Positions 1 through 64,000 of a stretch of 64,000 nucleotides of DNA are shown here, piece after piece; position 1 is the first letter of the stretch; each line of letters opens with the position of its first letter. The position numbers and the translations under genes were made by a program. The DNA is from Leucobacter rhizosphaerae (GTDB lineage Bacteria > Actinomycetota > Actinomycetes > Actinomycetales > Microbacteriaceae), in contig NZ_CP095043.1 in NCBI RefSeq assembly GCF_022919175.1, forward strand, positions 2,914,001-2,978,000, in the 5' to 3' direction. The notes beneath the pieces are model-generated. The model was given only the letters and a program-made list of their open reading frames with translations. It had not been told where the DNA came from and ran no database searches.

Positions 1-1
1 A

Positions 2-43
2 GCGGCGGGCGGTGTCCGCCCCGAAGTGAGGGAGCAGTCATGA
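2..43 (+). CDS. 3' end of an upstream gene (partial)
   Basis: An open frame enters from the left edge and ends at a TGA that overlaps the ATG of the next gene (ATGA, positions 40-43). Only 13 residues are inside the window, too few to identify. SRPBCC/AHSA1 genes in actinobacteria are often preceded by an ArsR-type repressor in this tight arrangement, so an ArsR C-terminus is the best guess; this rests on family context, not on the residues. Confidence 0.35.
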   Translation, partial: AAGGVRPEVREQS

Positions 44-537
44 CCACCGAAGCGACCGGGCGTGTGATCCCGACCCCGAAGGGCGTCGACCTGGTGCTGG
101 TGCGATCCCTCGCGCTGCCGATCGACGAGGCCTGGGAGTACCTGACCGTCTCCGAGCGCACGGCGGAGTGGTTCGGTGCCTGGGACGGTGACGGCCGCGC
201 CGGTGGGAGCGTGAGGATCCGCATGGCGTTCGAGGCCGACGGTCCGCCGGTGCGCGCGCAGATCATCGCCTGCGAGGCACCGCACCGGCTCGAACTCGTC
301 ACCACCACCAACGACGACGGGTGGGAGCTCGAACTGCACCTCGAGGCGGACGGCGAGGACGACTCCCTGCTGCGCTTCGTGCACCACCTCGACTCCGCCG
401 AGAACGTCGGCGACATCGGGCCGGGTTGGGAGTACTACCTCGACCTGCTCGTGGCGGCGACGGAGGGCACGGAGCAGCCGAACTTCGACCAGTACTACCC
501 GGCGCTCAGCGAGGCCTATGAGGCGCAGCGCCCGTGA
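40..537 (+). CDS. SRPBCC (AHSA1-like) domain protein
   Basis: A 165-residue single-domain protein of the SRPBCC / activator-of-Hsp90-ATPase-homologue type, a helix-grip fold that binds hydrophobic ligands. The N-terminal segment with RSLALPIDEAWEYLT, then a TAEWFG motif, then alternating beta strands (GSVRIRM, HRLELV) and a long C-terminal helix around GPGWEYYLDLL, is typical. The ATG overlaps the stop of the preceding frame, and GAGGGA lies just upstream as ribosome binding site. Function in the cell is unknown; it is not an enzyme that can be assigned a reaction from sequence. Confidence 0.8.
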   Translation: MTTEATGRVIPTPKGVDLVLVRSLALPIDEAWEYLTVSERTAEWFGAWDGDGRAGGSVRIRMAFEADGPPVRAQIIACEAPHRLELVTTTNDDGWELELHLEADGEDDSLLRFVHHLDSAENVGDIGPGWEYYLDLLVAATEGTEQPNFDQYYPALSEAYEAQRP

Positions 538-597
538 TGCGGCGCGGGGGCCCGGCGCCGTCCCCCGGCTCCGGACCCCCGCGAACGATCCCGTGAC

Positions 598-1632
598 CTA
601 CGGAATCACGACTGCGCGACCGCGCACCTCACCGTGGTGCAGACGCGCGTAGGCGTCGGGGGCGTCGTCGATCCCGTACCGCTCGACGTGCACGTCGACC
701 GCGCCGACGCGGGCGAGGTCGAGCACCTCCATCAGCTCGGAACGGCTGCCCCAATACGGTGCGCGCACGGAGGCGCCGAAGGGGGTCGAGAAGAAGCCGG
801 TCGGCAGCAGTCCGCCGCCGATCCCGACGATGTGGATATTGCCGTTCACGGCGACGACCTCGCGTGCGATGTCGATGGTGGGCTGCACGCCGGCGAAGTC
901 GAAGACGGCCTCCGCGCCCTGGCCGCCGGTGAGCTCGCGGATCTGCGCGGCGGCGTCGGGCCCGGAGACCACGGTGTGGTGCGCGCCGACCTCCTTCGCG
1001 AGGGCCAGCTTCTCGTCGCTCGTGTCGACCGCGATCACGGTCGCGCCCGAGATCGCGCGGATGATCTGCACGCCCACGTGGCCGAGGCCGCCGACGCCGA
1101 GCACCACGGCGGTCGATCCCGCGCGCAGGTGATCCTTTGCCGCGACGATCGCGTGGTACGGCGTGAGTCCGGCGTCGGTGAGCGAGACGACCTCGACCGG
1201 GTCGAGGTCGCCGAGCGGCACGAGGTGACGCTTGTCGTCGACGATCACGTACTCGGCCATCGCGCCGGGGGCGCCGAGACCGGGAGGCTGGATTCCGAGC
1301 TCCGCGGCGCGGGTGCAGTAGTTCTCCTGGCCCTGGGCGCACGCGTGGCAGAGCCCGCAGCCCCACGGGCCGTAGATCGCGTACGAGCCGCCGAGCTCGA
1401 TGCCCTCGACGCCGTCGCCGAGCTTGTCGACGATCCCGGCGCCCTCGTGGCCGAGCGTGAGCGGCAGGCCGTAGGTGTACGCCTCCGCGGGCAGATCCAT
1501 CACGAACCAGTCGGAGTGGCAGAGCCCTGCGGCGGTCACCCGCAGCCGGATCTGGCCGGGGCCGGGCTCCGGAGTCTCGATCTCAACGACCTCGGGTCCC
1601 TTGCCAATTTCGCGGTACTGCACGGCTTTCAT
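598..1632 (-). CDS. Zinc-dependent alcohol dehydrogenase (MDR family)
   Basis: A 344-residue medium-chain dehydrogenase that should oxidise an alcohol or reduce an aldehyde with NAD(P). Catalytic-zinc ligands are visible as Cys38 and the GHE motif at 61-62. The structural-zinc lobe is Cys92, Cys95, Cys98 and Cys106 (CGLCHAC...C). The Rossmann nucleotide-binding motif GVGGLG is at 179-184. Length is normal for the family. It is a single-gene unit on the minus strand with its own leader (1633-1914), which contains a 16-bp perfect palindrome. The substrate cannot be named. Confidence 0.9.
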   Translation of the reverse strand: MKAVQYREIGKGPEVVEIETPEPGPGQIRLRVTAAGLCHSDWFVMDLPAEAYTYGLPLTLGHEGAGIVDKLGDGVEGIELGGSYAIYGPWGCGLCHACAQGQENYCTRAAELGIQPPGLGAPGAMAEYVIVDDKRHLVPLGDLDPVEVVSLTDAGLTPYHAIVAAKDHLRAGSTAVVLGVGGLGHVGVQIIRAISGATVIAVDTSDEKLALAKEVGAHHTVVSGPDAAAQIRELTGGQGAEAVFDFAGVQPTIDIAREVVAVNGNIHIVGIGGGLLPTGFFSTPFGASVRAPYWGSRSELMEVLDLARVGAVDVHVERYGIDDAPDAYARLHHGEVRGRAVVIP

Positions 1633-1733
1633 GTCGATCCCTTCGTTTCGTCGATCGCCCTCGCGACCTCAGCACGAGGGTCACCTCCAGTCTCCTCTCC
1701 TGCCCGGCGCGGTGCCAGTCGGTTGTGCCTTTC

Positions 1734-1749
1734 AGCAACAGCTGTTGCT
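1734..1749. promoter_or_regulatory. 16-bp perfect palindrome upstream of the alcohol dehydrogenase
   Basis: AGCAACAGCTGTTGCT reads the same on both strands and lies about 100 bp before the ATG of the dehydrogenase gene on the minus strand. Its length and position fit a dimeric repressor operator. No regulator gene is adjacent inside the window, so the binding protein is unknown. Confidence 0.4.
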
Positions 1750-1816
1750 CAGGTTTGTGGTGCATCGGGGAGAGCCGCGGGCGGCGGGTGGGGGGTGGCT
1801 GATGGTGGGTGGCTGG

Positions 1817-1844
1817 TGCTGGGTGCTGGGTGCTGGGTGCTGGG
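1817..1844. repeat. Four tandem TGCTGGG heptamers
   Basis: Four exact copies of the 7-bp unit TGCTGGG in a G/T-rich stretch (about 1780-1860) between two divergent genes. It looks like a simple-sequence repeat that may vary in copy number. No function is evident. Confidence 0.7.
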
Positions 1845-1914
1845 TGCCGCCGGGTGGCGCGGGCCCGCGTCACGAGTAGGTTGGGTGTGACGGGATCGAC
1901 GAGAGGGCGGATCG

Positions 1915-2358
1915 GTGCAGGCAGGAGTGCAACCGCGCGACCGCGGGGGAGCGGGAAGTGCTGTGCCTGCGGGGTCCCCAGGATTCACCGGGGCTGCCGC
2001 ATCCGCCGGGGCGATCACCGGGTTCGTCGTGCTCTGCCTCGCCGCGTTCATCGCGGCACTGCTCGCGGTGCCGGCCGTGCGGATGGGCGGCGAGCACCTC
2101 GTGCGCGGCACGCTGGTACTCGAGATCGGGCCGGATCCGGGCGAGGCGGCGATCGCCCGAGCCGTCGCGTGGGGCCTGTTCGGGTTCGCCGTGCTCGTCG
2201 GCATCGGGGCGACCGTAGTGGCGGCGCGACGCCTCCACCCCTGGACGATCCCCGTCCCGCTCGTGCTCGTGGCAGCGGGGATCGCCGTCGGGTTCGCCGT
2301 GAATCAGGTGCCCATCGAGACCTGCCACCTGTACTTCCCGGATTGCGGGGGCTCGTAG
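1915..2358 (+). CDS. Small membrane protein, three TM segments
   Basis: A 147-residue protein of unknown function. Hydrophobic segments lie at about 33-55, 84-104 and 111-130. The C-terminus has two cysteines in CHLYFPDC (137 and 144) that could form a disulfide if outside the cell. A GTG start at 1915 follows a GAGAGG purine stretch. The next gene begins at the base after its stop, so the two are very likely co-translated. I do not recognise the family. Confidence 0.7.
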   Translation: MQAGVQPRDRGGAGSAVPAGSPGFTGAAASAGAITGFVVLCLAAFIAALLAVPAVRMGGEHLVRGTLVLEIGPDPGEAAIARAVAWGLFGFAVLVGIGATVVAARRLHPWTIPVPLVLVAAGIAVGFAVNQVPIETCHLYFPDCGGS

Positions 2359-2772
2359 GTGGGCGCCGTAGATCGAGGCCGGACCGGATCCGGCGCGCGC
2401 GTCCGGGCTCTCGTGGCCGCGAGCATCAGCGACGAGGCCCTCACCGTCTCCCCGCGCGGCATCTGGAAGGTCTGGAGTTTCTGCCGACGACGGCGCATTC
2501 CGCTCGCGGAGATCACGGACGTGCGGGTGTCGGATCGACCGCTCACGGAGGTCCCTGCGGGACTCCGGATCGCGGGCCTCGACATCGTGTCGATTCTCGC
2601 GGGGTACTTTCAGCGCAGCGGTGAGCGCAGTTGGTGGTGCGCGCGCCGCGGACGAAGCGCCACCGTTGTGCGGACGATCGGTCCGACGCTCACGACCTTC
2701 GTCTTCAGTTCGGCGGACGATGCGGTGCTCGTCGCGCAGCTTCGGGCGCGCGGGATCGGCGCCGCCGAGTGA
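2359..2772 (+). CDS. Hypothetical protein, possible bacterial PH-like fold
   Basis: A 137-residue protein starting with GTG immediately after the stop of the membrane protein, so the pair forms a two-gene operon. It is rich in beta-strand patterns (SISDEALTVSPRGIWKVWSFCRRRRIPLAEI; VVRTIGPTLTTFVFSSADDAVLVAQLR). This resembles the strand-loop-strand pattern of bacterial PH-like domains, where a residue run ends in a C-terminal helix. There is no signal peptide or membrane segment. The PH assignment is a guess from pattern only. Confidence 0.6.
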   Translation: MGAVDRGRTGSGARVRALVAASISDEALTVSPRGIWKVWSFCRRRRIPLAEITDVRVSDRPLTEVPAGLRIAGLDIVSILAGYFQRSGERSWWCARRGRSATVVRTIGPTLTTFVFSSADDAVLVAQLRARGIGAAE

Positions 2773-2793
2773 CCCGCGAGCCCGGCCTCGCCG

Positions 2794-3846
2794 TTACGCG
2801 ATCGCGTCCCCCTGCACCGGGCCCTCCGTGTTCGGCTTCCAGCCGAGCGCCGGCGCCACGTGCTCCGCGAACGCCTGCAGCACGTGCAGGTTGTACTCGG
2901 GGCCGAGCTGGTTCGGGATCGTGAGCATGAGCGTGTCGGCGGCCATCACCGCTTCATCCGCGAGCAACTGCTCGACGAGCTTGTCGGGGGTGTCCGCGTA
3001 GGTCTTGCCGAACGTGGAGCGGTGACCGTCGATGATCCCGATCTGGTCCTGGCTCTCGCGCGACCGGATCCCGAAGTACGCCTCGTCCTCGGCCGTCACG
3101 ATCGGGAACACGCTGCGACTCACCGAGACGCGCGGCGATCCGGTGTGTCCGGCGGCGCGGTACGCCGCACGGAAGCGGTCGATCTGGTCCCGTTGCAGCA
3201 CATCGAGCGGCTCGCCCGTCGCCTCGGTCAGCAGGGTCGAGCTCATGAGGTTGAGGCCCATCCGGCCCACCTGCTCGGCAGAGGGGCGGGATCCGGCGCC
3301 CCACCAGATGTGGTCGCGCAGGGTCGCGGAGCGCGGCTCGATCGCGAGGCGGCCCGGGGGTGCCATCTGCGGATCGCTCTCGACGAGCGCCTCGCCGTCG
3401 ATGGCCTGCATGAACAGCTCGAACTTATCGCGGGCGATGTCGGCGCCACGCGGGTCGTTCGAGCCCGTGTACCCGAAGGCCTCGTAGCCGCGGAGCGCGG
3501 TCTCGGGTGATCCCCGGCTCACGCCGAGCGCGAGTCGGCCGTCGGAGATGAGGTCGAGCGCGGCCGCCTCCTCGGCGAGGTACAGCGGGTTCTCGTACCG
3601 CATGTCGATGACGCCGGTGCCGACCTCGATCCGCTTCGTGCGGGCCGCCATCGCGGTCAGCAGCGGGATCGGCGACGCCGCCTGGCGGGCGAAGTGGTGC
3701 ACGCGCACGTAGGCGCCGTTCACGCCGATCTCGTCGGCGCCCTCCGCAAGCTCGATGGTCTGGCGCAGCATGTCGCCGGCGGTGCGCACGCGCGAACCCG
3801 GGACGGGGCCGTAGTGCCCGAAGGACAGGAATCCGAATGCTCTCAT
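2794..3846 (-). CDS. LLM-class flavin-dependent oxidoreductase
   Basis: A 350-residue bacterial-luciferase-like protein, expected to be a TIM-barrel monooxygenase or oxidoreductase using FMNH2 or F420. Family features are the opening strand AFGFLSFGHY, the VHHF motif near residue 52, the strand KRIEVGTGVIDMRYENPLYLAEE, and the SDGRLALGVSRG segment. The gene stands alone on the minus strand, with a 10-bp-arm palindrome 23 bp upstream of its ATG that probably binds a repressor. Substrate and partner are unknown; no flavin reductase is adjacent. Confidence 0.85.
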   Translation of the reverse strand: MRAFGFLSFGHYGPVPGSRVRTAGDMLRQTIELAEGADEIGVNGAYVRVHHFARQAASPIPLLTAMAARTKRIEVGTGVIDMRYENPLYLAEEAAALDLISDGRLALGVSRGSPETALRGYEAFGYTGSNDPRGADIARDKFELFMQAIDGEALVESDPQMAPPGRLAIEPRSATLRDHIWWGAGSRPSAEQVGRMGLNLMSSTLLTEATGEPLDVLQRDQIDRFRAAYRAAGHTGSPRVSVSRSVFPIVTAEDEAYFGIRSRESQDQIGIIDGHRSTFGKTYADTPDKLVEQLLADEAVMAADTLMLTIPNQLGPEYNLHVLQAFAEHVAPALGWKPNTEGPVQGDAIA

Positions 3847-3868
3847 GCCGGGTGCAACGGGCCGGGCG

Positions 3869-3896
3869 CAAACTGTATTCCCGCGGATACAGTTTG
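3869..3896. promoter_or_regulatory. Inverted repeat, likely operator of the LLM oxidoreductase
   Basis: CAAACTGTAT and ATACAGTTTG are perfect 10-bp inverted arms separated by 8 bp. The element sits 23-50 bp upstream of the ATG at 3846, where a TetR-type repressor would block transcription. The regulator is not in the neighbourhood. Confidence 0.5.
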
Positions 3897-3950
3897 GGAT
3901 CGGTGCTCTGCTCTGCGCTGCTCAGCTCTGCGTGTCCCAGACCGACGTTT

Positions 3951-4004
3951 CGGGGTCACTTGTGTGGGGTACGCGGGCTCTCACACCCCACACAAGTGAC
4001 CCCG
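3951..4004. repeat. Palindromic element, copy 1 (20-bp arms, 14-nt loop)
   Basis: Perfect inverted arms at 3951-3970 and 3985-4004 (CGGGGTCACTTGTGTGGGGT and complement) around a 14-nt loop. It lies between two divergent genes, so it is not positioned as a terminator. A near-identical copy sits at 6271-6324, and the pair flanks the ABC transporter operon. Confidence 0.9.
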
Positions 4005-4106
4005 GAGGCGGCTCGAGAGGCACACGGGAACCGTGGTACCCCGGGGCCATACCCTCGGTACCCGGGGGCGATCCCGAACCCCCGACCCGAAACCTACTGT
4101 CGAAGC

Positions 4107-4871
4107 ATGGAGATTCAGACCAGCGATATGGGGCTCGTTGCGCGCGTGGCGCAACTCGGCAAGTACTACGGCGACGGGGAGCGGCGGGTCACCGCGCTCG
4201 ACGACGTCTCGATCGGGATCCGGCGCGGCCAGTTCACCGCGATCATGGGGCCGTCGGGCTCGGGCAAGTCGACCCTGATGCACGTGATGGCGGGGCTCGA
4301 CACCCCGAGCGAGGGGCGGGTGTGGCTCGGCGACGACGAGATCACCGGGCTCGGCGACGCGGCGCTCACGAAGCTGCGCCGCCGCCGCATCGGGTTCGTG
4401 TTCCAGGCGTTCAACCTGATCCCGACCCTCGACGTGCGCGGCAATATCCTGCTGCCGTTCCAGCTCGACGGCTCCGCGCCGACCGCCGAGGAGCAGCGCC
4501 GGATCGACGCGCTGCTCGCCCGGCTCGGCCTGCAGGATCGGGTGCGCCACCGCCCTCACGAACTCTCGGGCGGGCAGCAGCAGCGTGTCGCCATCGCGCG
4601 GGCGCTCGCCACCCGGCCCGATGTGATCTTCGCCGACGAGCCGACCGGAGCACTTGACTCGCGCACCGGACGCGAGGTGCTCGGGCTGCTCCGGTCCGCG
4701 GTGGAGACCTCGGGGCAGAGCATCGCGATGGTGACCCACGACCCGATCGCGGCGAGCCACGCGGATCGCATCCTCTTCCTCGCCGACGGCCGCATCGTCG
4801 CCGACCACGGCGCGATGCGTCCCGAGGAGATCTCGTCCGTGATGCTGCAGCTCGAGCGGGTGCAGGCGTGA
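4107..4871 (+). CDS. ABC transporter ATP-binding protein (MacB/LolD type)
   Basis: A 254-residue ABC ATPase of the MacB/LolD/FtsE group, which energises lipoprotein or peptide/antibiotic export rather than import. Walker A is GPSGSGKS at 48-55, followed by the Q-loop (FVFQAFNL), the signature LSGGQQQR, Walker B with VIFADEPTGALD, and the switch histidine in MVTHD. The start is taken at ATG 4107, because the upstream in-frame codons cross the palindromic element. The stop overlaps the GTG of the permease gene (GTGA), so translation is coupled. Confidence 0.92.
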   Translation: MEIQTSDMGLVARVAQLGKYYGDGERRVTALDDVSIGIRRGQFTAIMGPSGSGKSTLMHVMAGLDTPSEGRVWLGDDEITGLGDAALTKLRRRRIGFVFQAFNLIPTLDVRGNILLPFQLDGSAPTAEEQRRIDALLARLGLQDRVRHRPHELSGGQQQRVAIARALATRPDVIFADEPTGALDSRTGREVLGLLRSAVETSGQSIAMVTHDPIAASHADRILFLADGRIVADHGAMRPEEISSVMLQLERVQA

Positions 4872-6256
4872 GCGGCACCCTGCGGGAGCACGGCGCCACG
4901 CTGGTCGTTTCGACGATCGCGTCCCTCTTCGCGGCGGCGCTCATCCTGTTCACCGGGATCCTGTCGACCGCGATGGATCCCGAGCTGATCGAAGCATCCG
5001 GCACGTTCCGCGTCATGCTGCTCATGGTGTCGCTCGTGTTCATCCTGATCGCGCTCTACGTCGGGGCGATCGTCACGGCCAACACCTTCGCCACGATCAT
5101 CGCCGGGCGCACGCGCACCATCGCGCTGCTGCGGCTCGTGGGCGCGACGTCGGCCCGCGTGCGTGCGCGGGTCGCGGCGGAGGGGCTCGTCGTGGGCGCG
5201 CTCGGCGCGCTGCTCGGGGGCGCGCTCGCCGTCGGGCTCTGCGCGCTCGCGGTGACGCTCGGACCGGCGCAGGGGTGGCTGCCGGCCGGCCGCGCCTACC
5301 CGCTGTTCGATCCGCTCGCCCTTGTGGCGCTCGCGATCGTGGTGCTCACGACCTGGCTCGCCGCGTGGGCGGGATCGCGCCGTGTCGCCGGGGTCTCGCC
5401 GATCGCGGCGACCGGCGCCGCGGTCGAGCTGCGGCCCGAAGCGGCGCGCGGCCGCACCGCGCGCACCGTGTGGGCTCTGCTGCTGCTCATCTCCGGTTCG
5501 GCCGTGTTGGCGCTCGGGATCGTGCTCGGCCTCGTCACGCCGCTCGCGCTGTTGGTGGCGTTCGTCGGCGGTCTGCTCTCGTTCACCGGCATCGCCCTCG
5601 GCGCGCACCTCATCATGCCGCCGCTGCTGCGGCTCACGGGGCGGATGCTCGGCGGGAGCCCCACCGCACGGTTGGCCGCGGCGAACGCCGTGCGGTTCCC
5701 CGAGCGGAGCTCGCGCGCCACCATCGGCCTCGTGATCGGGGTGACCCTCGTCACGATGTTCGCGGTGGCGCTCGACAGCTACCGCACGATGACCCTGATC
5801 GCGTTCGATGCGGACCCAGCGATGGCCGCGGCGCTCGATGAGACGCTCAGCATCACCACCGCGATCTTCACCGGGCTGATCGGCTTCTCCGCGGTCATCG
5901 CCGCCGTCGGCATGATCAACACCCTCTCGCTCGGCGTGCTGCAGCGCACGCGCGAGCTCGGCCTGCTCCGCGCGCTGGGGTTCACCGGCTCGCAGGTGCG
6001 GTCGATGGTCATCGCCGAGAGCGCGCAGATGACGGGTGCGGCACTGGGGTTCGGGCTGCTGCTCGGGATCTTCTACGGCTGGGCGGCGGCGCAGTCGATG
6101 CTCGGGTCGCAGGCCGGGATCGTCGCCCCGACGATCCCGTGGCCGATCCTGGTCGGGGTCGTGGCGTTCGGTGCGGTGCTCGCGATCGGCGCGGCCGCGG
6201 CACCCGCGCGTCGCGCGATCCGGGTGTCGCCGGTCGCCGCGCTGGCGGTGGAGTAA
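4868..6256 (+). CDS. ABC transporter permease (FtsX/MacB domain)
   Basis: A 462-residue membrane protein with about ten hydrophobic segments, encoding the permease partner of the preceding ATPase. Two FtsX-type four-helix modules can be seen. The first spans roughly residues 10-180 and the second 280-455, with the family motif LGLLRALGFTGSQVRSMVIAES in the second and LLRLVGATSARVRARVAAEG in the first. It lacks the large extracellular domain of classical MacB. A GTG start overlaps the stop of the ATPase gene. Likely role: export of a hydrophobic compound or antimicrobial resistance; the substrate is unknown. Confidence 0.88.
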   Translation: MSGTLREHGATLVVSTIASLFAAALILFTGILSTAMDPELIEASGTFRVMLLMVSLVFILIALYVGAIVTANTFATIIAGRTRTIALLRLVGATSARVRARVAAEGLVVGALGALLGGALAVGLCALAVTLGPAQGWLPAGRAYPLFDPLALVALAIVVLTTWLAAWAGSRRVAGVSPIAATGAAVELRPEAARGRTARTVWALLLLISGSAVLALGIVLGLVTPLALLVAFVGGLLSFTGIALGAHLIMPPLLRLTGRMLGGSPTARLAAANAVRFPERSSRATIGLVIGVTLVTMFAVALDSYRTMTLIAFDADPAMAAALDETLSITTAIFTGLIGFSAVIAAVGMINTLSLGVLQRTRELGLLRALGFTGSQVRSMVIAESAQMTGAALGFGLLLGIFYGWAAAQSMLGSQAGIVAPTIPWPILVGVVAFGAVLAIGAAAAPARRAIRVSPVAALAVE

Positions 6257-6270
6257 CGCAGCAGACATTG

Positions 6271-6324
6271 CGGGGTCACTTGTGCGGGGTGTTGCGGTGC
6301 GGGAACCCCGCACAAGTGACCCCG
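6271..6324. repeat. Palindromic element, copy 2 (20-bp arms, 14-nt loop)
   Basis: Arms at 6271-6290 and 6305-6324 around a 14-nt loop. Each arm differs from copy 1 (3951-4004) at one position, and the two changes compensate (T to C in the left arm, A to G in the right), so pairing is perfect in both copies. Loop sequences are unrelated. It lies between the permease stop and the aminopeptidase gene. Confidence 0.9.
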
Positions 6325-6391
6325 CGAAGGAACTGGGTGGCCACATCGGTCTCCGGGCTCGCGCCGGTGCGAGGGTGGCTAGGCTGGAGGC

Positions 6392-7900
6392 ATGACTGTT
6401 GTGATTGATTCTGCCTTCGATCCCGTCCCCTCTCTCGGCCGCGAGACCGACGTGCGCGTCGCCTCCGCCGCCGAGGTCGAGGCCGCACCCGTGCGCGCGA
6501 TCCTCGTTTCCGGCGAGGGGGACCTGCCGGAGCTTGAGCTGAGCCGCGAGGCGCTCGCCGCCGCCGGCTTCACGGCCGCGAAGAACCAGACGCTGCTGCT
6601 GCCCGGTGCGCCGCTGCGAGTGCTGGTCGGGATCGGCGGAGGCCTCGAATCGGCGGCCGCACTGCGCGACGCCGTGGCCGCGTTCACGCGGGCCGCGCAC
6701 GAGTCGAGTGCGCTCGCGATCGATCTCAGCGGAGTGATCGGCTCGGAGCTCTCGGCTGCAGACGCGTCGCTCGCCGCGACCGAGGGTGCGCTCCTCGCCC
6801 GGTACCGCTACGACGCGCTCAAGAGCGAACCGAAGACCGTCGCCCTCGAGACGCTCGTGCTCGGCGTGTCCGACGCGGACGCCGCGGACGCGCGCGAGGG
6901 CGTGCAGCGCGCCGTGATCCTCGCCCGCACCGCCGGCATCGCCCGCGACCTGGCGAACACCCCGCCGCGGCACCTCAGCGCGGAGAAGTTCGCCGAGGTC
7001 ATCGAGCGGGTCGCCCCCGACTTCGGGCTCGAGGTCGAGGTGTTCGATCGCGCGGCGCTCATCGAGCTCGGCTGCGGCGGTCTGCTCGGCGTCAATGCGG
7101 GCAGCATCGAGGAGCCGCGCATGATCAAGGTCTCCTACCGCCCCGCCGACGCTGAGGGCCACCTCGCGCTCATCGGCAAGGGCATCATGTACGACTCGGG
7201 CGGGATCAGCCTGAAGCCCTCGAACGCGATGCACGCGGCCATGAAGTTCGACATGATGGGCGCCGCGGCGGTGTTCTCGTCGATGACGGCCCTCCGCGAG
7301 CTCGGCTCGACCACCGCGGTGACCGGCTGGCTCATGTGCACCGACAACATGCCGTCCGGCAGCGCGACGAAGCTCGGCGACGTGCTCACGATCCGCGGCG
7401 GCAAGACCGTCGAGGTGAAGAACACCGACGCCGAGGGCCGTCTCGTGATGGCCGACGGACTCGTGCTCGCCACCGAGGAAGCTCAGCGGCCCGACGCGAT
7501 CGTCGACATCGCCACACTCACCGGAGCGGCGATGATGGCGCTCGGCACCCGCACGGCGGCGATGCTCGCGAACAACGACTCGGTCGCCGCACAGCTGCAG
7601 GCCGCCGCGGACACGACCGACGAGAACATCTGGCGATTCCCGCTCGACCACCGCTACCGCGATCAGCTGAAGTCGAACACCGCGGACCTCTCGAACATCG
7701 GCGGCCAGTACGCCGGCGTGATCCTCGCGGGTCTCTTCCTGAACGAGTTCGTCGACGGGCTGCCCTGGGGGCACCTCGACATCGCCGGGACGATGCAGGC
7801 CGAGAGCGACGACCTGTGGCGCTCGGTCGGGTCGACCGGGTTCGGCGCCCGCCTGCTCGCGGAGTTCGCGGTGGCGTTCGAGGCACCGGCCGGAGCATGA
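6392..7900 (+). CDS. pepA: Leucyl aminopeptidase, M17 family
   Basis: A 502-residue cytosolic aminopeptidase that removes N-terminal residues from peptides using two metal ions. The metal and catalytic signatures are clear: GKGIMYDSGG starting near residue 262 (the Lys and Asp bind substrate and metal) and NTDAEGRL at about 344-351. The N-terminal domain is the usual divergent macro-like half. The stop overlaps the start of a second aminopeptidase gene (ATGA at 7897-7900), so the two are co-expressed, suggesting peptide turnover as a shared job. Confidence 0.95.
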   Translation: MTVVIDSAFDPVPSLGRETDVRVASAAEVEAAPVRAILVSGEGDLPELELSREALAAAGFTAAKNQTLLLPGAPLRVLVGIGGGLESAAALRDAVAAFTRAAHESSALAIDLSGVIGSELSAADASLAATEGALLARYRYDALKSEPKTVALETLVLGVSDADAADAREGVQRAVILARTAGIARDLANTPPRHLSAEKFAEVIERVAPDFGLEVEVFDRAALIELGCGGLLGVNAGSIEEPRMIKVSYRPADAEGHLALIGKGIMYDSGGISLKPSNAMHAAMKFDMMGAAAVFSSMTALRELGSTTAVTGWLMCTDNMPSGSATKLGDVLTIRGGKTVEVKNTDAEGRLVMADGLVLATEEAQRPDAIVDIATLTGAAMMALGTRTAAMLANNDSVAAQLQAAADTTDENIWRFPLDHRYRDQLKSNTADLSNIGGQYAGVILAGLFLNEFVDGLPWGHLDIAGTMQAESDDLWRSVGSTGFGARLLAEFAVAFEAPAGA

Positions 7901-9219
7901 GCGACGTGCAGCGGCTGCTGGGGGACCGGGACACCTACACGCGCGAGTTCGCCGACTTCGTGTCGGCCTCGCCGAGCTCGTACCACGCGGCCGCTGCGCT
8001 CGCCGCAACGCTCGAGGCCGCGGGCTACACGGCCCACCGGGAGACCGACGCGTGGGATCCCGTTGCGGCGGGGTCGCGCGGGTTCGTGGTGCGCGACGGG
8101 GCGATCATCGCCTGGCACGCCGGTGCCGACGTCGGGCCGACGAGTGCCGTGCGGATCCTCGGCACGCACACCGACTCACCGGGCTTCGTGCTGAAGCCCC
8201 GTCCCGATTTCACGGCCGACGGCTGGGCGCAGGCGGGGGTCGAGATCTACGGCGGCCCGCTCATCAACTCCTGGCTCGACCGCGACCTCGGGTTCGCGGG
8301 GCGGATCGTCACCGCGGACGGCCGGGAGCACCTCGTGCGCACCGGCGCCGTCGCGCGGATCCCGCAGCTCGCCATCCACCTGGATCGCGAGGCGAACTCC
8401 GGCCTCACGCTCGACCGGCAGCGCCACGTGCAGCCCGTGCTCGGCATCGCGGCCGAGGGGGTGTCGGTGCTGACGCTGCTCGCCGAGGGTGCGGAACGCG
8501 CCGAGGGGGTCGCCGCTGGCGGTCTTTCCGCCGAGGACATCGTCGGGGCCGACGTGCGGCTCTTCGACACGCAGCCGCCGGGACGCATCGGTGCGCGTCA
8601 GGAATTCCTCGCGTCGCCGCGCCTCGACAACCTGAGCTCGACCTTCGCGGGGCTCGCGGCGCTGCTCGGCTCGGAGCCCGCCCCCGGCACGATCGCGATG
8701 CTCGCGGCCTTCGATCACGAGGAGCTCGGCTCGAACTCGCGCTCCGGGGCGAGCGGTCCATTTTTGGAGGAGGTGCTGCGGCGCCTGCAGTCCGGCCTCG
8801 GCGCGACCGCCGATGAGGCCGCGCGCGGCCTGTCGGACTCGTGGTGCATCTCGGCCGACGCCGGGCACTCGGTGCACCCGAACTACCCCGAGAAGCACGA
8901 CCCGCGGGTGCGGCCGCTCGCCGGTCGCGGCCCGATGCTGAAGGTCAACGCCAACCAGCGCTACGCGAGCGACGCGCACGGGGCCGCGCTGTGGCGGCGG
9001 GTGTGCGACGCGGCGGGCGTGGAGACGCAGGAGTTCGTGTCGAACAACATCGTGCCGTGCGGCTCGACCATCGGCCCGCTCACGGCGACGCGGATCGGGA
9101 TCCGCACCGTCGATGTGGGGGTGCCGCTGCTCTCGATGCATTCCGCTCGCGAGCTGGCGCACCTCGACGACCTGCACGGACTCGCGCGCGCGGCCACCGC
9201 GTTCTTCGCGGGGGCGTAG
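7897..9219 (+). CDS. Aspartyl aminopeptidase, M18 family
   Basis: A 440-residue metallo-aminopeptidase that prefers N-terminal Asp or Glu. Metal-site motifs are GTHTDSPG (His near residue 91), the DHEELGS block near 273-279 with the catalytic Glu pair, and ISADAGHSVHPNYPEKHDP further on. ATG at 7897 overlaps the TGA of pepA. An earlier in-frame opening inside pepA is discarded because the homologous N-terminus starts here. Length is normal for the family (about 430). Confidence 0.93.
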   Translation: MSDVQRLLGDRDTYTREFADFVSASPSSYHAAAALAATLEAAGYTAHRETDAWDPVAAGSRGFVVRDGAIIAWHAGADVGPTSAVRILGTHTDSPGFVLKPRPDFTADGWAQAGVEIYGGPLINSWLDRDLGFAGRIVTADGREHLVRTGAVARIPQLAIHLDREANSGLTLDRQRHVQPVLGIAAEGVSVLTLLAEGAERAEGVAAGGLSAEDIVGADVRLFDTQPPGRIGARQEFLASPRLDNLSSTFAGLAALLGSEPAPGTIAMLAAFDHEELGSNSRSGASGPFLEEVLRRLQSGLGATADEAARGLSDSWCISADAGHSVHPNYPEKHDPRVRPLAGRGPMLKVNANQRYASDAHGAALWRRVCDAAGVETQEFVSNNIVPCGSTIGPLTATRIGIRTVDVGVPLLSMHSARELAHLDDLHGLARAATAFFAGA

Positions 9220-9531
9220 CGGGCGCGCTGGGCGCGGCGCGCCCCTCGGTGGCGCCACACTTGCCGTGGCGCCTCCTGATGTGGCGCCACGCCTGGCCTG
9301 GCGCCACACCTGACGGAGATTTCACGCATGCAGGAGAGATCCGGTGGATCCTCTCCAGCATGTGTGAGTTCTCCGGAGTGAGTGACTGAGGCCGGCTCAC
9401 CGGCGGCACCCTCACACCCACCCGCACCACCACCCACCCACGCACTTCGTATTTCGGATGGCGGTTTCGCCCGCCCCGGTGCACTCTTGTCTCAACCTGA
9501 TCATCAGCGTCGAGAAAAGGGGACAAGCACC
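9220..9531. other. 312-bp intergenic region with repeated TGGCGCCA boxes and a long imperfect hairpin
   Basis: There is no coding pattern. Exact GTGGCGCCAC palindromes lie at 9249-9258 and 9281-9290, with partial copies near 9266 and 9299. They are followed by an imperfect inverted repeat (arms about 9314-9342 and 9346-9375, several mismatches, 3-nt loop). The hairpin has no T-run, so termination is uncertain. The last 60 bp should carry the promoter of the flavin reductase gene. Confidence 0.6.
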
Positions 9532-10014
9532 GTGCGCGAGGACTTCAGAGCCGCGATGCGTCAGTGGCAGACGGGCATCTGCCTCGTTACCGGCGTCGCT
9601 CCATCGGGGGCGCCCATCGGGCTCGTCTGCAACTCCTTCGCCTCGCTGTCACTCGACCCTCCGCTCATCAGCTGGGCGGTCGACCACGGCTCGACCGCGA
9701 TCGACGGCTGGCGCGCGGTCGACTCCTACGCACTGCACGTGCTGCCGCGCATCGAGCGACCCCTCGACCACCCGCTCGTCGCGGTCTTCGCGCAGCGCGG
9801 GGGCGACAAGTTCGCGGGCCTCGCGTTCGAGCGGAACGAGCACGGCGATCCCGTGTTCCCCGGGATCGGCACCCGCTTCGACTGCCGCCTGCACCAGCGT
9901 CTGATCGTCGGCGACCACGACCTCATGATCGGACGCCCCACCACCATCATCCACCCGGAGCTGCACCCCTCCCCGCAGAACCACCCCTCCCCGCAGAACC
10001 ACTCCTCCCCATAG
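9532..10014 (+). CDS. Flavin reductase family protein
   Basis: A 160-residue flavin reductase-like domain (FMN-binding split barrel). It would supply reduced FMN to the LLM monooxygenase encoded 2 bp downstream. Family markers are MRQWQTGICLVTG near the start, LVCNSFASLSLDPPLISW, and the FDCRLHQRLIVGDHDLMIG segment. The GTG start at 9532 follows AAAGGGG. The C-terminus carries a low-complexity tail made of three near-identical HPSPQN units (from about 9961), unusual for this family and probably dispensable. Confidence 0.85.
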   Translation: MREDFRAAMRQWQTGICLVTGVAPSGAPIGLVCNSFASLSLDPPLISWAVDHGSTAIDGWRAVDSYALHVLPRIERPLDHPLVAVFAQRGGDKFAGLAFERNEHGDPVFPGIGTRFDCRLHQRLIVGDHDLMIGRPTTIIHPELHPSPQNHPSPQNHSSP

Positions 10015-10016
10015 AA

Positions 10017-11132
10017 ATGAGCACCATGATCCGCGACATCCTCAACGGCGAAGATTTCAAGCTCGGCCTATTCTCCCCGAACTGCTCCGGTGGCCTCGCG
10101 GTCACGAAGATCCCGGACCGCTGGAGCGCCAGCTGGGAGGACAACCTCGCCCTCGCGCACGCCGCCGAAGCCGCCGGGATCGACTTCCTCCTCCCGATCG
10201 CACGCTTCATCGGCTACCAGGGCGACACGAACTTCCACGGCTCGGTGCTCGACCCCATCGTCTGGGCCGCCGGCATCCTCGCCAGCACGCGGAGGATCAA
10301 CGTGTTCTCCACGATCCACACGGCCTTCAACAACCCGATGGTGGTCGCCAAACAGCTCGCGACGCTCGACCAGCTCGGCGGGGGAGGCCGCGCCGGGCTC
10401 AACGTCGTGGCCGGCTGGAACCTCCCCGAGTACGAGGCGCTCGGTGCCCCGATGCCCGAGGCCCACGACGACCGCTACGGCTTCGCGGCGGAGTGGCTCG
10501 ACATCATCGACCGGGCCTGGAGCTCCGAGGGCAAGTTCCAGTACGACGGCAGGTTCTATCAGCTCAAGGACTCGGAATCCGAGCCGAAGCCGCGCGGTGG
10601 CCGGGTGCCGATCCTCAACGCGGGATCCTCGCCCCAGGGGCGCGACTTCGCGGCCCACTACTCCGATTTCGCCTTCACGATCATCCCCGATGCGGCGACC
10701 GGAGCGGGTATCGTGACATCGATGAAGGATGCGGCCCGCGGCACCTACAACCGCGGCGTGGGAGTGCTCACGCTCGGTCATGTCGTGTGCCGCGACACCC
10801 GGGCGGAGGCGGAGGACTACCTCGCCTACTACGCCGACGAGCACGCCGACTGGGGCGCGGTCGACTACCTGATGTCGCTGCAGGGCCTGCACGCCCAGTC
10901 GTTCACTCCGGAGATGCTGCAGACCATGCGCTCCCGCTTCGCCTCCGGGCACGGCTCGTTGCCGATCGTCGGCACTCCCGAGGAGGTCGCCGAGCAGATC
11001 CGCGAGGTCAGCGACGCCGGGTTCGACGGCATGACCCTGGCGTTCGTCGACTACACCGCCGAGGTGACGAGCTTCGGTCGCGACGTGATGCCGATCCTCG
11101 AGCGGATGGGCGTGCGCACGCCGCGCGAGTAG
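10017..11132 (+). CDS. LLM-class monooxygenase, RutA/DszA-like
   Basis: A 371-residue flavin-dependent monooxygenase. The blocks FSTIHTAFNNPMVVAKQLATLDQL and GRAGLNVVAGWN are characteristic of the RutA / DszA / NtaA branch that needs FMNH2 from a separate reductase; that reductase is the preceding gene. It probably attacks an amide, sulfur or nitrogen heterocycle. Either ATG 10017 or ATG 10026 could start it; the first is listed. An AraC regulator follows after one base, making a compact three-gene unit. Confidence 0.87.
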   Translation: MSTMIRDILNGEDFKLGLFSPNCSGGLAVTKIPDRWSASWEDNLALAHAAEAAGIDFLLPIARFIGYQGDTNFHGSVLDPIVWAAGILASTRRINVFSTIHTAFNNPMVVAKQLATLDQLGGGGRAGLNVVAGWNLPEYEALGAPMPEAHDDRYGFAAEWLDIIDRAWSSEGKFQYDGRFYQLKDSESEPKPRGGRVPILNAGSSPQGRDFAAHYSDFAFTIIPDAATGAGIVTSMKDAARGTYNRGVGVLTLGHVVCRDTRAEAEDYLAYYADEHADWGAVDYLMSLQGLHAQSFTPEMLQTMRSRFASGHGSLPIVGTPEEVAEQIREVSDAGFDGMTLAFVDYTAEVTSFGRDVMPILERMGVRTPRE

Positions 11133-11133
11133 C

Positions 11134-12102
11134 ATGGCCGCCCCGCTGCTGTCCGGCTTCCCCGTCGCGCGCGCCGCGAGCGCGGGGAGGCTCCGGGACG
11201 CCGTCGACGGGGTGACCGGCTACGACCACGCGGTGCTGGCGGGCTCGGGCTTGCAGGGCGCGACGCCGCCGGGGGCGCCGCCGGGGTCGCCGCGAGGCAC
11301 CGTGAACGGCGCCCGCTTCGACGTGCTCTCCCTCGTCTACGTGGCGTACGCGACCCCGGTGCGGGTGGTCGCCCCCGCGACGCGGGGTCAGGTGGTGCTC
11401 GTGGTGCCGCTCGGGCCGATGGACGTCACGGTCGATGGGCGTCACACGCGCATGACCACGCCGTTCGTGCTGTCGGCGAGTGCCGACACCGTGATGGTGC
11501 CGGACCCCGCGGCGGGTGCGCTCGTCGGCGCCGTCGACGCATCGGCCCTCACGGCGCTGCTGCAGGAGAGCTTCGGCGCCGACCGAGAGTTCGCCGTGGA
11601 CCTGGCGCAGGCGCGGCCGATCCCGGTGACGGCGGGCCCGGCGCTTCGCCGCGTGTGGAGCACCTTCGCGGCGGATCCGGATGGCGACCCCTCGCCCCTC
11701 GTCGACAGCCTGGTCGTCGGGCTGTCGATGTGGACGACGTACCGGGACTCGGAGCTCACCCCGTGGTCGGCCCCGCCGGCGTACCTGGCGGAGGCGGTGC
11801 GCCACCTCCGCCGCACCCTCTCGGAGCCGGTGTCGCTCGCGAGTCTCGGCGAGGTCGTCGGCATCGGCAGCCGCCAACTGCAGCTCGCGTTCCAGGCGCA
11901 TCTCGGCCGCACGGCGCAGGAGTACCTGCGCGACGCCCGGCTCGATCGGGCCTGGGTCCTGCTCCGCGACGCCGGCGGCGGTGCGGGATCCCCGCGCTCC
12001 GTGAGCGAGGTCGCCGCGGAGGTGGGGATCCCGCACACCGGCCGGTTCGCCCAGTACTTCGTGGAGCGATTCGGGGTGCTGCCGTCCGAGCTGCGCGCGT
12101 AG
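11134..12102 (+). CDS. AraC-family transcriptional regulator
   Basis: A 322-residue regulator: an N-terminal AraC-binding-like beta domain (about 30-190) and a C-terminal double helix-turn-helix (about 220-320). The segments VSLASLGEVVGIGSRQLQLAF and VSEVAAEVGIPHTGRFAQYF form the two recognition units. It begins two bases after the stop of the LLM monooxygenase, so it most likely controls that operon in response to its substrate. It runs convergent with the oxidoreductase operon, with only 23 bp between the stops. Confidence 0.88.
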   Translation: MAAPLLSGFPVARAASAGRLRDAVDGVTGYDHAVLAGSGLQGATPPGAPPGSPRGTVNGARFDVLSLVYVAYATPVRVVAPATRGQVVLVVPLGPMDVTVDGRHTRMTTPFVLSASADTVMVPDPAAGALVGAVDASALTALLQESFGADREFAVDLAQARPIPVTAGPALRRVWSTFAADPDGDPSPLVDSLVVGLSMWTTYRDSELTPWSAPPAYLAEAVRHLRRTLSEPVSLASLGEVVGIGSRQLQLAFQAHLGRTAQEYLRDARLDRAWVLLRDAGGGAGSPRSVSEVAAEVGIPHTGRFAQYFVERFGVLPSELRA

Positions 12103-12125
12103 CGGCGCCCGCACCGCCGACCCTG

Positions 12126-13775
12126 CTACGCCGCCACCGGCAGTGCGGCGACGGCCCGCGCGAGCGCGACCCCGTCCTCGTCCGCCATCGCGGCCTTCGT
12201 GAGGCGCGCGAGCGTCGCCGCTGCATCGGGCCGGCCGAGCAGGCTCGGCACGGTGCCGAGCAGGATCCCGAAGCTCTCGGACCCGTGCGCGTGCGTCTGG
12301 CCGTAGCCCTTCAATACTCGGGCGCACGTGGTGATCTCGCACGCCAGGTCGTAGTCGGTGGCGGCGACGTCGACGATGAGGTCGAGCCACGCGTCGATCG
12401 CGGCCTGCTCGCGGCCGTAGCGCAGCGAGCGGGGCCGGATCGGGCGCATGGAGGCCATGAACCAGAGCGAGCTGAAGCCGAACACCGAGGTGGTGTTCAC
12501 GACCATGCCGTCGCGGGTGACGGCGCTCACGAGCTTCGCGAACAGCTTCGAGCGCGATAGCGCACGCCCGAGCGCCGTGGGGAGGGTATCCGTGATCTCG
12601 TCGAGCTGGGGGTGCAGGAACTCCCGGACCTGCGTCAGCTGTCCGGCGGAGGCCTTGGCCTCGGTCCGCACGCCCTCCATGCGGCGCTTGCGCAGCTTCT
12701 GCAGGGCGACGTGGATCGTGTCCTGGTACGCCATCCAGAGCGCCGTGTGGCGGGCGACCTCGATGGAGAGCGTGGCGTCGCCGTCCGGGCGACCCGCGTC
12801 GAACGGGATCACTCGCGAGGCCCGGTCCAGGAACAGGTCGGTGTAGCGGGGATCCTGGTAGAGCGCGGTGCGCACGCAGCCGTGCACCACCATCGAGCGA
12901 GCCGCCTCCGGGAAGTCGGCGACACGATCCATGCGGTCCGCGATCTTCGGGCCGACGAGCTGACGCGGATCGGAGATCGCGAGGTCGTGGTGCCGCTTCG
13001 CCTCGATCTCGGCGGCCTCGGCCTCGGGATCCCGCGGCGGACGGCGCCCGATCGTGACCCGCACGGGGCCGAGTCCCGAGGGCCGCTTCGGGGCCGCGGC
13101 GATCTCAGCCTCCTCCTCCGCGGCGCGCTGGGCGGCCTCGAAGCCGAGCCCGAACGCCTTGAGCGAGCGCTCGACGGCCTTGCCTGAACGCTTCAGCGAT
13201 TCCTCGAACTGCTCGCGCGGGATCGGGAGCACCCCGGAGCCCGCGAGAGCACCGAAGAGCGAGGACGAAATCACGCTCCCCGCCTGCAGGGCGAGCGCGT
13301 TGAAGTCGGTGGCAACGAGGCGCTTCGACCCGGCGCGCGCCGAGTTCACGAGGCTCTCGACGTCGACGCGCCCGTCGCCGAGCGCGATCTTCTCCGTCAC
13401 CGCGTAGACGCGGTTCGTCGACGCGATGAGGGTGGTGCGATCCGGCGTGCAGAAGCCGCGCTGGAGCGCGCGACCCGCCTCCATGAGTTCGGAGGCGATC
13501 ACGACGTCGACCTCGCCCGGGGTGGGGAAGAGGCTCAGGATCGGTTCGGCGCGCGGGCTGCCGGGTGCCGCGGTATCGGCGCGCGGGAAGAGCTCGACGT
13601 AGTAGACGGTCGCTCCGGTGCGCTGCGCGACACCGGCCACCGAGGTGCTCTGCGTCACGTATCCCGCGTCCTCGCCGAGCGAGACGATCCAGTCGGCGAG
13701 CACACCGCCGCCCTCGCCGCCCATCGCGAGGATGGCGATGGTGATGGGCCGGCGGCCGGTCATCCAGGTGTTCAC
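12126..13775 (-). CDS. iorB: Indolepyruvate-type oxidoreductase, beta-family subunit
   Basis: A 549-residue subunit of a 2-oxoacid:ferredoxin oxidoreductase. The first 210 residues are the gamma/beta-type domain (ITIAILAMGGEGGGVLADWIV, TGATVYYVELFP, VVIASELMEAGRAL). The long C-terminal half is the helical extension found in large aerobic IorB homologues. GTG at 13775 overlaps the stop of iorA (GTGA); ATG 13763 is the alternative. With IorA it should decarboxylate an aryl 2-oxoacid to the CoA ester, passing electrons to ferredoxin. It is the last gene of the liv-ior unit. Confidence 0.85.
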   Translation of the reverse strand: MNTWMTGRRPITIAILAMGGEGGGVLADWIVSLGEDAGYVTQSTSVAGVAQRTGATVYYVELFPRADTAAPGSPRAEPILSLFPTPGEVDVVIASELMEAGRALQRGFCTPDRTTLIASTNRVYAVTEKIALGDGRVDVESLVNSARAGSKRLVATDFNALALQAGSVISSSLFGALAGSGVLPIPREQFEESLKRSGKAVERSLKAFGLGFEAAQRAAEEEAEIAAAPKRPSGLGPVRVTIGRRPPRDPEAEAAEIEAKRHHDLAISDPRQLVGPKIADRMDRVADFPEAARSMVVHGCVRTALYQDPRYTDLFLDRASRVIPFDAGRPDGDATLSIEVARHTALWMAYQDTIHVALQKLRKRRMEGVRTEAKASAGQLTQVREFLHPQLDEITDTLPTALGRALSRSKLFAKLVSAVTRDGMVVNTTSVFGFSSLWFMASMRPIRPRSLRYGREQAAIDAWLDLIVDVAATDYDLACEITTCARVLKGYGQTHAHGSESFGILLGTVPSLLGRPDAAATLARLTKAAMADEDGVALARAVAALPVAA

Positions 13776-15952
13776 GCGGCCACCTCGTACTTGCTCGCGC
13801 GACGCTCGATCGGGCCGGAGAGCATCGACATCCAGCCCGAGCGGACGGCGCCGAGCGTCTTGTCGATCCAGCTCGGGTTGATCACGACGTCGGTGCGATA
13901 GAACGACGGGCAGAGGGAGGCGGCGTGCGCGTTCGCACCGCAGACGCCGCAGCCGACGCAGCTGTCGATGACGGTCGCGACCGGATCGGTGCGCATCGGA
14001 TCGGGGTTGTCCTTGAGCGTGAGCGAGGGGCAGCCCGAGATGCGGATACAGGCGTGGTCGCCCGTGCAGGTCTCCGCGTCCACGCCGAAGCGCTGGCGCA
14101 CGACCCGCTTGCCGGCCTTGATGGCCTGCTGGGTCTTCGGCTTCTCGCGCCGTTGCGCGTTGAGCTGGCACTCGCTCTGGGCGATGATGACCTTCGGGCC
14201 GTCCTCCTTCGTGGTGAACGCCTCGACGAAGATCTTCTTGAGCTTGCCCACGTCGTAGGTGTGCGACATCGTCTTGGCCCACTTCACCCCGACGCCGCGC
14301 ACCGCGCGTTCGATCGGGTGCTGGGTCGAGCGGGAGGCCGGCGCGGATCCGCCGTACGAGGAGAGCACGTCCTGCCCGCCGGTGGCGGCGGCGTAGGCGT
14401 TGTCGACGACGACGAGCACCTGGTCGTTCTTGTTGAAGACCGCGTTGCCGACGCCACTGGTGAGCCCGTTGTGCCAGAAGCCGCCGTCACCCATGACCGC
14501 GACCGTCGAGCGGTCGGCGTCGCGGGCGTTCAGCGCGGCGGCGCCGGCGGATCCGAGGCCGTAGCCCATCGTGGTGCCGCCGAGGTTGAACGGCTCGTTG
14601 ATCCCGAACAGGTGGCAGCCGATGTCCATGCTGACGTGGTGCTCCTGCCCGACCTCCTTCTCGGCGAGTTTCATCGCGCTGAAGATCGGGCGCTCCGGGC
14701 AGCCGGTGCAGAGCCCCGGTGGGCGTGCCTGCACCTGCGCGGCGTCCACGCGCGGTGCGAACGGGCTCGCCGGGTTCTCCGGCGGAAGGAGGAGCGCGGG
14801 GCGCGACGCCATGAGCTCCGGGCGGTGCGCCTCGAGGAACTCGGTGAGGCCCTTGGTCACCACCTGAGTCGTGTACTCGCCGCCCATGGGCAGCAGGTCC
14901 TTGCCGTGCAGCGCGGTGGTCACACCGGCCTTGCGCAGGATCGAGTGCAGGTTCTGCTCGATGTAGTCGGGCTGTCCCTCTTCGAGCAGCAGCACGGCCT
15001 TCTTGCCCGCGCAGAACTCGAGGACCTCCTCGTCGACGACCGGGTAGGTGACGTTCATCACGTACATCGGCACCTGGGTGTTACCGAAGGCGTCGGAGCA
15101 GCCGAGCAGTTCGAGAGAGCGATTCAGGGTGTTGTAGAGCCCGCCCTGCACGATGATGCCGATGTCGTCGACCCCCTCGGCGCCGTCGAAGAACTCGTTC
15201 ATGCCGTGGGTGCGGATGTACTCGACCGCCGCGGGCCAGCGCGCGTTGATCTTCTCCTGCTCGTGCAAGAAGCTGGCAGGCGGCAGCACGATGCGGCTGA
15301 GGTCGCGCTGGGGGTGCTCGACGGCGTCGGTGACGGTCATCGGGGGTCGCACGTTGTCCTCGGCGATGAAGGATCCCTGGAGGTGGCAGGAGCGGAGCCG
15401 GAGATCGAGCATGACGGGGGTGTTGCTCGCCTCGGAGAGGGCGAAGCCGTGCTTCACGGAGTCGACGATGGCGGAGATGTTCGGGCGCGGATCCAGCAGC
15501 CACATCTGCGACTTCATGGCGAACGCATGCGAGCGCTCCTGCATGATGCTGGATCCCTCGCCGTAGTCCTCGCCCAGGATCACGAGCGCCCCGCCCATGA
15601 CCCCGCCGCTCGCGAGGTTCGCGAGCGCGTCCGACGCCACGTTCAGCCCGACGGTGGACTTGAACGTCACCGCGCCGCGGAGCGGATAGTGCACCGATGC
15701 CGCGAGCATGGCCGCGGCCGTGGCTTCGGAGGCCGAATTCTCGAAGTAGACGTCGAGCTCGTCGAGGATGTCGTGCGCGTCGCCGAGCACATCCATGAGG
15801 TGGGAGATCGGCGCTCCCTGGTACCCGCCGACGTAGGCGACACCCGATTCGAGCAGGGCTTTCGTGACCGCGAGGATCCCCTCGACGTGCAGCGGCGTGC
15901 CGGCTCCCGAACGCAGGAGTTTCACCTCATTGACGAATGAACGCTCTGCCAT
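13772..15952 (-). CDS. iorA: Indolepyruvate-type ferredoxin oxidoreductase, alpha subunit
   Basis: A 726-residue thiamine-diphosphate enzyme that oxidatively decarboxylates an aryl 2-oxoacid to an acyl-CoA. Order of parts: the pyrimidine-binding domain with GGYQGAPISHLMD and ENSASEATAAAM near the N-terminus; the ThDP motif GDGGFWHNG near 488 with VVVDNAYAAATGGQ; and a C-terminal ferredoxin-like part with CTGDHACIRISGC and CVGCGVCG around 630-690. ATG 15952 is chosen because GAAAGG lies 8 bp before it. The 2-oxoacid is unknown; indolepyruvate is the family name, while isatinate would fit the neighbours (see findings). Confidence 0.92.
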   Translation of the reverse strand: MAERSFVNEVKLLRSGAGTPLHVEGILAVTKALLESGVAYVGGYQGAPISHLMDVLGDAHDILDELDVYFENSASEATAAAMLAASVHYPLRGAVTFKSTVGLNVASDALANLASGGVMGGALVILGEDYGEGSSIMQERSHAFAMKSQMWLLDPRPNISAIVDSVKHGFALSEASNTPVMLDLRLRSCHLQGSFIAEDNVRPPMTVTDAVEHPQRDLSRIVLPPASFLHEQEKINARWPAAVEYIRTHGMNEFFDGAEGVDDIGIIVQGGLYNTLNRSLELLGCSDAFGNTQVPMYVMNVTYPVVDEEVLEFCAGKKAVLLLEEGQPDYIEQNLHSILRKAGVTTALHGKDLLPMGGEYTTQVVTKGLTEFLEAHRPELMASRPALLLPPENPASPFAPRVDAAQVQARPPGLCTGCPERPIFSAMKLAEKEVGQEHHVSMDIGCHLFGINEPFNLGGTTMGYGLGSAGAAALNARDADRSTVAVMGDGGFWHNGLTSGVGNAVFNKNDQVLVVVDNAYAAATGGQDVLSSYGGSAPASRSTQHPIERAVRGVGVKWAKTMSHTYDVGKLKKIFVEAFTTKEDGPKVIIAQSECQLNAQRREKPKTQQAIKAGKRVVRQRFGVDAETCTGDHACIRISGCPSLTLKDNPDPMRTDPVATVIDSCVGCGVCGANAHAASLCPSFYRTDVVINPSWIDKTLGAVRSGWMSMLSGPIERRASKYEVAA

Positions 15953-16111
15953 GATCCAGCCTTTCCATGTCACCGTTGACTCGGACCCGAGGGTCGTCCC
16001 TCAAATATATCAAAGAACCCACGAGCGTCACGCAAATGTTAGAAACCTGAGTGAAACACTCGGGTGCGTCTGCGTACGAGGGTACGCAGTTCGGCGGTCG
16101 TCAGCTACCGC
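15953..16111 (-). promoter_or_regulatory. livM-iorA intergenic leader with hairpins and a possible promoter
   Basis: Read on the minus strand, this spacer holds a perfect 8-bp hairpin (16070-16089), a second hairpin around CTGAGTG/CACTCGG (about 16047-16063) and an AT-rich TATATT box (16004-16009) about 50 bp before iorA. The tandem hairpins may separate or stabilise the liv and ior messages, and the box may give iorAB its own promoter. A matching -35 element at good spacing is not evident. Confidence 0.35.
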
Positions 16112-17179
16112 TCACCGGAGTGATGCGGGGCTTGAACGGCCAGGTCGCCTCTCGACCCCCGTGATCCCGGACGGCCTGAAGATCAGGATGATCACCATGA
16201 TCGCGCCGAGGGTGATGAGCCGGCTCCCCGAGGGCAGCGACACGACGACGTCGCCGAGCTGCAGCCCCTTCTCGAACAGCCCGAGCACGTGGCTCAGCGC
16301 CGAGATCGCGAGGGCGCCCACGACCGCTCCCCACATCGACAGCATGCCGCCGACGACGAGCATTGCGATCGTGGTGAAGGTGAAGTCGAGCGAGAACTGC
16401 GAGGCCTGCGCGACCCCGTTGAGCTGCACCCAGACGGCACCGCCGATCCCGGCGAGCGCACCCGAAACGGTGAAGGCGATCAGGCGGTGCAGGGTGACGC
16501 GGATCCCGGAGGCCGGGGCCGCCTGCACGTTGTCGCGCGAGGCCCGGAGCATACGCGCGCTTCGGCTCTGGCCGTACAGCCAGGCGAGGGCGATCACGGC
16601 GAGTGCGATGAACAGGATCGACTGCAGATCGAAGCTGCGCGGCAGCCCGGTCATCGACTGACCGGCCTTCGGGCCGATCTGCTTCCAGTAGGTGAGGATC
16701 TGCACGACGAGCATCAGCAGCGCGAACGTCGCGATCCCCGCCTCCAGGCCGTTCAGGCGCATCAGGGCGAGCCCGCTGAGCAGGGCGACGAGGCCCGCAA
16801 CCAGCGCCGCGATGAGCAGGGCCACGAACGGGCTCGCGCTCGCCTGGGCGAGGAACGGGAACAGGTCGGGCATGATCGCGGACTTGATGTTCGGGGGAAT
16901 CGTCAGCAGCGACAGCGTCCAGGCGCCGACCGCGACGAACGCGATGTGGCCGAAGGACAGCACGCCGCTGTTGCCGATGAAGGTCCACATGGCGACCACG
17001 ATGATGAGGTTCGCGAGGGCGTAGCCCAGGTCGATCGCTGCGGTCTGCGACACGAAGCTGGTCGCCAGGGAGACGACCCACACGACGAGGAGCGGAACGG
17101 CGAGGGTCCACAGGCGGGCCAGCGGTTCCGGGATCGTGATCCCGGTGAACCGACGCCGGGGTGCGGGGGAGGTGGTCAT
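16112..17179 (-). CDS. livM: Branched-chain-type ABC transporter permease LivM
   Basis: A 355-residue permease with about nine membrane segments. The LivM signature is seen in IGNSGVLSFGHIAFVAVGAW and in the SRSARMLRASRDNVQAAPASGI loop that contacts the ATPase. ATG at 17179 overlaps the TGA of livH (ATGA). HAAT-family importers take up amino acids, amides, urea or aromatic acids. Being upstream of iorAB and next to aromatic genes, this one more likely imports an aromatic or indolic acid; that is inference. Confidence 0.9.
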   Translation of the reverse strand: MTTSPAPRRRFTGITIPEPLARLWTLAVPLLVVWVVSLATSFVSQTAAIDLGYALANLIIVVAMWTFIGNSGVLSFGHIAFVAVGAWTLSLLTIPPNIKSAIMPDLFPFLAQASASPFVALLIAALVAGLVALLSGLALMRLNGLEAGIATFALLMLVVQILTYWKQIGPKAGQSMTGLPRSFDLQSILFIALAVIALAWLYGQSRSARMLRASRDNVQAAPASGIRVTLHRLIAFTVSGALAGIGGAVWVQLNGVAQASQFSLDFTFTTIAMLVVGGMLSMWGAVVGALAISALSHVLGLFEKGLQLGDVVVSLPSGSRLITLGAIMVIILIFRPSGITGVERRPGRSSPASLR

Positions 17180-18057
17180 GTGCGCTCCTTGGAGTGCCGC
17201 CCGGCGAAGAGGCCGTTCGGGGCGATGACGAGGACGACGGCGACGAGGAGGTAGACGAACGCGATGCGGAAGTCGTTGATCCAGTCGGGGAGCCAGGTCG
17301 TGAACATGGAGACGGCGAAGCCGACGATGAACCCGCCGAAGACGCTGCCGCCGAGGCGCCCGAGTCCGCCGATCGCGGATCCGATGAGCGCGAACAGGGT
17401 GACCTGCACGCCGAACGTCGGCCCGACGGACCCCGACTGGGCGGTGAGCACAAAGGCGATCGCGGCGGCGAGGATGCCGCTCAGCGCGAAGGTGAGCGCG
17501 ATGACACTGCCGGCCCGGATCCCGAGCACCCGCGCGGCCCGGAAGTCCTCGGACGCCGCCCGCACCTGCAGCCCCATGCGGGTGCGGGTGAGGAAGACGT
17601 GCATGCCGACCAGGAGGACTGCGCCGAGCACGATGGACACGACCGAGATCAGGTTGACGCGCAATCCGCCGATCGTGACGGAGGAGGCGAGGGCCGGGGC
17701 GACCGCCGCCGACAGCACGTTCGTGCCGAAGACGCCATCGTAGACGCGCTGCAACAGGATGCTCACTCCGAAGCTCGCGATCAGCAGCGTCGCCGGGGGC
17801 TGGGAGCGGATCCAGCGGAAGACCGCCGCGTCCATGAACAGTGCGAGTGCCACGGCGACGACGATCGAGGCGACGATGGCGAGCGGCCACGAGACGGGCC
17901 AGAGCAGGATCAGAGCGTACCCCGCCCCGGTGATGAGCTCGCCGTTCGCGAAGTTCGCGAGGCGCATGACGCCGAAGACCAGGCCGATGCCGAGCGCGGC
18001 GAGCGCGTAGACGGCACCGGCGGAGGTCGCGTCGATGAGTGCTTGGAGGAAGGTCAC
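17176..18057 (-). CDS. livH: Branched-chain-type ABC transporter permease LivH
   Basis: A 293-residue permease. The segments FGVMRLANFANGELITGAGY near residue 30 and MGLQVRAASEDFRAARVLGI near 190 are LivH hallmarks, the second being the EAA-like loop that docks on the ATPase. The GTG start at 18057 overlaps the stop of livF; its own stop overlaps livM. A longer upstream reading lies inside livF and is not supported by homology of the N-terminus (TFLQALIDATSAGAVYALAALGIGL). Confidence 0.9.
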   Translation of the reverse strand: MTFLQALIDATSAGAVYALAALGIGLVFGVMRLANFANGELITGAGYALILLWPVSWPLAIVASIVVAVALALFMDAAVFRWIRSQPPATLLIASFGVSILLQRVYDGVFGTNVLSAAVAPALASSVTIGGLRVNLISVVSIVLGAVLLVGMHVFLTRTRMGLQVRAASEDFRAARVLGIRAGSVIALTFALSGILAAAIAFVLTAQSGSVGPTFGVQVTLFALIGSAIGGLGRLGGSVFGGFIVGFAVSMFTTWLPDWINDFRIAFVYLLVAVVLVIAPNGLFAGRHSKERT

Positions 18058-18785
18058 GAGCCTAAGTACGCTTTCATGAGAAGGGCGGAATCCTGGGCGT
18101 CGGCGGGGCTCAGCGTCATGGTGATGCGGCCCTCGCTGAGCACGTGGGTGCGGTCCGCGGCGGCGACGGTCTGCTGCGCGCGCTGCTCGACGAGCAGCAC
18201 GGCCGTGCCGCGGGCCCGGATGCTCTCGATCGACGCGAACACGGTGTCGACCGCCGTGGGGGAGAGCCCGAGCGACGGTTCGTCGAGCGCGAGGAGGCGC
18301 GGCGCGGCGAGCAGCGCGCGGCCGATCGCGAGCTGCTGCTGCTGCCCGCCAGAGAGGAGGCCGGCCTGGCGCTCGGCGAACTCCTGCAGGATCGGGAACA
18401 GGGTGTACACCCACTCCAGGTCCTCCGCGAGTCCGGCCGACGATGCGCGGGCGGTCGAGCCGAGCCGGAGATTCTCCCGCACGGTGAGCCGGCCGAACAC
18501 GTTGTGGCCCTCCTGCACGAGTGCGACCCCGGAGCGGGCGATGCGCTCCGTCGAGACCCCCAGCAGGTTCGCACCGGCGAAGGTGAGCGACTGCGCGTTC
18601 GCGCGGACCGCGCCGACGAGCGCGTGCATCATGGAGGACTTCCCGGCGCCGTTCGGGCCGATGATCCCGACGAGCTCACCCTCGGCGACGGTGAAGCTCA
18701 CGCCGCTGACCGCGGGGACACCGCGGTACGCGACGGTGAGATCCTCGACCGCCAAGAGCGGGGCCGTGGTGCGTGCGTCGCTCAT
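18054..18785 (-). CDS. livF: ABC transporter ATP-binding protein LivF
   Basis: A 243-residue ATPase of the LivF type. Walker A is GPNGAGKS, the signature is LSGGQQQQLAIGRAL, and Walker B is LLALDEPSLGLSP. These family members couple ATP hydrolysis to uptake by LivHM. The gene overlaps livG upstream and livH downstream by 4 bp each, so the whole importer is one translationally coupled unit. Confidence 0.93.
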   Translation of the reverse strand: MSDARTTAPLLAVEDLTVAYRGVPAVSGVSFTVAEGELVGIIGPNGAGKSSMMHALVGAVRANAQSLTFAGANLLGVSTERIARSGVALVQEGHNVFGRLTVRENLRLGSTARASSAGLAEDLEWVYTLFPILQEFAERQAGLLSGGQQQQLAIGRALLAAPRLLALDEPSLGLSPTAVDTVFASIESIRARGTAVLLVEQRAQQTVAAADRTHVLSEGRITMTLSPADAQDSALLMKAYLGS

Positions 18786-19555
18786 GCGAGCCCTCCCTCT
18801 GCGATCTGCTGCGCCGCGCTGCCCAGGTAGCTGCTGGCGAGGCGCTCGTCGCGCCGGACCTCGTCCGGAGTGCCGTCGAGCACGTTCTTGCCGGCGCCGA
18901 GCACGAAGATCGTGTCGCAGCTCGAGAAGATGAGCGGCATGTTGTGGTCGATGAGGAGCACCCCCACGCCCTGGTCGGCGACTGTGCGCATGGTGGTGCG
19001 CAGATGCTCGGCCTCACCGTCGTTGAGACCCGCCGCGGGCTCGTCCATGAGGACGTAGCTCGGCCGGGTCGCCAGCGCGCGGGCGACGCCGAGGCGCCGC
19101 TCGACGCCGTGCGGCAGCCCGTCGGCGTCGTGCAGCATCCACTCGGAGAGCTGCAGCTCGTCGAGGAGCTCCAGGGCGAGCCGCCGCGCGGCCCGCCGGC
19201 TCCCGCCGCAGGCGAGCGCGGTGATCTCGACGTTCTCGAGCACGGTGCTGCGACGGAAGAGGTGCCCGTGCTGGAACGTGCGGGCGATGCCGCGGCGGGC
19301 CCGGCGCTCCGGGCGCACCCGGGTGATGTCGTCGCCGTCGGCCGACACGCGCCCGCTGTCGGGCAGGTCGTACCCCGTGAGGATGTTGACGAGTGTCGAC
19401 TTGCCGGCGCCGTTCGCCCCGATGAGGCCGGTGACCCGGCCCTTCGGGATCTCGATCGACACGTCCGTCAGTGCCTGGACCCCGCTGTAGGAGCGGGAGA
19501 GGGTGTCCCCCCGCAGGCCGTCGTGGCCTGCGGGGGGAGTGGTGGTCTGCTGCAT
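18782..19555 (-). CDS. livG: ABC transporter ATP-binding protein LivG
   Basis: A 257-residue ATPase. Walker A is GANGAGKS, Walker B is YVLMDEPAAGL, and the GIARTFQHGHLF block is typical of LivG. The signature region reads PHGVERRLGVARAL, slightly divergent from the usual LSGG/YGxQR form. Codons near the start contain a perfect 13-bp inverted repeat (19507-19537) around a 5-nt loop, which could fold just downstream of the start codon and damp translation. Confidence 0.92.
   Translation of the reverse strand: MQQTTTPPAGHDGLRGDTLSRSYSGVQALTDVSIEIPKGRVTGLIGANGAGKSTLVNILTGYDLPDSGRVSADGDDITRVRPERRARRGIARTFQHGHLFRRSTVLENVEITALACGGSRRAARRLALELLDELQLSEWMLHDADGLPHGVERRLGVARALATRPSYVLMDEPAAGLNDGEAEHLRTTMRTVADQGVGVLLIDHNMPLIFSSCDTIFVLGAGKNVLDGTPDEVRRDERLASSYLGSAAQQIAEGGLA
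19507..19537 (-). repeat. 13-bp perfect hairpin inside the 5' end of livG
   Basis: Arms 19507-19519 and 19525-19537 (CCCCCCGCAGGCC and complement) with a GTCGT loop, falling about 7-16 codons into livG. Very G+C rich, so it would be a stable mRNA structure. A coincidence of codon choice is possible but 13 perfect pairs is a lot for chance. Confidence 0.7.
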
Positions 19556-19570
19556 GCGCGGATGCTCCGG

Positions 19571-20767
19571 TTAGCGGAGGACCTGCTCGGGTGCCCGCGT
19601 CTCGAGCCACGCGAGCGCGCCGTCCTTGACCTCGAGCACTCGCTGGGGCCGCTCGACGTTCACGTGCAGGTCCGATGAGAACGAGGTCGGGCCGACGAGC
19701 AGCGGCACATCGGAGAACCCGGTGAATGCCTCGGCGAGCGTGTCGCCGTCCCACGAACCCGACTCCTCGACCGCCAGCTTGACGGCCTCGATCGCCGCGT
19801 TGCCCGTCGTCATGCTGCCGTTCTCGGGACGCTGCCCGTAGACCTCCTCGTACTTCGCGGACGCCTCGTTGACCTTCTCGTCGCTGTCATCGCCCCACAC
19901 CGAGGGGTACGTGACGATGTAGTAGTCGGTGAGACCCGGGATCGCGCCCAGCCAGAATGTGCCGTCCATGCCGAAGCCGGAGACGACCGGCGTTGCGAGC
20001 CCGCCATCGCGGAGCTCCTTCGCCGCCTTGCCCCCGCCCTCGCCGTAGCTGCAGTTGAAGATGACGTCGGGGGCTTCGCCGCTCGTGATCTTCGAAACGG
20101 TTTCCTTGACGCTGTCGCCCTGCACGAAGGAGTAGGTGGCGATCTCCGTGCCGCCGAGCTCGGTGAACCGCTTCGCGGCGGTCTCGCATTGGTTCTGGGT
20201 GTACTTGATCGAGTCGTCCTTCAGGAAGACGGCCTTGGTCCAGCCCTGGTCAGCGGCGAACTCGGCCATCACGCTGGCCTCACCGGGCACGGCGTTGCCG
20301 AGGGAGAACCCGATGTTCAGGCCGCCCTCCGGGCCGTAGATGGTGTCGCCCACGCAGGGGGCGATATTCAGCACGTTGTTCTGCTCGGCCACCTGGGAGG
20401 CGGGCACAGCGGTGTCGTAGTCGCAGGTGACCATGAGCACCTTCGCGCCGTCGTCGATCAGGCTCTGCGCCGCCGGAGCGTACTTCTCGAAGTCCGAGCC
20501 GGTGTCGATGACGGAGAGCTCGACCTGCTTGCCGTCGATGCCGCCATTCTCGTTCAGCTCATCGATCTTGATCTTCATGGCGTTGAGCGCCGGGATGTCG
20601 AAGGGGGACATGAAACCGGTCTCGGCCATGACGGCCCCGATCAGCACGGTCCCGCTGTCGTCGCCGCTGCCGCCGGCGTCGGAGGGGGCGGCCGATGACA
20701 CGCAGCCGGTGAGTGCGAGAGATCCCGCGGCGAGTGCCACGAGTGGGACGAGGATGGACTTCCGCAT
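19571..20767 (-). CDS. livK: Substrate-binding lipoprotein of the liv-type importer
   Basis: A 398-residue solute-binding protein of the branched-chain amino acid class (periplasmic-binding fold type I). A lipoprotein signal is clear: MRKSILVPLVALAAGSLALTGC, with the lipobox LTGC giving an anchored Cys. The mature protein keeps family blocks such as GTVLIGAVMAETGFMS, KQVELSVIDTGSDFEKY and VTCDYDTAVPA. ATG 20767 is used because it starts the signal peptide. It heads the liv-ior unit; a good promoter lies 164-193 bp upstream. Confidence 0.92.
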   Translation of the reverse strand: MRKSILVPLVALAAGSLALTGCVSSAAPSDAGGSGDDSGTVLIGAVMAETGFMSPFDIPALNAMKIKIDELNENGGIDGKQVELSVIDTGSDFEKYAPAAQSLIDDGAKVLMVTCDYDTAVPASQVAEQNNVLNIAPCVGDTIYGPEGGLNIGFSLGNAVPGEASVMAEFAADQGWTKAVFLKDDSIKYTQNQCETAAKRFTELGGTEIATYSFVQGDSVKETVSKITSGEAPDVIFNCSYGEGGGKAAKELRDGGLATPVVSGFGMDGTFWLGAIPGLTDYYIVTYPSVWGDDSDEKVNEASAKYEEVYGQRPENGSMTTGNAAIEAVKLAVEESGSWDGDTLAEAFTGFSDVPLLVGPTSFSSDLHVNVERPQRVLEVKDGALAWLETRAPEQVLR

Positions 20768-20930
20768 GGGCTGATGCCTCTCTGTGGTGACGGAGCGGCT
20801 CCGCTGCTGCGAAGGGTCCGCCGGGGTGAACATGCTCTGACGCGTCAGTGACGATCGCAGAGAGGTTCGTGCCGGAACAGAGGGGTCTTGGGGTGGCATG
20901 AATGCTCGGACGTCGACAGTGACATCACAA

Positions 20931-20960
20931 GTTCTATCCCAAATCGGTTACGCGCGTCAA
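20931..20960 (-). promoter_or_regulatory. Promoter of the liv-ior unit
   Basis: On the minus strand TTGACG (20955-20960) and TAGAAC (20931-20936) are spaced by 18 bp, a good match to a housekeeping sigma promoter. It is bracketed by two inverted copies of ATCACAAG (20924-20931 and 20974-20981), one over the likely start site and one just upstream of the -35. These resemble half-sites found in the other promoters of the island, so PaaX-type control is likely. Confidence 0.5.
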
Positions 20961-20999
20961 TAGAATGTTTGCTCTTGTGATCTGCGCGTCACCCGATCG

Positions 21000-21830
21000 T
21001 CATCGTTTCTCGAGCGCGACCACTTCCTGGACGTACGCGAAGGCGGGCTGCTCGAGCTGTGTCACGACCTCTTCGATGAGGCGGGTGGCGGGATCCCCGG
21101 GCCAATCGCTCCGGAGCAGTTCACGGGGGAGTCCCGGATCCCGCATCGGGAGCACGCGCCAATCGTCGAGCGCGCGGAGATAGTGCACAAACGCCTCGCG
21201 GGGGGCGATGCCGTCGCGATGGCTCCGGATGAGGGACTGGAAGCCCGACTGGTGGCGCGCGATGAACTCGCGGTATCCGCTCTCGATGGCGTCGAGATCC
21301 CAGCTCTCCCGGGCCATGCGGGTGAGATCCTGGCCACCCGCGTGCCGCCCGACGAGGATGTTCGTGTTGTTCGTGAGCTCGAGGCTGTCGATGAGCTCCA
21401 GGGCGTCGGCCGCCATGCGCGCCGGCGCGATCCAGACCCCTTGCCCGACATTGCCGAAGCCGAGCAGCGCGAGCCGGGAGCGGAGGAGGTGCCGCTTCGC
21501 GCGCTGCTGCTCGGGGACGGAGAAGGTGGCGATGCACCAGCCGTCCTCGAGCTTGGCGGGCTGGCGGGCGTGCCAGATCACCTCATCACCCGAGGCGAGC
21601 GACGCCTTCGCGAGGTCGGTGAGGCGGTAGCCGCTCTTGCCGTCCTGCTTCTCCGGTACGAGCCAGTGCCGCTTCTTCAAGCGGGAGACGCCCGTGCGGG
21701 TGCTCGACTCGTCGATCCCGAGCTCCTCGAGCAGTGCGACGATTCCCTTGATGGGCATCCAGTCCCCGGTGCGGCGGGCGAAGGCGCCGAGCAGCGTCAC
21801 GAGGAGGGTGCGGGAGGTGTTCGAGCTCAT
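21000..21830 (-). CDS. PaaX-family transcriptional repressor
   Basis: A 276-residue regulator of the PaaX family. It has an N-terminal winged helix (about 1-75; MPIKGIVALLEELGIDESSTRTGVSRLKKR), a middle domain with WCIATFSVPEQQRAKRHLLRSRLALLGFG, and a C-terminal region with YREF and LPRELLRSDWPG. E. coli PaaX represses phenylacetate genes and is released by phenylacetyl-CoA, so an aryl-CoA inducer is expected here. It is divergent from the VOC gene, with a candidate operator between them at 21887-21902. Confidence 0.9.
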   Translation of the reverse strand: MSSNTSRTLLVTLLGAFARRTGDWMPIKGIVALLEELGIDESSTRTGVSRLKKRHWLVPEKQDGKSGYRLTDLAKASLASGDEVIWHARQPAKLEDGWCIATFSVPEQQRAKRHLLRSRLALLGFGNVGQGVWIAPARMAADALELIDSLELTNNTNILVGRHAGGQDLTRMARESWDLDAIESGYREFIARHQSGFQSLIRSHRDGIAPREAFVHYLRALDDWRVLPMRDPGLPRELLRSDWPGDPATRLIEEVVTQLEQPAFAYVQEVVALEKR

Positions 21831-21886
21831 GGTCGACCTGTTCTACTCGGTTCTCGCGGGAGGAATGCAACGTCTCTGTTGCGATC

Positions 21887-21902
21887 ATCACAGAATCGTG
21901 AC
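21887..21902. promoter_or_regulatory. Candidate PaaX operator, site A
   Basis: ATCAC-N6-GTGAC in the 119-bp gap between the divergent repressor and VOC genes. It matches site B (23561-23576) at 12 of 16 positions, including both 5-bp arms. It would cover the promoter region of both genes. Confidence 0.45.
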
Positions 21903-21949
21903 AGTTTTGTGCAGAGCCCAACGGTGTGTGCTCAGAAACAGGAGAGACG

Positions 21950-22435
21950 ATGAATAGCAGGCCCACATTCTCCCACGTCGGCATCACGGTGCCCAAGCTC
22001 GAAGACGCCGTGGACTGGTACCGCGACGTCTTCGGCTACACCCTGCTGGCGGGGCCGCTCGAGGTGCTCGAGGATGATTCACCCCTCGGCATCGCCGCCA
22101 CGGGGATCTACGGCCGCGGCTTCCGTCGCTTCCGGTTCGCGCACATGGCGTCGCCCGACGGCAACGGCTTCGAGGTCTTCCAGTTCGATGCGCCCGCGTA
22201 CGAGCGGCCGGACGAGGTCTTCCAATTCTGGCGCAGCGGGGTCAACCACTTCGCCGTCACCGCGCCGAACGTCGCCGAGTTCGCGGCGGAGGTGAGCGCC
22301 TCGGGCGGCACGCAGCGCTCGGAGGTGGTCACGCTCGACGAGTCGCGCGGCTTCCAGATCGTGTACTGCGAGGATCCGTGGGGCAACGTCTTCGAGATCT
22401 GCTCCCACCCGTACGCCGATATGTGGAACGTGTAG
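21950..22435 (+). CDS. VOC (glyoxalase-fold) family protein
   Basis: A 161-residue two-module vicinal-oxygen-chelate protein. A complete metal set is present: His9, Glu75, His100 and Glu149, as in glyoxalase I and methylmalonyl-CoA epimerase-like enzymes. GGAGAG precedes ATG 21950. It is divergent from the PaaX-type repressor and belongs to the aromatic island. It may be an isomerase, epimerase or small dioxygenase acting on a pathway intermediate; the reaction is not predictable. Confidence 0.85.
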   Translation: MNSRPTFSHVGITVPKLEDAVDWYRDVFGYTLLAGPLEVLEDDSPLGIAATGIYGRGFRRFRFAHMASPDGNGFEVFQFDAPAYERPDEVFQFWRSGVNHFAVTAPNVAEFAAEVSASGGTQRSEVVTLDESRGFQIVYCEDPWGNVFEICSHPYADMWNV

Positions 22436-22670
22436 TGCGGGGGTGCGGCGGCGCACGGCCGCACGGCCGCCGCCGTACCCCCCCCCGTACCCGCTCGCCC
22501 CCCCCCCGGCACCTGCTCGCACCCCGCTCCCGCGGTCATCTTGCTCGAACCCCTCCCTTCTTACCGAGAGCCTTCGATCTGCGCGCTCACTTGGGAGGCG
22601 TTCGGCGTGGAAGGAGGCGTTCGGGACCGGGGCGCGGGGCGCGGGGGCGAGAGGGCGCGGTGGGTCGGGC
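22436..22670. other. 235-bp convergent gap with C-rich tracts
   Basis: No gene, hairpin or promoter is evident between the VOC and thioesterase genes, which end here head-on. It holds long C runs (about 22478-22508) in a C/G-rich low-complexity stretch, a place prone to slippage and sequencing error. Confidence 0.6.
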
Positions 22671-23069
22671 CTAGCTGTCGCGGAGGACGGTCGTGACCCG
22701 CGCGGTCGACACCCGGTGGCCCAGGGCGTCGTCGATCTCAACGGCGTAGACCGCGACGGTGCGGCCGAGGTGGATCGCGCGGCAGGTCGCCGTGACGCGG
22801 CCCTCGGCGGCGCGGCCGGTGTGCGTCGCGCTGATGTCGAGCCCCACGGCCGTGCGGCCGTTGCCCGCGTGCTCGCAGGCCGCCAGAGACGCCAGTGTTT
22901 CTGCGAGTGTGCAGTAGGCCCCGCCGTGCATCGAACCGGTGATCTGCCGGTTCCCCGCAACGGGCATCGTCGCGATCGCGTGGTCGGCGTTGACCCGCAC
23001 GAACTCGATCCCGAGTCGCTCGTCGAGCTCCCCGAGGACGGTCTTCACTGCATCGGTGTTGGTGTGCAT
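22671..23069 (-). CDS. PaaI-like hotdog thioesterase
   Basis: A 132-residue single hotdog-domain protein. The PaaI signature GSMHGGAYCTLAETLAS carries the substrate-binding HGG (48-50) and catalytic-type acidic residue Glu58. It should hydrolyse an aromatic acyl-CoA, as PaaI does for hydroxyphenylacetyl-CoA, either releasing a free acid for ring cleavage or rescuing trapped CoA. ATG 23069 follows GAAGGA. It lies 17 bp downstream of the Rid-family gene and is probably co-transcribed with it. Confidence 0.87.
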   Translation of the reverse strand: MHTNTDAVKTVLGELDERLGIEFVRVNADHAIATMPVAGNRQITGSMHGGAYCTLAETLASLAACEHAGNGRTAVGLDISATHTGRAAEGRVTATCRAIHLGRTVAVYAVEIDDALGHRVSTARVTTVLRDS

Positions 23070-23086
23070 GGTGGGCGCTCCTTCTG

Positions 23087-23482
23087 TCAGTCGCCGAGGT
23101 AGGCGACGCCTTGGATTTCGATCAGGGCCTCGGGCTGCCACAGCTTCGTGACGCCGATGCCCGCCATCGCCGGGTACTCACTCCCGGCCATCTCCCGCCA
23201 CTTCTTGCCGATCTCGCGGCCGTGGCGCTGGTAGTCGTCGACGTCCGTGAGGTAGATCGTGACGTCGATCAGGTCGCTGGGGCTGCCGCCCGCGTGCTCG
23301 AGAGTGGCGAGAACGTTGCCGAACGCCTGCACGAACTGCTCGACGATGCCGCCGGGGACAATCTGGTAGTCGGCGTTCAGGGCGGTCTGGCCCCCGAGGT
23401 AGACGAACGGCCCCGCCTTGACGCCGTGCGCGAAGCCGATGGGCTTGCAGAGCTGCGGGGGGTTGATGATCTGTGCGGACAA
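23087..23482 (-). CDS. Rid-family (YjgF/YER057c/UK114) protein 1
   Basis: A 131-residue Rid-family protein (PFVYLGGQTALNADYQIV; EYPAMAGIGV; LIEIQGVAYL). The arginine that true RidA imine deaminases need (in the PARS motif) is Met here (PAMAG), so it is not a canonical RidA. Members of this superfamily include 2-aminomuconate deaminase and other enamine hydrolases in aromatic pathways, which suits this island. It is divergent from the FAH gene across a promoter with candidate operator site B. Confidence 0.85.
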   Translation of the reverse strand: MSAQIINPPQLCKPIGFAHGVKAGPFVYLGGQTALNADYQIVPGGIVEQFVQAFGNVLATLEHAGGSPSDLIDVTIYLTDVDDYQRHGREIGKKWREMAGSEYPAMAGIGVTKLWQPEALIEIQGVAYLGD

Positions 23483-23560
23483 CGGGGTCTCCTTGGGGCT
23501 GAGTGGGGGTGGGGTGCGTCAGGGGTCGGGATCGCGAAGGCTTCAAGAACCGGAACTTTC

Positions 23561-23576
23561 ATCACGTACTTGTGAC
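23561..23576. promoter_or_regulatory. Candidate PaaX operator, site B
   Basis: ATCAC-N6-GTGAC between the divergent Rid and FAH genes. It overlaps a possible -35 (TTGTGA, 23570-23575) of the FAH operon, whose -10 could be CATACT (23594-23599). The same arms and spacing occur in site A next to the repressor gene. Confidence 0.45.
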
Positions 23577-23674
23577 GTTCGTGAATATTCTGACATACTA
23601 ATGGTGATTTCGCGCGAGGCAGTTTCGGTCACCGCTCCGAACCCCTGCTCCGCCACCGACCTACGGGAGCAACG

Positions 23675-24540
23675 ATGCACTTGGGGACACTCGCCACGAC
23701 CGGCTCCGGCACCCGGGCCGCCGTGCGCGACGGCGACACCTGGATCCTGCTGGAGGCCACCGACGTCGGTGCGCTGATCGCCGAGCCTGACTGGCGGGAT
23801 CGGATCGCGGCGGCGCGCGACGGCGGCGAGCGCACGCCGGTCGATGGCGCCGAGCTCGCGGCGCCGATCCTCCGGCCGGCGAAGATCGTCTGCTGCGGAC
23901 TGAACTACCACGATCACATTGTGGAGACCGGCCGCGACATCCCGGAGTTCCCCACGCTGTTCGCGAAGTTCGCCGACACCCTCACAGGCCCCGAGGCGGA
24001 GATCGCGATCGAGGGGCCGAGAAGGTGGACTGGGAGGCCGAGCTCGCGGTGGTCGTGGGCGCCCCGCTGCACCGTGCCACACGATCCGAGGCCGAGGACG
24101 CAATCCTGGGGTACACCGTGGCGAACGACGTCTCGTGCCGGGACTGGCAGCAGCGGACCCTGCAGTGGTTCCAGGGCAAGGCCTGGGACCGCACGACCCC
24201 GCTGGGCCCGGTCGTCGTGACGGCCGATGAGGTCTCGCCGACGGAGGGTCTCGCGATCCACGCCGAGATCGACGGCGTGACGGTGCAGACGAGCAACACG
24301 CGCGAGCTCGTCTTCGACGCCGCGGACCTGCTCGCCTACGTCTCGCAGTTCGCGTCGCTCGCCCCGGGCGACCTCGTACTCACGGGCACCCCCGGCGGCG
24401 TCGGGCTCGGCATGAGCCCCCAGCGCTGGCTGCGGGACGGCGAGGTGCTGACCACCACGATCGAGGGCATCGGGACGCTCCGCAATCGGATGCGCCTCTC
24501 GGCGCCGAGCGGGCACGACGCCCCGGACTCGCAGGAGTAG
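23675..24540 (+). pseudogene. FAH-family hydrolase, frameshifted
   Basis: Two reading frames together encode one fumarylacetoacetate-hydrolase-family protein of about 288 residues. The first (from ATG 23675) gives the N-terminus with ILRPAKIVCCGLNYHDHIVETG and runs to about 24016. The second supplies EKVDWEAELAVVVG, ANDVSCRDWQ and PGDLVLTGTPGGVG up to 24540. One G added to the GGGG run at 24013-24016 restores a continuous frame across the junction. The family cleaves C-C bonds in ring-fission products such as fumarylpyruvate, or acts on oxo-diene acids. Either a sequencing error or a real lesion. Confidence 0.85.
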
Positions 24541-24543
24541 GAC

Positions 24544-25446
24544 ATGGACGACACGATCCGCACGACCAACCAGGCCGACGCGCAGCGTTTCCTCGCCGCG
24601 ATCCGCCTCGAAGAGGCGGAGGCGCAGGTCTTCGACCGGGCGTTCACGGTCACCCCGCAGTACGTGCCGTGGCCGAAGGCGTACGGCGGCGACTCCGTGG
24701 CGCAGGCGGCTGCGGCCGCGATCGCGACCATCGGCGACGACCGCGAGCTGCACTCGCTCCACAGCTCGTTCCTGCGGCCCGTCGAGTGCGGGCAGCCGGT
24801 GCGCTACGAGGTGGAGCTGCTCCGCGACGGTCGCGGCTACTCCACCCGGCACGTGCGCGGGTATCAGAGCGGCAAAGTCGTCTTTCTGACCACCGCCTCC
24901 TTCCAGGTGCCCGAGGCGGGTCGCGAATTCTCGCCGAGCATGCCCGAGGGGGCGTCGCCGGACGCGCTGCCGAGCGCCGCCGAGGTGCTGGCGCGCGCGG
25001 GTGCCGACTCGACCGCCGCGGGCGATTACTGGGCGCGGGGTCGCAGCTTCGACATGCGGCACGATCCCGCGCCGCTCTACGGCGGCTCCACGGCCGGCGA
25101 TGCGGGGTCCGCAGCCGAACAGCACGTCTGGGTGCGCGCCTTCGAGGCGCTCCCCGACGACGCACGCACGCAGCAGATCGCGCTCGCCTATCTCTGCGAC
25201 TACACGATCCTCGAGCCCTCGCTCCGCGCCCTCGGGCTGAACTGGTCCTCACCCGGGCTCGTCACGGCCAGCCTCGACCACAGCATGTGGTTCCATCGGC
25301 CGGCGCGAGCCGACGAGTGGCTGCTTTACGCGCAGGAGAGCGCGGGTGTGCAGAGCGGGCGCGCGCTGAACTCCGGCCGATTCTTCACCGCCGACGGCCG
25401 ACTTGTCGCCACCGTCATGCAGGAGGGCATGATCCGCCAGACCTGA
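24544..25446 (+). CDS. TesB-type acyl-CoA thioesterase II
   Basis: A 300-residue double-hotdog thioesterase (LHSLHSSFLRPVECGQPVRYEVE; LAYLCDYTILEPS; ASLDHSMWFHRP). The Asp in CDYTILEP is the catalytic acid of the family. It begins 3 bp after the FAH stop and is followed by the aminobenzoyl-CoA enzyme, so it likely hydrolyses a CoA intermediate of that pathway, giving the free acid or relieving CoA sequestration. TesB enzymes are broad, so the exact substrate is open. Confidence 0.9.
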   Translation: MDDTIRTTNQADAQRFLAAIRLEEAEAQVFDRAFTVTPQYVPWPKAYGGDSVAQAAAAAIATIGDDRELHSLHSSFLRPVECGQPVRYEVELLRDGRGYSTRHVRGYQSGKVVFLTTASFQVPEAGREFSPSMPEGASPDALPSAAEVLARAGADSTAAGDYWARGRSFDMRHDPAPLYGGSTAGDAGSAAEQHVWVRAFEALPDDARTQQIALAYLCDYTILEPSLRALGLNWSSPGLVTASLDHSMWFHRPARADEWLLYAQESAGVQSGRALNSGRFFTADGRLVATVMQEGMIRQT

Positions 25447-25550
25447 TCGGGCGCGGTGGCACCGCGCCCGGATCCCGAACCACCTCAGCATCACCGGCCT
25501 CCAACGACGGAGCGTCGACCACACCCCTTCCCAGCAGAAAGGAATCGCGC

Positions 25551-27935
25551 ATGGGAAAGAAGATCGCCGTCATCGGGGGAGGGCCTTCGGGCCTCTACTT
25601 CTCGGTGCTCGCCAAGAAGCTCGATCCGACGCACGACATCACCGTGTGGGAGCGCAACGCCCACGACGACACCTTCGGGTTCGGGGTGGTGTTCAGCGAT
25701 GAGACCGTCGGCGGCATCGAGAACGCCGACCCCGAGTTCGCCGCCGCGATGGAAGCGCGCTTCGCGAAGTGGACCGACATCGACGTGCACTTCAAGGGCG
25801 AGCGCATCACGATCGGCGGCCAGGGCTTCGCCGCGGGGAGCCGCAAGGAGCTCCTCCTGCTCCTGCAGCATCGCGCGCAGGAGCTCGGCGTCACGATCCA
25901 CTTCCGCACCGAGGCTCCCGACGTGGAGGAACTCGCGCGCGACTACGATCTGGTGATCGCGTGTGACGGCATCAACTCCAAGATCCGTCCGCACTACGCC
26001 GAGTCGTTCCAGCCGTCGCTCGACCCGCGGAAGTCGAAGTTCATCTGGCTCGGGCTGGACCGCGCGATCGAGGCCTTCACCTTCCACGTCAAGCACACAC
26101 CCTGGGGCATCATCCAGGTGCACGCCTACCCCTACTCGGCCACCGAGAGCACGTTCCTCGTCGAGATGCACGAGGACGTGTGGCGCGGCGCGGGTTTCGA
26201 CGCGAGCGAGAGCACGAGCTTCCCGCCCGGGGTCAGCGATGACGCCTCGGTCGCGAAGCTCGCCGAGATCTTCGCCGAGGAGCTCGGCGACGCGACGCTG
26301 CTCACGAACAACTCGAAGTGGATCACGTTCAACACGGTGCGCAACGAGAAGTGGAGCCACGAGAACGTCGTGCTGCTCGGCGACGCGGCCCACACGGCGC
26401 ACTTCTCGATCGGCTCGGGCACGAAGCTGGCGCTCGAAGACGCGCTGGCGCTCGCCGCCAACCTGCACGAGCAGCCCGACGATCTCTCGGCGGTGCTGGA
26501 GGCCTACGAGGCCGAGCGCCGTCCGGTCGTGCTGTCGCTGCAGCGCGCCGCGCAGGCCTCGCTCGAGTGGTTCGAGAACATCGGCCAATACGCGGAACAG
26601 GAGCCGCTGCAGTTCGCCTTCAACCTGCTCACGCGCTCGCGCCGCATCACCTTCGAGAACCTCGGGCTCCGGGATCCGGGCTTCGCCGAGATCGTGCAGA
26701 AGGACTTCGCCGACCGCGTCGGCGGACCGGACGTGCCCGCGATGTTCCAGCCGTACCGGATCGGGACGCTCGAGCTGAAGAACCGCGTCATCGTCTCGCC
26801 GATGGATCAGTACTCTGCGGAGAACGGGATCGTCGGCGACTACCACCTGGTGCACCTCGGCAGCCGGGCCATCGGCGGGGCCGGGCTCGTGATGACCGAG
26901 ATGATCGCGCCCTCCGCGGACGGCCGGATCTCGCCCGCGGACGCGGGGCTCTACACGGATGAGCAGCGGGAGGCGTGGGCGCGGATCGTGGACTTCGTGC
27001 ACACGACGACCACCGCGAAGATCGGCGCCCAGCTTGGGCACTCTGGTCGCAAGGGATCGACGAAGGTGATGTGGGAGGGGATCGACGAGCCGGTCGAGAC
27101 GGGGGGCTGGGAGGTCATCGGGCCCTCCGCGATCCCGTATGGGCCCGGCAGCTTGACGCCGCGAGAGGCGACCCGCGCCGACCTCGACCGCATCACCGCC
27201 GACTATGTCGACGCGACGCGTCGGGCGGCCGAGGCCGGCTTCGATCTGCTCGAGCTCCACGCCGCGCACGGCTACCTGCTCTCCTCCTTCATCTCGCCCA
27301 TCTCGAACCGGCGCGACGACGCGTACGGGGGCTCGCTCGAGAATCGTCTGCGCTACCCGCTCGAGGTGTTCGATGCGGTGCGTGCGGCGTGGCCCGAGGG
27401 CAAGCCGCTCCTCGTGCGTCTCTCGGCCACCGACTGGATCCCGGGCGGCATCACTGACGACGACGCGGTCGAGATCGCCGCGGCGTTCATCGCGCACGGG
27501 GCCGACGGCATCGACGTCTCCTCCGGACAGGTTGCGAAGGAGGAGCGCCCGCAGTACGGCCGGAGCTACCAAACGCCGTTCGCCGACAAGATCCGGAACC
27601 GGGTCGCGGCGAAAGCCGACGTCGCGGTGATCGCGGTCGGGGCGATCTCCTCCTACGATGACGTGAACTCGCTCCTGCTCGCCGGCCGCTGCGACCTCGT
27701 GGCGATCGGCCGGAGCCACCTCTACGACCCGCACTGGATGCTGCACGCGGCCGCGGACCAGGACTATCGTGGGGATGCGGTCGGCTGGATCGATCAGTAC
27801 CGCGCCGGGCGGCGGAAGCCTCCCACCGCCCGCACGGACGCGATCCGGCCCCGTCTCGAGCTCCTCGTCGGAAACGAGACTGCGGATCCCACTCACACCC
27901 GATGGATCGAGGGGAGTACGATCCCGGTGGCGTAA
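25551..27935 (+). CDS. Fused 2-aminobenzoyl-CoA (salicylyl-CoA-type) monooxygenase / OYE-like reductase
   Basis: A 794-residue fusion. Residues 1 to about 390 are a group A flavoprotein hydroxylase (FAD site [11 protein letters not shown], second motif [25 protein letters not shown]). From about 398 ([20 protein letters not shown]) it is an Old-Yellow-Enzyme-like reductase ([28 protein letters not shown]). This is the architecture of 2-aminobenzoyl-CoA monooxygenase/reductase of aerobic anthranilate metabolism; databases also use 'bifunctional salicylyl-CoA 5-hydroxylase'. It would hydroxylate the CoA-bound ring at C5 and, with the reductase half, dearomatise it. This is the best functional anchor of the island. 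Confidence 0.92.
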
Positions 27936-28013
27936 TCGCATGACCCAGCACCAGACCGGGGTGCGCACCACGCGGCACCCCGGGCGCATCCATCTCAACG
28001 AGGAGAACCCAAC

Positions 28014-28787
28014 ATGAGTACCACTCTGGACATCGCAACCGCCCTCGCATCGGGCACGGTCCGCATCGTCGACCTGACCAATCCGCTGTCGTCCGAGACG
28101 CCGACGCTGCGGCTGCCCGACCCCTTCGCGAACCTCATCGACTTCAGCCTGGAGGAGGTCAGCCGCTTCAACGACCCTGGGCCGCTCTGGATGCACCACA
28201 ACATCCACACCGGCGAGCACATCGGCACGCACCTCGACGCCCCCGTGCACTGGATCAGCGGCAAGGACGGTCTCGATGTCGCCAGTATCCCGCCCGCCCG
28301 CCTCGTCGGTCCCGCCGTGGTGCTCGACTTCACCGCGCAGGTGGCGGAGAACCCCGACTACCTGGTGACGGTCGAGGACATCCGGGCCTGGGAGGCCGAC
28401 CACGGCGCGCTGCCCGAGAACGGGTGGGTGCTCTTCCGCACCGGGTGGGATCGTTTCGCGAGCGACCGCGAGGCGTTCCTGAACACCGACGAGACCGGAT
28501 CGCACACGCCCGGTATGACCGCGGAGACCGCGAAGTGGCTGGCGGAGGAGACGAAGATCTCGGGTGTCGGCGTGGAGACCGTGGGGATCGACGCGGGGCG
28601 CGGGGCGGAGCTCGATCCGCCGTTCGCCGCCCACTACCACCTGCTCGGCAACGACAAGTACGGCATCACCTCGCTGCAGAACCTCGGCGAGTTGCCGGCG
28701 ACCGGCGCCGTGATCATCGTCGCGCCGCTGCCGATCGTCGGCGGCGGTGGCAGCCCGTCGCGCATCTACGCGCTGATCGACGCATAG
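28014..28787 (+). CDS. Cyclase-family amidohydrolase (isatin hydrolase / kynurenine formamidase-like)
   Basis: A 257-residue metal-dependent hydrolase of the cyclase family. The signature HIGTHLDAPVH supplies His69, His73, Asp75 and His79; GIDAGRGAEL and HYHLLGND complete the site. Characterised relatives open cyclic or formyl amides: isatin hydrolase and kynurenine formamidase. GAGGAG precedes ATG 28014. No tryptophan dioxygenase or kynureninase gene is in the window, whereas an indole-type monooxygenase is, so isatin hydrolysis is favoured here by context. Confidence 0.87.
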   Translation: MSTTLDIATALASGTVRIVDLTNPLSSETPTLRLPDPFANLIDFSLEEVSRFNDPGPLWMHHNIHTGEHIGTHLDAPVHWISGKDGLDVASIPPARLVGPAVVLDFTAQVAENPDYLVTVEDIRAWEADHGALPENGWVLFRTGWDRFASDREAFLNTDETGSHTPGMTAETAKWLAEETKISGVGVETVGIDAGRGAELDPPFAAHYHLLGNDKYGITSLQNLGELPATGAVIIVAPLPIVGGGGSPSRIYALIDA

Positions 28788-28795
28788 GGGCCGCC

Positions 28796-29194
28796 ATGTC
28801 GCGCACGGTCATCAACCCGCCGGAGATCCATCCTGCGCCCGGGTTCAGCCACCTCACGATCGCGCCTCCGGGTACCACCGTCTATGTTTCCGGGCAGATC
28901 GCCCTCTCGCGTGATTTCCAGGTGATCGGTCCGGGGGACCTGGCGGAGCAGACCCGGGCGGCGATGCGGAATGTCGGAATCGCCCTCCGCGCGGCGGGTG
29001 CGGAGTGGGGCGACGTCGTGCGCCGCACGATCTACACGGTGCACCCCACGGAGTACGAGGTGATCACGGCCGCGATCGAGGAGGTGCAGGGGAGCAGCGA
29101 GCATCCATCTCAGACGATCGTCGGCATTTCCGGTCTTGCGATCGCGGGGCTGCTCATCGAGATCGAGGTGACGGCGGTGATCCCGGCGAGCTAG
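28796..29194 (+). CDS. Rid-family protein 2
   Basis: A 132-residue Rid-family protein (GTTVYVSGQIALSRDFQVI; EVITAAIEEVQG; IVGISGLAIAGLLIEIEVTAVI). As in the first Rid gene the catalytic arginine of RidA is missing (SQTIVG at that place). It begins 8 bp after the cyclase stop and is the last gene of the plus-strand operon, closed by a terminator. A deaminase or enamine hydrolase step on a nitrogen-containing ring-cleavage product is plausible. Confidence 0.85.
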   Translation: MSRTVINPPEIHPAPGFSHLTIAPPGTTVYVSGQIALSRDFQVIGPGDLAEQTRAAMRNVGIALRAAGAEWGDVVRRTIYTVHPTEYEVITAAIEEVQGSSEHPSQTIVGISGLAIAGLLIEIEVTAVIPAS

Positions 29195-29208
29195 CTGGAC
29201 GCCGTGAT

Positions 29209-29244
29209 GGGTGTGGTGCTGGCCGCTGGATCAGCACCACACCC
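29209..29244. terminator. Bidirectional terminator between convergent operons
   Basis: Perfect 12-bp stem (GGGTGTGGTGCT and complement at 29233-29244) with a 12-nt loop, between the stop of Rid 2 (29194) and the stop of the FAD oxidoreductase (29254). Only a short T-run follows on the plus strand (GTTTCG). Position between head-on operons supports the call. Confidence 0.65.
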
Positions 29245-29253
29245 GTTTCGCTG

Positions 29254-30840
29254 TTACCGGGTCTTGCCGGTGATGATGCGCTGCGCGACCAGGTGCCCGG
29301 ATCCCGCACCGAGCCCCGGCCCCGGGTGCGTCGCGGCGCCGATGTGCCAGACACCCCCCACCGCGGTCCGGTGCCCCGCCGCGCCCGGGAACGGGCGCCA
29401 GCGGAGGTTCTGATCGAGTTCCGCGGAGCCCGCGTACGGGTCCCCGGAGATCGCGTTCGGGTTCTCTGCGAGCAGGTCCGTCGGCGCGATGATGTCGGTC
29501 GCGAGGATCGACTCGCGAGTGCCCGGCGCGAACGCCTCGAGGCGGTCGATCACGCGGTCCACGTAGCGCTGCCGCAGGTCGCCGCTCTCCCAGCCGCCGC
29601 GCGTGTCGATCGTTTCGGACGCGTCGCCGACGGGCGCGAACGGCACCTCCTGCAGCTGGAGCCAGAGCGTCGCCTGGCCCTGGGGCGCCCGACTCGGATC
29701 GAGCAGACTCTGCTGTCCGACCACCACGGTGGGCCGCGACGGCAGGAGCCCCGCCTCCGCCTGGGCGCACGCGATTCCGGTGCTCCCGGATCCGTCGCTC
29801 AGGTGGATCAGCGGTACCGAGGCGAGCGCGGGATCCTCCCACTGCAGTGGGCGATCCAGCGCGAAGTGGAGCTGCATCGCTGCGCGGCCCGGACGGTAGT
29901 GCTCGGCGCTCCGTCGCTGGCTCGCGACCTCGGGCGACGAGCGGAGCAGCGACCCGTACAGCGCGCCGGGGGACACGCTGGCGAGCACGGTGTCGGCGGC
30001 GATCGTGCCCGACGACGTGCGCACCCCGGTGGCCTTGCCGCCGGAGACGAGGATCTCCTCGGCCTCCTCGCCCGTGCGGATCTCGACACCCGAGTCACGC
30101 AGCAGCCGCTCGAACGCGACGAGGAATTCCCCGGCGCCGCCCGTGACGACGGGCAGGCCGAACTGGTGCATGGCGGCCGCGAACACCGGGATCATCATGC
30201 CGCCGGTGGCGTGATCCGGGCCGAGGCCCGAGTGCAGGCCCCACGGGGTCCAGAGTGCGTCGACCTCCCACCCGGTGAACTTCCGTCGGAGGTAGCTGCG
30301 CGCGCTCGTCAGCGAATCGCGGGCCAACGACTCAAGACCGGCCGCCTTGAGCGCGCGCAGTGCCTTCCACCCGAGCGTGCCGGCGACGCGGTTCGAGCCG
30401 AGCTCCGCGCCGAGCGCCCCGAAGATGAACGGTGCGCGCGGCCCGAACTCGTCGAGCATGCCGAGGTACGCGTCGCGGTCGCTCGCGAGCCCGAAACCCT
30501 CGGCCGTGCGCGCCGGGTCGCGGTACGCGATCGTCGTGCGCCGCTCGCCCTGCACGTCGGCCGTGCTCGCCGTGACGGCGTCGTCGCTGTTCGAGTAGCT
30601 CAGGCCGCGCGCCGCGAGCTCATCGCCGAGCTCGGCGAACGCCGCACTGGAGACGAAGAGCGGATGCCACGAGGAGTAGGTGTCGTGCCGGAACCCGGGG
30701 AGCGTGCGCTCGGGATCCGCGGCGATGAAGCCGCCGATCCGCTCCGCGCGCTCGATGAGTACCGTGTCGATCCCGGCGCGGGCGAGCTCAGCCGCCGCGA
30801 CCATCCCGTTGATACCACTCCCGATGACAACCGTTGTCAT
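29254..30840 (-). CDS. FAD-dependent oxidoreductase, CrtI/phytoene-desaturase-like
   Basis: A 528-residue flavoprotein. The N-terminal FAD motif is VVIGSGINGMVAAAELARAG; the C-terminal HIGAATHPGPGLGAGSG is the flavin-closing motif of the CrtI/amine-oxidase branch. No carotenoid genes are near. It is the last gene of the SDR-monooxygenase-reductase operon and overlaps the flavin reductase gene by 4 bp, so it probably oxidises an intermediate of that pathway (for example an indoline or dihydroxy intermediate). The actual reaction is unknown. Confidence 0.85.
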   Translation of the reverse strand: MTTVVIGSGINGMVAAAELARAGIDTVLIERAERIGGFIAADPERTLPGFRHDTYSSWHPLFVSSAAFAELGDELAARGLSYSNSDDAVTASTADVQGERRTTIAYRDPARTAEGFGLASDRDAYLGMLDEFGPRAPFIFGALGAELGSNRVAGTLGWKALRALKAAGLESLARDSLTSARSYLRRKFTGWEVDALWTPWGLHSGLGPDHATGGMMIPVFAAAMHQFGLPVVTGGAGEFLVAFERLLRDSGVEIRTGEEAEEILVSGGKATGVRTSSGTIAADTVLASVSPGALYGSLLRSSPEVASQRRSAEHYRPGRAAMQLHFALDRPLQWEDPALASVPLIHLSDGSGSTGIACAQAEAGLLPSRPTVVVGQQSLLDPSRAPQGQATLWLQLQEVPFAPVGDASETIDTRGGWESGDLRQRYVDRVIDRLEAFAPGTRESILATDIIAPTDLLAENPNAISGDPYAGSAELDQNLRWRPFPGAAGHRTAVGGVWHIGAATHPGPGLGAGSGHLVAQRIITGKTR

Positions 30841-31403
30841 GAGCCCTCCGAGCTGTGCGTTGTGGTGCCATGATAGCTGCCGCCGTGGAAGACGAGCGGT
30901 GCCGCAGCCGCGTGCGCGTACCGCACGATCTGCCCGATGTAGATGACGTGGTCGCCGGCCTCGTGGCGTGCCGTCGTCTCGCACTCGAACGTGGCGAGGG
31001 TGCCCTCGAGCACCGGGATCCCGGCCACACCCTCGCGCAGCGGCACCCCCTCGAACTTGTCCGTCGCCCCCGCCGCGAATTGCCGCGACAGCTGGTGCTG
31101 GTCGCTCGCGAGCACGTTGATGGCGAAGTGCGTGGCCGTCTCGAACGCCGGCAGGCTGCGCAGGTGCCGGCCGGGGCACCACAGCACGAGGGGCGGGTCC
31201 ATCGAGAGGGAGGTGAAGGAGTTCGCCGTCACCCCGATACGCTCGCCCTCCGGGGTGACGGTCGTGACGACGGTCACCCCCGTGGCGAACTGGCTGAACG
31301 CGGAGCGCAGATCCCGCGGGTCGAAATCTGCGGCATCGACACTGGTACTCATGGCGGATCCCTCCACGGCCGAGGACGTTGACGTCTGAGTGATGATGGA
31401 CAT
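30837..31403 (-). CDS. Flavin reductase, partner of the StyA-like monooxygenase
   Basis: A 188-residue NAD(P)H:flavin reductase (FATGVTVVTTVTPEGERIGVTANSFTSLSMDPPLVLW; TAVKFEGV-like region; HVIYIGQIVRY). It would deliver FADH2 to the monooxygenase encoded 27 bp upstream. ATG 31403 follows AGGAG; a second in-frame ATG 17 codons later (MSTSVDAAD) is an alternative. Gene order monooxygenase-reductase matches styrene and indole monooxygenase systems. Confidence 0.88.
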   Translation of the reverse strand: MSIITQTSTSSAVEGSAMSTSVDAADFDPRDLRSAFSQFATGVTVVTTVTPEGERIGVTANSFTSLSMDPPLVLWCPGRHLRSLPAFETATHFAINVLASDQHQLSRQFAAGATDKFEGVPLREGVAGIPVLEGTLATFECETTARHEAGDHVIYIGQIVRYAHAAAAPLVFHGGSYHGTTTHSSEGS

Positions 31404-31430
31404 GTTCGCTCTCCTGTTCTGGTGTGCCGC

Positions 31431-32672
31431 TCAGGCCGCCGCGCGACCGGCGACCTCCGCCAGGTAGCGCTCGCTGCCGGCGGGATCGAGGAAGTAGTCG
31501 CCGAAATCGACCGGGTCGTTGAAGCCGTTCGCGAAGCGGTGCGCGATCTCGGGGTACTGGGACGCCGCGCCGAGCACCTGCAGCACGTGCGGCGGCGGCG
31601 GCTGCAGCAGCGCGTTCGTCCAGTCGGCGACCGGCTTGATGCGCGCCCAGTACCGCTCGAAGGCGTTCTGCTGGAAGGCACGGTCGTAGGGGAGGTTCTC
31701 GTGGTCGAGGATCGTGTCGAGGTAGCTCTGCGCGCACTTGGATGCGTTGTTCGACCCCTGCCCGGTGATCGGGTCGTTGAGCACGACCACATCGGCCATG
31801 CCGAGCACTGTACGGCCGGAGGGAAGCTCCATGATCGGGTGGCGCACGGTCGGGGCGAAGCGGCCCTGCAGCACCCCCAGGTCGTCGGTGAGGCTCACAT
31901 CGGTCGCGCGCTCGGCCTCCCACGGCAGGTACGTGCGCAGGAAGTCGAGCGAGGCGTCGAGATGCTGCTCGGGCGTGAGGCCCTGCCAGCGATCGAGCGG
32001 ACCGCCGGGCACACCCTCGAAGACGAAGATGTGGCAGTCGCCGCTGATGGTCGCGGCCGGGAAGACGAAGAACTCGCCGACGCCGGGGATCAGATTGAAG
32101 GCCACCCGGGAGAAATCGGGGCTGGGTTCGAAGCCGTGCACGTAGGTGAGGGCGAGCGCACGCTGCGGCTCGGCGTAGGTGCTGCGATCCGCGTCGCGCT
32201 CGAAGGCCCGCGCGATCTCGCCCTTGCCCGCGGCGACGATCACGAGCTCCGATTCGAGCGAGTAGCGCTCGAGGGCCGCGATGTCGGCCTCCTCGAAGAC
32301 GACCTCGCCGCCGTTCTGCTGGAACGTCTCGATGAGCGCCGGGAACTTGATGCGCTGGTCGATCGCGTACGCGGGCTGATCGAGGCGGCCCGCCCAGCTG
32401 AAGAGCTTCTCGCCCGGCTGCTCCGGGTGCGGCACGGTGAAGCCGATCCCCTCGACCGGCGGTGCGTCGGGCCAGAGATCGACCCCCACGGCGCGCTCGT
32501 ACTCGAGGGCCTTGGAGAACATGCACTGGCTCGAGGCCACGCGGCCGGCGCGAATCTCCTCGGGGGTGCGATCCGAGATCAGCCGCACGTGGTAGCCGTG
32601 CATGAGGAGGCCGAGGCCGAGCTGGATGCCGGACTGGCCGGCTCCGACGATGGTGATGTGACGCTGGGACAT
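31431..32672 (-). CDS. Styrene/indole monooxygenase-like flavoprotein (StyA family)
   Basis: A 413-residue two-component flavin epoxidase-type subunit. The FAD motif is IVGAGQSGIQLGLGL at about 8-22, followed by RTPEEIRAGRVASSQCMF, which is typical of StyA/SmoA and of indole oxygenases. Further on come IVAAGKGEIARAF and NDPITGQGSNNASKCA. Members convert styrene to the epoxide and indole to indole oxide/indoxyl. With the reductase, SDR and FAD oxidoreductase of the same operon, an indole or indolic substrate is likely. ATG 32672 has AAAGG upstream. Confidence 0.9.
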   Translation of the reverse strand: MSQRHITIVGAGQSGIQLGLGLLMHGYHVRLISDRTPEEIRAGRVASSQCMFSKALEYERAVGVDLWPDAPPVEGIGFTVPHPEQPGEKLFSWAGRLDQPAYAIDQRIKFPALIETFQQNGGEVVFEEADIAALERYSLESELVIVAAGKGEIARAFERDADRSTYAEPQRALALTYVHGFEPSPDFSRVAFNLIPGVGEFFVFPAATISGDCHIFVFEGVPGGPLDRWQGLTPEQHLDASLDFLRTYLPWEAERATDVSLTDDLGVLQGRFAPTVRHPIMELPSGRTVLGMADVVVLNDPITGQGSNNASKCAQSYLDTILDHENLPYDRAFQQNAFERYWARIKPVADWTNALLQPPPPHVLQVLGAASQYPEIAHRFANGFNDPVDFGDYFLDPAGSERYLAEVAGRAAA

Positions 32673-32790
32673 GGGGTGAGCCTTTCGAAGTGGTGCGGGA
32701 CGTAGGGGTACGGGATCGCCGCGCTGCGGCGGCGTGCGGTCCGGGGTCGGGGTTGGGCGCGGGCCGCAGCGGGATGCGGATCGCGGCGGG

Positions 32791-33573
32791 TTACTCGGGC
32801 GGTGCGAGGAGCGGGATCGCGGGATCGCGCTGCTCCGGACCGAGCGCCGAGTATCCGCCGTCCACGGCGTAGTCCGCGCCGGTGACGAAGCTGGCGGCGT
32901 CGGAGGCGAGGAACGCGACCACCCGGCCGACCTCCTCCGGGCGTCCCAGGCGGCCGAGCATGTGGAAGTCGGCGGCGACACGGTCCGCGTGCGCGAGGTC
33001 GCCGCCGGAGACCGACTCGATGACGTTCGACCAGGTCCAGCCGGGGCTGACCGAGTTCACACGGATGCCGTCCGGCGCGTAGTCGAGCGCCTGGAGCTTC
33101 GTGAGCTGGGCGATCGCGGCCTTGCTGACGGGGTAGACCCAGCGCCCGGTCTGGGCGACCGAGGAGGAGATGGACGTGAAGTTGACGACCGCACCGTGCC
33201 CGCTCGCCGCCAGGTGCGGCCGCGCCTCGGCGACGAGCCGGGCCCCGCTCACGAGATTGATGTCGAGGGCGGTCAGCCAGTCGGCGCGCGAGGTGTCGGC
33301 GCCCTCGTCGAGATAGGTCGCCGCGAGATTCACGACGATGTCGAGTCGGCCGTGGCGTGCGACCGCGCCCGAGACGAGCGACGCGAGCTGTGCGTCGTCG
33401 GCGATGTCGCAGCGCTGGGCGTCGATCCCGGGATCGAGTGCGGCGAGTCCGTCGGCGTCGATGTCGGCGACGACCACGACGGCGCCTTCGCCCCGGAGGA
33501 CGTCGACCACCCCGCGGCCGATCTTCGTCGCGCCTCCGGTCACGATGGCGACCCGGTCGGTGAGTGCGGGCAT
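32791..33573 (-). CDS. Short-chain dehydrogenase/reductase
   Basis: A 260-residue SDR. The nucleotide motif TGGATKIGRG is at 12-21, the catalytic Ser lies in FTSISSS, and the YPVSK motif (about 151-155) provides Tyr and Lys. The usual NNAG is NLAA. The C-terminal FVTGADYAVDGGYS is classical. It leads the four-gene minus-strand operon. In known indole-oxidising clusters an SDR also accompanies the StyA-like oxygenase, where it works on the indole epoxide or dihydrodiol; the parallel supports a similar job here. Confidence 0.9.
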   Translation of the reverse strand: MPALTDRVAIVTGGATKIGRGVVDVLRGEGAVVVVADIDADGLAALDPGIDAQRCDIADDAQLASLVSGAVARHGRLDIVVNLAATYLDEGADTSRADWLTALDINLVSGARLVAEARPHLAASGHGAVVNFTSISSSVAQTGRWVYPVSKAAIAQLTKLQALDYAPDGIRVNSVSPGWTWSNVIESVSGGDLAHADRVAADFHMLGRLGRPEEVGRVVAFLASDAASFVTGADYAVDGGYSALGPEQRDPAIPLLAPPE

Positions 33574-33740
33574 GCAGCTTCTCCTGTTCTTCATCGAACT
33601 GGCGCCCACTGCCGGTGCTCCGGGCGGGTCGCTATGCTTACCCTCAAGCAAAACCGACTCGGGATCGCGCGACTATCCACCTCGCGCCGACCTTATCCGT
33701 TTTGCGCAATGCACCGATGGAGGTCGCGGAAGGGGGAGCG
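33574..33740. promoter_or_regulatory. Divergent promoter region, SDR operon / AraC regulator
   Basis: A 167-bp spacer between the SDR start and the AraC start. It must hold both promoters and should hold the AraC binding site. I see no perfect palindrome in it, which is normal for AraC proteins since they bind direct repeats. Confidence 0.4.
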
Positions 33741-34753
33741 ATGGCGCCGAGAGCCTGGGCCGAGCTTCCCCGTGCCGACGAGTTGCTGAGCTCGCGACCG
33801 ACCCTCCGCGCCGAGACGGTCGATGAGGCCCACGAGACCATCTCCGCGCTGTTCTGCGAGCACGCGCTCGCCCCGATCGAGCGCAGCGAGGTGCGGATGC
33901 AGCTGCGCTCCGTGCACGACGGCGGCGTCGGGATCGAACTGCTCGATTATGGTCGCGCTGTGAGGATCGCGGTCGACCGCGGGCTCGAGGACTTCCACCT
34001 GGTGCAGATTCCGCTCAGCGGCCGCGCGACGATGCACGTCGGCAACGCGGTGGTGGACTCGTCGCCGCAGGTCGCGACCGTGCCGCCCATCGATCGCGAG
34101 TTCGTCATGCGCTGGGGGCCGGCGTGCCGACCCTGATCGTGTACGTGGCGAAGGATCGGCTCCGCGAGATGGCGCGGGCGGTGTACCAGGTGGATGCGGA
34201 TCGACTGCAGCTCGGCCTGCACCTGCAGCTCGGGGCTCCCGCGGGCGCGGACTTCCTGCGCGCCCTCGTGGAGCATCACGACGTGCTGGAGCGCGCGACG
34301 ACGGACGGCGCCTTCGCGCGCAAGCTCAGCGCCGATCTCCTGCTCGCGCGGCTGCTGAACGCGGCTGACAACTCGGTGAGCCGCTCGCTCGGGGCGTGGT
34401 CGAATGCGGAGGCGACCTCGATCCCGCGCGGCGACGCTCTCGTCCGGCGGTTCGAAGAGGCCATCGACGCCGCCGCGACCGAGGGCTCGAGTGTGCTCGA
34501 CATCGCGACCGAACTCGGGGTGCCGCTGCGCACGCTGCAGAGCCACGTGCGGGCGACGCGGGGCACCACGCCGACCGCCATGCTGCGCGACGCCCAGCTG
34601 CGCCGCGCGCGGGCACTGCTCGCCGCGGCTGATCCTCACCGCGAGACGGTCACGAGCATCGCGACGCAGGCCGGATTCGCGCACCTGGGCCGCTTCTCGA
34701 CGGAGTACCGGCGGCGGTTCGGCGAGTCCCCGGCCGAGACGCTGCGCCGATGA
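33741..34753 (+). pseudogene. AraC-family regulator, frameshifted
   Basis: Two overlapping frames give one AraC regulator of about 337 residues. The first frame (ATG 33741 after AAGGGGGAG) encodes the cupin-like sensor half, ending near REFVMRWG. The second frame (from about 34118) encodes the rest, starting PTLIVYVAKDRLREMA and ending in a double helix-turn-helix (VLDIATELGVPLRTLQSHV; VTSIATQAGFAHLGRFSTEY). Adding one G to the GGGGG run at 34114-34118 joins them as RWGAGVPTLIVYV. It is divergent from the SDR operon and presumably its activator. Sequencing error or true mutation cannot be told apart here. Confidence 0.87.
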
Positions 34754-35553
34754 GCGGCGCACTCCGCGACGGAGCTGCCCGCGACGGCACGCTGCACTCG
34801 GTGGCGAAGGCGCTCGAGATCCTGCACCTGCTGCGCGCCCACGGACCGCAGCGCCTCTCCGACATCGCCCGCGAGGTGGGGGTCGGATCCTCGACGGCGC
34901 ACCGTCTCGTCACCACGCTCCGGCAGCAGCGATTCGTGCGCCAGGAGCGCAACGGCAAACGGTACGAACTCGGATCCGCGATGCTCTTCTCGTCGACGGT
35001 CTCGGCGCTCGAGCACTGCGTGGCCGTGAGCGAGGACGTGATGCGCGAACTGCAGGAGACGACGGGGGAGACGATCCACCTCACGGTGCTGCGCGGCGGA
35101 CGCTGCCTGTTCGCGGCGTCCGTCGAGTCCGGGCGGCCCGTCAGCGTCACGAGCCGCGTGGGCCAGGGGCCCCCGGCGCACACGGCGGCCGGGGGCAAGA
35201 TCCTGCTCGCGGCTCTGGATCCCGAGCGACTCACCGAGGTGTACCTGTCTGCGCCGCTGCCCGCCATCACCGCCGACTCGATCACCGAGGTCACGGAGCT
35301 CGAGCGCGAGCTCGATGCGGCGCGGGATCTCGGGTTCGCGCGGAATCTCGGGGAGTCCGAGGCGGACATGTATGCGTTGGCGGTGCCAGTACGACGCCCG
35401 AGCGGCGAGGTCATCAGCAGTCTGACGGTCGCGGCGCCGCTGTCGCGGATGGGCGGGCCTGAGCGGGGAGTGACGCTCAACTCGCGCGAGGAGGGATTGC
35501 TGCAGCAGGTGCGGGCGGCGGCCGCACGCATCGAGGTGCTGCTCGCGTATTGA
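34750..35553 (+). CDS. IclR-family transcriptional regulator
   Basis: A 267-residue IclR regulator with an N-terminal winged helix (about 14-75; SVAKALEILHLLRAHGPQRLSDIAREVGVGSSTAHRLVTTLR) and a C-terminal GAF-like effector domain (GETIHLTVLRGGRCLFAASVES; HTAAGGKILLAAL). The ATG overlaps the stop of the AraC gene. IclR proteins often control aromatic catabolism. A sequence close to the IclR consensus lies 12-23 bp after its own stop, in front of the cupin gene. Confidence 0.9.
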   Translation: MSGALRDGAARDGTLHSVAKALEILHLLRAHGPQRLSDIAREVGVGSSTAHRLVTTLRQQRFVRQERNGKRYELGSAMLFSSTVSALEHCVAVSEDVMRELQETTGETIHLTVLRGGRCLFAASVESGRPVSVTSRVGQGPPAHTAAGGKILLAALDPERLTEVYLSAPLPAITADSITEVTELERELDAARDLGFARNLGESEADMYALAVPVRRPSGEVISSLTVAAPLSRMGGPERGVTLNSREEGLLQQVRAAAARIEVLLAY

Positions 35554-35564
35554 TCCCGCTCCGC

Positions 35565-35576
35565 GGAATTATTTCC
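35565..35576. promoter_or_regulatory. Possible IclR-type operator before the cupin gene
   Basis: GGAATTATTTCC is one base short of the E. coli IclR core GGAAATNATTTCC and stands in the only long gap (119 bp) after the iclR-like gene. It would control the cupin gene. Based on one match by eye. Confidence 0.3.
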
Positions 35577-35672
35577 GGGGTCCTCGGGTGCTGCGTAGAT
35601 TCGGGATCATCCCTCCGCGACGCAGCGACGGCGCGCGATCCATCGCGGAGCGGCCATCGAAAGGACACCACC

Positions 35673-36122
35673 ATGACCGACGCACTCGACCCCCTCGGCC
35701 GCCCGTTCAAGAGCATCAGCATCCAGCGCAAGGACGAGTTGCCGCTCGCTCCGGGCCAGACGTCGAAAGCGAAGCGCTACTCGGGCGTCTCCGTCGAGAA
35801 CACCGACGTCGTTGACCTGTGGTTCGGGCGCGTGCACACGGGAGTCGGTGAGCACTCCGATCCGCATCACCACGGCGAGGCGGAGACCGGCGGGTACGTG
35901 CTGCAGGGCAGCGGATACATCCGGTTCGGCGAGCGCTACACCGAGGTCATCTACTTCGAGGAGGGCGACTTCGTGTACGTGCCGCCGTTCGTGCCGCACA
36001 TCGAAGGCAATGTGAGCCGCTCGAAGGAGCTCATCTGGCTCACCACCCGCAACCCCGACAACATCGTCGTCAACCTCGAGGATCAGGACGTCGCGGACAT
36101 CGAGCTCGAGTACAAGGACTGA
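35673..36122 (+). CDS. Cupin-domain metalloprotein
   Basis: A 149-residue single cupin. Cupin motif 1 gives His65, His67 and Glu71 (HSDPHHHGEAE), and motif 2 gives His109 (PPFVPHIEG), so a complete metal site is present. GAAAGGA precedes ATG 35673. Small cupins of this kind serve as dioxygenases, isomerases or decarboxylases. In this island it could cleave an aminohydroxybenzoate ring or decarboxylate an intermediate, but the sequence does not decide. Confidence 0.8.
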   Translation: MTDALDPLGRPFKSISIQRKDELPLAPGQTSKAKRYSGVSVENTDVVDLWFGRVHTGVGEHSDPHHHGEAETGGYVLQGSGYIRFGERYTEVIYFEEGDFVYVPPFVPHIEGNVSRSKELIWLTTRNPDNIVVNLEDQDVADIELEYKD

Positions 36123-36200
36123 TCCGTTCTCGGCGGGCCGTCGCGGGGGAGTGCCGCGCGCCCTATACACTCTCGCGCGCGTGTTCGCTAGGATCGAGCT

Positions 36201-36488
36201 ATGAGTGAGATGCAGCAAGCGGGACACGGCAGCGTCGCCCTCTCGACAGATCGCCTCATGCCGAGTGTGCAGCGCATCGGAAACCGCGACATCGAGATCA
36301 CGTTCCTCGGCAAGAACGCGGCGGGCCTGCCCACGTGGATCATGTGGAGCGCATCCGAGCCGCACCTGATCGGTCTGCTCAGCCAGGGCCGCATGGGCTA
36401 CAACCTCGAGCAGAGCACCAGCTCGGGTGTCATGCTGCAGGAGAACATCTCGCTGAGCCGCGTGCAGCGCGCCCTCGGCGGCCTCTGA
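36201..36488 (+). CDS. Hypothetical small protein
   Basis: A 95-residue soluble protein I do not recognise. There are no membrane segments or signal peptide. It has a mixed strand/helix pattern (IEITFLGKNAAGLPTWIMW; GVMLQENISLSRVQRALGG). ATG 36201 has no strong ribosome binding site. It lies after the cupin and is convergent with the amine oxidase gene, with a long palindrome between the two stops. Confidence 0.6.
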   Translation: MSEMQQAGHGSVALSTDRLMPSVQRIGNRDIEITFLGKNAAGLPTWIMWSASEPHLIGLLSQGRMGYNLEQSTSSGVMLQENISLSRVQRALGGL

Positions 36489-36545
36489 GGGTTCGCCCGT
36501 CCGCACCCGTCCGTTTTCTGCACGGCGCTCTCACGCCGCCACAGC

Positions 36546-36601
36546 CGAGTGAACGCATCTGCACCGTCTGGTTTCCCACGCGGTGCAGATGCGTTCACTC
36601 G
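36546..36601. repeat. Palindromic element, 21-bp arms and 14-nt loop
   Basis: Arms 36546-36566 and 36581-36601 (CGAGTGAACGCATCTGCACCG and complement differ by none) around a 14-nt loop. The sequence is unrelated to the elements at 3951 and 6271 but the architecture is the same. It lies between convergent genes and may act as a two-way transcription stop, although no T-run follows either arm. Confidence 0.85.
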
Positions 36602-36640
36602 TTGGTGCATGTCGGATCGCGGAAGGCGACTCGCGACCAG

Positions 36641-38575
36641 CTAGTGCTCGCAGGAGCAGGTGCCGCCGGCGCAGCAGGAAGATCCCTTCGCGGGTGACCG
36701 AGGGGCGTCCAGCGCTGGATTGCGGTCGAAGAAGCCGAACGGCTTCAGCGTGAACGCAACCTTGTCGACCGGCATGATCGGCCAGTCCTCGGTGCGGGTG
36801 ATGTGGTGGATGCCGAAGACGTACCAGAGCACCACGTCGGTGTTCACGAGGTTCTCGTCGTCGGCGATCCACGCGCTCATCCCGTTGCCGAGGTCATTGC
36901 GCGATTGCGTCGGGTAGTCGCCCGCCGGCCACATCTCGGTCTCGTGGTGCTGCGTCACCCAGAGGGTGTTGCCGATCACCGGATTCCGCCGCAGGATCGG
37001 CGACGACTCGTCGAACATCGCAGGGAACGACGCCGACGGCACGAGCTTGTAGGCGGTCGGGGCGTCCCACGCGTTCAGCCGGTTCGGGTTCTGCACCTTC
37101 CAAGATCGTTGCCGCTCCCAGTTGAACGTGCGCCCGGATTCGGCCTCGGAGCGGATCACCGTGCCGTGGGTGTTGAGATCGAGCCCCAATGGGTTGGTGT
37201 CGCTGATCGGCGCCGCCATCGAGTCGGACTCGACGACCGTGTTGTCGTCGCCGTCGATGTCGAGATCGAGTCGGGCCACCAGGAAGTGCTGATGGTACGG
37301 GGCGTACGTGCGCCGATCGACAACCGTGCCGGTGGGGAAACCGGGGGTGTGATCCTCCATCGGCGTCGTCACCATGATGCCAGTCGCCCGGATCTCGCAC
37401 TCGATGTTGCCGTCGGGATAGAACCGCCAGTAAACGAGGTACTCGTAGTTCGCGACCGTCGCGTGCACGGAGACGACGAAGCGCCGCATGCGGCGCACCT
37501 CGGTGCCGGCGTCGGGGTCGACGTGCTTCCAGAGCACCGCGTCGTCCTCCTCGTGGAGGCAGATCGCGTTTTTGATGGTCTGGGGCTGGCCCGCGGTGTT
37601 CGGGAGGATCCCGTCGACGTAGGTGATCTCGCCGAGGCAGTCGCAGCCGAGCTCGAGCGACGTGCACATGTAGCCGAGGCCCCACTCGCCGATGTCGAAC
37701 GCCGTGCGGCGGTAGTGGTCGAAGCTCGAGTCGCGGTACGGCACGATCATCTCGGCGAGCGACATGCGGTACGCGATGTCGCGCTTCTCGCCGTTGTCGT
37801 TGAACTTCACCTGGTAGAGCACGGGGCCCTCGCGGTAGTTGAAGCCCAGTCGGAACTCCCAGTCCTGCCAGGTCAGCAGGGAGCCATCGAGGCTGAAGGA
37901 GACGCCCTCCGGCTGGATGATGTCGAGGGGCTTCAGGTCGGTGCGGGGTTCGATCCCGCGCAGCTCGGGGGTGTACTCGGCATCGACCTCGGGGAACCCG
38001 CGGTCGTGGGCCTCATCGATCTTGAGCACCTCCATGGAGTTGACGTCGACGATGATCTTCATGCCGCTCACCGGGTGGGCATAGGGGTTGCCGTCGGGGG
38101 TCGCGCGCTTCCAGATGTCGACCCAGCCGAGGCGTCGATCCCGCCACTCCTCCGGGATCACGGCTCCGCCGTAGGTCCACAGGTCGAACAGTACGAGCCC
38201 GGGATCGACGCCGCGCTGCTCGAGCGCCTCACGCACGAGCGGGTTGGCCCGGAGCGCGACGTCGCAATCGTGGTACTCGTCGACGGTGAAGTTGGGGGTG
38301 ACGCCAGGCACATGGGTCCAGGATTCGAGAGTGTCGTCGGTGAGATTCACCACGGCCTCGTAGACGTCGTTCGACTGCTTCTCCCAGAGCACGGCGAGTG
38401 CGCGGCGCACGATCGGGTCGCCGTCGGTCCAGCACTTGACCTCGGCCTTGGGTGGTTCGCGGAGGATGATCGACGCATAGCGCCAGCCACCGTCGATGCC
38501 CTTCTCGCGGGCGAGTGTTGCGGACGTGCTCGAGAGCTCGTCCGCGGTCAGTGAATCGAGTGGATGGGATCCCAT
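36641..38575 (-). CDS. Copper amine oxidase (primary-amine oxidase)
   Basis: A 644-residue copper/topaquinone amine oxidase that turns a primary amine into the aldehyde with NH3 and H2O2. The topaquinone precursor Tyr lies in VANYEY, the copper ligands in YHQHF and near HHITRTEDWP, and the catalytic Asp in RTAFDIGEWGLG. Tyramine, phenylethylamine or tryptamine are normal substrates. No signal peptide is seen, as in Arthrobacter relatives. The tail ends in a Cys cluster (SSCCAGGTCSCEH), possibly metal-binding. The ATG at 38575 starts the family N-terminus (HPLDSLTADEL). Confidence 0.93.
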   Translation of the reverse strand: MGSHPLDSLTADELSSTSATLAREKGIDGGWRYASIILREPPKAEVKCWTDGDPIVRRALAVLWEKQSNDVYEAVVNLTDDTLESWTHVPGVTPNFTVDEYHDCDVALRANPLVREALEQRGVDPGLVLFDLWTYGGAVIPEEWRDRRLGWVDIWKRATPDGNPYAHPVSGMKIIVDVNSMEVLKIDEAHDRGFPEVDAEYTPELRGIEPRTDLKPLDIIQPEGVSFSLDGSLLTWQDWEFRLGFNYREGPVLYQVKFNDNGEKRDIAYRMSLAEMIVPYRDSSFDHYRRTAFDIGEWGLGYMCTSLELGCDCLGEITYVDGILPNTAGQPQTIKNAICLHEEDDAVLWKHVDPDAGTEVRRMRRFVVSVHATVANYEYLVYWRFYPDGNIECEIRATGIMVTTPMEDHTPGFPTGTVVDRRTYAPYHQHFLVARLDLDIDGDDNTVVESDSMAAPISDTNPLGLDLNTHGTVIRSEAESGRTFNWERQRSWKVQNPNRLNAWDAPTAYKLVPSASFPAMFDESSPILRRNPVIGNTLWVTQHHETEMWPAGDYPTQSRNDLGNGMSAWIADDENLVNTDVVLWYVFGIHHITRTEDWPIMPVDKVAFTLKPFGFFDRNPALDAPRSPAKGSSCCAGGTCSCEH

Positions 38576-38661
38576 GACGCCTCCTCGGTCGTCGCGAGCA
38601 TCCTTACCCGCGACCGTGTCTCCACTGTGCCACGCAGGCGGTGGTTTCTGTGCATCGGAGA

Positions 38662-38693
38662 CCAGAATTCTGCGCTGAAATCGTGAATTCTGG
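38662..38693. promoter_or_regulatory. Inverted repeat upstream of the amine oxidase gene
   Basis: CCAGAATTC and GAATTCTGG, 9-bp arms separated by 14 bp, about 90-120 bp before the amine oxidase ATG. A candidate operator; no adjacent regulator. Confidence 0.4.
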
Positions 38694-38756
38694 GGGTCGG
38701 GATCCCTGCGCGGGGGACACGCGACACGCCAGGGAGATCCCGTTCGGAATGCCGAT

Positions 38757-38786
38757 TTGCGCAGCGGGGGTGACTCAGCATAGGAT
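38757..38786 (+). promoter_or_regulatory. Promoter of the tRNA cluster
   Basis: TTGCGC (38757-38762) and TAGGAT (38781-38786) with an 18-bp spacer, 32 bp before tRNA-Glu. Reasonable housekeeping promoter for a stable-RNA operon. Confidence 0.5.
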
Positions 38787-38817
38787 TTCATCTCGGTAGC
38801 AAGCAAGAAATTGCTTC

Positions 38818-38890
38818 GGCCCCATCGTTTAGCGGCCTAGGACACCGCCCTTTCACGGCGGCAGCACGGGTTCGAATCCCGTTGGGGTCA
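38818..38890 (+). tRNA. tRNA-Glu (anticodon TTC)
   Basis: A 73-nt cloverleaf: acceptor arms GGCCCCA / TGGGGTC with one G-U pair, anticodon loop CTTTCAC with TTC, T-loop TTCGAAT, discriminator A. No CCA is encoded. First of three tRNA genes in one unit. Confidence 0.95.
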
Positions 38891-38921
38891 CTGAATGCCA
38901 GCGATAATTGAATAACAGTAT

Positions 38922-38995
38922 GGCCCTGTAGCGCAGTTGGTTAGCGCGCCGCCCTGTCACGGCGGAGGTCGCGGGTTCAAGTCCCGTCAGGGTCG
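38922..38995 (+). tRNA. tRNA-Asp (anticodon GTC)
   Basis: A 74-nt cloverleaf: acceptor arms GGCCCTG / CAGGGTC, anticodon GTC in the loop CTGTCAC, T-loop TTCAAGT, discriminator G. A short hairpin terminator follows. Confidence 0.95.
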
Positions 38996-39005
38996 CCAGC
39001 CGAAC

Positions 39006-39027
39006 AAACCCTTCTGCGGAGGGGTTT
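39006..39027 (+). terminator. Short hairpin between tRNA-Asp and tRNA-Phe
   Basis: AAACCCTT pairs with AGGGGTTT (one G-U) around a 6-nt loop, followed by CTTCGTCT. It may end or pause transcription or mark a processing point between the tRNAs. Confidence 0.5.
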
Positions 39028-39053
39028 CTTCGTCTCATGGGCGACATGTCCAT

Positions 39054-39126
39054 GGCTCTGTAGCTCAGTTGGTAGAGCGTTCGACTGAAAATCGAGAGGT
39101 CACGGGATCGACGCCCGTCGGAGCCA
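39054..39126 (+). tRNA. tRNA-Phe (anticodon GAA)
   Basis: A 73-nt cloverleaf: acceptor arms GGCTCTG / CGGAGCC (one U-G pair), anticodon GAA in loop CTGAAAA, discriminator A. The T-loop is ATCGACG: position 54, nearly always T, is A. The T stem (ACGGG/CCCGT) is intact, so the gene should work. Confidence 0.93.
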
Positions 39127-39150
39127 CTGTGGGAATATTACGCCCACTCC

Positions 39151-39188
39151 GAACCCTCGCAAGGCTTCTACTTGCGGGGGTTCTTTTG
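39151..39188 (+). terminator. Rho-independent terminator after tRNA-Phe
   Basis: GAACCCTCGCAAG pairs with CTTGCGGGGGTTC (one mismatch) around GCTTCTA, followed by TTTTG. A classical stem with U-run, closing the tRNA operon. Confidence 0.85.
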
Positions 39189-39287
39189 TTGTTCCCGGTT
39201 GGCACCGCGGCGGCCTCGAAGCGAGGCCGGCTCCTCGTGCACGGGTTCGAGTCGGCATTCGCTAGCCAACCGGATAGGGTGGGCCGT

Positions 39288-39572
39288 ATGGTGGAGAAGA
39301 GAGATCTCAGCGACTTCATTCAGCCGGAGTTTCCGGTCGATATCGGCGAGGCGGGTGCCGTGACCTTCCGTCGGGACGGCCGCGAGTATCGACTCAGTCG
39401 CGAGCGAGAGGGCCTCTGGGTGATCGCCGAACTCGGCGATCCGGAATCGGACTTCCGTCTCGAGATCTCGAACGTCACGGCGCTCTACATCGACGTGGCC
39501 GGCCGCGGGCACTCGGGCCCGATGCAGTCGTTCGCGACCACCCGAACCGAGCTGTTCACCAAGCTGTTCTAG
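39288..39572 (+). CDS. Hypothetical protein
   Basis: A 94-residue protein of unknown function, with strand-rich pattern (AGAVTFRRDGREYRLSREREGLWVIAEL; DFRLEISNVTALYIDVAG). No signal or membrane segment. ATG 39288 (VEKRDLSDFIQPEFPVD) is preferred; the frame is open upstream only through tRNA sequence. It resembles short conserved actinobacterial proteins but I cannot name a family. Confidence 0.6.
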   Translation: MVEKRDLSDFIQPEFPVDIGEAGAVTFRRDGREYRLSREREGLWVIAELGDPESDFRLEISNVTALYIDVAGRGHSGPMQSFATTRTELFTKLF

Positions 39573-39660
39573 CTGCCAGGAATTCGACGGGGGCCCGTCT
39601 GCGTCGATTGTGTATTTTGCTTCCCAGATTAGGCACTATGGAAGCGTGCAGAACACTCCA

Positions 39661-40218
39661 TCAGTTCGAGGGTGCGCGGTCTTTCCCGTTCTCCGCGTCC
39701 TCGAGGAGCGCGAAGACGGTGGTGTCACCCTCCGCCAGGGGTGAGAGCGGCATCAGGGTGCCGTGCAGGCGGAGCGTGTGGCCGGTTTCGGGATCGGTGA
39801 GGGTGAGAAAGCGGCTCACCCCCACGGTGGTCGTGTCAATGTGCACGGACGAACGATCGAACGCGTCGAACTCGGTCTGCTGATCCGCGTCGCCGGTGTT
39901 GAGCACGTGGATCCGCTCGGCCGTGATCGCCACGAGGAGCCGGACGGAGGCTCCCTGCGCGGATGCGGTCGCGTGGGTGCCGGCCCGCATGCCCGCGAGC
40001 GCGCCACCGATCTTGAGGAGGGCGCCGAACATGCCGCCCACGCCCAACGCATCAGCCGCTCCTGCAGCGGTGTCCCCGGCGACGCTTCCGGCTACGGTGC
40101 CCGCGGTGCTGCCCGCGATGAGGTTCGCCAGTCCGAAGATTCCCGCAGCGAGCACGGGCCCCTCGTCGGTGATCCGGCTCACGGCCTGCGCGATGAGTGC
40201 TTCTTCGGACCAGGTCAT
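39661..40218 (-). CDS. Hypothetical protein with Gly/Ala-rich hydrophobic stretch
   Basis: A 185-residue protein. Residues about 20-80 are rich in Gly and Ala (GLANLIAGSTAGTVAGSVAGDTAAGAADALGVGGMFGALLKIGGALAG), like glycine-zipper membrane-associated segments. The C-terminal half is strand-rich (VRLLVAITAERIHVL; RFLTLTDPETGHTLRLHGTLMPL), like a PH/GRAM-type domain. ATG 40218 is used. It is divergent from the RgpF-like gene. Function unknown. Confidence 0.6.
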   Translation of the reverse strand: MTWSEEALIAQAVSRITDEGPVLAAGIFGLANLIAGSTAGTVAGSVAGDTAAGAADALGVGGMFGALLKIGGALAGMRAGTHATASAQGASVRLLVAITAERIHVLNTGDADQQTEFDAFDRSSVHIDTTTVGVSRFLTLTDPETGHTLRLHGTLMPLSPLAEGDTTVFALLEDAENGKDRAPSN

Positions 40219-40307
40219 GCGATTTCTCCATCCTGTCGGTGCGCCACCTCGTTGCGAAGCGACTTCTGAAAAGAAGCATAGGAAGTGTTAGGAGTCTATA
40301 AAATGTT

Positions 40308-42812
40308 GTGATGACGATCGCAGGGCAGGGGAGCCGCGGAGCCGCAGTGAGCGATCCCTCTGGCGCCGCAGCGGTCGATCCCCGGCGCGACGACGCGGCG
40401 TCACTGCAGCGCGAGCTCTCCGGTCTTCGGGTTGACAATGACGCGCTTCGCGGGGACATCGATCGACTCTTCGCTGAGCTCGATGAGGCACGGGCCGACG
40501 TGCAGGCGCTCCGCGAGGCGAGGACCCGGGTTGCCGCGTTGGAAACCGATCTCCGGGAGATCCGAGTTGCGCAGAGGCGGGCCGCCGCCGACCGGGCCGA
40601 GCGGGAGGCGGTGTTCGCCGCGGAGCGGCGCGCGCACGCGGACCAGGTCGGCGCCCTCACCGCGCAACTCGTTGATGCTGCGCATCTCGCGCACGTTCGG
40701 AGTGCCGACGCCGATGCGGCGTCGTACCGCACCGGGGTCGCGGCGCACACACACGAACTCGTGGCGTCGATCCAGCGCGACCGCTCCGAAGTCATCCATC
40801 GGGTCGCGCACGATGTCGAAGGCGCTCGGCTCGTCGCCGTGGGGCGCGCAGGGCGCCTCGAGGCGCTGCTGGCGGCGACGGTCGCGACGGTATCGTGGCG
40901 GATCACGCAGCCCTTGCGTGCGGTGCGCTCTGGCTGGAACACAGCCATCGCTCGAGTCTCCCGGGGGCGGTGGGGGGTCCGCCCGCACCTGCTGGTGCCC
41001 GATCCTCCCCCCGTGCGGATTCCGCCGCTGCCCGAGGGGCTGGAGAGCGTGCACGCGCTCGACGTCGAGCACTATCGCCGCTGCTACCCCGGGCTCGCGA
41101 CACTGAGCGATCACGAACTCCTCGAGCACTATCACCGCTTCGGACGCGCCGAGGGGCGCTCGGCGCTCTCTCCGCTGCGACGTTCCCGGATCCTGACCGA
41201 GACCGCCCCCGAGGCGGGCGACGGCTCCGAAGACCACGAGTACTCGGTGCTCGTGGTGATGGCTCCGGACGCGCCAGCGGATCTGGCCGACGACGGCGTC
41301 GCTCTCATCCGCGAGCTGGCGCGGAAGTGCCGAGTGGTGTCCGTGTTCGGCTCAGGAATGGAGGATCTCCGTATCGCGTCACTCCCCGGGACCCGGGTCG
41401 TGCTCACCGACCCGGCGACGATGGTTGGTGACGACATCACCGCGCTCGCCGCGGAGCTTGTGGCGTTCGCGAGTCCTCGGTTCGCGGTGAACGCCGCGGC
41501 AGGCGTGTCTCGGGTGGTGCATGCATTGCAGCAGGTGGACGTGCCGGTGCTCACCCTGGATCAGGTGTCGGAGGTCGAACCCGAACCCGAACCACCCCGG
41601 CGCGACGCCCGGCACGAGGTGCCCCACCGCTTCCGGTACGCGATAGATCTCGAGGAACTCGAGGCGCGCGTGCGTCGTGCCCGAGCACAGCACACCTCTG
41701 ATCTGGAGACAATCCTTGTGCCTCGCGGCGTCGACGAGGTGTACGCGAATGGGGGAGCACCGGTCAATCGGCGCCTGTTCGCAGAGAACTATCTGCGGCA
41801 GGTGCGACTCGTCTCACCCCTTCGGCGACCGAACTCCGTTCCCCTGCTCGTCCGACCCCGCCCCGGGTTCCACCCGCTGTCCTACGCCGAGTCCGTGGAG
41901 GAATTCCTCGACGACGGTCGGGATCCTCTGGCCCACTTCCTCGCTCAGGGGGAGCCTTCGGGTCGATGGAGCCGTCGACTGATCACCCCGTCGGGAGTCG
42001 TGCCGACGGTTGACGCAGACCTCAGTGTGCTCATTCACGGACACTTCTACTACCCGGAGCTGGTGACGGAGTTCCTCGATCTGCTCGCTCCGAACACCCA
42101 CCCAGTCACCGTGGCTCTGACCACCCACTCGGAAGCGGCGGCTCGAGAGGTCGAGGGGCGGGCCCGGGCGCACGCGGCTGGGAGGACCGCGATCGTGCGA
42201 GTCGTGCCGAATCGCGGCCGCAACTTCTCCGCGCTCCTGACCGGGACCGTCGCCGATCTGATCCGGGAGCACAACGTCGTCCTCCACGTGCACGGCAAAC
42301 GCAGCCCGCACGCCCCCAATGACTTCGGGGATCGCTGGCGCAGGCGGCTGTGGACGAACCTGGTCGGTGACGGCATTCCGTTCGCCGACCGAATCATCGC
42401 CGAGTTCGCGGCCGATCCAATGCTCGGCATGGTCGCCCCTGAGGAGCTCAGGCTCCACGATTGGGATGGCAACCGCGAGTTCGCGCCCGCGTGGATCGAC
42501 CGGTTGCAGCTGAATCGACGGGCACCGATGCCGCTGCCCGTGCACTTCGATTTCGCCGTGGGAGCGATGTTCTGGGCGCGATCCGCGGCGCTCGCCCCGC
42601 TGCTCGATGCCGAACTGACCGGTGAGGACTTTCCTGCTGAACCGCTGCCCACAGACGGGACCTCCCTGCACGCGCTGGAACGATTGATCTCGCTCATCGT
42701 GGAGCACGAGGGGTTCGAGTTCGCGAAGACCTACCTCGGCGACCCCGCGTTCGACGTCTCCGATACCGCCGGCGGAGCGGAGGCCCACGGCTCGACCACC
42801 GCATCGACGTAG
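40308..42812 (+). CDS. RgpF-like polysaccharide synthesis protein with coiled coil
   Basis: An 834-residue protein. Residues about 28-130 form a coiled coil, followed by the amphipathic SWRITQPLRAVRSG motif common in envelope glycosyltransferases. Two short Tyr/His/Gly repeats lie at about 240-275 and 520-555 (YRRCYPG..LEHYHRFGRAEGR; DPLAHFLAQGEPSGR). The C-terminal 270 residues are a rhamnan-synthesis F domain (DLSVLIHGHFYYPELVTEFLDLL; VVPNRGRNFSALL; HVHGKRS). Starts at GTG 40308 or ATG 40311. It probably builds a rhamnose-containing wall glycan. Its 3' end overlaps the convergent glycosyltransferase gene by 82 bp. Confidence 0.87.
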   Translation: MMTIAGQGSRGAAVSDPSGAAAVDPRRDDAASLQRELSGLRVDNDALRGDIDRLFAELDEARADVQALREARTRVAALETDLREIRVAQRRAAADRAEREAVFAAERRAHADQVGALTAQLVDAAHLAHVRSADADAASYRTGVAAHTHELVASIQRDRSEVIHRVAHDVEGARLVAVGRAGRLEALLAATVATVSWRITQPLRAVRSGWNTAIARVSRGRWGVRPHLLVPDPPPVRIPPLPEGLESVHALDVEHYRRCYPGLATLSDHELLEHYHRFGRAEGRSALSPLRRSRILTETAPEAGDGSEDHEYSVLVVMAPDAPADLADDGVALIRELARKCRVVSVFGSGMEDLRIASLPGTRVVLTDPATMVGDDITALAAELVAFASPRFAVNAAAGVSRVVHALQQVDVPVLTLDQVSEVEPEPEPPRRDARHEVPHRFRYAIDLEELEARVRRARAQHTSDLETILVPRGVDEVYANGGAPVNRRLFAENYLRQVRLVSPLRRPNSVPLLVRPRPGFHPLSYAESVEEFLDDGRDPLAHFLAQGEPSGRWSRRLITPSGVVPTVDADLSVLIHGHFYYPELVTEFLDLLAPNTHPVTVALTTHSEAAAREVEGRARAHAAGRTAIVRVVPNRGRNFSALLTGTVADLIREHNVVLHVHGKRSPHAPNDFGDRWRRRLWTNLVGDGIPFADRIIAEFAADPMLGMVAPEELRLHDWDGNREFAPAWIDRLQLNRRAPMPLPVHFDFAVGAMFWARSAALAPLLDAELTGEDFPAEPLPTDGTSLHALERLISLIVEHEGFEFAKTYLGDPAFDVSDTAGGAEAHGSTTAST

Positions 42813-44143
42813 CGGACGAAGCTCGCGCGCTCTTCGATCACTGCCCGTCGCGCTTGCCGCGTGGCATCGGTGTCGCGCTCCGCCAGCTCCTGGGCCCGAT
42901 CGCCCACCTCATCCTCCGAGTCGCAGAAAAGACCGACGCCCAGGAGCTCACCGGACAGCGCGCGCAGACCGATGTCGCCGGGCGCCGCGACGAACGGCGT
43001 GCCGCGTCGGGCGGCATCGACGGCCGTCGTCGGTCCGGGATCCTGCCGTGAGGTCAGGAGATAGACGTCGGCGCAGTCGTACCAGGCCGCGGCGTCGCGT
43101 CGGAATCCCGGGAGCATCAGCGGCAAGCCCTGGCTGATCGCCTGATCGGCCAGGTCGCGGGCCCAGCTGCTCAGCTCACCGAGCCAGATGAATCCGCTCT
43201 CCGGGACACGGCTGTGGATCGACGCGGCGATGCGGAGGAACCGGTCGAATCCCTTGCGCTGATCCGCGTAGCCCGCACCGATGAAGAGCGGGCGTCGGGC
43301 GCCGAGCTCGGTGCCGATTCGGCCGCGGACCCGAGCGGTGCTCTGCGGGCCGACGGAGACGTGGAGGAGACCGGGCGGAATGCACTCCACCTCCGTCTCC
43401 GCGGGGAGCATCGCCGCGAGCGCGTGCACCATGCCGGGGAATGACACGACGACGCGGGGGCAGCGCGCCACCGCCTCGAGTAGTCCGTGCTGGGAGAGGA
43501 ACTCCGGCATCTCGTGCACGAGCAGCACCTGCGGACCGTCATGCCCGAGCGCGGTGAGCACCGGAGCGCTGAGACCGGTGTTTCCGAGCACCGGTGTCCC
43601 CGGAGGCAGTGCTCGCCCGATGCCGGAGGCCTCATCGCCTTCGGCGAGGACGATCACGGGACCGATGGCCGCGTACGCCGGCCGCAGCGGACCGCCGCGC
43701 AGCAGCAGGAACACCGGGGAGTACCCGCGGCTCTGCAGGTGCCGGGAGAACTCCAGGAGGAGGAGCGGGGCCCCGGCCTCCTGCGCGTCGTTGCCGATGA
43801 GGACCGCGGGGTTCTCCACCCCGGCGAGCAGCGCCTCCATCGTCTCCTGGCTCTCGTCCGCCGTGCGCGTCCGGGGGAGGGGCAGAAAGCCTGCCGCGCG
43901 ACCTTCGCGGAGGAAGTGCCGCATCGCATCGCCCTCTTCGAGGCGGAGATACGTGCGCGCGTAGAACTCCGCGTCGAACGCGGGGCCGGGAGAGCGTCGT
44001 TCCGAGTCGCCGAAGCTGACGAAGTGCGTCCAGGGGTCGATGTCCGCGGTGTCGGGATACGTGGAGCGGTACCAGTCCGCGTCGAAGTACTCCTCCGCGC
44101 CAGAGAGCCCGCCGCCGTCCGCACCCCGCGCGTCATCGTTCAC
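42731..44143 (-). CDS. Glycosyltransferase family 4-like protein
   Basis: A 470-residue glycosyltransferase. The N-terminus carries YFDADWYRSTYPDTADIDPWTHF and DAMRHFLREGRAAG, the same Tyr/His/Gly repeat as in the RgpF-like protein. The GT-B fold follows, with donor-site blocks LFIGAGYADQRKGFDRFL, LPGFRRDAAAWYDCADVYLLTSRQDPGPTTAVDAARRGTPF. A GTG start at 44143 is chosen because the longer frame runs into the divergent acetyltransferase gene; spacing to GGAGAG is short, so the start is uncertain. Confidence 0.83.
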   Translation of the reverse strand: MNDDARGADGGGLSGAEEYFDADWYRSTYPDTADIDPWTHFVSFGDSERRSPGPAFDAEFYARTYLRLEEGDAMRHFLREGRAAGFLPLPRTRTADESQETMEALLAGVENPAVLIGNDAQEAGAPLLLLEFSRHLQSRGYSPVFLLLRGGPLRPAYAAIGPVIVLAEGDEASGIGRALPPGTPVLGNTGLSAPVLTALGHDGPQVLLVHEMPEFLSQHGLLEAVARCPRVVVSFPGMVHALAAMLPAETEVECIPPGLLHVSVGPQSTARVRGRIGTELGARRPLFIGAGYADQRKGFDRFLRIAASIHSRVPESGFIWLGELSSWARDLADQAISQGLPLMLPGFRRDAAAWYDCADVYLLTSRQDPGPTTAVDAARRGTPFVAAPGDIGLRALSGELLGVGLFCDSEDEVGDRAQELAERDTDATRQARRAVIEERASFVRYVDAVVEPWASAPPAVSETSNAGSPR

Positions 44144-44189
44144 CTCTCCAGGGTAGCCGCCGCTGCGGGCGCGGAGCGATACTAGGGAA

Positions 44190-44891
44190 ATGATCTTCAG
44201 TTCCTCCGGTCGCCCCCCACGGCGCATGCTCTGCTACGGGGCGAGCGGGACCGGCTCGCAGATCGCACTCGATCTCCGGTACCAGGGCGGGTCTGAGATC
44301 GCGTTCTTGGGCTACGTCGACGATGTGCAGGACCCGAGGCGGACGATCGAGCCGGAGTTCCCGATCTACTCGTTCGAGGAACTTCGTGAGCTCGATGATG
44401 TCGGGGTGTTCGTCTCAGTGCACGATCCTGCGGGACGTGCGCGGGTGTGCGAGCGTCTCAAAGCGCACGGCATCCCGCTGCTCGGCGCCCGAGGGGTTCC
44501 GCATCTCGCGCATCCGAACGCCGAGGTCGGCGAGGGGTCCGTCGTAGGGAGCACGACCCGGTTGGGGCTGTCGACGCGGCTCGGTCTGGGGGTGCTCGCA
44601 CTCGGGGACCTCGTGGCGCACGATGTCGAGGTCGGCGACTTCGCGACGCTCGCGATCGGTTCGGTCGTGCTGGGGCACGTCCGAATCGGGGCCGGCGCGT
44701 TCATCGGGGCCCGAGCGGTGATCGGCAACGGCTCGCTGGATCGCCCGGTGCTCATCGGAGACGGTGCTCGGGTCGGGCCCGGCGCCGTCGTCCACGGGAA
44801 TGTCCCACCCGGAGAAACGGTCATCGGGCCGCAGGCCATGCCGATCTCTCGTTGGCGGAGCCTGTTCGCGCGACCGTCGGGGAACGCATGA
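44190..44891 (+). CDS. NeuD/PglD-like sugar acyltransferase
   Basis: A 233-residue protein: an N-terminal Rossmann-like half (MLCYGASGTGSQIALDLRYQG; FLGYVDDV) and a C-terminal left-handed beta helix of hexapeptide repeats (VVGSTTRLGLSTRLGLGVLAL, IGAGAFIGARAVIGNG). NeuD-type enzymes acetylate or formylate amino sugars made by DegT-type aminotransferases, and such an aminotransferase is the next gene (ATGA overlap). The pair probably makes an N-acyl amino sugar for the surface glycan. Confidence 0.9.
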   Translation: MIFSSSGRPPRRMLCYGASGTGSQIALDLRYQGGSEIAFLGYVDDVQDPRRTIEPEFPIYSFEELRELDDVGVFVSVHDPAGRARVCERLKAHGIPLLGARGVPHLAHPNAEVGEGSVVGSTTRLGLSTRLGLGVLALGDLVAHDVEVGDFATLAIGSVVLGHVRIGAGAFIGARAVIGNGSLDRPVLIGDGARVGPGAVVHGNVPPGETVIGPQAMPISRWRSLFARPSGNA

Positions 44892-45952
44892 TCACCCTGG
44901 GGCAGCCGCTGGCTCCGGATCGCGAGACGTTCGACGCGCTCGTCGCGTCGATATCGGCCTCGGGACGGTGGACCAACGGCGGTCCCGTCGTCGCCGAGTT
45001 CGAGCGCGCGCTCGCGGCGGATCTCTCGAGCGCGTGGGCGCTCGCCACCGCCTCCGGCACCACGGGCCTCACCGTCGCGCTGCTGGCGTGCCGACTGCCT
45101 GCCGGCGGCGAGGTGATCACGAGCCCGTTGACCTTCCCAGCGACCGTGCAGGCGATCGAGGCTGCGGGACTGGAGCCGGTGTTCGCCGGGGTGGATCCGG
45201 TGACGCTGAATCTGGATCCCGACGCGGTGCTGCAGGCGATCGGACCGCGGACCGCGGCGATCCTGCCGGTGCATCTCTTCGGTGTGGCCGCTGATCCCGC
45301 GCTCGATCGCATCGCTGTGGAACACGGCCTGCCGGTGGTCTATGACGCTGCGCACGCGTTCGGCCTGCCGGGTGTCGCCGAGCGCGGCACCGCTGCTGTG
45401 TACTCGCTCCACGCCACCAAACTGCTGCATTCAGGAGAAGGCGGTGTGGTGACCACCCCGGACGCCGAGGTCGCTCGGCGGGTGCGGGAGGCGCGGAACT
45501 TCGGGCTCGCGGGGGACGTGGTCGTGGCCCGAGGCACGAACGCGAAGCTTCCCGAGGTGAGCGCTGCGCTCGGTCTCGCGGTGCGCGTCGGGGTTCCGCG
45601 AGAGATCGACCTACGCCGCCATCTGCGTGAGACCTACGCGCGCCTGATCCAACGATCCGATCGAGTCGAACCGCACGCGCCGGGCCACGCCCGCGCACTC
45701 GTGACGGAGGTGATCCGCTGCGACGCGCGGGACCAGTCGCGGATCCTCGCAGAGCTCGCGTCGGCCGGGGTCATCGGACGCCGGTTTCCCGCGCTCACCG
45801 CGGCCGGGCAGGCATACGCCGAAGTGCCGCTCGTCGGAGCGGACCGGGCGCATCTCGACGCCCTCGCCGCGGAACGCATCGCGCTTCCGCTCCACGGTCG
45901 TGTGACGGATGGGGCGGTCGAGGCGATCGCCCGCGTCGTCCAAGGGCGCTGA
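44888..45952 (+). CDS. DegT/DnrJ/EryC1 sugar aminotransferase
   Basis: A 354-residue PLP-dependent aminotransferase for nucleotide keto-sugars. Features are GRWTNGGPVVAEFE, the cofactor-site FALATASGTTGL-like segment, DAAHAFG, and the PLP lysine in SLHATKLLHSGEGG. ATG 44888 overlaps the acyltransferase stop, so the two products are made together and act in sequence (amination, then acylation). Confidence 0.92.
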   Translation: MITLGQPLAPDRETFDALVASISASGRWTNGGPVVAEFERALAADLSSAWALATASGTTGLTVALLACRLPAGGEVITSPLTFPATVQAIEAAGLEPVFAGVDPVTLNLDPDAVLQAIGPRTAAILPVHLFGVAADPALDRIAVEHGLPVVYDAAHAFGLPGVAERGTAAVYSLHATKLLHSGEGGVVTTPDAEVARRVREARNFGLAGDVVVARGTNAKLPEVSAALGLAVRVGVPREIDLRRHLRETYARLIQRSDRVEPHAPGHARALVTEVIRCDARDQSRILAELASAGVIGRRFPALTAAGQAYAEVPLVGADRAHLDALAAERIALPLHGRVTDGAVEAIARVVQGR

Positions 45953-46112
45953 GCGGGCTTACGCCTCCGTGCGGCCTCGTGCTGCGACGCGCACACCCCG
46001 CCGGGTCATCAGGATGCGGCGCCGGATCGGGATCGCGGTGTCGATGGTCGCGCATTGGAGTGTCCGCGTGGCGGGGTTGGGGAGCGGGCGCCGGAAGGCT
46101 ACACTCGAACAT
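45953..46112. other. Intergenic region with SOS promoter at its right end
   Basis: No gene is seen in these 160 bp. The last part carries the promoter of the DUF6504-like gene, blocked by the LexA box that starts at 46105. Confidence 0.6.
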
Positions 46113-46120
46113 ATGTTCGA
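46105..46120. promoter_or_regulatory. LexA box (SOS box) overlapping a start codon
   Basis: TCGAAC-ATAT-GTTCGA is a perfect match to the actinobacterial SOS box TCGAAC-N4-GTTCGA. The ATG of the next gene (46113-46115) lies inside it, so LexA would sit on the transcription/translation start of a leaderless mRNA. Confidence 0.9.
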
Positions 46121-46409
46121 ACGACCGACGATGGCGCTGCCACGAGTGGATGACGACCCCGTCATCGTCTGGACCGAGGCGGAGCGCCCGGTTCGGCTGG
46201 TCTATCGGCTCGCGCGGTGGCGGGTCGAGGGGGATCCCGAACCTCTGCGGGAGGTGCCCGAGTCCCTGTACCACCCGCTCATCACGCATCCGACCGAGCG
46301 CACCGCGGGATGGCGCTGCAGGGTGCGGAGTGCCGACTCTCGCCGGACCCTCGTGCTCGCGCTGCGTCGTGATGGGGCGCTGTGGCGCGCGGAGGAGCTG
46401 CCCGAGTGA
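46113..46409 (+). CDS. SOS-regulated DUF6504-like protein
   Basis: A 98-residue basic protein with PVIVWTEAERPVRLVYRLARWRV near the N-terminus and WRCRVRSADSRRTLVLALRRDGALWRAEEL at the end. This strand and Trp/Arg pattern matches the small DUF6504 proteins that usually sit next to the imuB-dnaE2 mutagenesis genes in actinobacteria. Here it is alone, yet keeps a perfect LexA box over its start. It is probably part of the damage response; the mechanism is unknown. Family call is from memory of the pattern. Confidence 0.6.
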   Translation: MFERPTMALPRVDDDPVIVWTEAERPVRLVYRLARWRVEGDPEPLREVPESLYHPLITHPTERTAGWRCRVRSADSRRTLVLALRRDGALWRAEELPE

Positions 46410-46489
46410 GGTGTGGCGGCGGGTGGATCAGCCGCCACCACCGCAAAAAACTTCTCGATTCACTCGACGGTCTGGGTTAGGTTGAGTGC

Positions 46490-46768
46490 ATGAACGAGGA
46501 CATTCGGGAAACGGCTCGCAAGCGCATCGCGTCGAAGCGGGACTTCTGGAGGATGCTCATCGGCTTCGCTGTGCTCGCCATCGTCTTCAACATCATCTGG
46601 TTCATCAGCGGGTACCAGTCCTACTACTGGCCCGCGTGGCCCATGATCGGCTTCGCCATCGCCACCGTGTTCTCGGCGATCAATACGTTCGGCTCGGGGC
46701 GTCAGGATCGCGTCATCTCGGATCAGGACATCGATCGTGAGATCGGCAAGATGAACGGCGGAGCGTAG
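46490..46768 (+). CDS. 2TM domain membrane protein
   Basis: A 92-residue protein with two close membrane helices (MLIGFAVLAIVFNIIWFISG; WPMIGFAIATVFSAINTF) joined by YQSYYWPAWP, matching the 2TM domain family. N- and C-termini are charged and likely cytoplasmic. Such domains are often fused to or near sensor proteins; this one stands alone. Function unknown. Confidence 0.8.
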   Translation: MNEDIRETARKRIASKRDFWRMLIGFAVLAIVFNIIWFISGYQSYYWPAWPMIGFAIATVFSAINTFGSGRQDRVISDQDIDREIGKMNGGA

Positions 46769-46776
46769 GCGACATC

Positions 46777-47130
46777 ATGGGATCCGACTGGCGCGACGAG
46801 CGCGTTGCGACGATCCGATCGGTGATCGCGGGGGTCGATCCCGCGATCGAGGAGGCCGTGAAGTGGCGCAAGCCCTCGAACCCCGACGGGGTGCCGACCT
46901 TCTCCCTGGACGGGCTGCTCTGCACCGTCGAGACGTACCGCGACAAGGTGAAGATCACGTTCGCGCAGGGGGCGTCGATCCCGGATCCCGGCGGTCTGTT
47001 CAACGCGAGCCTGACCGCCGGCACCCGACGCGCCATCGACATCGCGGAGTCCGACACCGTCGATGAGCCCGCGCTCGCAGCGCTCATCGCCGACGCGATT
47101 TTGCTGAATCGCGGCACGCTCGGGGCGTAG
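46777..47130 (+). CDS. DUF1801 (YdhG-like) protein
   Basis: A 117-residue protein. The pattern ATIRSVIAGVDPAIEEAVKWRKPSNP, then TVETYRDKVKITFAQGA and LTAGTRRAIDIAESDTVDE, fits the DUF1801 fold. Members are widespread and of unknown biochemical role, some linked to stress or iron. It begins 8 bp after the 2TM gene and is likely co-transcribed. Confidence 0.85.
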   Translation: MGSDWRDERVATIRSVIAGVDPAIEEAVKWRKPSNPDGVPTFSLDGLLCTVETYRDKVKITFAQGASIPDPGGLFNASLTAGTRRAIDIAESDTVDEPALAALIADAILLNRGTLGA

Positions 47131-47249
47131 CCGATCGGCTCGTCGAGGGCACGCAGTTCGCGCACCTCCCAGGCGCCCACGGGCGATTTCGCCCAGTCAG
47201 TGCTAGCGTGACGGGGGGAATACTCTGTCGATGTGACTCTGGGGGCTGC

Positions 47250-48572
47250 ATGGGAAAGCGGACGACGCGCACTGCGAATCGGGTGATTGGCGTGCTCGGA
47301 GTGAGTCTCATCGCCGGTGGACTCCTGCTCGGCGGCCAGCTCACCGCATCGCCCGCGCCGGCGCAGGCGCTGGATCTGCCGACCTGGGACGATGTGCAGG
47401 CCGCGAAGAAGAACGAGTCCACCGCCGCTGCGAAGGTCAAGGAGATCGAGGGGCTCATCGCGCAGAGCCAGACCGAACTCGAGCGACTCCGCACCGAATC
47501 CGCCGATGCGAACGCGAGCTGGCAGGATGCGGAGACCGCCGCGCAGCAGGCTGCCGAGAAGGCCCTGACACTCGAGACCCAGGCAGAGGAGGCCCGCGTG
47601 CGGGCCGATGAGGCTGCGGATCAGGCCGCGGTGATCGTCGCCCAGATGTATCGTTCCGGCGGCGTCGACCGCAACATGGAGCTCTTCCTGCAGACCGAGG
47701 GCGACACCGCTGACGCGCTGCTCGAGCGACTCGCCTCGATGTCGAAGGCGACCGAGCGCAACACCGTGATCTCCGAGGATGCCGAGCAGGCGATGAACAC
47801 CGCATCGACCCTCGGCAAGCAGGCGGAGGCGGCGCAGCAGGAGCGCGATCGCCTGAGCGCCGAGGCGGAGGAGAAGGCCGTCGTCGCGGCACAGGCCGCC
47901 GACTCGCAGCGCGTCAAGATCGAGGCGCAGCAGGAGCAGGAGAAGACGCTCGAGACCCAGCTCGCCGCGCTGAAGGACACCACGACCGACACGGTCGCCG
48001 GCTACGAGGAGCGCCTCCGCGTCGAGGAGGAGCAGCGTCGCGCCGCGGCCGCGGCCGAGGCCGAGCGCCTCCGGAAGGAAGCCGAGGAGCGCGCCCGCCT
48101 GGAGCAGGAAGCCATCAATAACGGTGGCGGAGGCGGCGGTGGCGGAGGCGGCGGTGGCGGCGGCGGAGTCGTCACGCCCCCGGTCGGCGGCGGCAACGAC
48201 GGAACCTGGTGGCGCCCCACGAGCGGCTACGTCTCGACCTATTTCTACCAGGTGCCGTACCACACGGGCATCGACCTCGCCACGGGATGCGGCACCCCGA
48301 TCATCGCGCCGCAGCCCGGAACGGTGAGCTTCGTCGGCTGGAAGGACAGCTTCGGCGGCAACATGGTGCACGTCGACCACGCCGGCGGATTCCAGTCGCG
48401 ATACGCGCACCTCAGCGCCTTCGGTCCCGGCTGGGGCACCTGGGTCGGTCAGGGCCAGGTCATCGGTTACGTCGGCACCACCGGCATGAGCACCGGCTGC
48501 CATCTCCACTACGAGGTGCTGTACAACGGCGTCTTCCAGAACCCGATTCCGTACTACGGAGTATCGGGCTAG
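47250..48572 (+). CDS. Secreted M23 peptidoglycan endopeptidase
   Basis: A 440-residue exported protein. The Sec signal (RVIGVLGVSLIAGGLLLGG, cut after AQA near 40) is followed by a coiled coil (about 45-290), a run of 15 glycines as linker, and a LytM/M23 domain (about 315-440). Zinc ligands are seen in HTGIDLA and CHLHYE. This coiled-coil-plus-LytM layout matches NlpD/EnvC-like proteins, which cut or help cut cross-links during septation. ATG 47250 is chosen as the signal start. A strong terminator follows. Confidence 0.92.
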   Translation: MGKRTTRTANRVIGVLGVSLIAGGLLLGGQLTASPAPAQALDLPTWDDVQAAKKNESTAAAKVKEIEGLIAQSQTELERLRTESADANASWQDAETAAQQAAEKALTLETQAEEARVRADEAADQAAVIVAQMYRSGGVDRNMELFLQTEGDTADALLERLASMSKATERNTVISEDAEQAMNTASTLGKQAEAAQQERDRLSAEAEEKAVVAAQAADSQRVKIEAQQEQEKTLETQLAALKDTTTDTVAGYEERLRVEEEQRRAAAAAEAERLRKEAEERARLEQEAINNGGGGGGGGGGGGGGGVVTPPVGGGNDGTWWRPTSGYVSTYFYQVPYHTGIDLATGCGTPIIAPQPGTVSFVGWKDSFGGNMVHVDHAGGFQSRYAHLSAFGPGWGTWVGQGQVIGYVGTTGMSTGCHLHYEVLYNGVFQNPIPYYGVSG

Positions 48573-48592
48573 CGCATCGCGCTGTAAACACA

Positions 48593-48633
48593 AAACGGGG
48601 GTTCGGGATCGCGATGATCCCGAACCCCCGTTT
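48593..48633. terminator. Bidirectional terminator, 18-bp stem
   Basis: Perfect arms 48593-48610 and 48616-48633 (AAACGGGGGTTCGGGATC and complement) with a GCGAT loop, giving A-run upstream and T-run downstream on both strands. It serves the M23 gene and the convergent ppa gene. Confidence 0.9.
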
Positions 48634-48657
48634 CGTGTGAGAGCGGCGAGTGGTTGC

Positions 48658-48752
48658 CCGCCTCAGTGCTGGTCTGCGAGGCGCTGCTGCCTGCGGCAGC
48701 TCGTTCCTCGCATCCGCGTCCGCCTCAGTGCTGGTCTGCGAGGCGCTGCTGC
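48658..48752. repeat. 33-bp direct repeat duplicating the end of ppa
   Basis: Two exact 33-bp copies at 48658-48690 and 48720-48752. The second includes the last nine codons and stop of ppa; the first lies in the downstream spacer. It looks like a tandem duplication of the gene's 3' end with 29 bp in between. Confidence 0.9.
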
Positions 48753-49216
48753 GCCTCGATGATCAGCTGCTCGGCGTCGGCGGCCGAACCCCAGGCGTCG
48801 ACCTTCACCCACTTGTTCGGCTCGAGATCCTTGTAGTGCTCGAAGAAGTGCTCGATCTCCTTGCGGGTGTACTCAGGGATGTCCGCGACGTCCTGGATGT
48901 GCGCCCAGCGCGGATCCTTGTGCTGCACGGCGATCACCTTGTCATCGCCACCCGCCTCGTCGCTCATCTTGAGCACACCGACGGGCCGCACCTTCACGCC
49001 GACGCCCGGGAACACCGGGTAGTCGAGCAGCACGAGCACGTCGAGCGGATCGCCGTCCTCGCCCAGCGTCTCCTCGAAGAAGCCGTAGTCGGTGGGGTAG
49101 ACGAACCCGGTGTAGAGCACGCGGTCGAGGTACACCCGGCCGGTCTCGTGGTCCACCTCGTACTTGTTCCGGCTGCCCTTGGGGATCTCAATGACGGCGT
49201 CGAATGCGGCGGTCAT
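48725..49216 (-). CDS. ppa: Inorganic pyrophosphatase
   Basis: A 163-residue family I pyrophosphatase that splits PPi to drive biosynthetic reactions. Active-site blocks are [37 protein letters not shown] (metal-binding DxDxxD type) and VKVDAWG. The start at 49216 has GGAG upstream. Its terminal codons are duplicated just downstream (48658-48690). Confidence 0.97.
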
Positions 49217-49363
49217 GCACGCTCCTTCTCGCTTCGGGCGCGGGACGGTTCCCGGCCTCGGGTTTGCAGTGCTGGCACCAGGGTACCGGACGCGAGGAGG
49301 GCGACCGCCAGGCCGGGGGCCCGCGGACGCGCACGCGGAGGCCCGAACGGTAGCCTGAGTCCC

Positions 49364-50419
49364 GTGGAACCCCGAGCCCCTCTGCACCCCGCCGTCGCCG
49401 CGACCCGAGTCGCGGTGCGTCGTGCACTGTCTGGCGCCGGATCACCGCTCGTCTCAGACGGCGCAGCGGGATCCGGTGTGGAGCCGCGGGTCCTCGTCGC
49501 GCTCTCGGGCGGCGCGGACTCTCTGGCGCTCGCGGCGGCACTCGCGTTCGAGGCTCCCCGCGCGGGGTGGGTCGCGGGCGCCGTGATCGTGGACCACGGG
49601 CTCCAGCCGGAATCGGAAAGGATCGCTGCGCAGGCGGCTGCGCAGGCAACGGCGCTCGGACTCGCTCCCGCGGTGGTGCGACGGGTGTCGGTCGTGGCGG
49701 AGGACGATGGCCCCGAAGCGGCGGCGCGGGATGCGCGGTACGCCGCGCTCGCCGCGGTGGCGGAGGAGCTCGGCGCCGCGCTGACCCTGACCGCGCACAC
49801 CCGCGACGATCAGGCCGAACAGGTGCTGCTCGGGATCGCCCGGGGCTCGGGCGCGCGCAGCCTGGCCGGGATCCCGCCGACCCGCGGCATCATCTCGCGC
49901 CCCTTTCTCGACGTGTCGCGGCAGCAGACCGAGGACGCGTGCGCGGCACAGGAGCTGACGCCGTGGCAGGATCCGCACAACGCCGACCCGCGGTACACCC
50001 GCGTGCGGGTGCGGAGCCGGATCCTGCCGCTGCTTGAGGCGGAGCTCGGGCCCGGGGTCGCCGCCGCCCTGGCGCGCACGGCCGCGCAGCTCCGCGAAGA
50101 CGCGGACGCGTTCGAGACCATGGTCGCGGAGCAGATCGAAGAGATCGTGGAGCCGGCCGAGGCGGGCATCGCAGTCTCGGTGGCGGCGCTGCAGGCGAAC
50201 CCCGCTGCGCTTCGGCATCGTCTGATCCGCCGCGTGGCGGAGGCGGAGTTCGGCAGCGAGCTGAGCCGCGAGCACACGCTGGGGATCGCCGCGCTCGTGA
50301 CGGACTGGCGCGGTCAGGGGCCGATCTTCGTGCCCGGGATCCGCGTGACCCGCGTCGGCGGACGCGTGGTGATGACGCGCCAACTGGGATCTCCGCGAGC
50401 ATCCGATCCGCGGCCGTGA
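49364..50419 (+). CDS. tilS: tRNA(Ile)-lysidine synthase
   Basis: A 351-residue enzyme that converts C34 of tRNA-Ile(CAU) to lysidine. The PP-loop motif [13 protein letters not shown] binds ATP, and the [21 protein letters not shown] block is family-specific. A GTG at 49364 is taken as start; the open frame extends further upstream through the convergent ppa gene, which is not plausible. It precedes hpt by 33 bp, the usual arrangement. Confidence 0.93.
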
Positions 50420-50452
50420 AGCGGAGCGCGCGGAGGCCCCTAAAATGGGCAC

Positions 50453-51004
50453 ATGGACGCGAAACATCTGGGTGACGACCTTTCCGCTGTGCTGCACACC
50501 GAGGAGGAGCTGCGCAATCGGCTCGCCGAGCTGGCCCGCGAGATCGAGGCGGACTATCCCGACGAGCCGCCGCTCCTGGTGGGGGTGCTGAAGGGTGCGG
50601 TGATGGTGATGGCCGATCTCGCCCGGGAGCTCAACTTCCACGCGCAGATGGACTGGATGGCGGTCTCTTCCTACGGCGCCGGCACCAAGTCGAGCGGTGT
50701 CGTGAAGATCCTGAAGGATCTCGACGCGGACATCGCCGGCCGCGACGTGCTCATCGTGGAGGACATCATCGACTCGGGCCTGACTCTCGCGTGGCTCAAG
50801 GAGAACCTCGAGATCCGCGGTGCCAAGTCCGTGCGCATCTGCACGATGCTGCGCAAGCCCGAAGCGCTCAAGGTCGAGGTCGACGTGGCCTACGTCGGTT
50901 TCGATATCCCGGTCGAGTTCGTCGTGGGCTACGGGCTCGACTACGCCGAGAACTATCGCAACCTGCGCGACGTCGCGATCCTCGCGCCCCACGTCTACAG
51001 CTGA
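50453..51004 (+). CDS. hpt: Hypoxanthine phosphoribosyltransferase
   Basis: A 183-residue purine-salvage enzyme making IMP/GMP from hypoxanthine/guanine and PRPP. The PRPP loop VLIVEDIIDSGLTL is intact, as are PPLLVGVLKGAVMVMADL and AVSSYGAGTKSSGVVKI. It sits between tilS and ftsH, as in most actinobacteria. Confidence 0.96.
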   Translation: MDAKHLGDDLSAVLHTEEELRNRLAELAREIEADYPDEPPLLVGVLKGAVMVMADLARELNFHAQMDWMAVSSYGAGTKSSGVVKILKDLDADIAGRDVLIVEDIIDSGLTLAWLKENLEIRGAKSVRICTMLRKPEALKVEVDVAYVGFDIPVEFVVGYGLDYAENYRNLRDVAILAPHVYS

Positions 51005-51204
51005 CCCGCATCCCTCAGAGCCAGCCGGGTTCGGGATCGCGGCAGCTCCGGCGTCGCGATCGGTGCATCGCCGAGCGCGGCGCGCGGCCTGCCCGCAGTG
51101 CGCCGTGAGCGGACAAGCCCTCGCGGTACAGGGCGATGTCAGAGGTATTGGTTACGCTTGCAGATGCCCGAATCACCGGTGCGCCGATTCCGAAAGGCCC
51201 AGAC

Positions 51205-53298
51205 TTGGCTGAGAATTCAACGAAGAGCACGTCGAAGAGCAGGAAGCTCCTGCGCGGTCCGCTGCTCTATCTGATCCTCGCACCGCTGATCGTGCTCCTG
51301 GGCTGGTCGCTGCTCTCCGGGGGCAGCACACGCGAGGTGCCCACCGAGCAGGGTCTCGAGATGCTCGCCGAGGGCAAGGCCAAGCAGGCCGAGATCGTCG
51401 ATGGCGATCAGCGGGTGAACCTCACCCTGACCAAGGCCGACAAAGAAGCCGGCACCGATGAGGTCTACTTCTACTACGTCTCCCAGCGCGGCGAGGACGT
51501 GGTCAACGCCGTCAACGAAGCCTCGCTGAAGGACGGCTTCACTGACAAGGTACCGCAGCCGAACCCGTTCTGGTCGCTTCTCGGATTCCTCCTCCCGCTC
51601 CTCCTCATCGGCCTGCTGATCTGGTGGATGCTGTCCTCCATGCAGGGCGGCGGCCGCGGGGTCATGCAGTTCGGCAAGTCCAAGGCCAAGCTCGTCTCGA
51701 AGGAGACCCCGCAGGTCACCTTCGCCGACGTGGCGGGCGCCGACGAGGCCGTCGAGGAGCTGCACGAGATCAAGGACTTCCTGCAGGACGCGACGCGCTT
51801 CCAGGCCGTCGGAGCCCGAATCCCGAAGGGGGTGCTGCTGTACGGCCCGCCCGGGACGGGCAAGACGCTGCTCGCGCGCGCCGTCGCCGGTGAGGCGGGC
51901 GTGCCGTTCTACTCCATCTCGGGCTCGGACTTCGTGGAGATGTTCGTCGGCGTCGGCGCGAGTCGCGTGCGCGATCTCTTCAAGGAGGCCAAGGCGAACG
52001 CCCCGGCCATCATCTTCGTCGACGAGATCGACGCGGTCGGCCAGCGCCGCGGGCAGGGCATGGGCGGCGGGCACGACGAGCGCGAGCAGACCCTCAACCA
52101 GCTGCTGGTCGAGATGGACGGCTTCGACCCGAAGACCAACGTGATCATGATCGCGGCGACGAACCGCCCCGACATGCTCGATCCCGCGCTCCTCCGCCCG
52201 GGCCGCTTCGATCGCCAGGTCGGCGTCGACGCCCCGGACATGGCCGGTCGACTCAAGATCCTGCAGGTGCACGCGAAGGGCAAGCCGCTCGCGAAGAGCG
52301 TCGACCTCGAGATCGTGGCGCGCAAGACCCCCGGGTTCTCGGGTGCGGATCTCGCGAACGTGCTGAACGAGGCGGCGCTCCTGACGGCGCGCTCCAATGC
52401 GCAGCTCATCGACAACCGCGCGCTCGACGAGGCCATCGACCGCGGCATCGCGGGGCCGCAGCGCCGCACGCGTCTGATGAAGGACCAGGAGAAGCTCATC
52501 ACCGCGTACCACGAGGGCGGGCACGCCCTGGTCGCGGCCGCGATGAACCACACCGACCCGGTGACCAAGATCACGATCCTCCCGCGCGGGCGCGCACTCG
52601 GCTACACGATGGTGATCCCGCTCGAAGACAAGTACTCGATCACGCGCAACGAGCTGCAGGATCAGCTCGCCTACGCCCTCGGCGGGCGCGTCGCGGAGGA
52701 GCTCGTCTTCCACGATCCCACCACCGGGGCCGGCAACGACATCGAGAAGGCGACGAGCACCGCGCGCAAGATGGTGACCGAGTACGGCATGTCGGCGACC
52801 GTCGGCCCGGTGAAGCTGGGACAGGCGCAGCCGGGTGCGTTCATGGGGGAGTTCGGCCAGAACCGCGACTACTCCGAAGGCGTCGCCGTGGCCGTCGACA
52901 CCGAGGTGCGGGCGTTGCTCGAGCAGGCGCACAACGAGGCCTACGAGGTGCTCGTGGAGAACCGCGACATTCTCGACACGCTCGCCCGTGAGCTGCTCGA
53001 GCAGGAGACCCTCGACCACCTGCAGATCGCGGAGATCTTCGCCGGCGTCAAGAAGCTCGCGCCGCGCCCCGTGTGGCTGTCGCACGACGAGCGACCGGTC
53101 TCGAACCGGCCACCCATCGAGGTGCCCGCCGACGTGCGCACCGATGCGACGCTGGAGCAGTCCGCCGAGGCCGAAGCCGCTCCGGGTGATCACCCCGAGG
53201 GTCCCGCGCGGAGCTCGGACGCGGCACCCGCTTCCGGTGATTCCGCACCCAGCGATCCGACTCCCGGCGTTCCCGGCGCCCCTGACGACCAGCGGTAG
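51205..53298 (+). CDS. ftsH: ATP-dependent zinc metalloprotease FtsH
   Basis: A 697-residue membrane-bound AAA+ protease that degrades damaged or regulatory membrane proteins. Two membrane segments (about 17-38 and 120-142) flank the extracellular region. Walker A is GPPGTGKT (214-221), Walker [12 protein letters not shown], and the zinc site HEGGH is at 436-440 with a third ligand in [13 protein letters not shown] 51205 after GAAAGG is preferred; ATG 51136 is possible. The tail is an acidic Ala/Pro-rich extension, common in actinobacterial FtsH. Confidence 0.96.
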
Positions 53299-53304
53299 GT
53301 CGGC

Positions 53305-53892
53305 GTGACCAGCAGCGTGGACCGGGAGCGCATCGCGGCGGCGGTGCGCGAGCTGCTCGGGGCGATCGGGGCGGATCCCGATAGCCCCGAGCTCGCGAGC
53401 ACGCCGTTCCGCGTCGCCGACGCCTACACCGAGTTCTTCGCTGGCGTGGGGCAGGATCCCGCCGTGTTCCTCACCGACGCCGTTCCGGTCGGCGAGCACA
53501 CGGGTGAGCTCGTGCTGCTGCGCGACATCGCCCTGCGCTCCATCTGCGAGCATCATCTGCTGCCCTTCCGTGGCCGGGCGCACGTCGCTTACCGGCCAGG
53601 TGCCCGCGTCGTCGGGCTGAGCGCGCTGCCGCGCGTGGTCGAGACGCTCGCGGCCCGTCCGCAGGTGCAGGAGCGGCTGGGGGAGCAGATCGCCCAGACC
53701 CTGCACGACGGCCTCGCTCCGGAGGGGGTCATCGTTGTGCTCGAGGCCAGCCACGGGTGCGTGGCCGACCGGGGCGTTCGGCAGACCGACGCCGTGACCG
53801 TGACGGTCGCGTCCCGCGGCGCGTTCACCGATCCGACGGAGCAGGCGGCGGTGTTCGCGCTGCTCGGGAGCGGGCGGGACGGCACGCCGTGA
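53305..53892 (+). CDS. folE: GTP cyclohydrolase I
   Basis: A 195-residue enzyme for the first step of tetrahydrofolate synthesis (GTP to dihydroneopterin triphosphate). Zinc ligands are in SICEHHLLPF (Cys and His) and HGCVADRGVRQ. The usual HxCMxMRGV motif is HGCVADRGV here, keeping the Cys. A GTG start lies 7 bp after ftsH. The stop overlaps folP. Confidence 0.95.
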   Translation: MTSSVDRERIAAAVRELLGAIGADPDSPELASTPFRVADAYTEFFAGVGQDPAVFLTDAVPVGEHTGELVLLRDIALRSICEHHLLPFRGRAHVAYRPGARVVGLSALPRVVETLAARPQVQERLGEQIAQTLHDGLAPEGVIVVLEASHGCVADRGVRQTDAVTVTVASRGAFTDPTEQAAVFALLGSGRDGTP

Positions 53893-54752
53893 GCCCCGCG
53901 ACCGTGGTGCTCGGCGTGCTCAACGTCACCCCCGACTCGTTCAGCGACGGCGGGGAGTTCGCCTCGCTCGACGCCGCGGTGCGGCGCGGCAGCGGACTCG
54001 TGGCGCAGGGCGCGGACATCATCGACGTGGGCGGCGAATCGACGCGCCCCGGCGCCACTCCGGTGCCCCGGGCGGAGGAGCTCGACCGCACCCTCCCGGT
54101 CGTGCGCGCACTCGCGGCGCGCGGGCACCGCATCTCGATCGACACACTGCACGCCGAGACGGCCGCAGCCGCGGTCGCCGCGGGGGCCCGGCTCATCAAC
54201 GACGTCTCGGGGGGCGCGCACGATCCCGAGATGCTGGGGGTCGCCGCCGCGGCGAGCCGCGATCACGGCGCACGATTCATCCTCGGCCACTGGCGGGGGA
54301 TCCCCGACCCCGCGCACCTCCGCTCCGACTACGCCGATGTCGTGACCGAGGTGCGAGACGCGCTCACCGAGCGGGCCGACGCGGCACTCGCGGCCGGAGT
54401 CGACGCCGCGCACCTCGTCATCGACCCGGGGCTCGGCTTCGATAAGACCGGTGCGCAGGGGTGGGCACTGCTCGCGCACCTCGAAGCGCTCACGGCGACG
54501 GGCTACCCGGTACTGGTCGGAGCCTCACGCAAACGAATGATCGCCGAGGCGCTGCGGTCCGAGGCGAACCCGGGCCTCACGGCGGCCCCGGCAGAACGCG
54601 ACCTCGCCACCGCGGTGGTGAGTGCGTTCGCTGCGGCCGCGGGCGCCTGGGGCGTGCGGGTGCACGACGTGGGCGCAACCGTGCAGGCCCTTGCCATCGC
54701 CCGCGCCTGGGAGCGCGGCGCGCAGATCGAACGACGCGAGGGGCAGCTGTGA
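53889..54752 (+). CDS. folP: Dihydropteroate synthase
   Basis: A 287-residue enzyme joining hydroxymethyl-dihydropterin pyrophosphate and p-aminobenzoate. Signatures are GVLNVTPDSFSDGG, VGGESTRPG, SIDTLHAETA, INDVSGG and DPGLGFDKTG, then VGASRKRM. A GTG at 53889 overlaps the folE stop (GTGA). It is the target of sulfonamides. Confidence 0.96.
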   Translation: MSPATVVLGVLNVTPDSFSDGGEFASLDAAVRRGSGLVAQGADIIDVGGESTRPGATPVPRAEELDRTLPVVRALAARGHRISIDTLHAETAAAAVAAGARLINDVSGGAHDPEMLGVAAAASRDHGARFILGHWRGIPDPAHLRSDYADVVTEVRDALTERADAALAAGVDAAHLVIDPGLGFDKTGAQGWALLAHLEALTATGYPVLVGASRKRMIAEALRSEANPGLTAAPAERDLATAVVSAFAAAAGAWGVRVHDVGATVQALAIARAWERGAQIERREGQL

Positions 54753-55246
54753 TCGGATTCGGAGATGACCTCGGCATGGCGGCGGGGGCGGGGGCGAGCG
54801 CACCGCCGGGCCACCTCGACCTCACCCGGCTGCCCGAGGACCGCATCACCCTCACCGGACTCGAGGTGTTCGCGCACCACGGCGTCTTCGAGTTCGAGCG
54901 CGAGCGGGGGCAGCTCTTCCGTATCGACGCCGAGCTCGCAGTCGACCTGAGCGGTGCCGGTGACGAACTCGGGCGCACGGTCCACTACGGTGAGCTCGCC
55001 GACCTCATTCGGGCCGCGGTCTCGACTGATCCGGTCGACCTCATCGAGACGGTGGCGGAGCGCGTCGCGGCCGTGGCGCTGGCCTTCGCCGGGGTGCACG
55101 CCGCGCGCATCACCGTGCACAAACCCGACGCGCCGATCGACGCCGTGTTCGCGGACGTCTCGGTCACGGTGGTGCGGTACGGCAGCGGATCGGCCGCGGT
55201 CACGCGCGGCCCGGTGGTCGGCGGCTCTCCGGCGGGTGCCGCGTGA
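54749..55246 (+). CDS. folB: Dihydroneopterin aldolase
   Basis: A 165-residue aldolase that converts dihydroneopterin to hydroxymethyl-dihydropterin. The core is LTGLEVFAHHGVFEFERERGQLFRIDAEL, VHYGELADLI and ARITVHKPDAPI. About 30 extra N-terminal residues precede the family start; GTG 54749 (overlapping the folP stop) is listed, and ATG 54776 is an alternative. Confidence 0.93.
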   Translation: MIGFGDDLGMAAGAGASAPPGHLDLTRLPEDRITLTGLEVFAHHGVFEFERERGQLFRIDAELAVDLSGAGDELGRTVHYGELADLIRAAVSTDPVDLIETVAERVAAVALAFAGVHAARITVHKPDAPIDAVFADVSVTVVRYGSGSAAVTRGPVVGGSPAGAA

Positions 55247-55764
55247 TCGCCCAGCGCGTCCCCGTGCTCCTGGCCTTCGGAGCGAACCTCGGCGACCGCG
55301 GCGAGACGATCCGCGCGGCACAGCGGGAGATCGCCGCAGCGCGTGGCGTCTCCGAGCTCGTGGCCTCGCCCCTCCGCGAGACCATCGCGCTGACCGCCGA
55401 CGGCCCCGACGAGTCCGCACCCCGGTACCTGAACGGGGTGGCGACCGCCGAGACGACCCTCCATCCGCACCAGCTGCTCGACCTGCTGCAGTCCGTCGAG
55501 GCCTCGCACGGCCGCGTACGCACCGAGCACTGGGGCGATCGCACCCTCGACATCGACATCATCCTCTACGGCGGGCGTGTTGTGAGCGATGCACGCCTGC
55601 AGATCCCGCACCCGCGCGCCTTCGAGCGCGACTTCGTGCTCGCGCCGTGGCTCGACCTCGACCCGGAGGCAGTGCTGATGGGCCACGGCCGGGTGGCCGC
55701 GCTGCTCGCCCGAGTCGGCGACACGACCCGCAGTTTCGAGGAGCCCCGCGATGCGACGCATTGA
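55243..55764 (+). CDS. folK: Hydroxymethyl-dihydropterin pyrophosphokinase
   Basis: A 173-residue kinase (HPPK) acting before folP. Motifs are LLAFGANLGDRGETI, RYLNGVA and WGDRTLDIDIILYG; the DxD pair binds magnesium. A GTG at 55243 overlaps the folB stop. The four fol genes form one coupled cassette behind ftsH. Confidence 0.95.
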   Translation: MIAQRVPVLLAFGANLGDRGETIRAAQREIAAARGVSELVASPLRETIALTADGPDESAPRYLNGVATAETTLHPHQLLDLLQSVEASHGRVRTEHWGDRTLDIDIILYGGRVVSDARLQIPHPRAFERDFVLAPWLDLDPEAVLMGHGRVAALLARVGDTTRSFEEPRDATH

Positions 55765-56266
55765 GCGACTGAACCCTCTCGCCGTGCTCGCGGCGGCAGC
55801 CATCGGCGTCGCGATCGGACTCGTCGTGCAGTTCGCGCTGTCGAGTCGGGGGAACCCGCCGCTCGTACCGCCGCTCTCCCTCCCCGCCACACTCGTGCTC
55901 ATCTCCGCGATCCTCCTCGGGTTCGGGATCCGGCTGCGCCGGAACGTCGCGAAGCGGGCGGGCGCGGTGAACCCGTTCCACGCGGTGCGGCTCCTCGCCG
56001 CGGCGCGCGCCGGGCAACTCGTCGGCGCCGCGCTCGGCGGCTTCGGCGGCGGTCTGGCGCTCTCGCTGCTCGGGCGGAGCGTGCCAGCGCCCACCGCGAC
56101 CTGGCTGCCGATGGTGCTCGCACTCGCGGGCGGCGTTGTGCTCGTCGCTGCTGCGATGATCGCCGAGCGCCTCTGCCGGGTGCCTCCGGGTGAGAGCGGG
56201 GGCGAGGAGGCCGGGCCCGAGGGCGAGCCGGGTCCCGCGGATCAGGCCGCGTATCGGCAGCGCTGA
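55751..56266 (+). CDS. DUF3180 membrane protein
   Basis: A 171-residue protein with four membrane helices (about 9-28, 42-60, 82-104, 113-136) and a charged C-terminus, matching DUF3180, a family nearly always found after folK in actinobacteria. It starts inside the folK 3' end (14-bp overlap). Function unknown. Confidence 0.88.
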   Translation: MRRIERLNPLAVLAAAAIGVAIGLVVQFALSSRGNPPLVPPLSLPATLVLISAILLGFGIRLRRNVAKRAGAVNPFHAVRLLAAARAGQLVGAALGGFGGGLALSLLGRSVPAPTATWLPMVLALAGGVVLVAAAMIAERLCRVPPGESGGEEAGPEGEPGPADQAAYRQR

Positions 56267-56339
56267 CGCGTCCGGGCGGGCCGGTGCGAGTGCCGGATCC
56301 CCGGGTCCGCCGCGCGGACCGGCCCCCTAAGCTGGAGGT

Positions 56340-56864
56340 ATGACTACACCGGCTCCCGAGCACGTCGACCCGCAGGACCCGTGGCCGAACGGCGTCACGC
56401 CCTGGCAGCGTGTCTCGCCCAAGTACGCGTGGGCCGACCTCGTGCTGAACCTGCTGTTCGTGCTGCTCGTCTGCGCTGCGCTCGTCATCGTGATCGTGAC
56501 GACCGCGCCGCACACCCCGCTGGCGCCGCTCATCGCGATGCCCGCGGTCATCGTGATCCTGATCATCAATGCGCTGCTGGCGTTCCGCCGGGTGCGCGCG
56601 ATCGGGTACATCCTGCGCGAGGACGATTTCCTCTTCCGCCGCGGCATCATGTTCGAACGGGTGATCGCCGTTCCCTACGGCCGGCTCCAGCTCGTCGACG
56701 TGAACCGCGGACCGCTGCTGCGATCCCTCGGGCTGTCGACCCTGAAGTTCGTCACGGCCTCTGCGGCCACGGGCGTGCAGCTCCCCGGGCTCCCGGCGGA
56801 GGACGCAGAGGCCCTGCGCGATCGGCTCGTCGAGCTCGCCGAGACCCGGCGGTCCGGGCTGTGA
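56340..56864 (+). CDS. PH (bPH2/YdbS-like) membrane protein
   Basis: A 174-residue protein with two membrane helices (about 38-60 and 65-88) followed by a bacterial PH domain of the YdbS type (GYILREDDFLFRRGIMFERVIAVPYGRLQLVDVNRGPLLRSLGL). Its stop overlaps the start of a larger protein with the same fold, so they form a pair like YdbS/YdbT of Bacillus. Confidence 0.9.
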   Translation: MTTPAPEHVDPQDPWPNGVTPWQRVSPKYAWADLVLNLLFVLLVCAALVIVIVTTAPHTPLAPLIAMPAVIVILIINALLAFRRVRAIGYILREDDFLFRRGIMFERVIAVPYGRLQLVDVNRGPLLRSLGLSTLKFVTASAATGVQLPGLPAEDAEALRDRLVELAETRRSGL

Positions 56865-58696
56865 CCACTACGCCGGATCCCGACGAGGCCGCACCGCGAG
56901 ACGCCTCTGCGGAGCCCGCCGCCTCGGAGCACGCCGCAGCGACGCCCGCCGCGGCAGATGACGCCGCGTCGACGCACCCGGATCCGTCCGTCACCGCAGC
57001 GCTCGACGCCGAGCTGCCGGGCACCGCCGACGCCGACGGCTGGCGGCGCCTCCACCCGTTCTCGCCGCTGCTGCGCGGCGGCCTCGCACTGATCGTCATC
57101 GCGGGCATCATCATCGCGAACTTCCGCGATCGGATCATCGAGGTGTTCTTCGCTGAGCAGCTCTGGGAGAGCGGGGAACTGCAGGGGGTCGTCGAAGAAC
57201 AAGACATGTTCGACTACCTCGCGCGCGAGGGGCTCCTGCTCGTGGCGCTGGCCGTCGTGCTCGGAGTGATCCTGCTCGTCGTCGTCTTCTCCTGGGTGGC
57301 ATGGCGGTTCCACACCTACCGCATCACCGAGTCCGCGGTCGAGGGACGCAGCGGGGTGGTGTTCCGCACCCACCGCCGCGCGCCGCTCGAGCGCATCCAG
57401 AGCGTCAACCTGCAGCGGCCGCTGCTCGCCCGTGCGCTCGGGCTCACGAAGATCGAGGTGCTCACCGCGGGGCAGGGCGGCAAGGTCGAGCTCTCCTACC
57501 TCGGGCACCGCGACGCCAAGATCGTGCGCGAGCAGATCCTGCGCCGCGCCGCCGCGACCCGCCGCCGCGCAGCGGGACCCGCTGCGGCATCGCCGGCGGC
57601 CGCCGCCGATGCCCTCGACGGCGGTGGTGCCCCCGGTCTGGCCGGGGCCGCTGCGACCGGCGCTGCCGGCCGGACCGAGCACACCGAGGTCACCGCTCCA
57701 CCGGCCGTCGGGTACGACGGGTACGTGTACGGCGAGGCGAGCAGCAGGCTCACCGAACGCGCGCAGGACTTCGCCGACCTCGACGTGGATCCCGAGGCGA
57801 TCTCCGCGCAAGCACTCGTGAAGGTCCCGGTCGGCCGACTCCTGGGCAGCATCGCGCTGAGCTGGGAGGCCATCATCACGGCGCTCATCCTCGTCGGGGT
57901 CATCGTGCTCGGCACGGTCATCGAGCCCGCGATCATCTTCGGCATCATTCCGCTCATCATCGTCATGATCAGCATCATGTTCTCCCAGTTCAACAAGGGC
58001 TTCAACTTCACACTGTCGCGGGGGAGCGACGCCGTGCGGACCGGCGCCGGACTCACCGCCACGGCGACCGAGACGATCCCGTTCGGCCGCATTCACGCGA
58101 TCGAGGCGCGTCAGCCGCTCATGTGGCGGCCGGCGAAGTGGTGGAAGGTGCGGATCACGATCGCGGGGCACTCCGTCGCGCAGGGCGGGCAGAACAGCTC
58201 GCAGAATGTGGTGCTGCCGGTCGGCTTCGAGGACGATGTGCTTCGGGTGATCGACACCCTGCTTCCCGGGGTCGGCGACGATCCCGCCGAGATCCAGGCG
58301 CTGCGCGACGGCCTCACGGGGGCCGCCGAGGGCTACGTCGGCGCGGGACCGCGTGCGGGCTGGGTGCTGTGGTGGGGCCGTCGACGCGCCGGGATCCGGA
58401 TCGTCGCCGATGAGGACGGCGATCTCGGCGAGTCCACGCTCCGGATCCGCCGCGGGGTCATGACCCGCTCCCTGTCGGTGATGCCGATCGTCCGGGCCCA
58501 GTCGATCCAGCTGCGCCGACCGCTCGTCCACCGCATGATCGGGCTCGCGTCGATCCAGGCCCACACGGTGCTCGGCCCGGTCATGCTCCAGATGCGGGGG
58601 ATCGAGCTCGTCGAGGCGCAGCGGACGTTCGACGAGCTGGCGGCCACGGTGCTCCGCGTCCAGTCCGCCGACGCGGAGCGACGGTCGCGGTCGTGA
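56861..58696 (+). CDS. PH-domain membrane protein (YdbT-like)
   Basis: A 611-residue protein. A disordered acidic/Ala-rich N-terminus (about 1-55) precedes two membrane helices, a first PH domain (TYRITESAVEGRSGVVFRTHRRAPLERIQSVNLQRPL), a linker rich in Ala/Gly/Pro, further helices, and a second and third PH-like repeat (TLSRGSDAVRTGAGLT; STLRIRRGVMTRSLSVMPIVRAQSIQLRRPL). In Bacillus the pair is linked to resistance against a membrane-active bacteriocin. A GTG at 56861 overlaps the stop of the preceding gene. Confidence 0.9.
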   Translation: MTTTPDPDEAAPRDASAEPAASEHAAATPAAADDAASTHPDPSVTAALDAELPGTADADGWRRLHPFSPLLRGGLALIVIAGIIIANFRDRIIEVFFAEQLWESGELQGVVEEQDMFDYLAREGLLLVALAVVLGVILLVVVFSWVAWRFHTYRITESAVEGRSGVVFRTHRRAPLERIQSVNLQRPLLARALGLTKIEVLTAGQGGKVELSYLGHRDAKIVREQILRRAAATRRRAAGPAAASPAAAADALDGGGAPGLAGAAATGAAGRTEHTEVTAPPAVGYDGYVYGEASSRLTERAQDFADLDVDPEAISAQALVKVPVGRLLGSIALSWEAIITALILVGVIVLGTVIEPAIIFGIIPLIIVMISIMFSQFNKGFNFTLSRGSDAVRTGAGLTATATETIPFGRIHAIEARQPLMWRPAKWWKVRITIAGHSVAQGGQNSSQNVVLPVGFEDDVLRVIDTLLPGVGDDPAEIQALRDGLTGAAEGYVGAGPRAGWVLWWGRRRAGIRIVADEDGDLGESTLRIRRGVMTRSLSVMPIVRAQSIQLRRPLVHRMIGLASIQAHTVLGPVMLQMRGIELVEAQRTFDELAATVLRVQSADAERRSRS

Positions 58697-59409
58697 CCGG
58701 CGTGAACGCCGCGTCCCGGCTCGGCGTCGGGGTGATCGGTGCCGGCCGGGTCGGTCCCGTGCTCGCGCGGGCGCTCGCCGGAGCGGGGCACGCCATCACC
58801 GGCATCAGTGCGATCAGCGAGGAGAGTCGCGAGCGCGCGGAGAGCATGCTGCCCGGGGTCCCGATCCTCGAGGTCGCCGAGATCGTCCGCCGATCCGAGC
58901 TCGTGCTCTTCGCGATCCCGGGGGAGGAGCTCGCCGAGCTCGTGACCGGACTGACCGCGCTCGGCGCCTGGCAGCCGGGTCAGCTCGCCCTGCACACCGC
59001 ACCGGAGCACGGCTTCGGGGTGTTCGCGCCCGCGCTCGCCGCCGGGGTGATCCCGCTCGCCCTGCACCCCGCGATCGTGTTCACCGGCACCAGCCTCGAT
59101 CTGAGTCGACTGAGCAATGCCACGGTCGCGGTCACCGCGCCGGCCCCCGTGCTGCCGATCGGGCAGGCGCTCGCCGTCGAGATGGGCGCCGAGCCGGTGA
59201 TCGTCCGAGAAGAGGATCGGCCGGCCTACGCCGAGGCGATGGCGGCGGCGACCGAGTTCTCCCGGGCGGTGGTGCGTCAGGCGGCGGACGCCATGCGCGG
59301 GATCGGCCTGGAGCGCCCGGACCGGGTCATCGAGGGCGTCGTCCGCGCCGCGATCGAGGAGGAGCTGCTGCTCGCCGCCGCGGATCCCGGTCCCACCCCC
59401 GACCCGTAG
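58693..59409 (+). CDS. Rossmann-fold DUF2520 protein
   Basis: A 238-residue protein: an N-terminal Rossmann domain (GVGVIGAGRVGPVLARALAGAGH) and a C-terminal DUF2520 helical domain, like NADP-dependent imine reductases or 6-phosphogluconate-dehydrogenase relatives. In many actinobacteria it is followed by panC, but here lysS follows. The GTG start overlaps the preceding stop. Activity unknown. Confidence 0.87.
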   Translation: MTGVNAASRLGVGVIGAGRVGPVLARALAGAGHAITGISAISEESRERAESMLPGVPILEVAEIVRRSELVLFAIPGEELAELVTGLTALGAWQPGQLALHTAPEHGFGVFAPALAAGVIPLALHPAIVFTGTSLDLSRLSNATVAVTAPAPVLPIGQALAVEMGAEPVIVREEDRPAYAEAMAAATEFSRAVVRQAADAMRGIGLERPDRVIEGVVRAAIEEELLLAAADPGPTPDP

Positions 59410-59510
59410 GATAGATCGGGTCGCCTGCGCATCGGCACCGTGCTGGAACGCCGGATGCGATGGGCGCGACCCCGAGCCGTAGCTGCAGAACCCCGAAGGA
59501 ACCCGCGTAC

Positions 59511-61064
59511 ATGAGCGAGCAGACCGCACCCGACGCCGCAGGCGCCGAGATCACCGCCGACGTCGAGAGCGCCGAGGAGATCTTCGAGCAGAAGCGCGTG
59601 CGCATGGAGAAGCGCGACCGGCTGAACGCGGCCGGCGACCTCGCGGGGGGTGCGTACCCCGTCGCGGTGCCCGTGACGACCACCATCTCGGCCGTGCGCG
59701 CGCAGTGGGGCGGGCTCGAGCCGGGCGAGGAGACCGACACGATGGTCGGGATCGCCGGTCGTGTGGTATTCCAGCGCAACACCGGCAAGCTCTGCTTCGG
59801 CAGCCTGCAGGCGGGCAACGGTGATCGCATCCAGGTCATGGTGAGCCTCGCGGAGGTGGGCGAGGAGTCGCTCGCCGCCTACAAGGAGCTCGTCGATCTC
59901 GGCGACCACCTGTTCGTGAGCGGCCGGGTGATCTCGAGCCGCCGCGGCGAGCTCTCGATCATGGTCACCGAGTGGCGGATCGCGGCGAAGGCCATCGCCC
60001 CGCTGCCGAACATGTACGCGGAGCTGAACGAGGAGACCCGCGTGCGGCAGCGCTACCTCGACCTGATCCAGCGCGAGCAGGCCCGCCGCAACGTGGTCAC
60101 GCGGGCGCGCACGATGGCCAGCCTGCGCGAGACGTTCGCCGAGCGGGAGTTCATCGAGGTCGAGACGCCGATGCTGCAGACGATGCACGGCGGAGCCTCG
60201 GCCCGTCCGTTCGTGACGCACTCGAACGCGTTCGACACCGAGCTCTTCCTCCGCATCGCACCGGAGCTCTACCTGAAGCGCGCCGCGGTCGGCGGGCTCG
60301 AGCGGGTGTTCGAGATCAACCGCAACTTCCGCAACGAGGGGGCGGACTCGACCCACAGCCCCGAGTTCGCGATGCTCGAGGCCTACGAGGCGTACAGCGA
60401 CTACCACGGCATCGCGGACCTGACCCAGACACTGATCCAGAACGCCGCGCTTGCGGCGAACCGGGGCACCGAGCGGGAGGGCAGCCACACCGTTGAGTGG
60501 GCCGACGGCACGCTCTTCGACTTGGGCGGGGAGTGGGATCGCATCTCGATGTACGGCACGCTCTCCGAGGCCGCCGGTCGTGAGATCACCCCCGAGACCT
60601 CGGTCGCGGAGCTCCAGCAGCTCGCCGACGCCGAGGGTGTCGAGGTGCACCTGCCGAACCACGGCAAGCTCGTGGAGGAGCTGTGGGAGCACTTCGTCAA
60701 GGACGGACTGACGCGTCCGACCTTCGTCATGGACTTCCCCGTGGAGACGAGCCCGCTCACGCGGCACCACCGCACGATCCCCGGGGTCGTGGAGAAGTGG
60801 GATCTGTACGTGCGCGGCTTCGAGCTGGCGACCGGGTACTCCGAGCTCGTCGACCCGGTGGTGCAGCGCGAGCGCTTCGTAGAGCAGGCGGCTCAGGGGG
60901 CGAAGGGCGACGTCGAGGCGATGAGCGTCGATGAGGAGTTCCTGCGCGCGCTCGAGCACGGCATGCCCCCCTCCGGCGGCATGGGCATGGGCATGGACCG
61001 TCTGCTGATGGCGCTCACGGGGCTCGGGATCCGCGAGACGATCCTCTTCCCGCTCGTGAAGTAG
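59511..61064 (+). CDS. lysS: Lysyl-tRNA synthetase, class II
   Basis: A 517-residue synthetase charging tRNA-Lys. An N-terminal OB anticodon-binding domain (MVGIAGRVVFQRNTGKLCF) precedes the catalytic core with motif 1 (RQRYLDLI), motif 2 (FEINRNFRNEGADSTHSPEF) and motif 3 (GGMGMGMDRL near 490). ATG 59511 follows GAAGGA. A usual neighbour of the panthothenate/DUF2520 genes. Confidence 0.97.
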   Translation: MSEQTAPDAAGAEITADVESAEEIFEQKRVRMEKRDRLNAAGDLAGGAYPVAVPVTTTISAVRAQWGGLEPGEETDTMVGIAGRVVFQRNTGKLCFGSLQAGNGDRIQVMVSLAEVGEESLAAYKELVDLGDHLFVSGRVISSRRGELSIMVTEWRIAAKAIAPLPNMYAELNEETRVRQRYLDLIQREQARRNVVTRARTMASLRETFAEREFIEVETPMLQTMHGGASARPFVTHSNAFDTELFLRIAPELYLKRAAVGGLERVFEINRNFRNEGADSTHSPEFAMLEAYEAYSDYHGIADLTQTLIQNAALAANRGTEREGSHTVEWADGTLFDLGGEWDRISMYGTLSEAAGREITPETSVAELQQLADAEGVEVHLPNHGKLVEELWEHFVKDGLTRPTFVMDFPVETSPLTRHHRTIPGVVEKWDLYVRGFELATGYSELVDPVVQRERFVEQAAQGAKGDVEAMSVDEEFLRALEHGMPPSGGMGMGMDRLLMALTGLGIRETILFPLVK

Positions 61065-61109
61065 GCCGGCTCAGGGGACGTTGAGGCGGAACGGATACAG
61101 TTGACGCTT

Positions 61110-61289
61110 ATGGACAACTGGTGGTTGAACGCGGTCTGGTCACTGACCCCGACCGTGTTGATCGGGCTCTTCTTCTGGATGGTGCTCCGTCTGATCCTCC
61201 GCGCCGACCGCACCGAGCGTCGTGTCTACCGCGAGATCGAGGACGAGGAGCGCGCGAAGGCGGGGCTCCCGGCGCGCGACGACGCGTAA
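61110..61289 (+). CDS. Small single-pass membrane protein
   Basis: A 59-residue protein with one helix (WSLTPTVLIGLFFWMVLRLIL) and a highly charged tail (RADRTERRVYREIEDEERAKAG). It is conserved between lysS and cls in Microbacteriaceae in my experience of the gene order. ATG 61110 is preferred over an upstream TTG. Function unknown. Confidence 0.7.
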   Translation: MDNWWLNAVWSLTPTVLIGLFFWMVLRLILRADRTERRVYREIEDEERAKAGLPARDDA

Positions 61290-61354
61290 CCACCCCGCCG
61301 TCTCCCGATAGAGTACTGTCAACTGGGACAGTGCTTGAGGGGGAGGGAACCGAG

Positions 61355-62836
61355 TTGGATCTCACCTGGCTGGTCGACAACTGGCCGCACGTGTGGACGA
61401 TCTCGATCTACGTGATCGACAACGTAATCCGCATCATCGCGCTCTTCGTCGTGCCCCGCAATCGCCGACCGACCGCGGGGATGGCCTGGCTCATGGCCAT
61501 CTTCTTCCTCCCGGTTCCCGGTCTCCTGCTCTTCCTCATCATCGGCAGCAAACGCCTGCCCAAGCGTCGCGAGCAGAAGCAGGAGGCGATCAATGCCTTC
61601 GTCGCCGAGATCTCCGAGCGCGAGGAGAGCAATCTCGTCGCCTCCGAAGACGGTCTGCAGCCCGGTCTCCAGAGCGCCGTGCGCCTCGGCCGCTCGCTCG
61701 GCGCGCAGCCGATGCTGAAGGGCAACACGGCCTCGATCTGCATCGACTACGAGGCATCGTTCGCCCAGATGGCCGCGGAGATCCGGAAGGCCGAGCACTA
61801 CGTCCACGTCGAGTTCTACATCCTCGTGCACGACGACACCACTGACGACGTCTTCGTGGCGATGCGCGAGGCCGTCGCGCGCGGGGTGCATGTGCGTGTG
61901 CTGCTGGATCACATCTCCGCGGTACGGAACCCCGGCGCGAAGCGCACTGCGCGGAGCCTCACCGACCTCGGAGCCGACTGGGCCTACATGCTGCCCGTGC
62001 GCCCGTGGCGCGGCGAGTACCAGCGCCCCGACCTGCGCAACCATCGCAAGCTCATCGTGGTCGACGGCCGCGTCGGCTTCATGGGATCCCAGAACCTCGT
62101 GGACTCCAGCTACAACAAGCCCTCGAACCAGCGCCGCGGACTGCACTGGAAGGACCTGATGGTGCGGGTCGAGGGCCCCATCGTGCTCGGCCTCGAGGCT
62201 GTGTTCCAGGGCGACTGGTATCTCGAGACCGGGGAGTACCTGACGCACCTCGCCGAGGAGGAGTTCGAGGCCGATCTGCCCGGCGAACTCGAGTGCCAGA
62301 TCGTGCCGAGCGGCCCGGGGTACGCGGGGGAGAACAACCTGCAGGTCTTCGTCGCCCTGCTCTACACGGCGCGTCGCCGGATCAGCATTACGAGCCCGTA
62401 TTTCGTGCCGGACGGCTCGATCATGAACGCGCTCCGGGCCGCCACGGCCCGGGGAGTGGACGTCGAGCTCTTCGTATCGGAGACGGGGGACCAGGCGGTC
62501 GTCTATCACGCGCAGCGCTCGTACTACGAGGAACTGTTGCGAGCCGGTGTCCGGATCTGGATGTTCCGGCCGCCGTACATCCTGCACTCGAAGCACTTCA
62601 CGGTCGATGAGGCCGCGGCCGTCGTCGGCTCGTCGAACATGGACCAGCGCTCCTTCGGTCTCAACATGGAGATCTCGATGGTGGTGCACGGCGAGAGCTT
62701 TGTGCGCGACCTCGACAAGGTCAGCGACTACTACCGCGAGAACTCCCGCGAACTGACGCTCGAGGAGTGGGAGAAGCAGCCGATGCGGTCGCAACTGCTC
62801 GACGGACTCGCCCGTCTGACCTCCGCGCTGCAGTAG
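61355..62836 (+). CDS. cls: Cardiolipin synthase
   Basis: A 493-residue phospholipase-D-type enzyme that joins two phosphatidylglycerols. Two N-terminal membrane helices are followed by two HKD motifs: HRKLIVVD (His230) and HSKHFTVD (His411), each with the downstream Gly-Ser-x-Asn. TTG 61355 is chosen because GGAGGG stands 9 bp before it; GTG 61331 is possible. Fits a usual place next to lysS. Confidence 0.94.
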   Translation: MDLTWLVDNWPHVWTISIYVIDNVIRIIALFVVPRNRRPTAGMAWLMAIFFLPVPGLLLFLIIGSKRLPKRREQKQEAINAFVAEISEREESNLVASEDGLQPGLQSAVRLGRSLGAQPMLKGNTASICIDYEASFAQMAAEIRKAEHYVHVEFYILVHDDTTDDVFVAMREAVARGVHVRVLLDHISAVRNPGAKRTARSLTDLGADWAYMLPVRPWRGEYQRPDLRNHRKLIVVDGRVGFMGSQNLVDSSYNKPSNQRRGLHWKDLMVRVEGPIVLGLEAVFQGDWYLETGEYLTHLAEEEFEADLPGELECQIVPSGPGYAGENNLQVFVALLYTARRRISITSPYFVPDGSIMNALRAATARGVDVELFVSETGDQAVVYHAQRSYYEELLRAGVRIWMFRPPYILHSKHFTVDEAAAVVGSSNMDQRSFGLNMEISMVVHGESFVRDLDKVSDYYRENSRELTLEEWEKQPMRSQLLDGLARLTSALQ

Positions 62837-63034
62837 TACGCAAACCGGCGTATTCAGGGCCGAACGGCGACGAAATCGTCGGTGCTCGACGCGCGCGCCG
62901 GTGGAATCGGCGGCGACGGAATCCGCCCCTGGAATCGGGTGCCGCGCGGCCGCTCCGAGCACCGGATTCTCGTTTTGGAATCCGACGAGGATCGTGCAAC
63001 GATTCCTGTACCGAATTCGTCGGAAGGAAACGCA
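62837..63034. other. Intergenic region before the ATP-grasp gene
   Basis: 198 bp without a gene. No clear terminator hairpin is visible after cls; GGAAGGA at 63022 is the ribosome binding site of the next gene. Otherwise featureless. Confidence 0.5.
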
Positions 63035-64000
63035 ATGGCGCGTCAGACTGCTTCCCCGTCCACCGCATCACCGGCTCAGAGCGAGTCCCTAGGAAAGGAT
63101 CCCGCGGCGACGACGCCCGCGGCATCGAAGCGGCCTGCGGCTGCGAAGAAACCGGCGGCCGCGAAGAAACCCGGGTCGGGGGAGAGCGCGGCGGCGAAGA
63201 GCGCGGCGGCGAAGAGCGCCGCGGCTGCGAAGAAGCCCGCGGTCCGGAGGGCCTCGGCCCGGAAGGCCGCGACACAGCCGGCGGAAGCAGCGCCGGCAGC
63301 AGCGGCACCGGCCGCGGTCCCGGCGCCCGCCCCGGCCCCGAAGAAGGGGCTGTTGCGCGGGAAGCGTCCGCGGAAGGCGCCGAGCACCGGTCCGGTAACC
63401 ATCGGCCGCAGCGGCTTCACCAAGCTCAAGAACATCTCCGAGATCCGGCACTACCTCCGGACCAGCGATACCCCAGTCTTCTTCGTCGGCGCGACCGCGT
63501 TCAATCTCCTGGGCCTTGACCGCTGGGTCCGCGGCTTCTCCTACATCTCCTACTACGACAGCTGGGACGGCACGCATCCGCGGGTCTTCAGCCCGACCGA
63601 GCGGCCGTACATCGAGTTCGAGAGCGGGGAAGACATCAACAACTGGCTGCTTCGCAACCACGAGGTGCGGGCGCACATCGAGCGCCGCACGCCTCCGGGC
63701 AAGCGGCCCCAGGTGGTCATGGTGTTCTTCGACGAGGAGACCGAGCGCATCTGCGAGGAACTCGATTACGACCTGATCATGCCGAGTCACGCACTCCGCG
63801 AGCGTCTCGATTCGAAGATCGTCACGACCCAGATCGCGGACTCCGTCGGCGTGCCGAGCGTGCCGAACATCCTCACCCGGGTGGCCGACTGGGCCGAGCT
63901 CGTCGCGGTGACGGATCGCGCGAAGCTCGGACAGGATCTTGTGATCCAGACCGCGTACGGCGACTCGGGCAAGACTACCTGGTTCGTGACCAGTGAGGCC
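63035..64000 (+). CDS. ATP-grasp protein with Lys/Ala-rich N-terminus (5' part)
   Basis: The gene runs off the right edge; 322 codons are present. The first 115 residues are low-complexity Ala/Lys/Pro with AAKKP and AAAKS repeats, like histone-H1 tails. The rest is a pre-ATP-grasp fold (NISEIRHYLRTSDTPVFFVG; LGLDRWVRGFSYISYYDSWDG) leading to the nucleotide loop IQTAYGDSGKTT at the edge. ATP-grasp enzymes ligate a carboxylate to an amine or thiol. The substrate is unknown. The basic tail may bind DNA or acidic wall polymers. Confidence 0.75.
   Translation, partial: MARQTASPSTASPAQSESLGKDPAATTPAASKRPAAAKKPAAAKKPGSGESAAAKSAAAKSAAAAKKPAVRRASARKAATQPAEAAPAAAAPAAVPAPAPAPKKGLLRGKRPRKAPSTGPVTIGRSGFTKLKNISEIRHYLRTSDTPVFFVGATAFNLLGLDRWVRGFSYISYYDSWDGTHPRVFSPTERPYIEFESGEDINNWLLRNHEVRAHIERRTPPGKRPQVVMVFFDEETERICEELDYDLIMPSHALRERLDSKIVTTQIADSVGVPSVPNILTRVADWAELVAVTDRAKLGQDLVIQTAYGDSGKTTWFVTSEA

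Follow-up and report, generated by a model that had tools for sequence, protein, structure and literature searches.

The locus examined here, in Leucobacter rhizosphaerae, raises the question of whether one gene island can carry indole to a CoA ester by letting a 2-oxo-acid oxidoreductase of the indolepyruvate type (IorAB) take the place of a CoA ligase. An earlier note on the window (the whole stretch of DNA analysed, 64,000 nucleotides) had proposed such a catabolic island at 12126-36122. Codon-usage gene calling and hmmscan confirm there every family it had named, namely IorAB, the Liv importer, PaaX, the fused enzyme, the hydrolase, the monooxygenase, its reductase and the short-chain dehydrogenase (SDR). 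The left edge lies further out, at about 9556, and the group at 9556-12102 (luciferase-type monooxygenase, flavin reductase and AraC regulator) had been overlooked. So had two RidA proteins, a FAH-family hydrolase, TesB-like and hotdog thioesterases, a cupin and the AraC and IclR regulators. The leftmost flavin reductase likely belongs to the island. The genes are as follows.

9556..10014, + strand: flavin reductase (PF01613), probable partner of the luciferase-type monooxygenase; also near IorB in locus L002
10017..11132, + strand: luciferase-type flavin monooxygenase, RutA/SfnG-like (TIGR04021, 185.9 bits, below cut-off), with RutA and SfnG among its relatives; also near IorAB or PaaX in L006, L009, L012, L015, L017, L019 and L021
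11134..12102, + strand: AraC-family regulator, AndR-like (NF041686, 61.8 bits, below cut-off; PF12833)
12126..13775, - strand: IorB-type subunit with DUF6537, above the IorB-subfamily cut-off (PRK08312, 658.8 against 348 bits)
13772..15952, - strand: IorA-type subunit with ThDP domain (PF02775) and C-terminal Cys motifs, below the IOR-alpha equivalog cut-off (TIGR03336, 274.9 against 650.9 bits)
16112..20767, - strand: Liv-type importer with two permeases, two ATPases and a binding protein (PF02653, PF00005, PF13458)
21000..21830, - strand: PaaX-family repressor (PF20803/PF08223/PF07848; TIGR02277, 155 bits, below the equivalog cut-off)
21950..22435, + strand: glyoxalase-fold protein (PF00903)
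22671..23069, - strand: hotdog thioesterase (TIGR00369, 85.7 bits)
23087..23482, - strand: RidA 1, proposed lower-pathway enamine deaminase (PF01042); its 70% homologue on Arthrobacter pAL1 is flanked by PaaX and FAH
about 23723-24540, + strand: FAH-family hydrolase, proposed ring opener (PF01557 on the second of two pieces); frame-split here, whole in relatives
24544..25446, + strand: TesB-like acyl-CoA thioesterase (TIGR00189, 209 bits, below the cut-off of 292.85)
25551..27935, + strand: fused 2-aminobenzoyl-CoA monooxygenase/reductase, flavin monooxygenase/old-yellow-enzyme (PRK08255, 1179.7 bits, cut-off 1078)
28014..28787, + strand: cyclase-family amidohydrolase, isatin-hydrolase-like (252 bits, 49% identity to isatin hydrolase 5nnb)
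28796..29194, + strand: RidA 2 (PF01042)
29254..30840, - strand: CrtO/phytoene-desaturase-like FAD oxidoreductase (PF01593; start set from a relative)
30837..31403, - strand: flavin reductase of the indole monooxygenase (PF01613)
31431..32672, - strand: group E indole monooxygenase (523 bits, 59% identity to 7z4x)
32791..33573, - strand: SDR, IifB-like dihydrodiol dehydrogenase (PF13561), 56-57% identical to the SDR adjoining the monooxygenase in L059, L060, L064 and L065
about 33804-34753, + strand: AraC/AndR-like regulator (PF14525, PF12833); frame-split here, whole in relatives
34750..35553, + strand: IclR-family regulator (PF01614)
35673..36122, + strand: cupin protein (PF07883); its 52% homologue on pAL1 is flanked by FAH and TesB

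Judged from sequence, the island probably encodes a complete aerobic indole pathway of three joined modules, running via isatin, isatinate and anthraniloyl-CoA. The indole monooxygenase and its flavin reductase would convert indole to the 2,3-epoxide or dihydrodiol, the SDR would take the dihydrodiol to dioxindole, and the CrtO-like FAD enzyme may form isatin from it. The hydrolase would then open isatin to isatinate (2-aminophenylglyoxylate, a 2-oxo acid), which IorAB is predicted to convert with CoA to anthraniloyl-CoA and CO2 by oxidative decarboxylation, presumably with the aid of ThDP and an iron-sulfur path for the electrons. Since IorAB would make anthraniloyl-CoA directly, no ATP-dependent ligase would be needed on this route. 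Hydroxylation and reduction by the fused enzyme would give 2-amino-5-oxocyclohex-1-ene-carboxyl-CoA, RidA may hydrolyse this enamine to 2,5-dioxocyclohexane-carboxyl-CoA, and the FAH-family hydrolase together with the thioesterases may open the ring and release the chain. Regulation would fall to PaaX, AraC and IclR, and the Liv importer would take up a substrate. Anthranilate from tryptophan could join the lower module via a separately encoded CoA ligase.

Phenylglyoxylate:acceptor oxidoreductase converts an aryl 2-oxo acid and CoA to aryl-CoA and CO2 with ThDP. The proposed IorAB step would be alike by reaction, isatinate being the 2-amino derivative of phenylglyoxylate, but that enzyme is known from anaerobes whereas the island's route would be aerobic.

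The association of IorAB with the two enzymes on either side of this step is seen when the same gene set is sought in other bacteria. Among 22 IorAB genomes tested (locus L024, of 4 kb, was omitted), 21 carry the hydrolase and all 22 the fused enzyme. A class sample of 296 genomes contains the hydrolase in 47 and the fused enzyme in 46, and both are present in each of its seven IorA genomes. Plasmid records with IorA carry the hydrolase in 40 of 50 cases and, measured at the best place per record alone, it lies no more than 30 kb away in 39 of the 40. The p-values of the class and plasmid counts overstate independence because six of the seven IorA genomes of the class sample belong to one family and 19 of the 50 IorA plasmids are from Sulfitobacter. 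Small-genome actinobacteria labelled acI, acSTL or Nanopelagicales (L015, L016, L018, L019) also possess IorAB, hydrolase and fused enzyme. Counting against the proposed step, IorAB of loci L008 and L011 has no hydrolase nearby and shares its cluster with a ligase homologue; the hydrolase is found elsewhere there, near another ThDP enzyme. A near-complete equivalent set resides on an alphaproteobacterial plasmid (Alloyangia), in a stretch that lacks an annotated ligase. The claim that no aerobic actinobacterial pathway joined in this way had been described survives for the joining step, isatinate to anthraniloyl-CoA, which was not found in the literature searched, but the co-location of IorAB and hydrolase is not confined to actinobacteria.

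Within the genus, the order from cupin to FAH is kept in five other Leucobacter assemblies (L074-L077 and L080; 62-92% identity), so the gene set is not together by chance. RidA 2 is in place in just two of the five. The part from FAH to IorB continues on the same contig in G015, G017 and G018, whereas in G019 it occupies a contig of its own. G014 has it split, and IorA was seen there with neither Liv nor PaaX next to it. IorA occurs in 7 of 54 Leucobacter genomes, that of L. rhizosphaerae counted.

The hydrolase has a second type of partner. A ThDP enzyme unlike IorA is located within 1.5 kb of it in 37 of the 40 actinomycete hydrolase genomes lacking IorA, and in 17 of 17 genera; the exceptions are G183 (1.3 Mb away), G220 (on another contig) and G291 (no match). 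The search covered these 40 and 20 IorAB genomes. Five of the 20 also carry the other ThDP enzyme, a point against the IorAB route, and it was not found in L. rhizosphaerae and 14 more, including Leucobacter G015, G017 and G018. Its best match among solved structures reaches 153 bits, with several activities represented. On a tree of the hydrolase there seem to be two or more switches of partner between IorAB and the other ThDP enzyme, several rows being labelled N for no IorA within the aligned stretch. This swap is new in this analysis, and both partners would fit a single 2-oxo-acid substrate, isatinate. The fused enzyme accompanies the hydrolase in 12 of the 40 genomes without IorA; the two also occur apart.

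The second partner favours a different course, in which isatinate is converted to 2-aminobenzaldehyde and then anthranilate, a CoA ligase activates the latter, and IorAB serves something else, e.g., indolepyruvate. A ligase homologue is found in 19 of 23 IorAB genomes and in three of the seven opened hydrolase loci with the ThDP enzyme and without IorA (L066, L067, L069), and anthranilate is the reported product of the iad auxin system in the accessible text of its literature. This course is nevertheless unlikely for the island, given the 15 IorAB genomes, that of L. rhizosphaerae among them, in which the other ThDP enzyme was not found. The ligase homologue of L. rhizosphaerae itself is frame-split, which also speaks against it, though the split may be an assembly error. 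It lies 1.1 Mb from the island, within a cluster of tryptophan/kynurenine type that includes what we take to be tryptophan dioxygenase and kynureninase. A benzoate-CoA-ligase model has 16 matches in the genome, all of them below its cut-off and outside the window. The phrase "without a CoA ligase" is therefore right for the island and wrong for the genome, and a genome free of any CoA-ligase homologue is rejected.

Returning to the indole route via IorAB, its three modules are already known separately, as iif, iad and the Arthrobacter anthranilate-CoA pathway. The upper module resembles the iif/ind systems of Acinetobacter, Cupriavidus and Burkholderia, where SDR, indole monooxygenase and flavin reductase likewise adjoin and an AraC-type regulator is nearby; the three island proteins are 48-57% identical to those in Burkholderia and Acinetobacter records. 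The monooxygenase had been called StyA-like and of indole/styrene type. Only the indole half of this description stands, 7z4x, an indole-type structure, being its closest relative; the StyA equivalog NF045732 scores 238.2 bits against a cut-off of 550, and a styrene pathway is rejected. Group E indole monooxygenases share the fingerprint S46-Q48-M50-V/I73-I76-A96 (PMC13101512). The window protein bears it, reading S47-Q49-M51 and V73-I76 (five of the six residues by spacing) and an alanine at 94 that is matched to the 7z4x alanine by alignment only. The CrtO-like enzyme has weak solved relatives, and a homologue adjoins the hydrolase in an indole-monooxygenase stretch of Azospirillum. In contrast to iif/ind, which ends in anthranilate, the island would open the ring by isatin hydrolysis and end in a CoA ester. 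A Burkholderia protein taken as IifA from its position gave no match at E 0.001 in L. rhizosphaerae, G015, G017, G018 and two plasmids, and weak partial matches (28-42%) in G002, G014, G019 and G020; the iif pathway is rejected for L. rhizosphaerae, whose genome has no IifA match.

The hydrolase had been placed in the isatin-hydrolase group. Isatin hydrolases are indeed its best solved relatives, the metal motif HxG[T/A]HxDxPxH is kept as HIGTHLDAPVH and the triad's Asp and His are in register, but it has GITS in place of the GLQC/GLAS signature and WMH in place of the WxW/FxW pocket motif of published isatin hydrolases. In a 14-row alignment GLQC/GLAS is absent from the 10 actinobacterial rows and kept in the four proteobacterial ones, and WxW/FxW is missing in three (the window, L006 and L061). 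With two motifs changed, the protein might instead be a kynurenine formamidase; kynurenine formamidases reach 30 bits against it, compared with 252 for isatin hydrolases, and the presumed tryptophan dioxygenase and kynureninase are in the other cluster, not in the island. The proposed order from indole through isatin and isatinate to anthraniloyl-CoA gains from the comparative gene co-occurrence and the lack of an IifA match, and loses something through these motif changes, the IorA score below the IOR-alpha cut-off and the two frame-split island genes.

The changed motifs also leave room for a related indolic ring as the hydrolase substrate, such as auxin, skatole or a quinolone breakdown product, processed by the same core of hydrolase, IorAB and fused enzyme. 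No indole monooxygenase is present in the fetched stretch of 17 of the 18 IorAB loci outside Leucobacter. The iad loci (Variovorax, Bradyrhizobium and Sulfitobacter-type plasmids) degrade auxin through isatin and isatinic acid, with IorAB (iadA/iadB) as marker genes that are given no step, according to the accessible portions of that literature. They resemble the island in the cyclase-family hydrolase and IorAB of a Sulfitobacter plasmid, where the best hydrolase match and IorA are 24 kb apart in an iad-like stretch. Such a substrate is doubtful, and somewhat more so than the anthranilate course, as the window, five Leucobacter assemblies, Embleya, Alloyangia and Azospirillum all have an indole-type monooxygenase next to the core or to the hydrolase. 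The iad entry is by a Rieske oxygenase acting on auxin, whereas the island contains none (iadDE), and the iad pathway is rejected; PF00848 has one match in the genome, above the Pfam cut-off at 49.3 bits, at 1.955 Mb and outside the window.

The lower module of the preferred indole pathway has its counterpart on pAL1 of Arthrobacter Rue61a, with PaaX, RidA, FAH, cupin, TesB and the fused enzyme (33-70% identity). All genes of the pAL1 module except the ligase are in the island, FAH being frame-split. Anthranilate derived from quinaldine enters the pAL1 module through a CoA ligase, and the 31 kb compared have no match to IorAB, the hydrolase or the indole monooxygenase. Anthranilate-CoA ligase activity, anthraniloyl-CoA and a C7H8O4-CoA ester have been measured in Rue61a. 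The fused protein, with its FAD and old-yellow-enzyme domains and its PRK08255 score, upholds the earlier assignment as a 2-aminobenzoyl-CoA enzyme. That the model is named "bifunctional salicylyl-CoA 5-hydroxylase/oxidoreductase" and that the island has a PaaX-family regulator could suggest degradation of salicylate or phenylacetate, but this is highly improbable and the salicylate pathway is rejected: the 68%-identical pAL1 homologue is assigned to the anthranilate-CoA pathway in a strain that showed no growth on salicylate, no island gene exceeds any other salicylate-model cut-off, and PaaX is below its equivalog cut-off.

More generally, it is about an even question whether isatinate is a branch point, going either by a ThDP lyase to the aldehyde, anthranilate and a ligase, or by IorAB, acting as isatinate:ferredoxin oxidoreductase, to anthraniloyl-CoA, with iadAB doing likewise. 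If so, an oxidoreductase so far annotated just as "indolepyruvate" type would gain a function, and the marker genes iadA and iadB, assigned no step in the accessible parts of two auxin-degradation papers, would be explained; anthranilate as the iad end product would then partly reflect assays without iadAB. It would also mean aerobic formation of an aryl-CoA from a heterocycle without the ATP cost of a ligase. Because the core set is present in acI, acSTL and Nanopelagicales records, the route may matter for the turnover of indolic compounds in water.

Codon-usage gene calling with Pfam and NCBIfam bore out the gene families that an earlier note had placed at 12126-36122. The left edge it drew at 12126 did not hold, as the gene set starts near 9556, with a flavin reductase, a luciferase-type monooxygenase and an AraC regulator ahead of IorB; the latter two remain close to IorB in relatives. 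The central proteins are:

12126..13775 (-), IorB
13772..15952 (-), IorA
25551..27935 (+), fused 2-aminobenzoyl-CoA monooxygenase/reductase (fused enzyme)
28014..28787 (+), isatin-hydrolase-like cyclase-family amidohydrolase (hydrolase)
31431..32672 (-), indole-type monooxygenase

The island is real and conserved. The host genome is a single contig of 3.34 Mb, and among named relatives Leucobacter chromiireducens and L. luti stand closest (IorB 79-82% and IorA 88-89% identical). The search for the same gene set in other actinobacteria, suggested earlier, recovered the cupin-to-FAH stretch, 62-92% identical, in five Leucobacter assemblies, two of which have RidA 2 at its place. This stretch runs on to IorB on the same contig in three Leucobacter genomes (G015, G017, G018) and is broken up in a fourth (G014). 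IorA is present in just 7/54 genomes of the genus, so the island is accessory. The luciferase-type (RutA/SfnG-like) monooxygenase, flavin reductase and AndR-like regulator (9556-12102) also have IorAB or PaaX nearby in several genera; in L. luti (L004, 11941-19789) a block including ABC-transporter ATPase-like genes separates IorB from the AraC/luciferase-type pair, which are its neighbours in the window. Past the right edge lie a gene for a primary-amine oxidase and three for tRNAs (Glu, Asp, Phe) at 36641-38575 and 38818-39127.

The monooxygenase matches 7z4x, which we take to be the indole monooxygenase VpIndA1, at 523 bits and 59% identity, versus 155 bits for StyA (3ihm). It mostly keeps the indole-monooxygenase fingerprint given in the accessible part of PMC13101512, which cites the VpIndA1 structural paper. 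SDR, monooxygenase and flavin reductase adjoin as in a Burkholderia and an Acinetobacter record. In the iif pathway the last step is catalysed by IifA and yields anthranilate directly (PMC6221969, accessible part), whereas the window has, in its stead, an FAD enzyme resembling CrtO and the relative of isatin hydrolases. A search with the Burkholderia protein encoded at the position of iifA found no match in this genome, three other Leucobacter genomes and two plasmids; in four further genomes its matches were partial and weak. Azospirillum thermophilum carries the hydrolase, FAD enzyme, transporter, flavin reductase, monooxygenase, SDR and AraC regulator in one stretch, on a record that gave no match to IifA. 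Because the FAD enzyme and hydrolase stand where IifA is unmatched, here as in A. thermophilum, the FAD enzyme would be the one to oxidise dioxindole to isatin.

Published isatin hydrolases carry the motifs GLQC/GLAS and WxW/FxW (PMC6117287, accessible part). The window hydrolase has GITS and WMH instead, with its metal motif and Asp-His pair intact. In an alignment of 14 rows, GLQC/GLAS is lost in all ten actinobacterial rows and WxW/FxW in three (window, L006, L061); both are retained in 4/4 proteobacterial rows, including those adjoining IorA or an indole monooxygenase.

Isatinate is an aryl 2-oxo acid, and four findings connect IorAB with it: the counts for IorB-bearing loci, for plasmids and for a class sample, and the distribution of a second partner enzyme given further on. 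Among 23 IorB-bearing loci, the hydrolase lies inside the fetched stretch at 12, and whole-genome search added nine. With one locus on a 4-kb contig (L024) left out, the hydrolase occurs in 21/22 IorAB genomes, the exception being Pacificispira (IorB 40% identical), and the fused enzyme in all 22. On plasmids, 40 of 50 IorA records carry the hydrolase (E 1e-40), within 5 kb of IorA in 19 and within 30 kb in 39; the other ten are four Variovorax, three Hydrogenophaga, two Delftia and one uncultured record. A class sample of 296 genomes held the hydrolase in 47, the fused enzyme in 46 and IorA in seven, all seven with both; the 289 genomes lacking IorA had 40 and 39, and both together in just 12. 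The small-genome actinobacteria L015, L016, L018 and L019 (acI, acSTL or Nanopelagicales records) retain IorAB, hydrolase and fused enzyme. Directly upstream of IorA in L014 (4392-7704) are nitrilase-like, cupin and isopropylmalate-dehydrogenase-like genes.

Several results count against the route: the hydrolase motif changes, the separation of hydrolase and fused enzyme, and three further observations. IorA falls below the IOR-alpha cut-off, and the name 'indolepyruvate' therefore denotes subfamily likeness. The indole monooxygenase is missing from the fetched stretch at 17/18 non-Leucobacter IorAB loci. At two loci (L008, L011) IorAB is accompanied by a ligase homologue, and the hydrolase is not close by; in these genomes the hydrolase lies elsewhere, about 1 kb or less from another thiamine-diphosphate (ThDP) enzyme.

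This ThDP enzyme (about 550 residues) is a candidate for isatinate decarboxylase or lyase activity. Of 40 hydrolase genomes lacking IorA, 37 encode it no more than 1.5 kb from the hydrolase, in 17/17 genera; seven such actinomycete loci were inspected (L066-L070, L072, L073). It is present in five of 20 IorAB genomes and was not found in this genome and 14 others of that set. In a 35-row hydrolase tree, ThDP-linked L070 joins the Leucobacter group (98/96) and ThDP-linked L069 is the sister of the Xylanimicrobium/Nocardioides/Pimelobacter group (100/99), so the hydrolase appears to have been kept while its partner was exchanged at least twice. Such exchange would fit two partner enzymes acting on one 2-oxo acid.

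The suggestion that the pathway dispenses with a CoA ligase stands for the window, where no benzoate-CoA-ligase family member was found, and fails for the genome, which carries a homologue of the L008 ligase (61% identical, split between two frames) at 1.788-1.790 Mb. Its cluster (L034, G000:C1:1779000-1797000) also has PaaX-like regulator, thiolase and CoA-transferase genes, with proteins that are presumably tryptophan 2,3-dioxygenase, kynureninase and a formamidase-like hydrolase, and possibly feeds the same lower pathway. At E 1e-80 the ligase homologue occurs in 19/23 IorAB genomes, this one included, and was not found in G007, G009, G010 and G021; in Nocardioides and Tsukamurella a ligase directly adjoins the fused enzyme. 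Anthraniloyl-CoA is best described as having two entries: anthranilate comes in through a ligase, and isatinate probably through IorAB. The ligase homologue, FAH (23723-24540) and an AraC regulator (33804-34753) are frame-split here and whole in relatives, through either assembly indels or real decay.

Outside Actinomycetota, 28 kb of an Alloyangia pacifica plasmid hold SDR, monooxygenase, flavin reductase, fused enzyme, RidA, FAH, cupin, hydrolase, two FAD oxidoreductases, IorAB and a transporter, with no ligase annotated. The IorAB genes iadA and iadB are named as exclusive markers of iad loci (PMC9613470, accessible part). According to the accessible part of a 2025 preprint (PMC12633357), iadC-K2, a nine-gene region whose name leaves iadA and iadB outside, restored the formation of anthranilate in a deletion strain, and C8H7NO3 and C7H7NO accumulated strongly only upon overexpression of the whole region. 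These are the formulae of isatinate and 2-aminobenzaldehyde. On our own reading, such accumulation would make sense if the normal role of IadAB is to remove isatinate.

The fused enzyme scores above its equivalog cut-off, and Arthrobacter pAL1 likewise groups PaaX, RidA, FAH, cupin, TesB and fused enzyme (33-70% identity to the window). For the pAL1 strain, the accessible part of PMC3534580 describes two anthranilate-CoA ligases assayed in E. coli extracts, anthraniloyl-CoA, and a C7H8O4-CoA ester only on anthranilate, suggested to be cyclohexanedione-carboxyl-CoA. RidA may yield this same product by hydrolysing an enamine; since it would be a 1,3-dicarbonyl ring, an FAH-family hydrolase would suit its opening to 4-oxopimelyl-CoA.

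The literature searched, with most subscription journals outside its scope, held no paper joining Leucobacter, indole and isatin and no proposal that IorAB converts isatinate to anthraniloyl-CoA, which is weak evidence of absence; 'isatinate decarboxylase' was absent among the matches listed of a very broad search. We consider it fairly likely that the route from indole through isatin and isatinate to anthraniloyl-CoA operates as a whole. The arrangement of already known modules is new, and the step that joins them is probably new as well.
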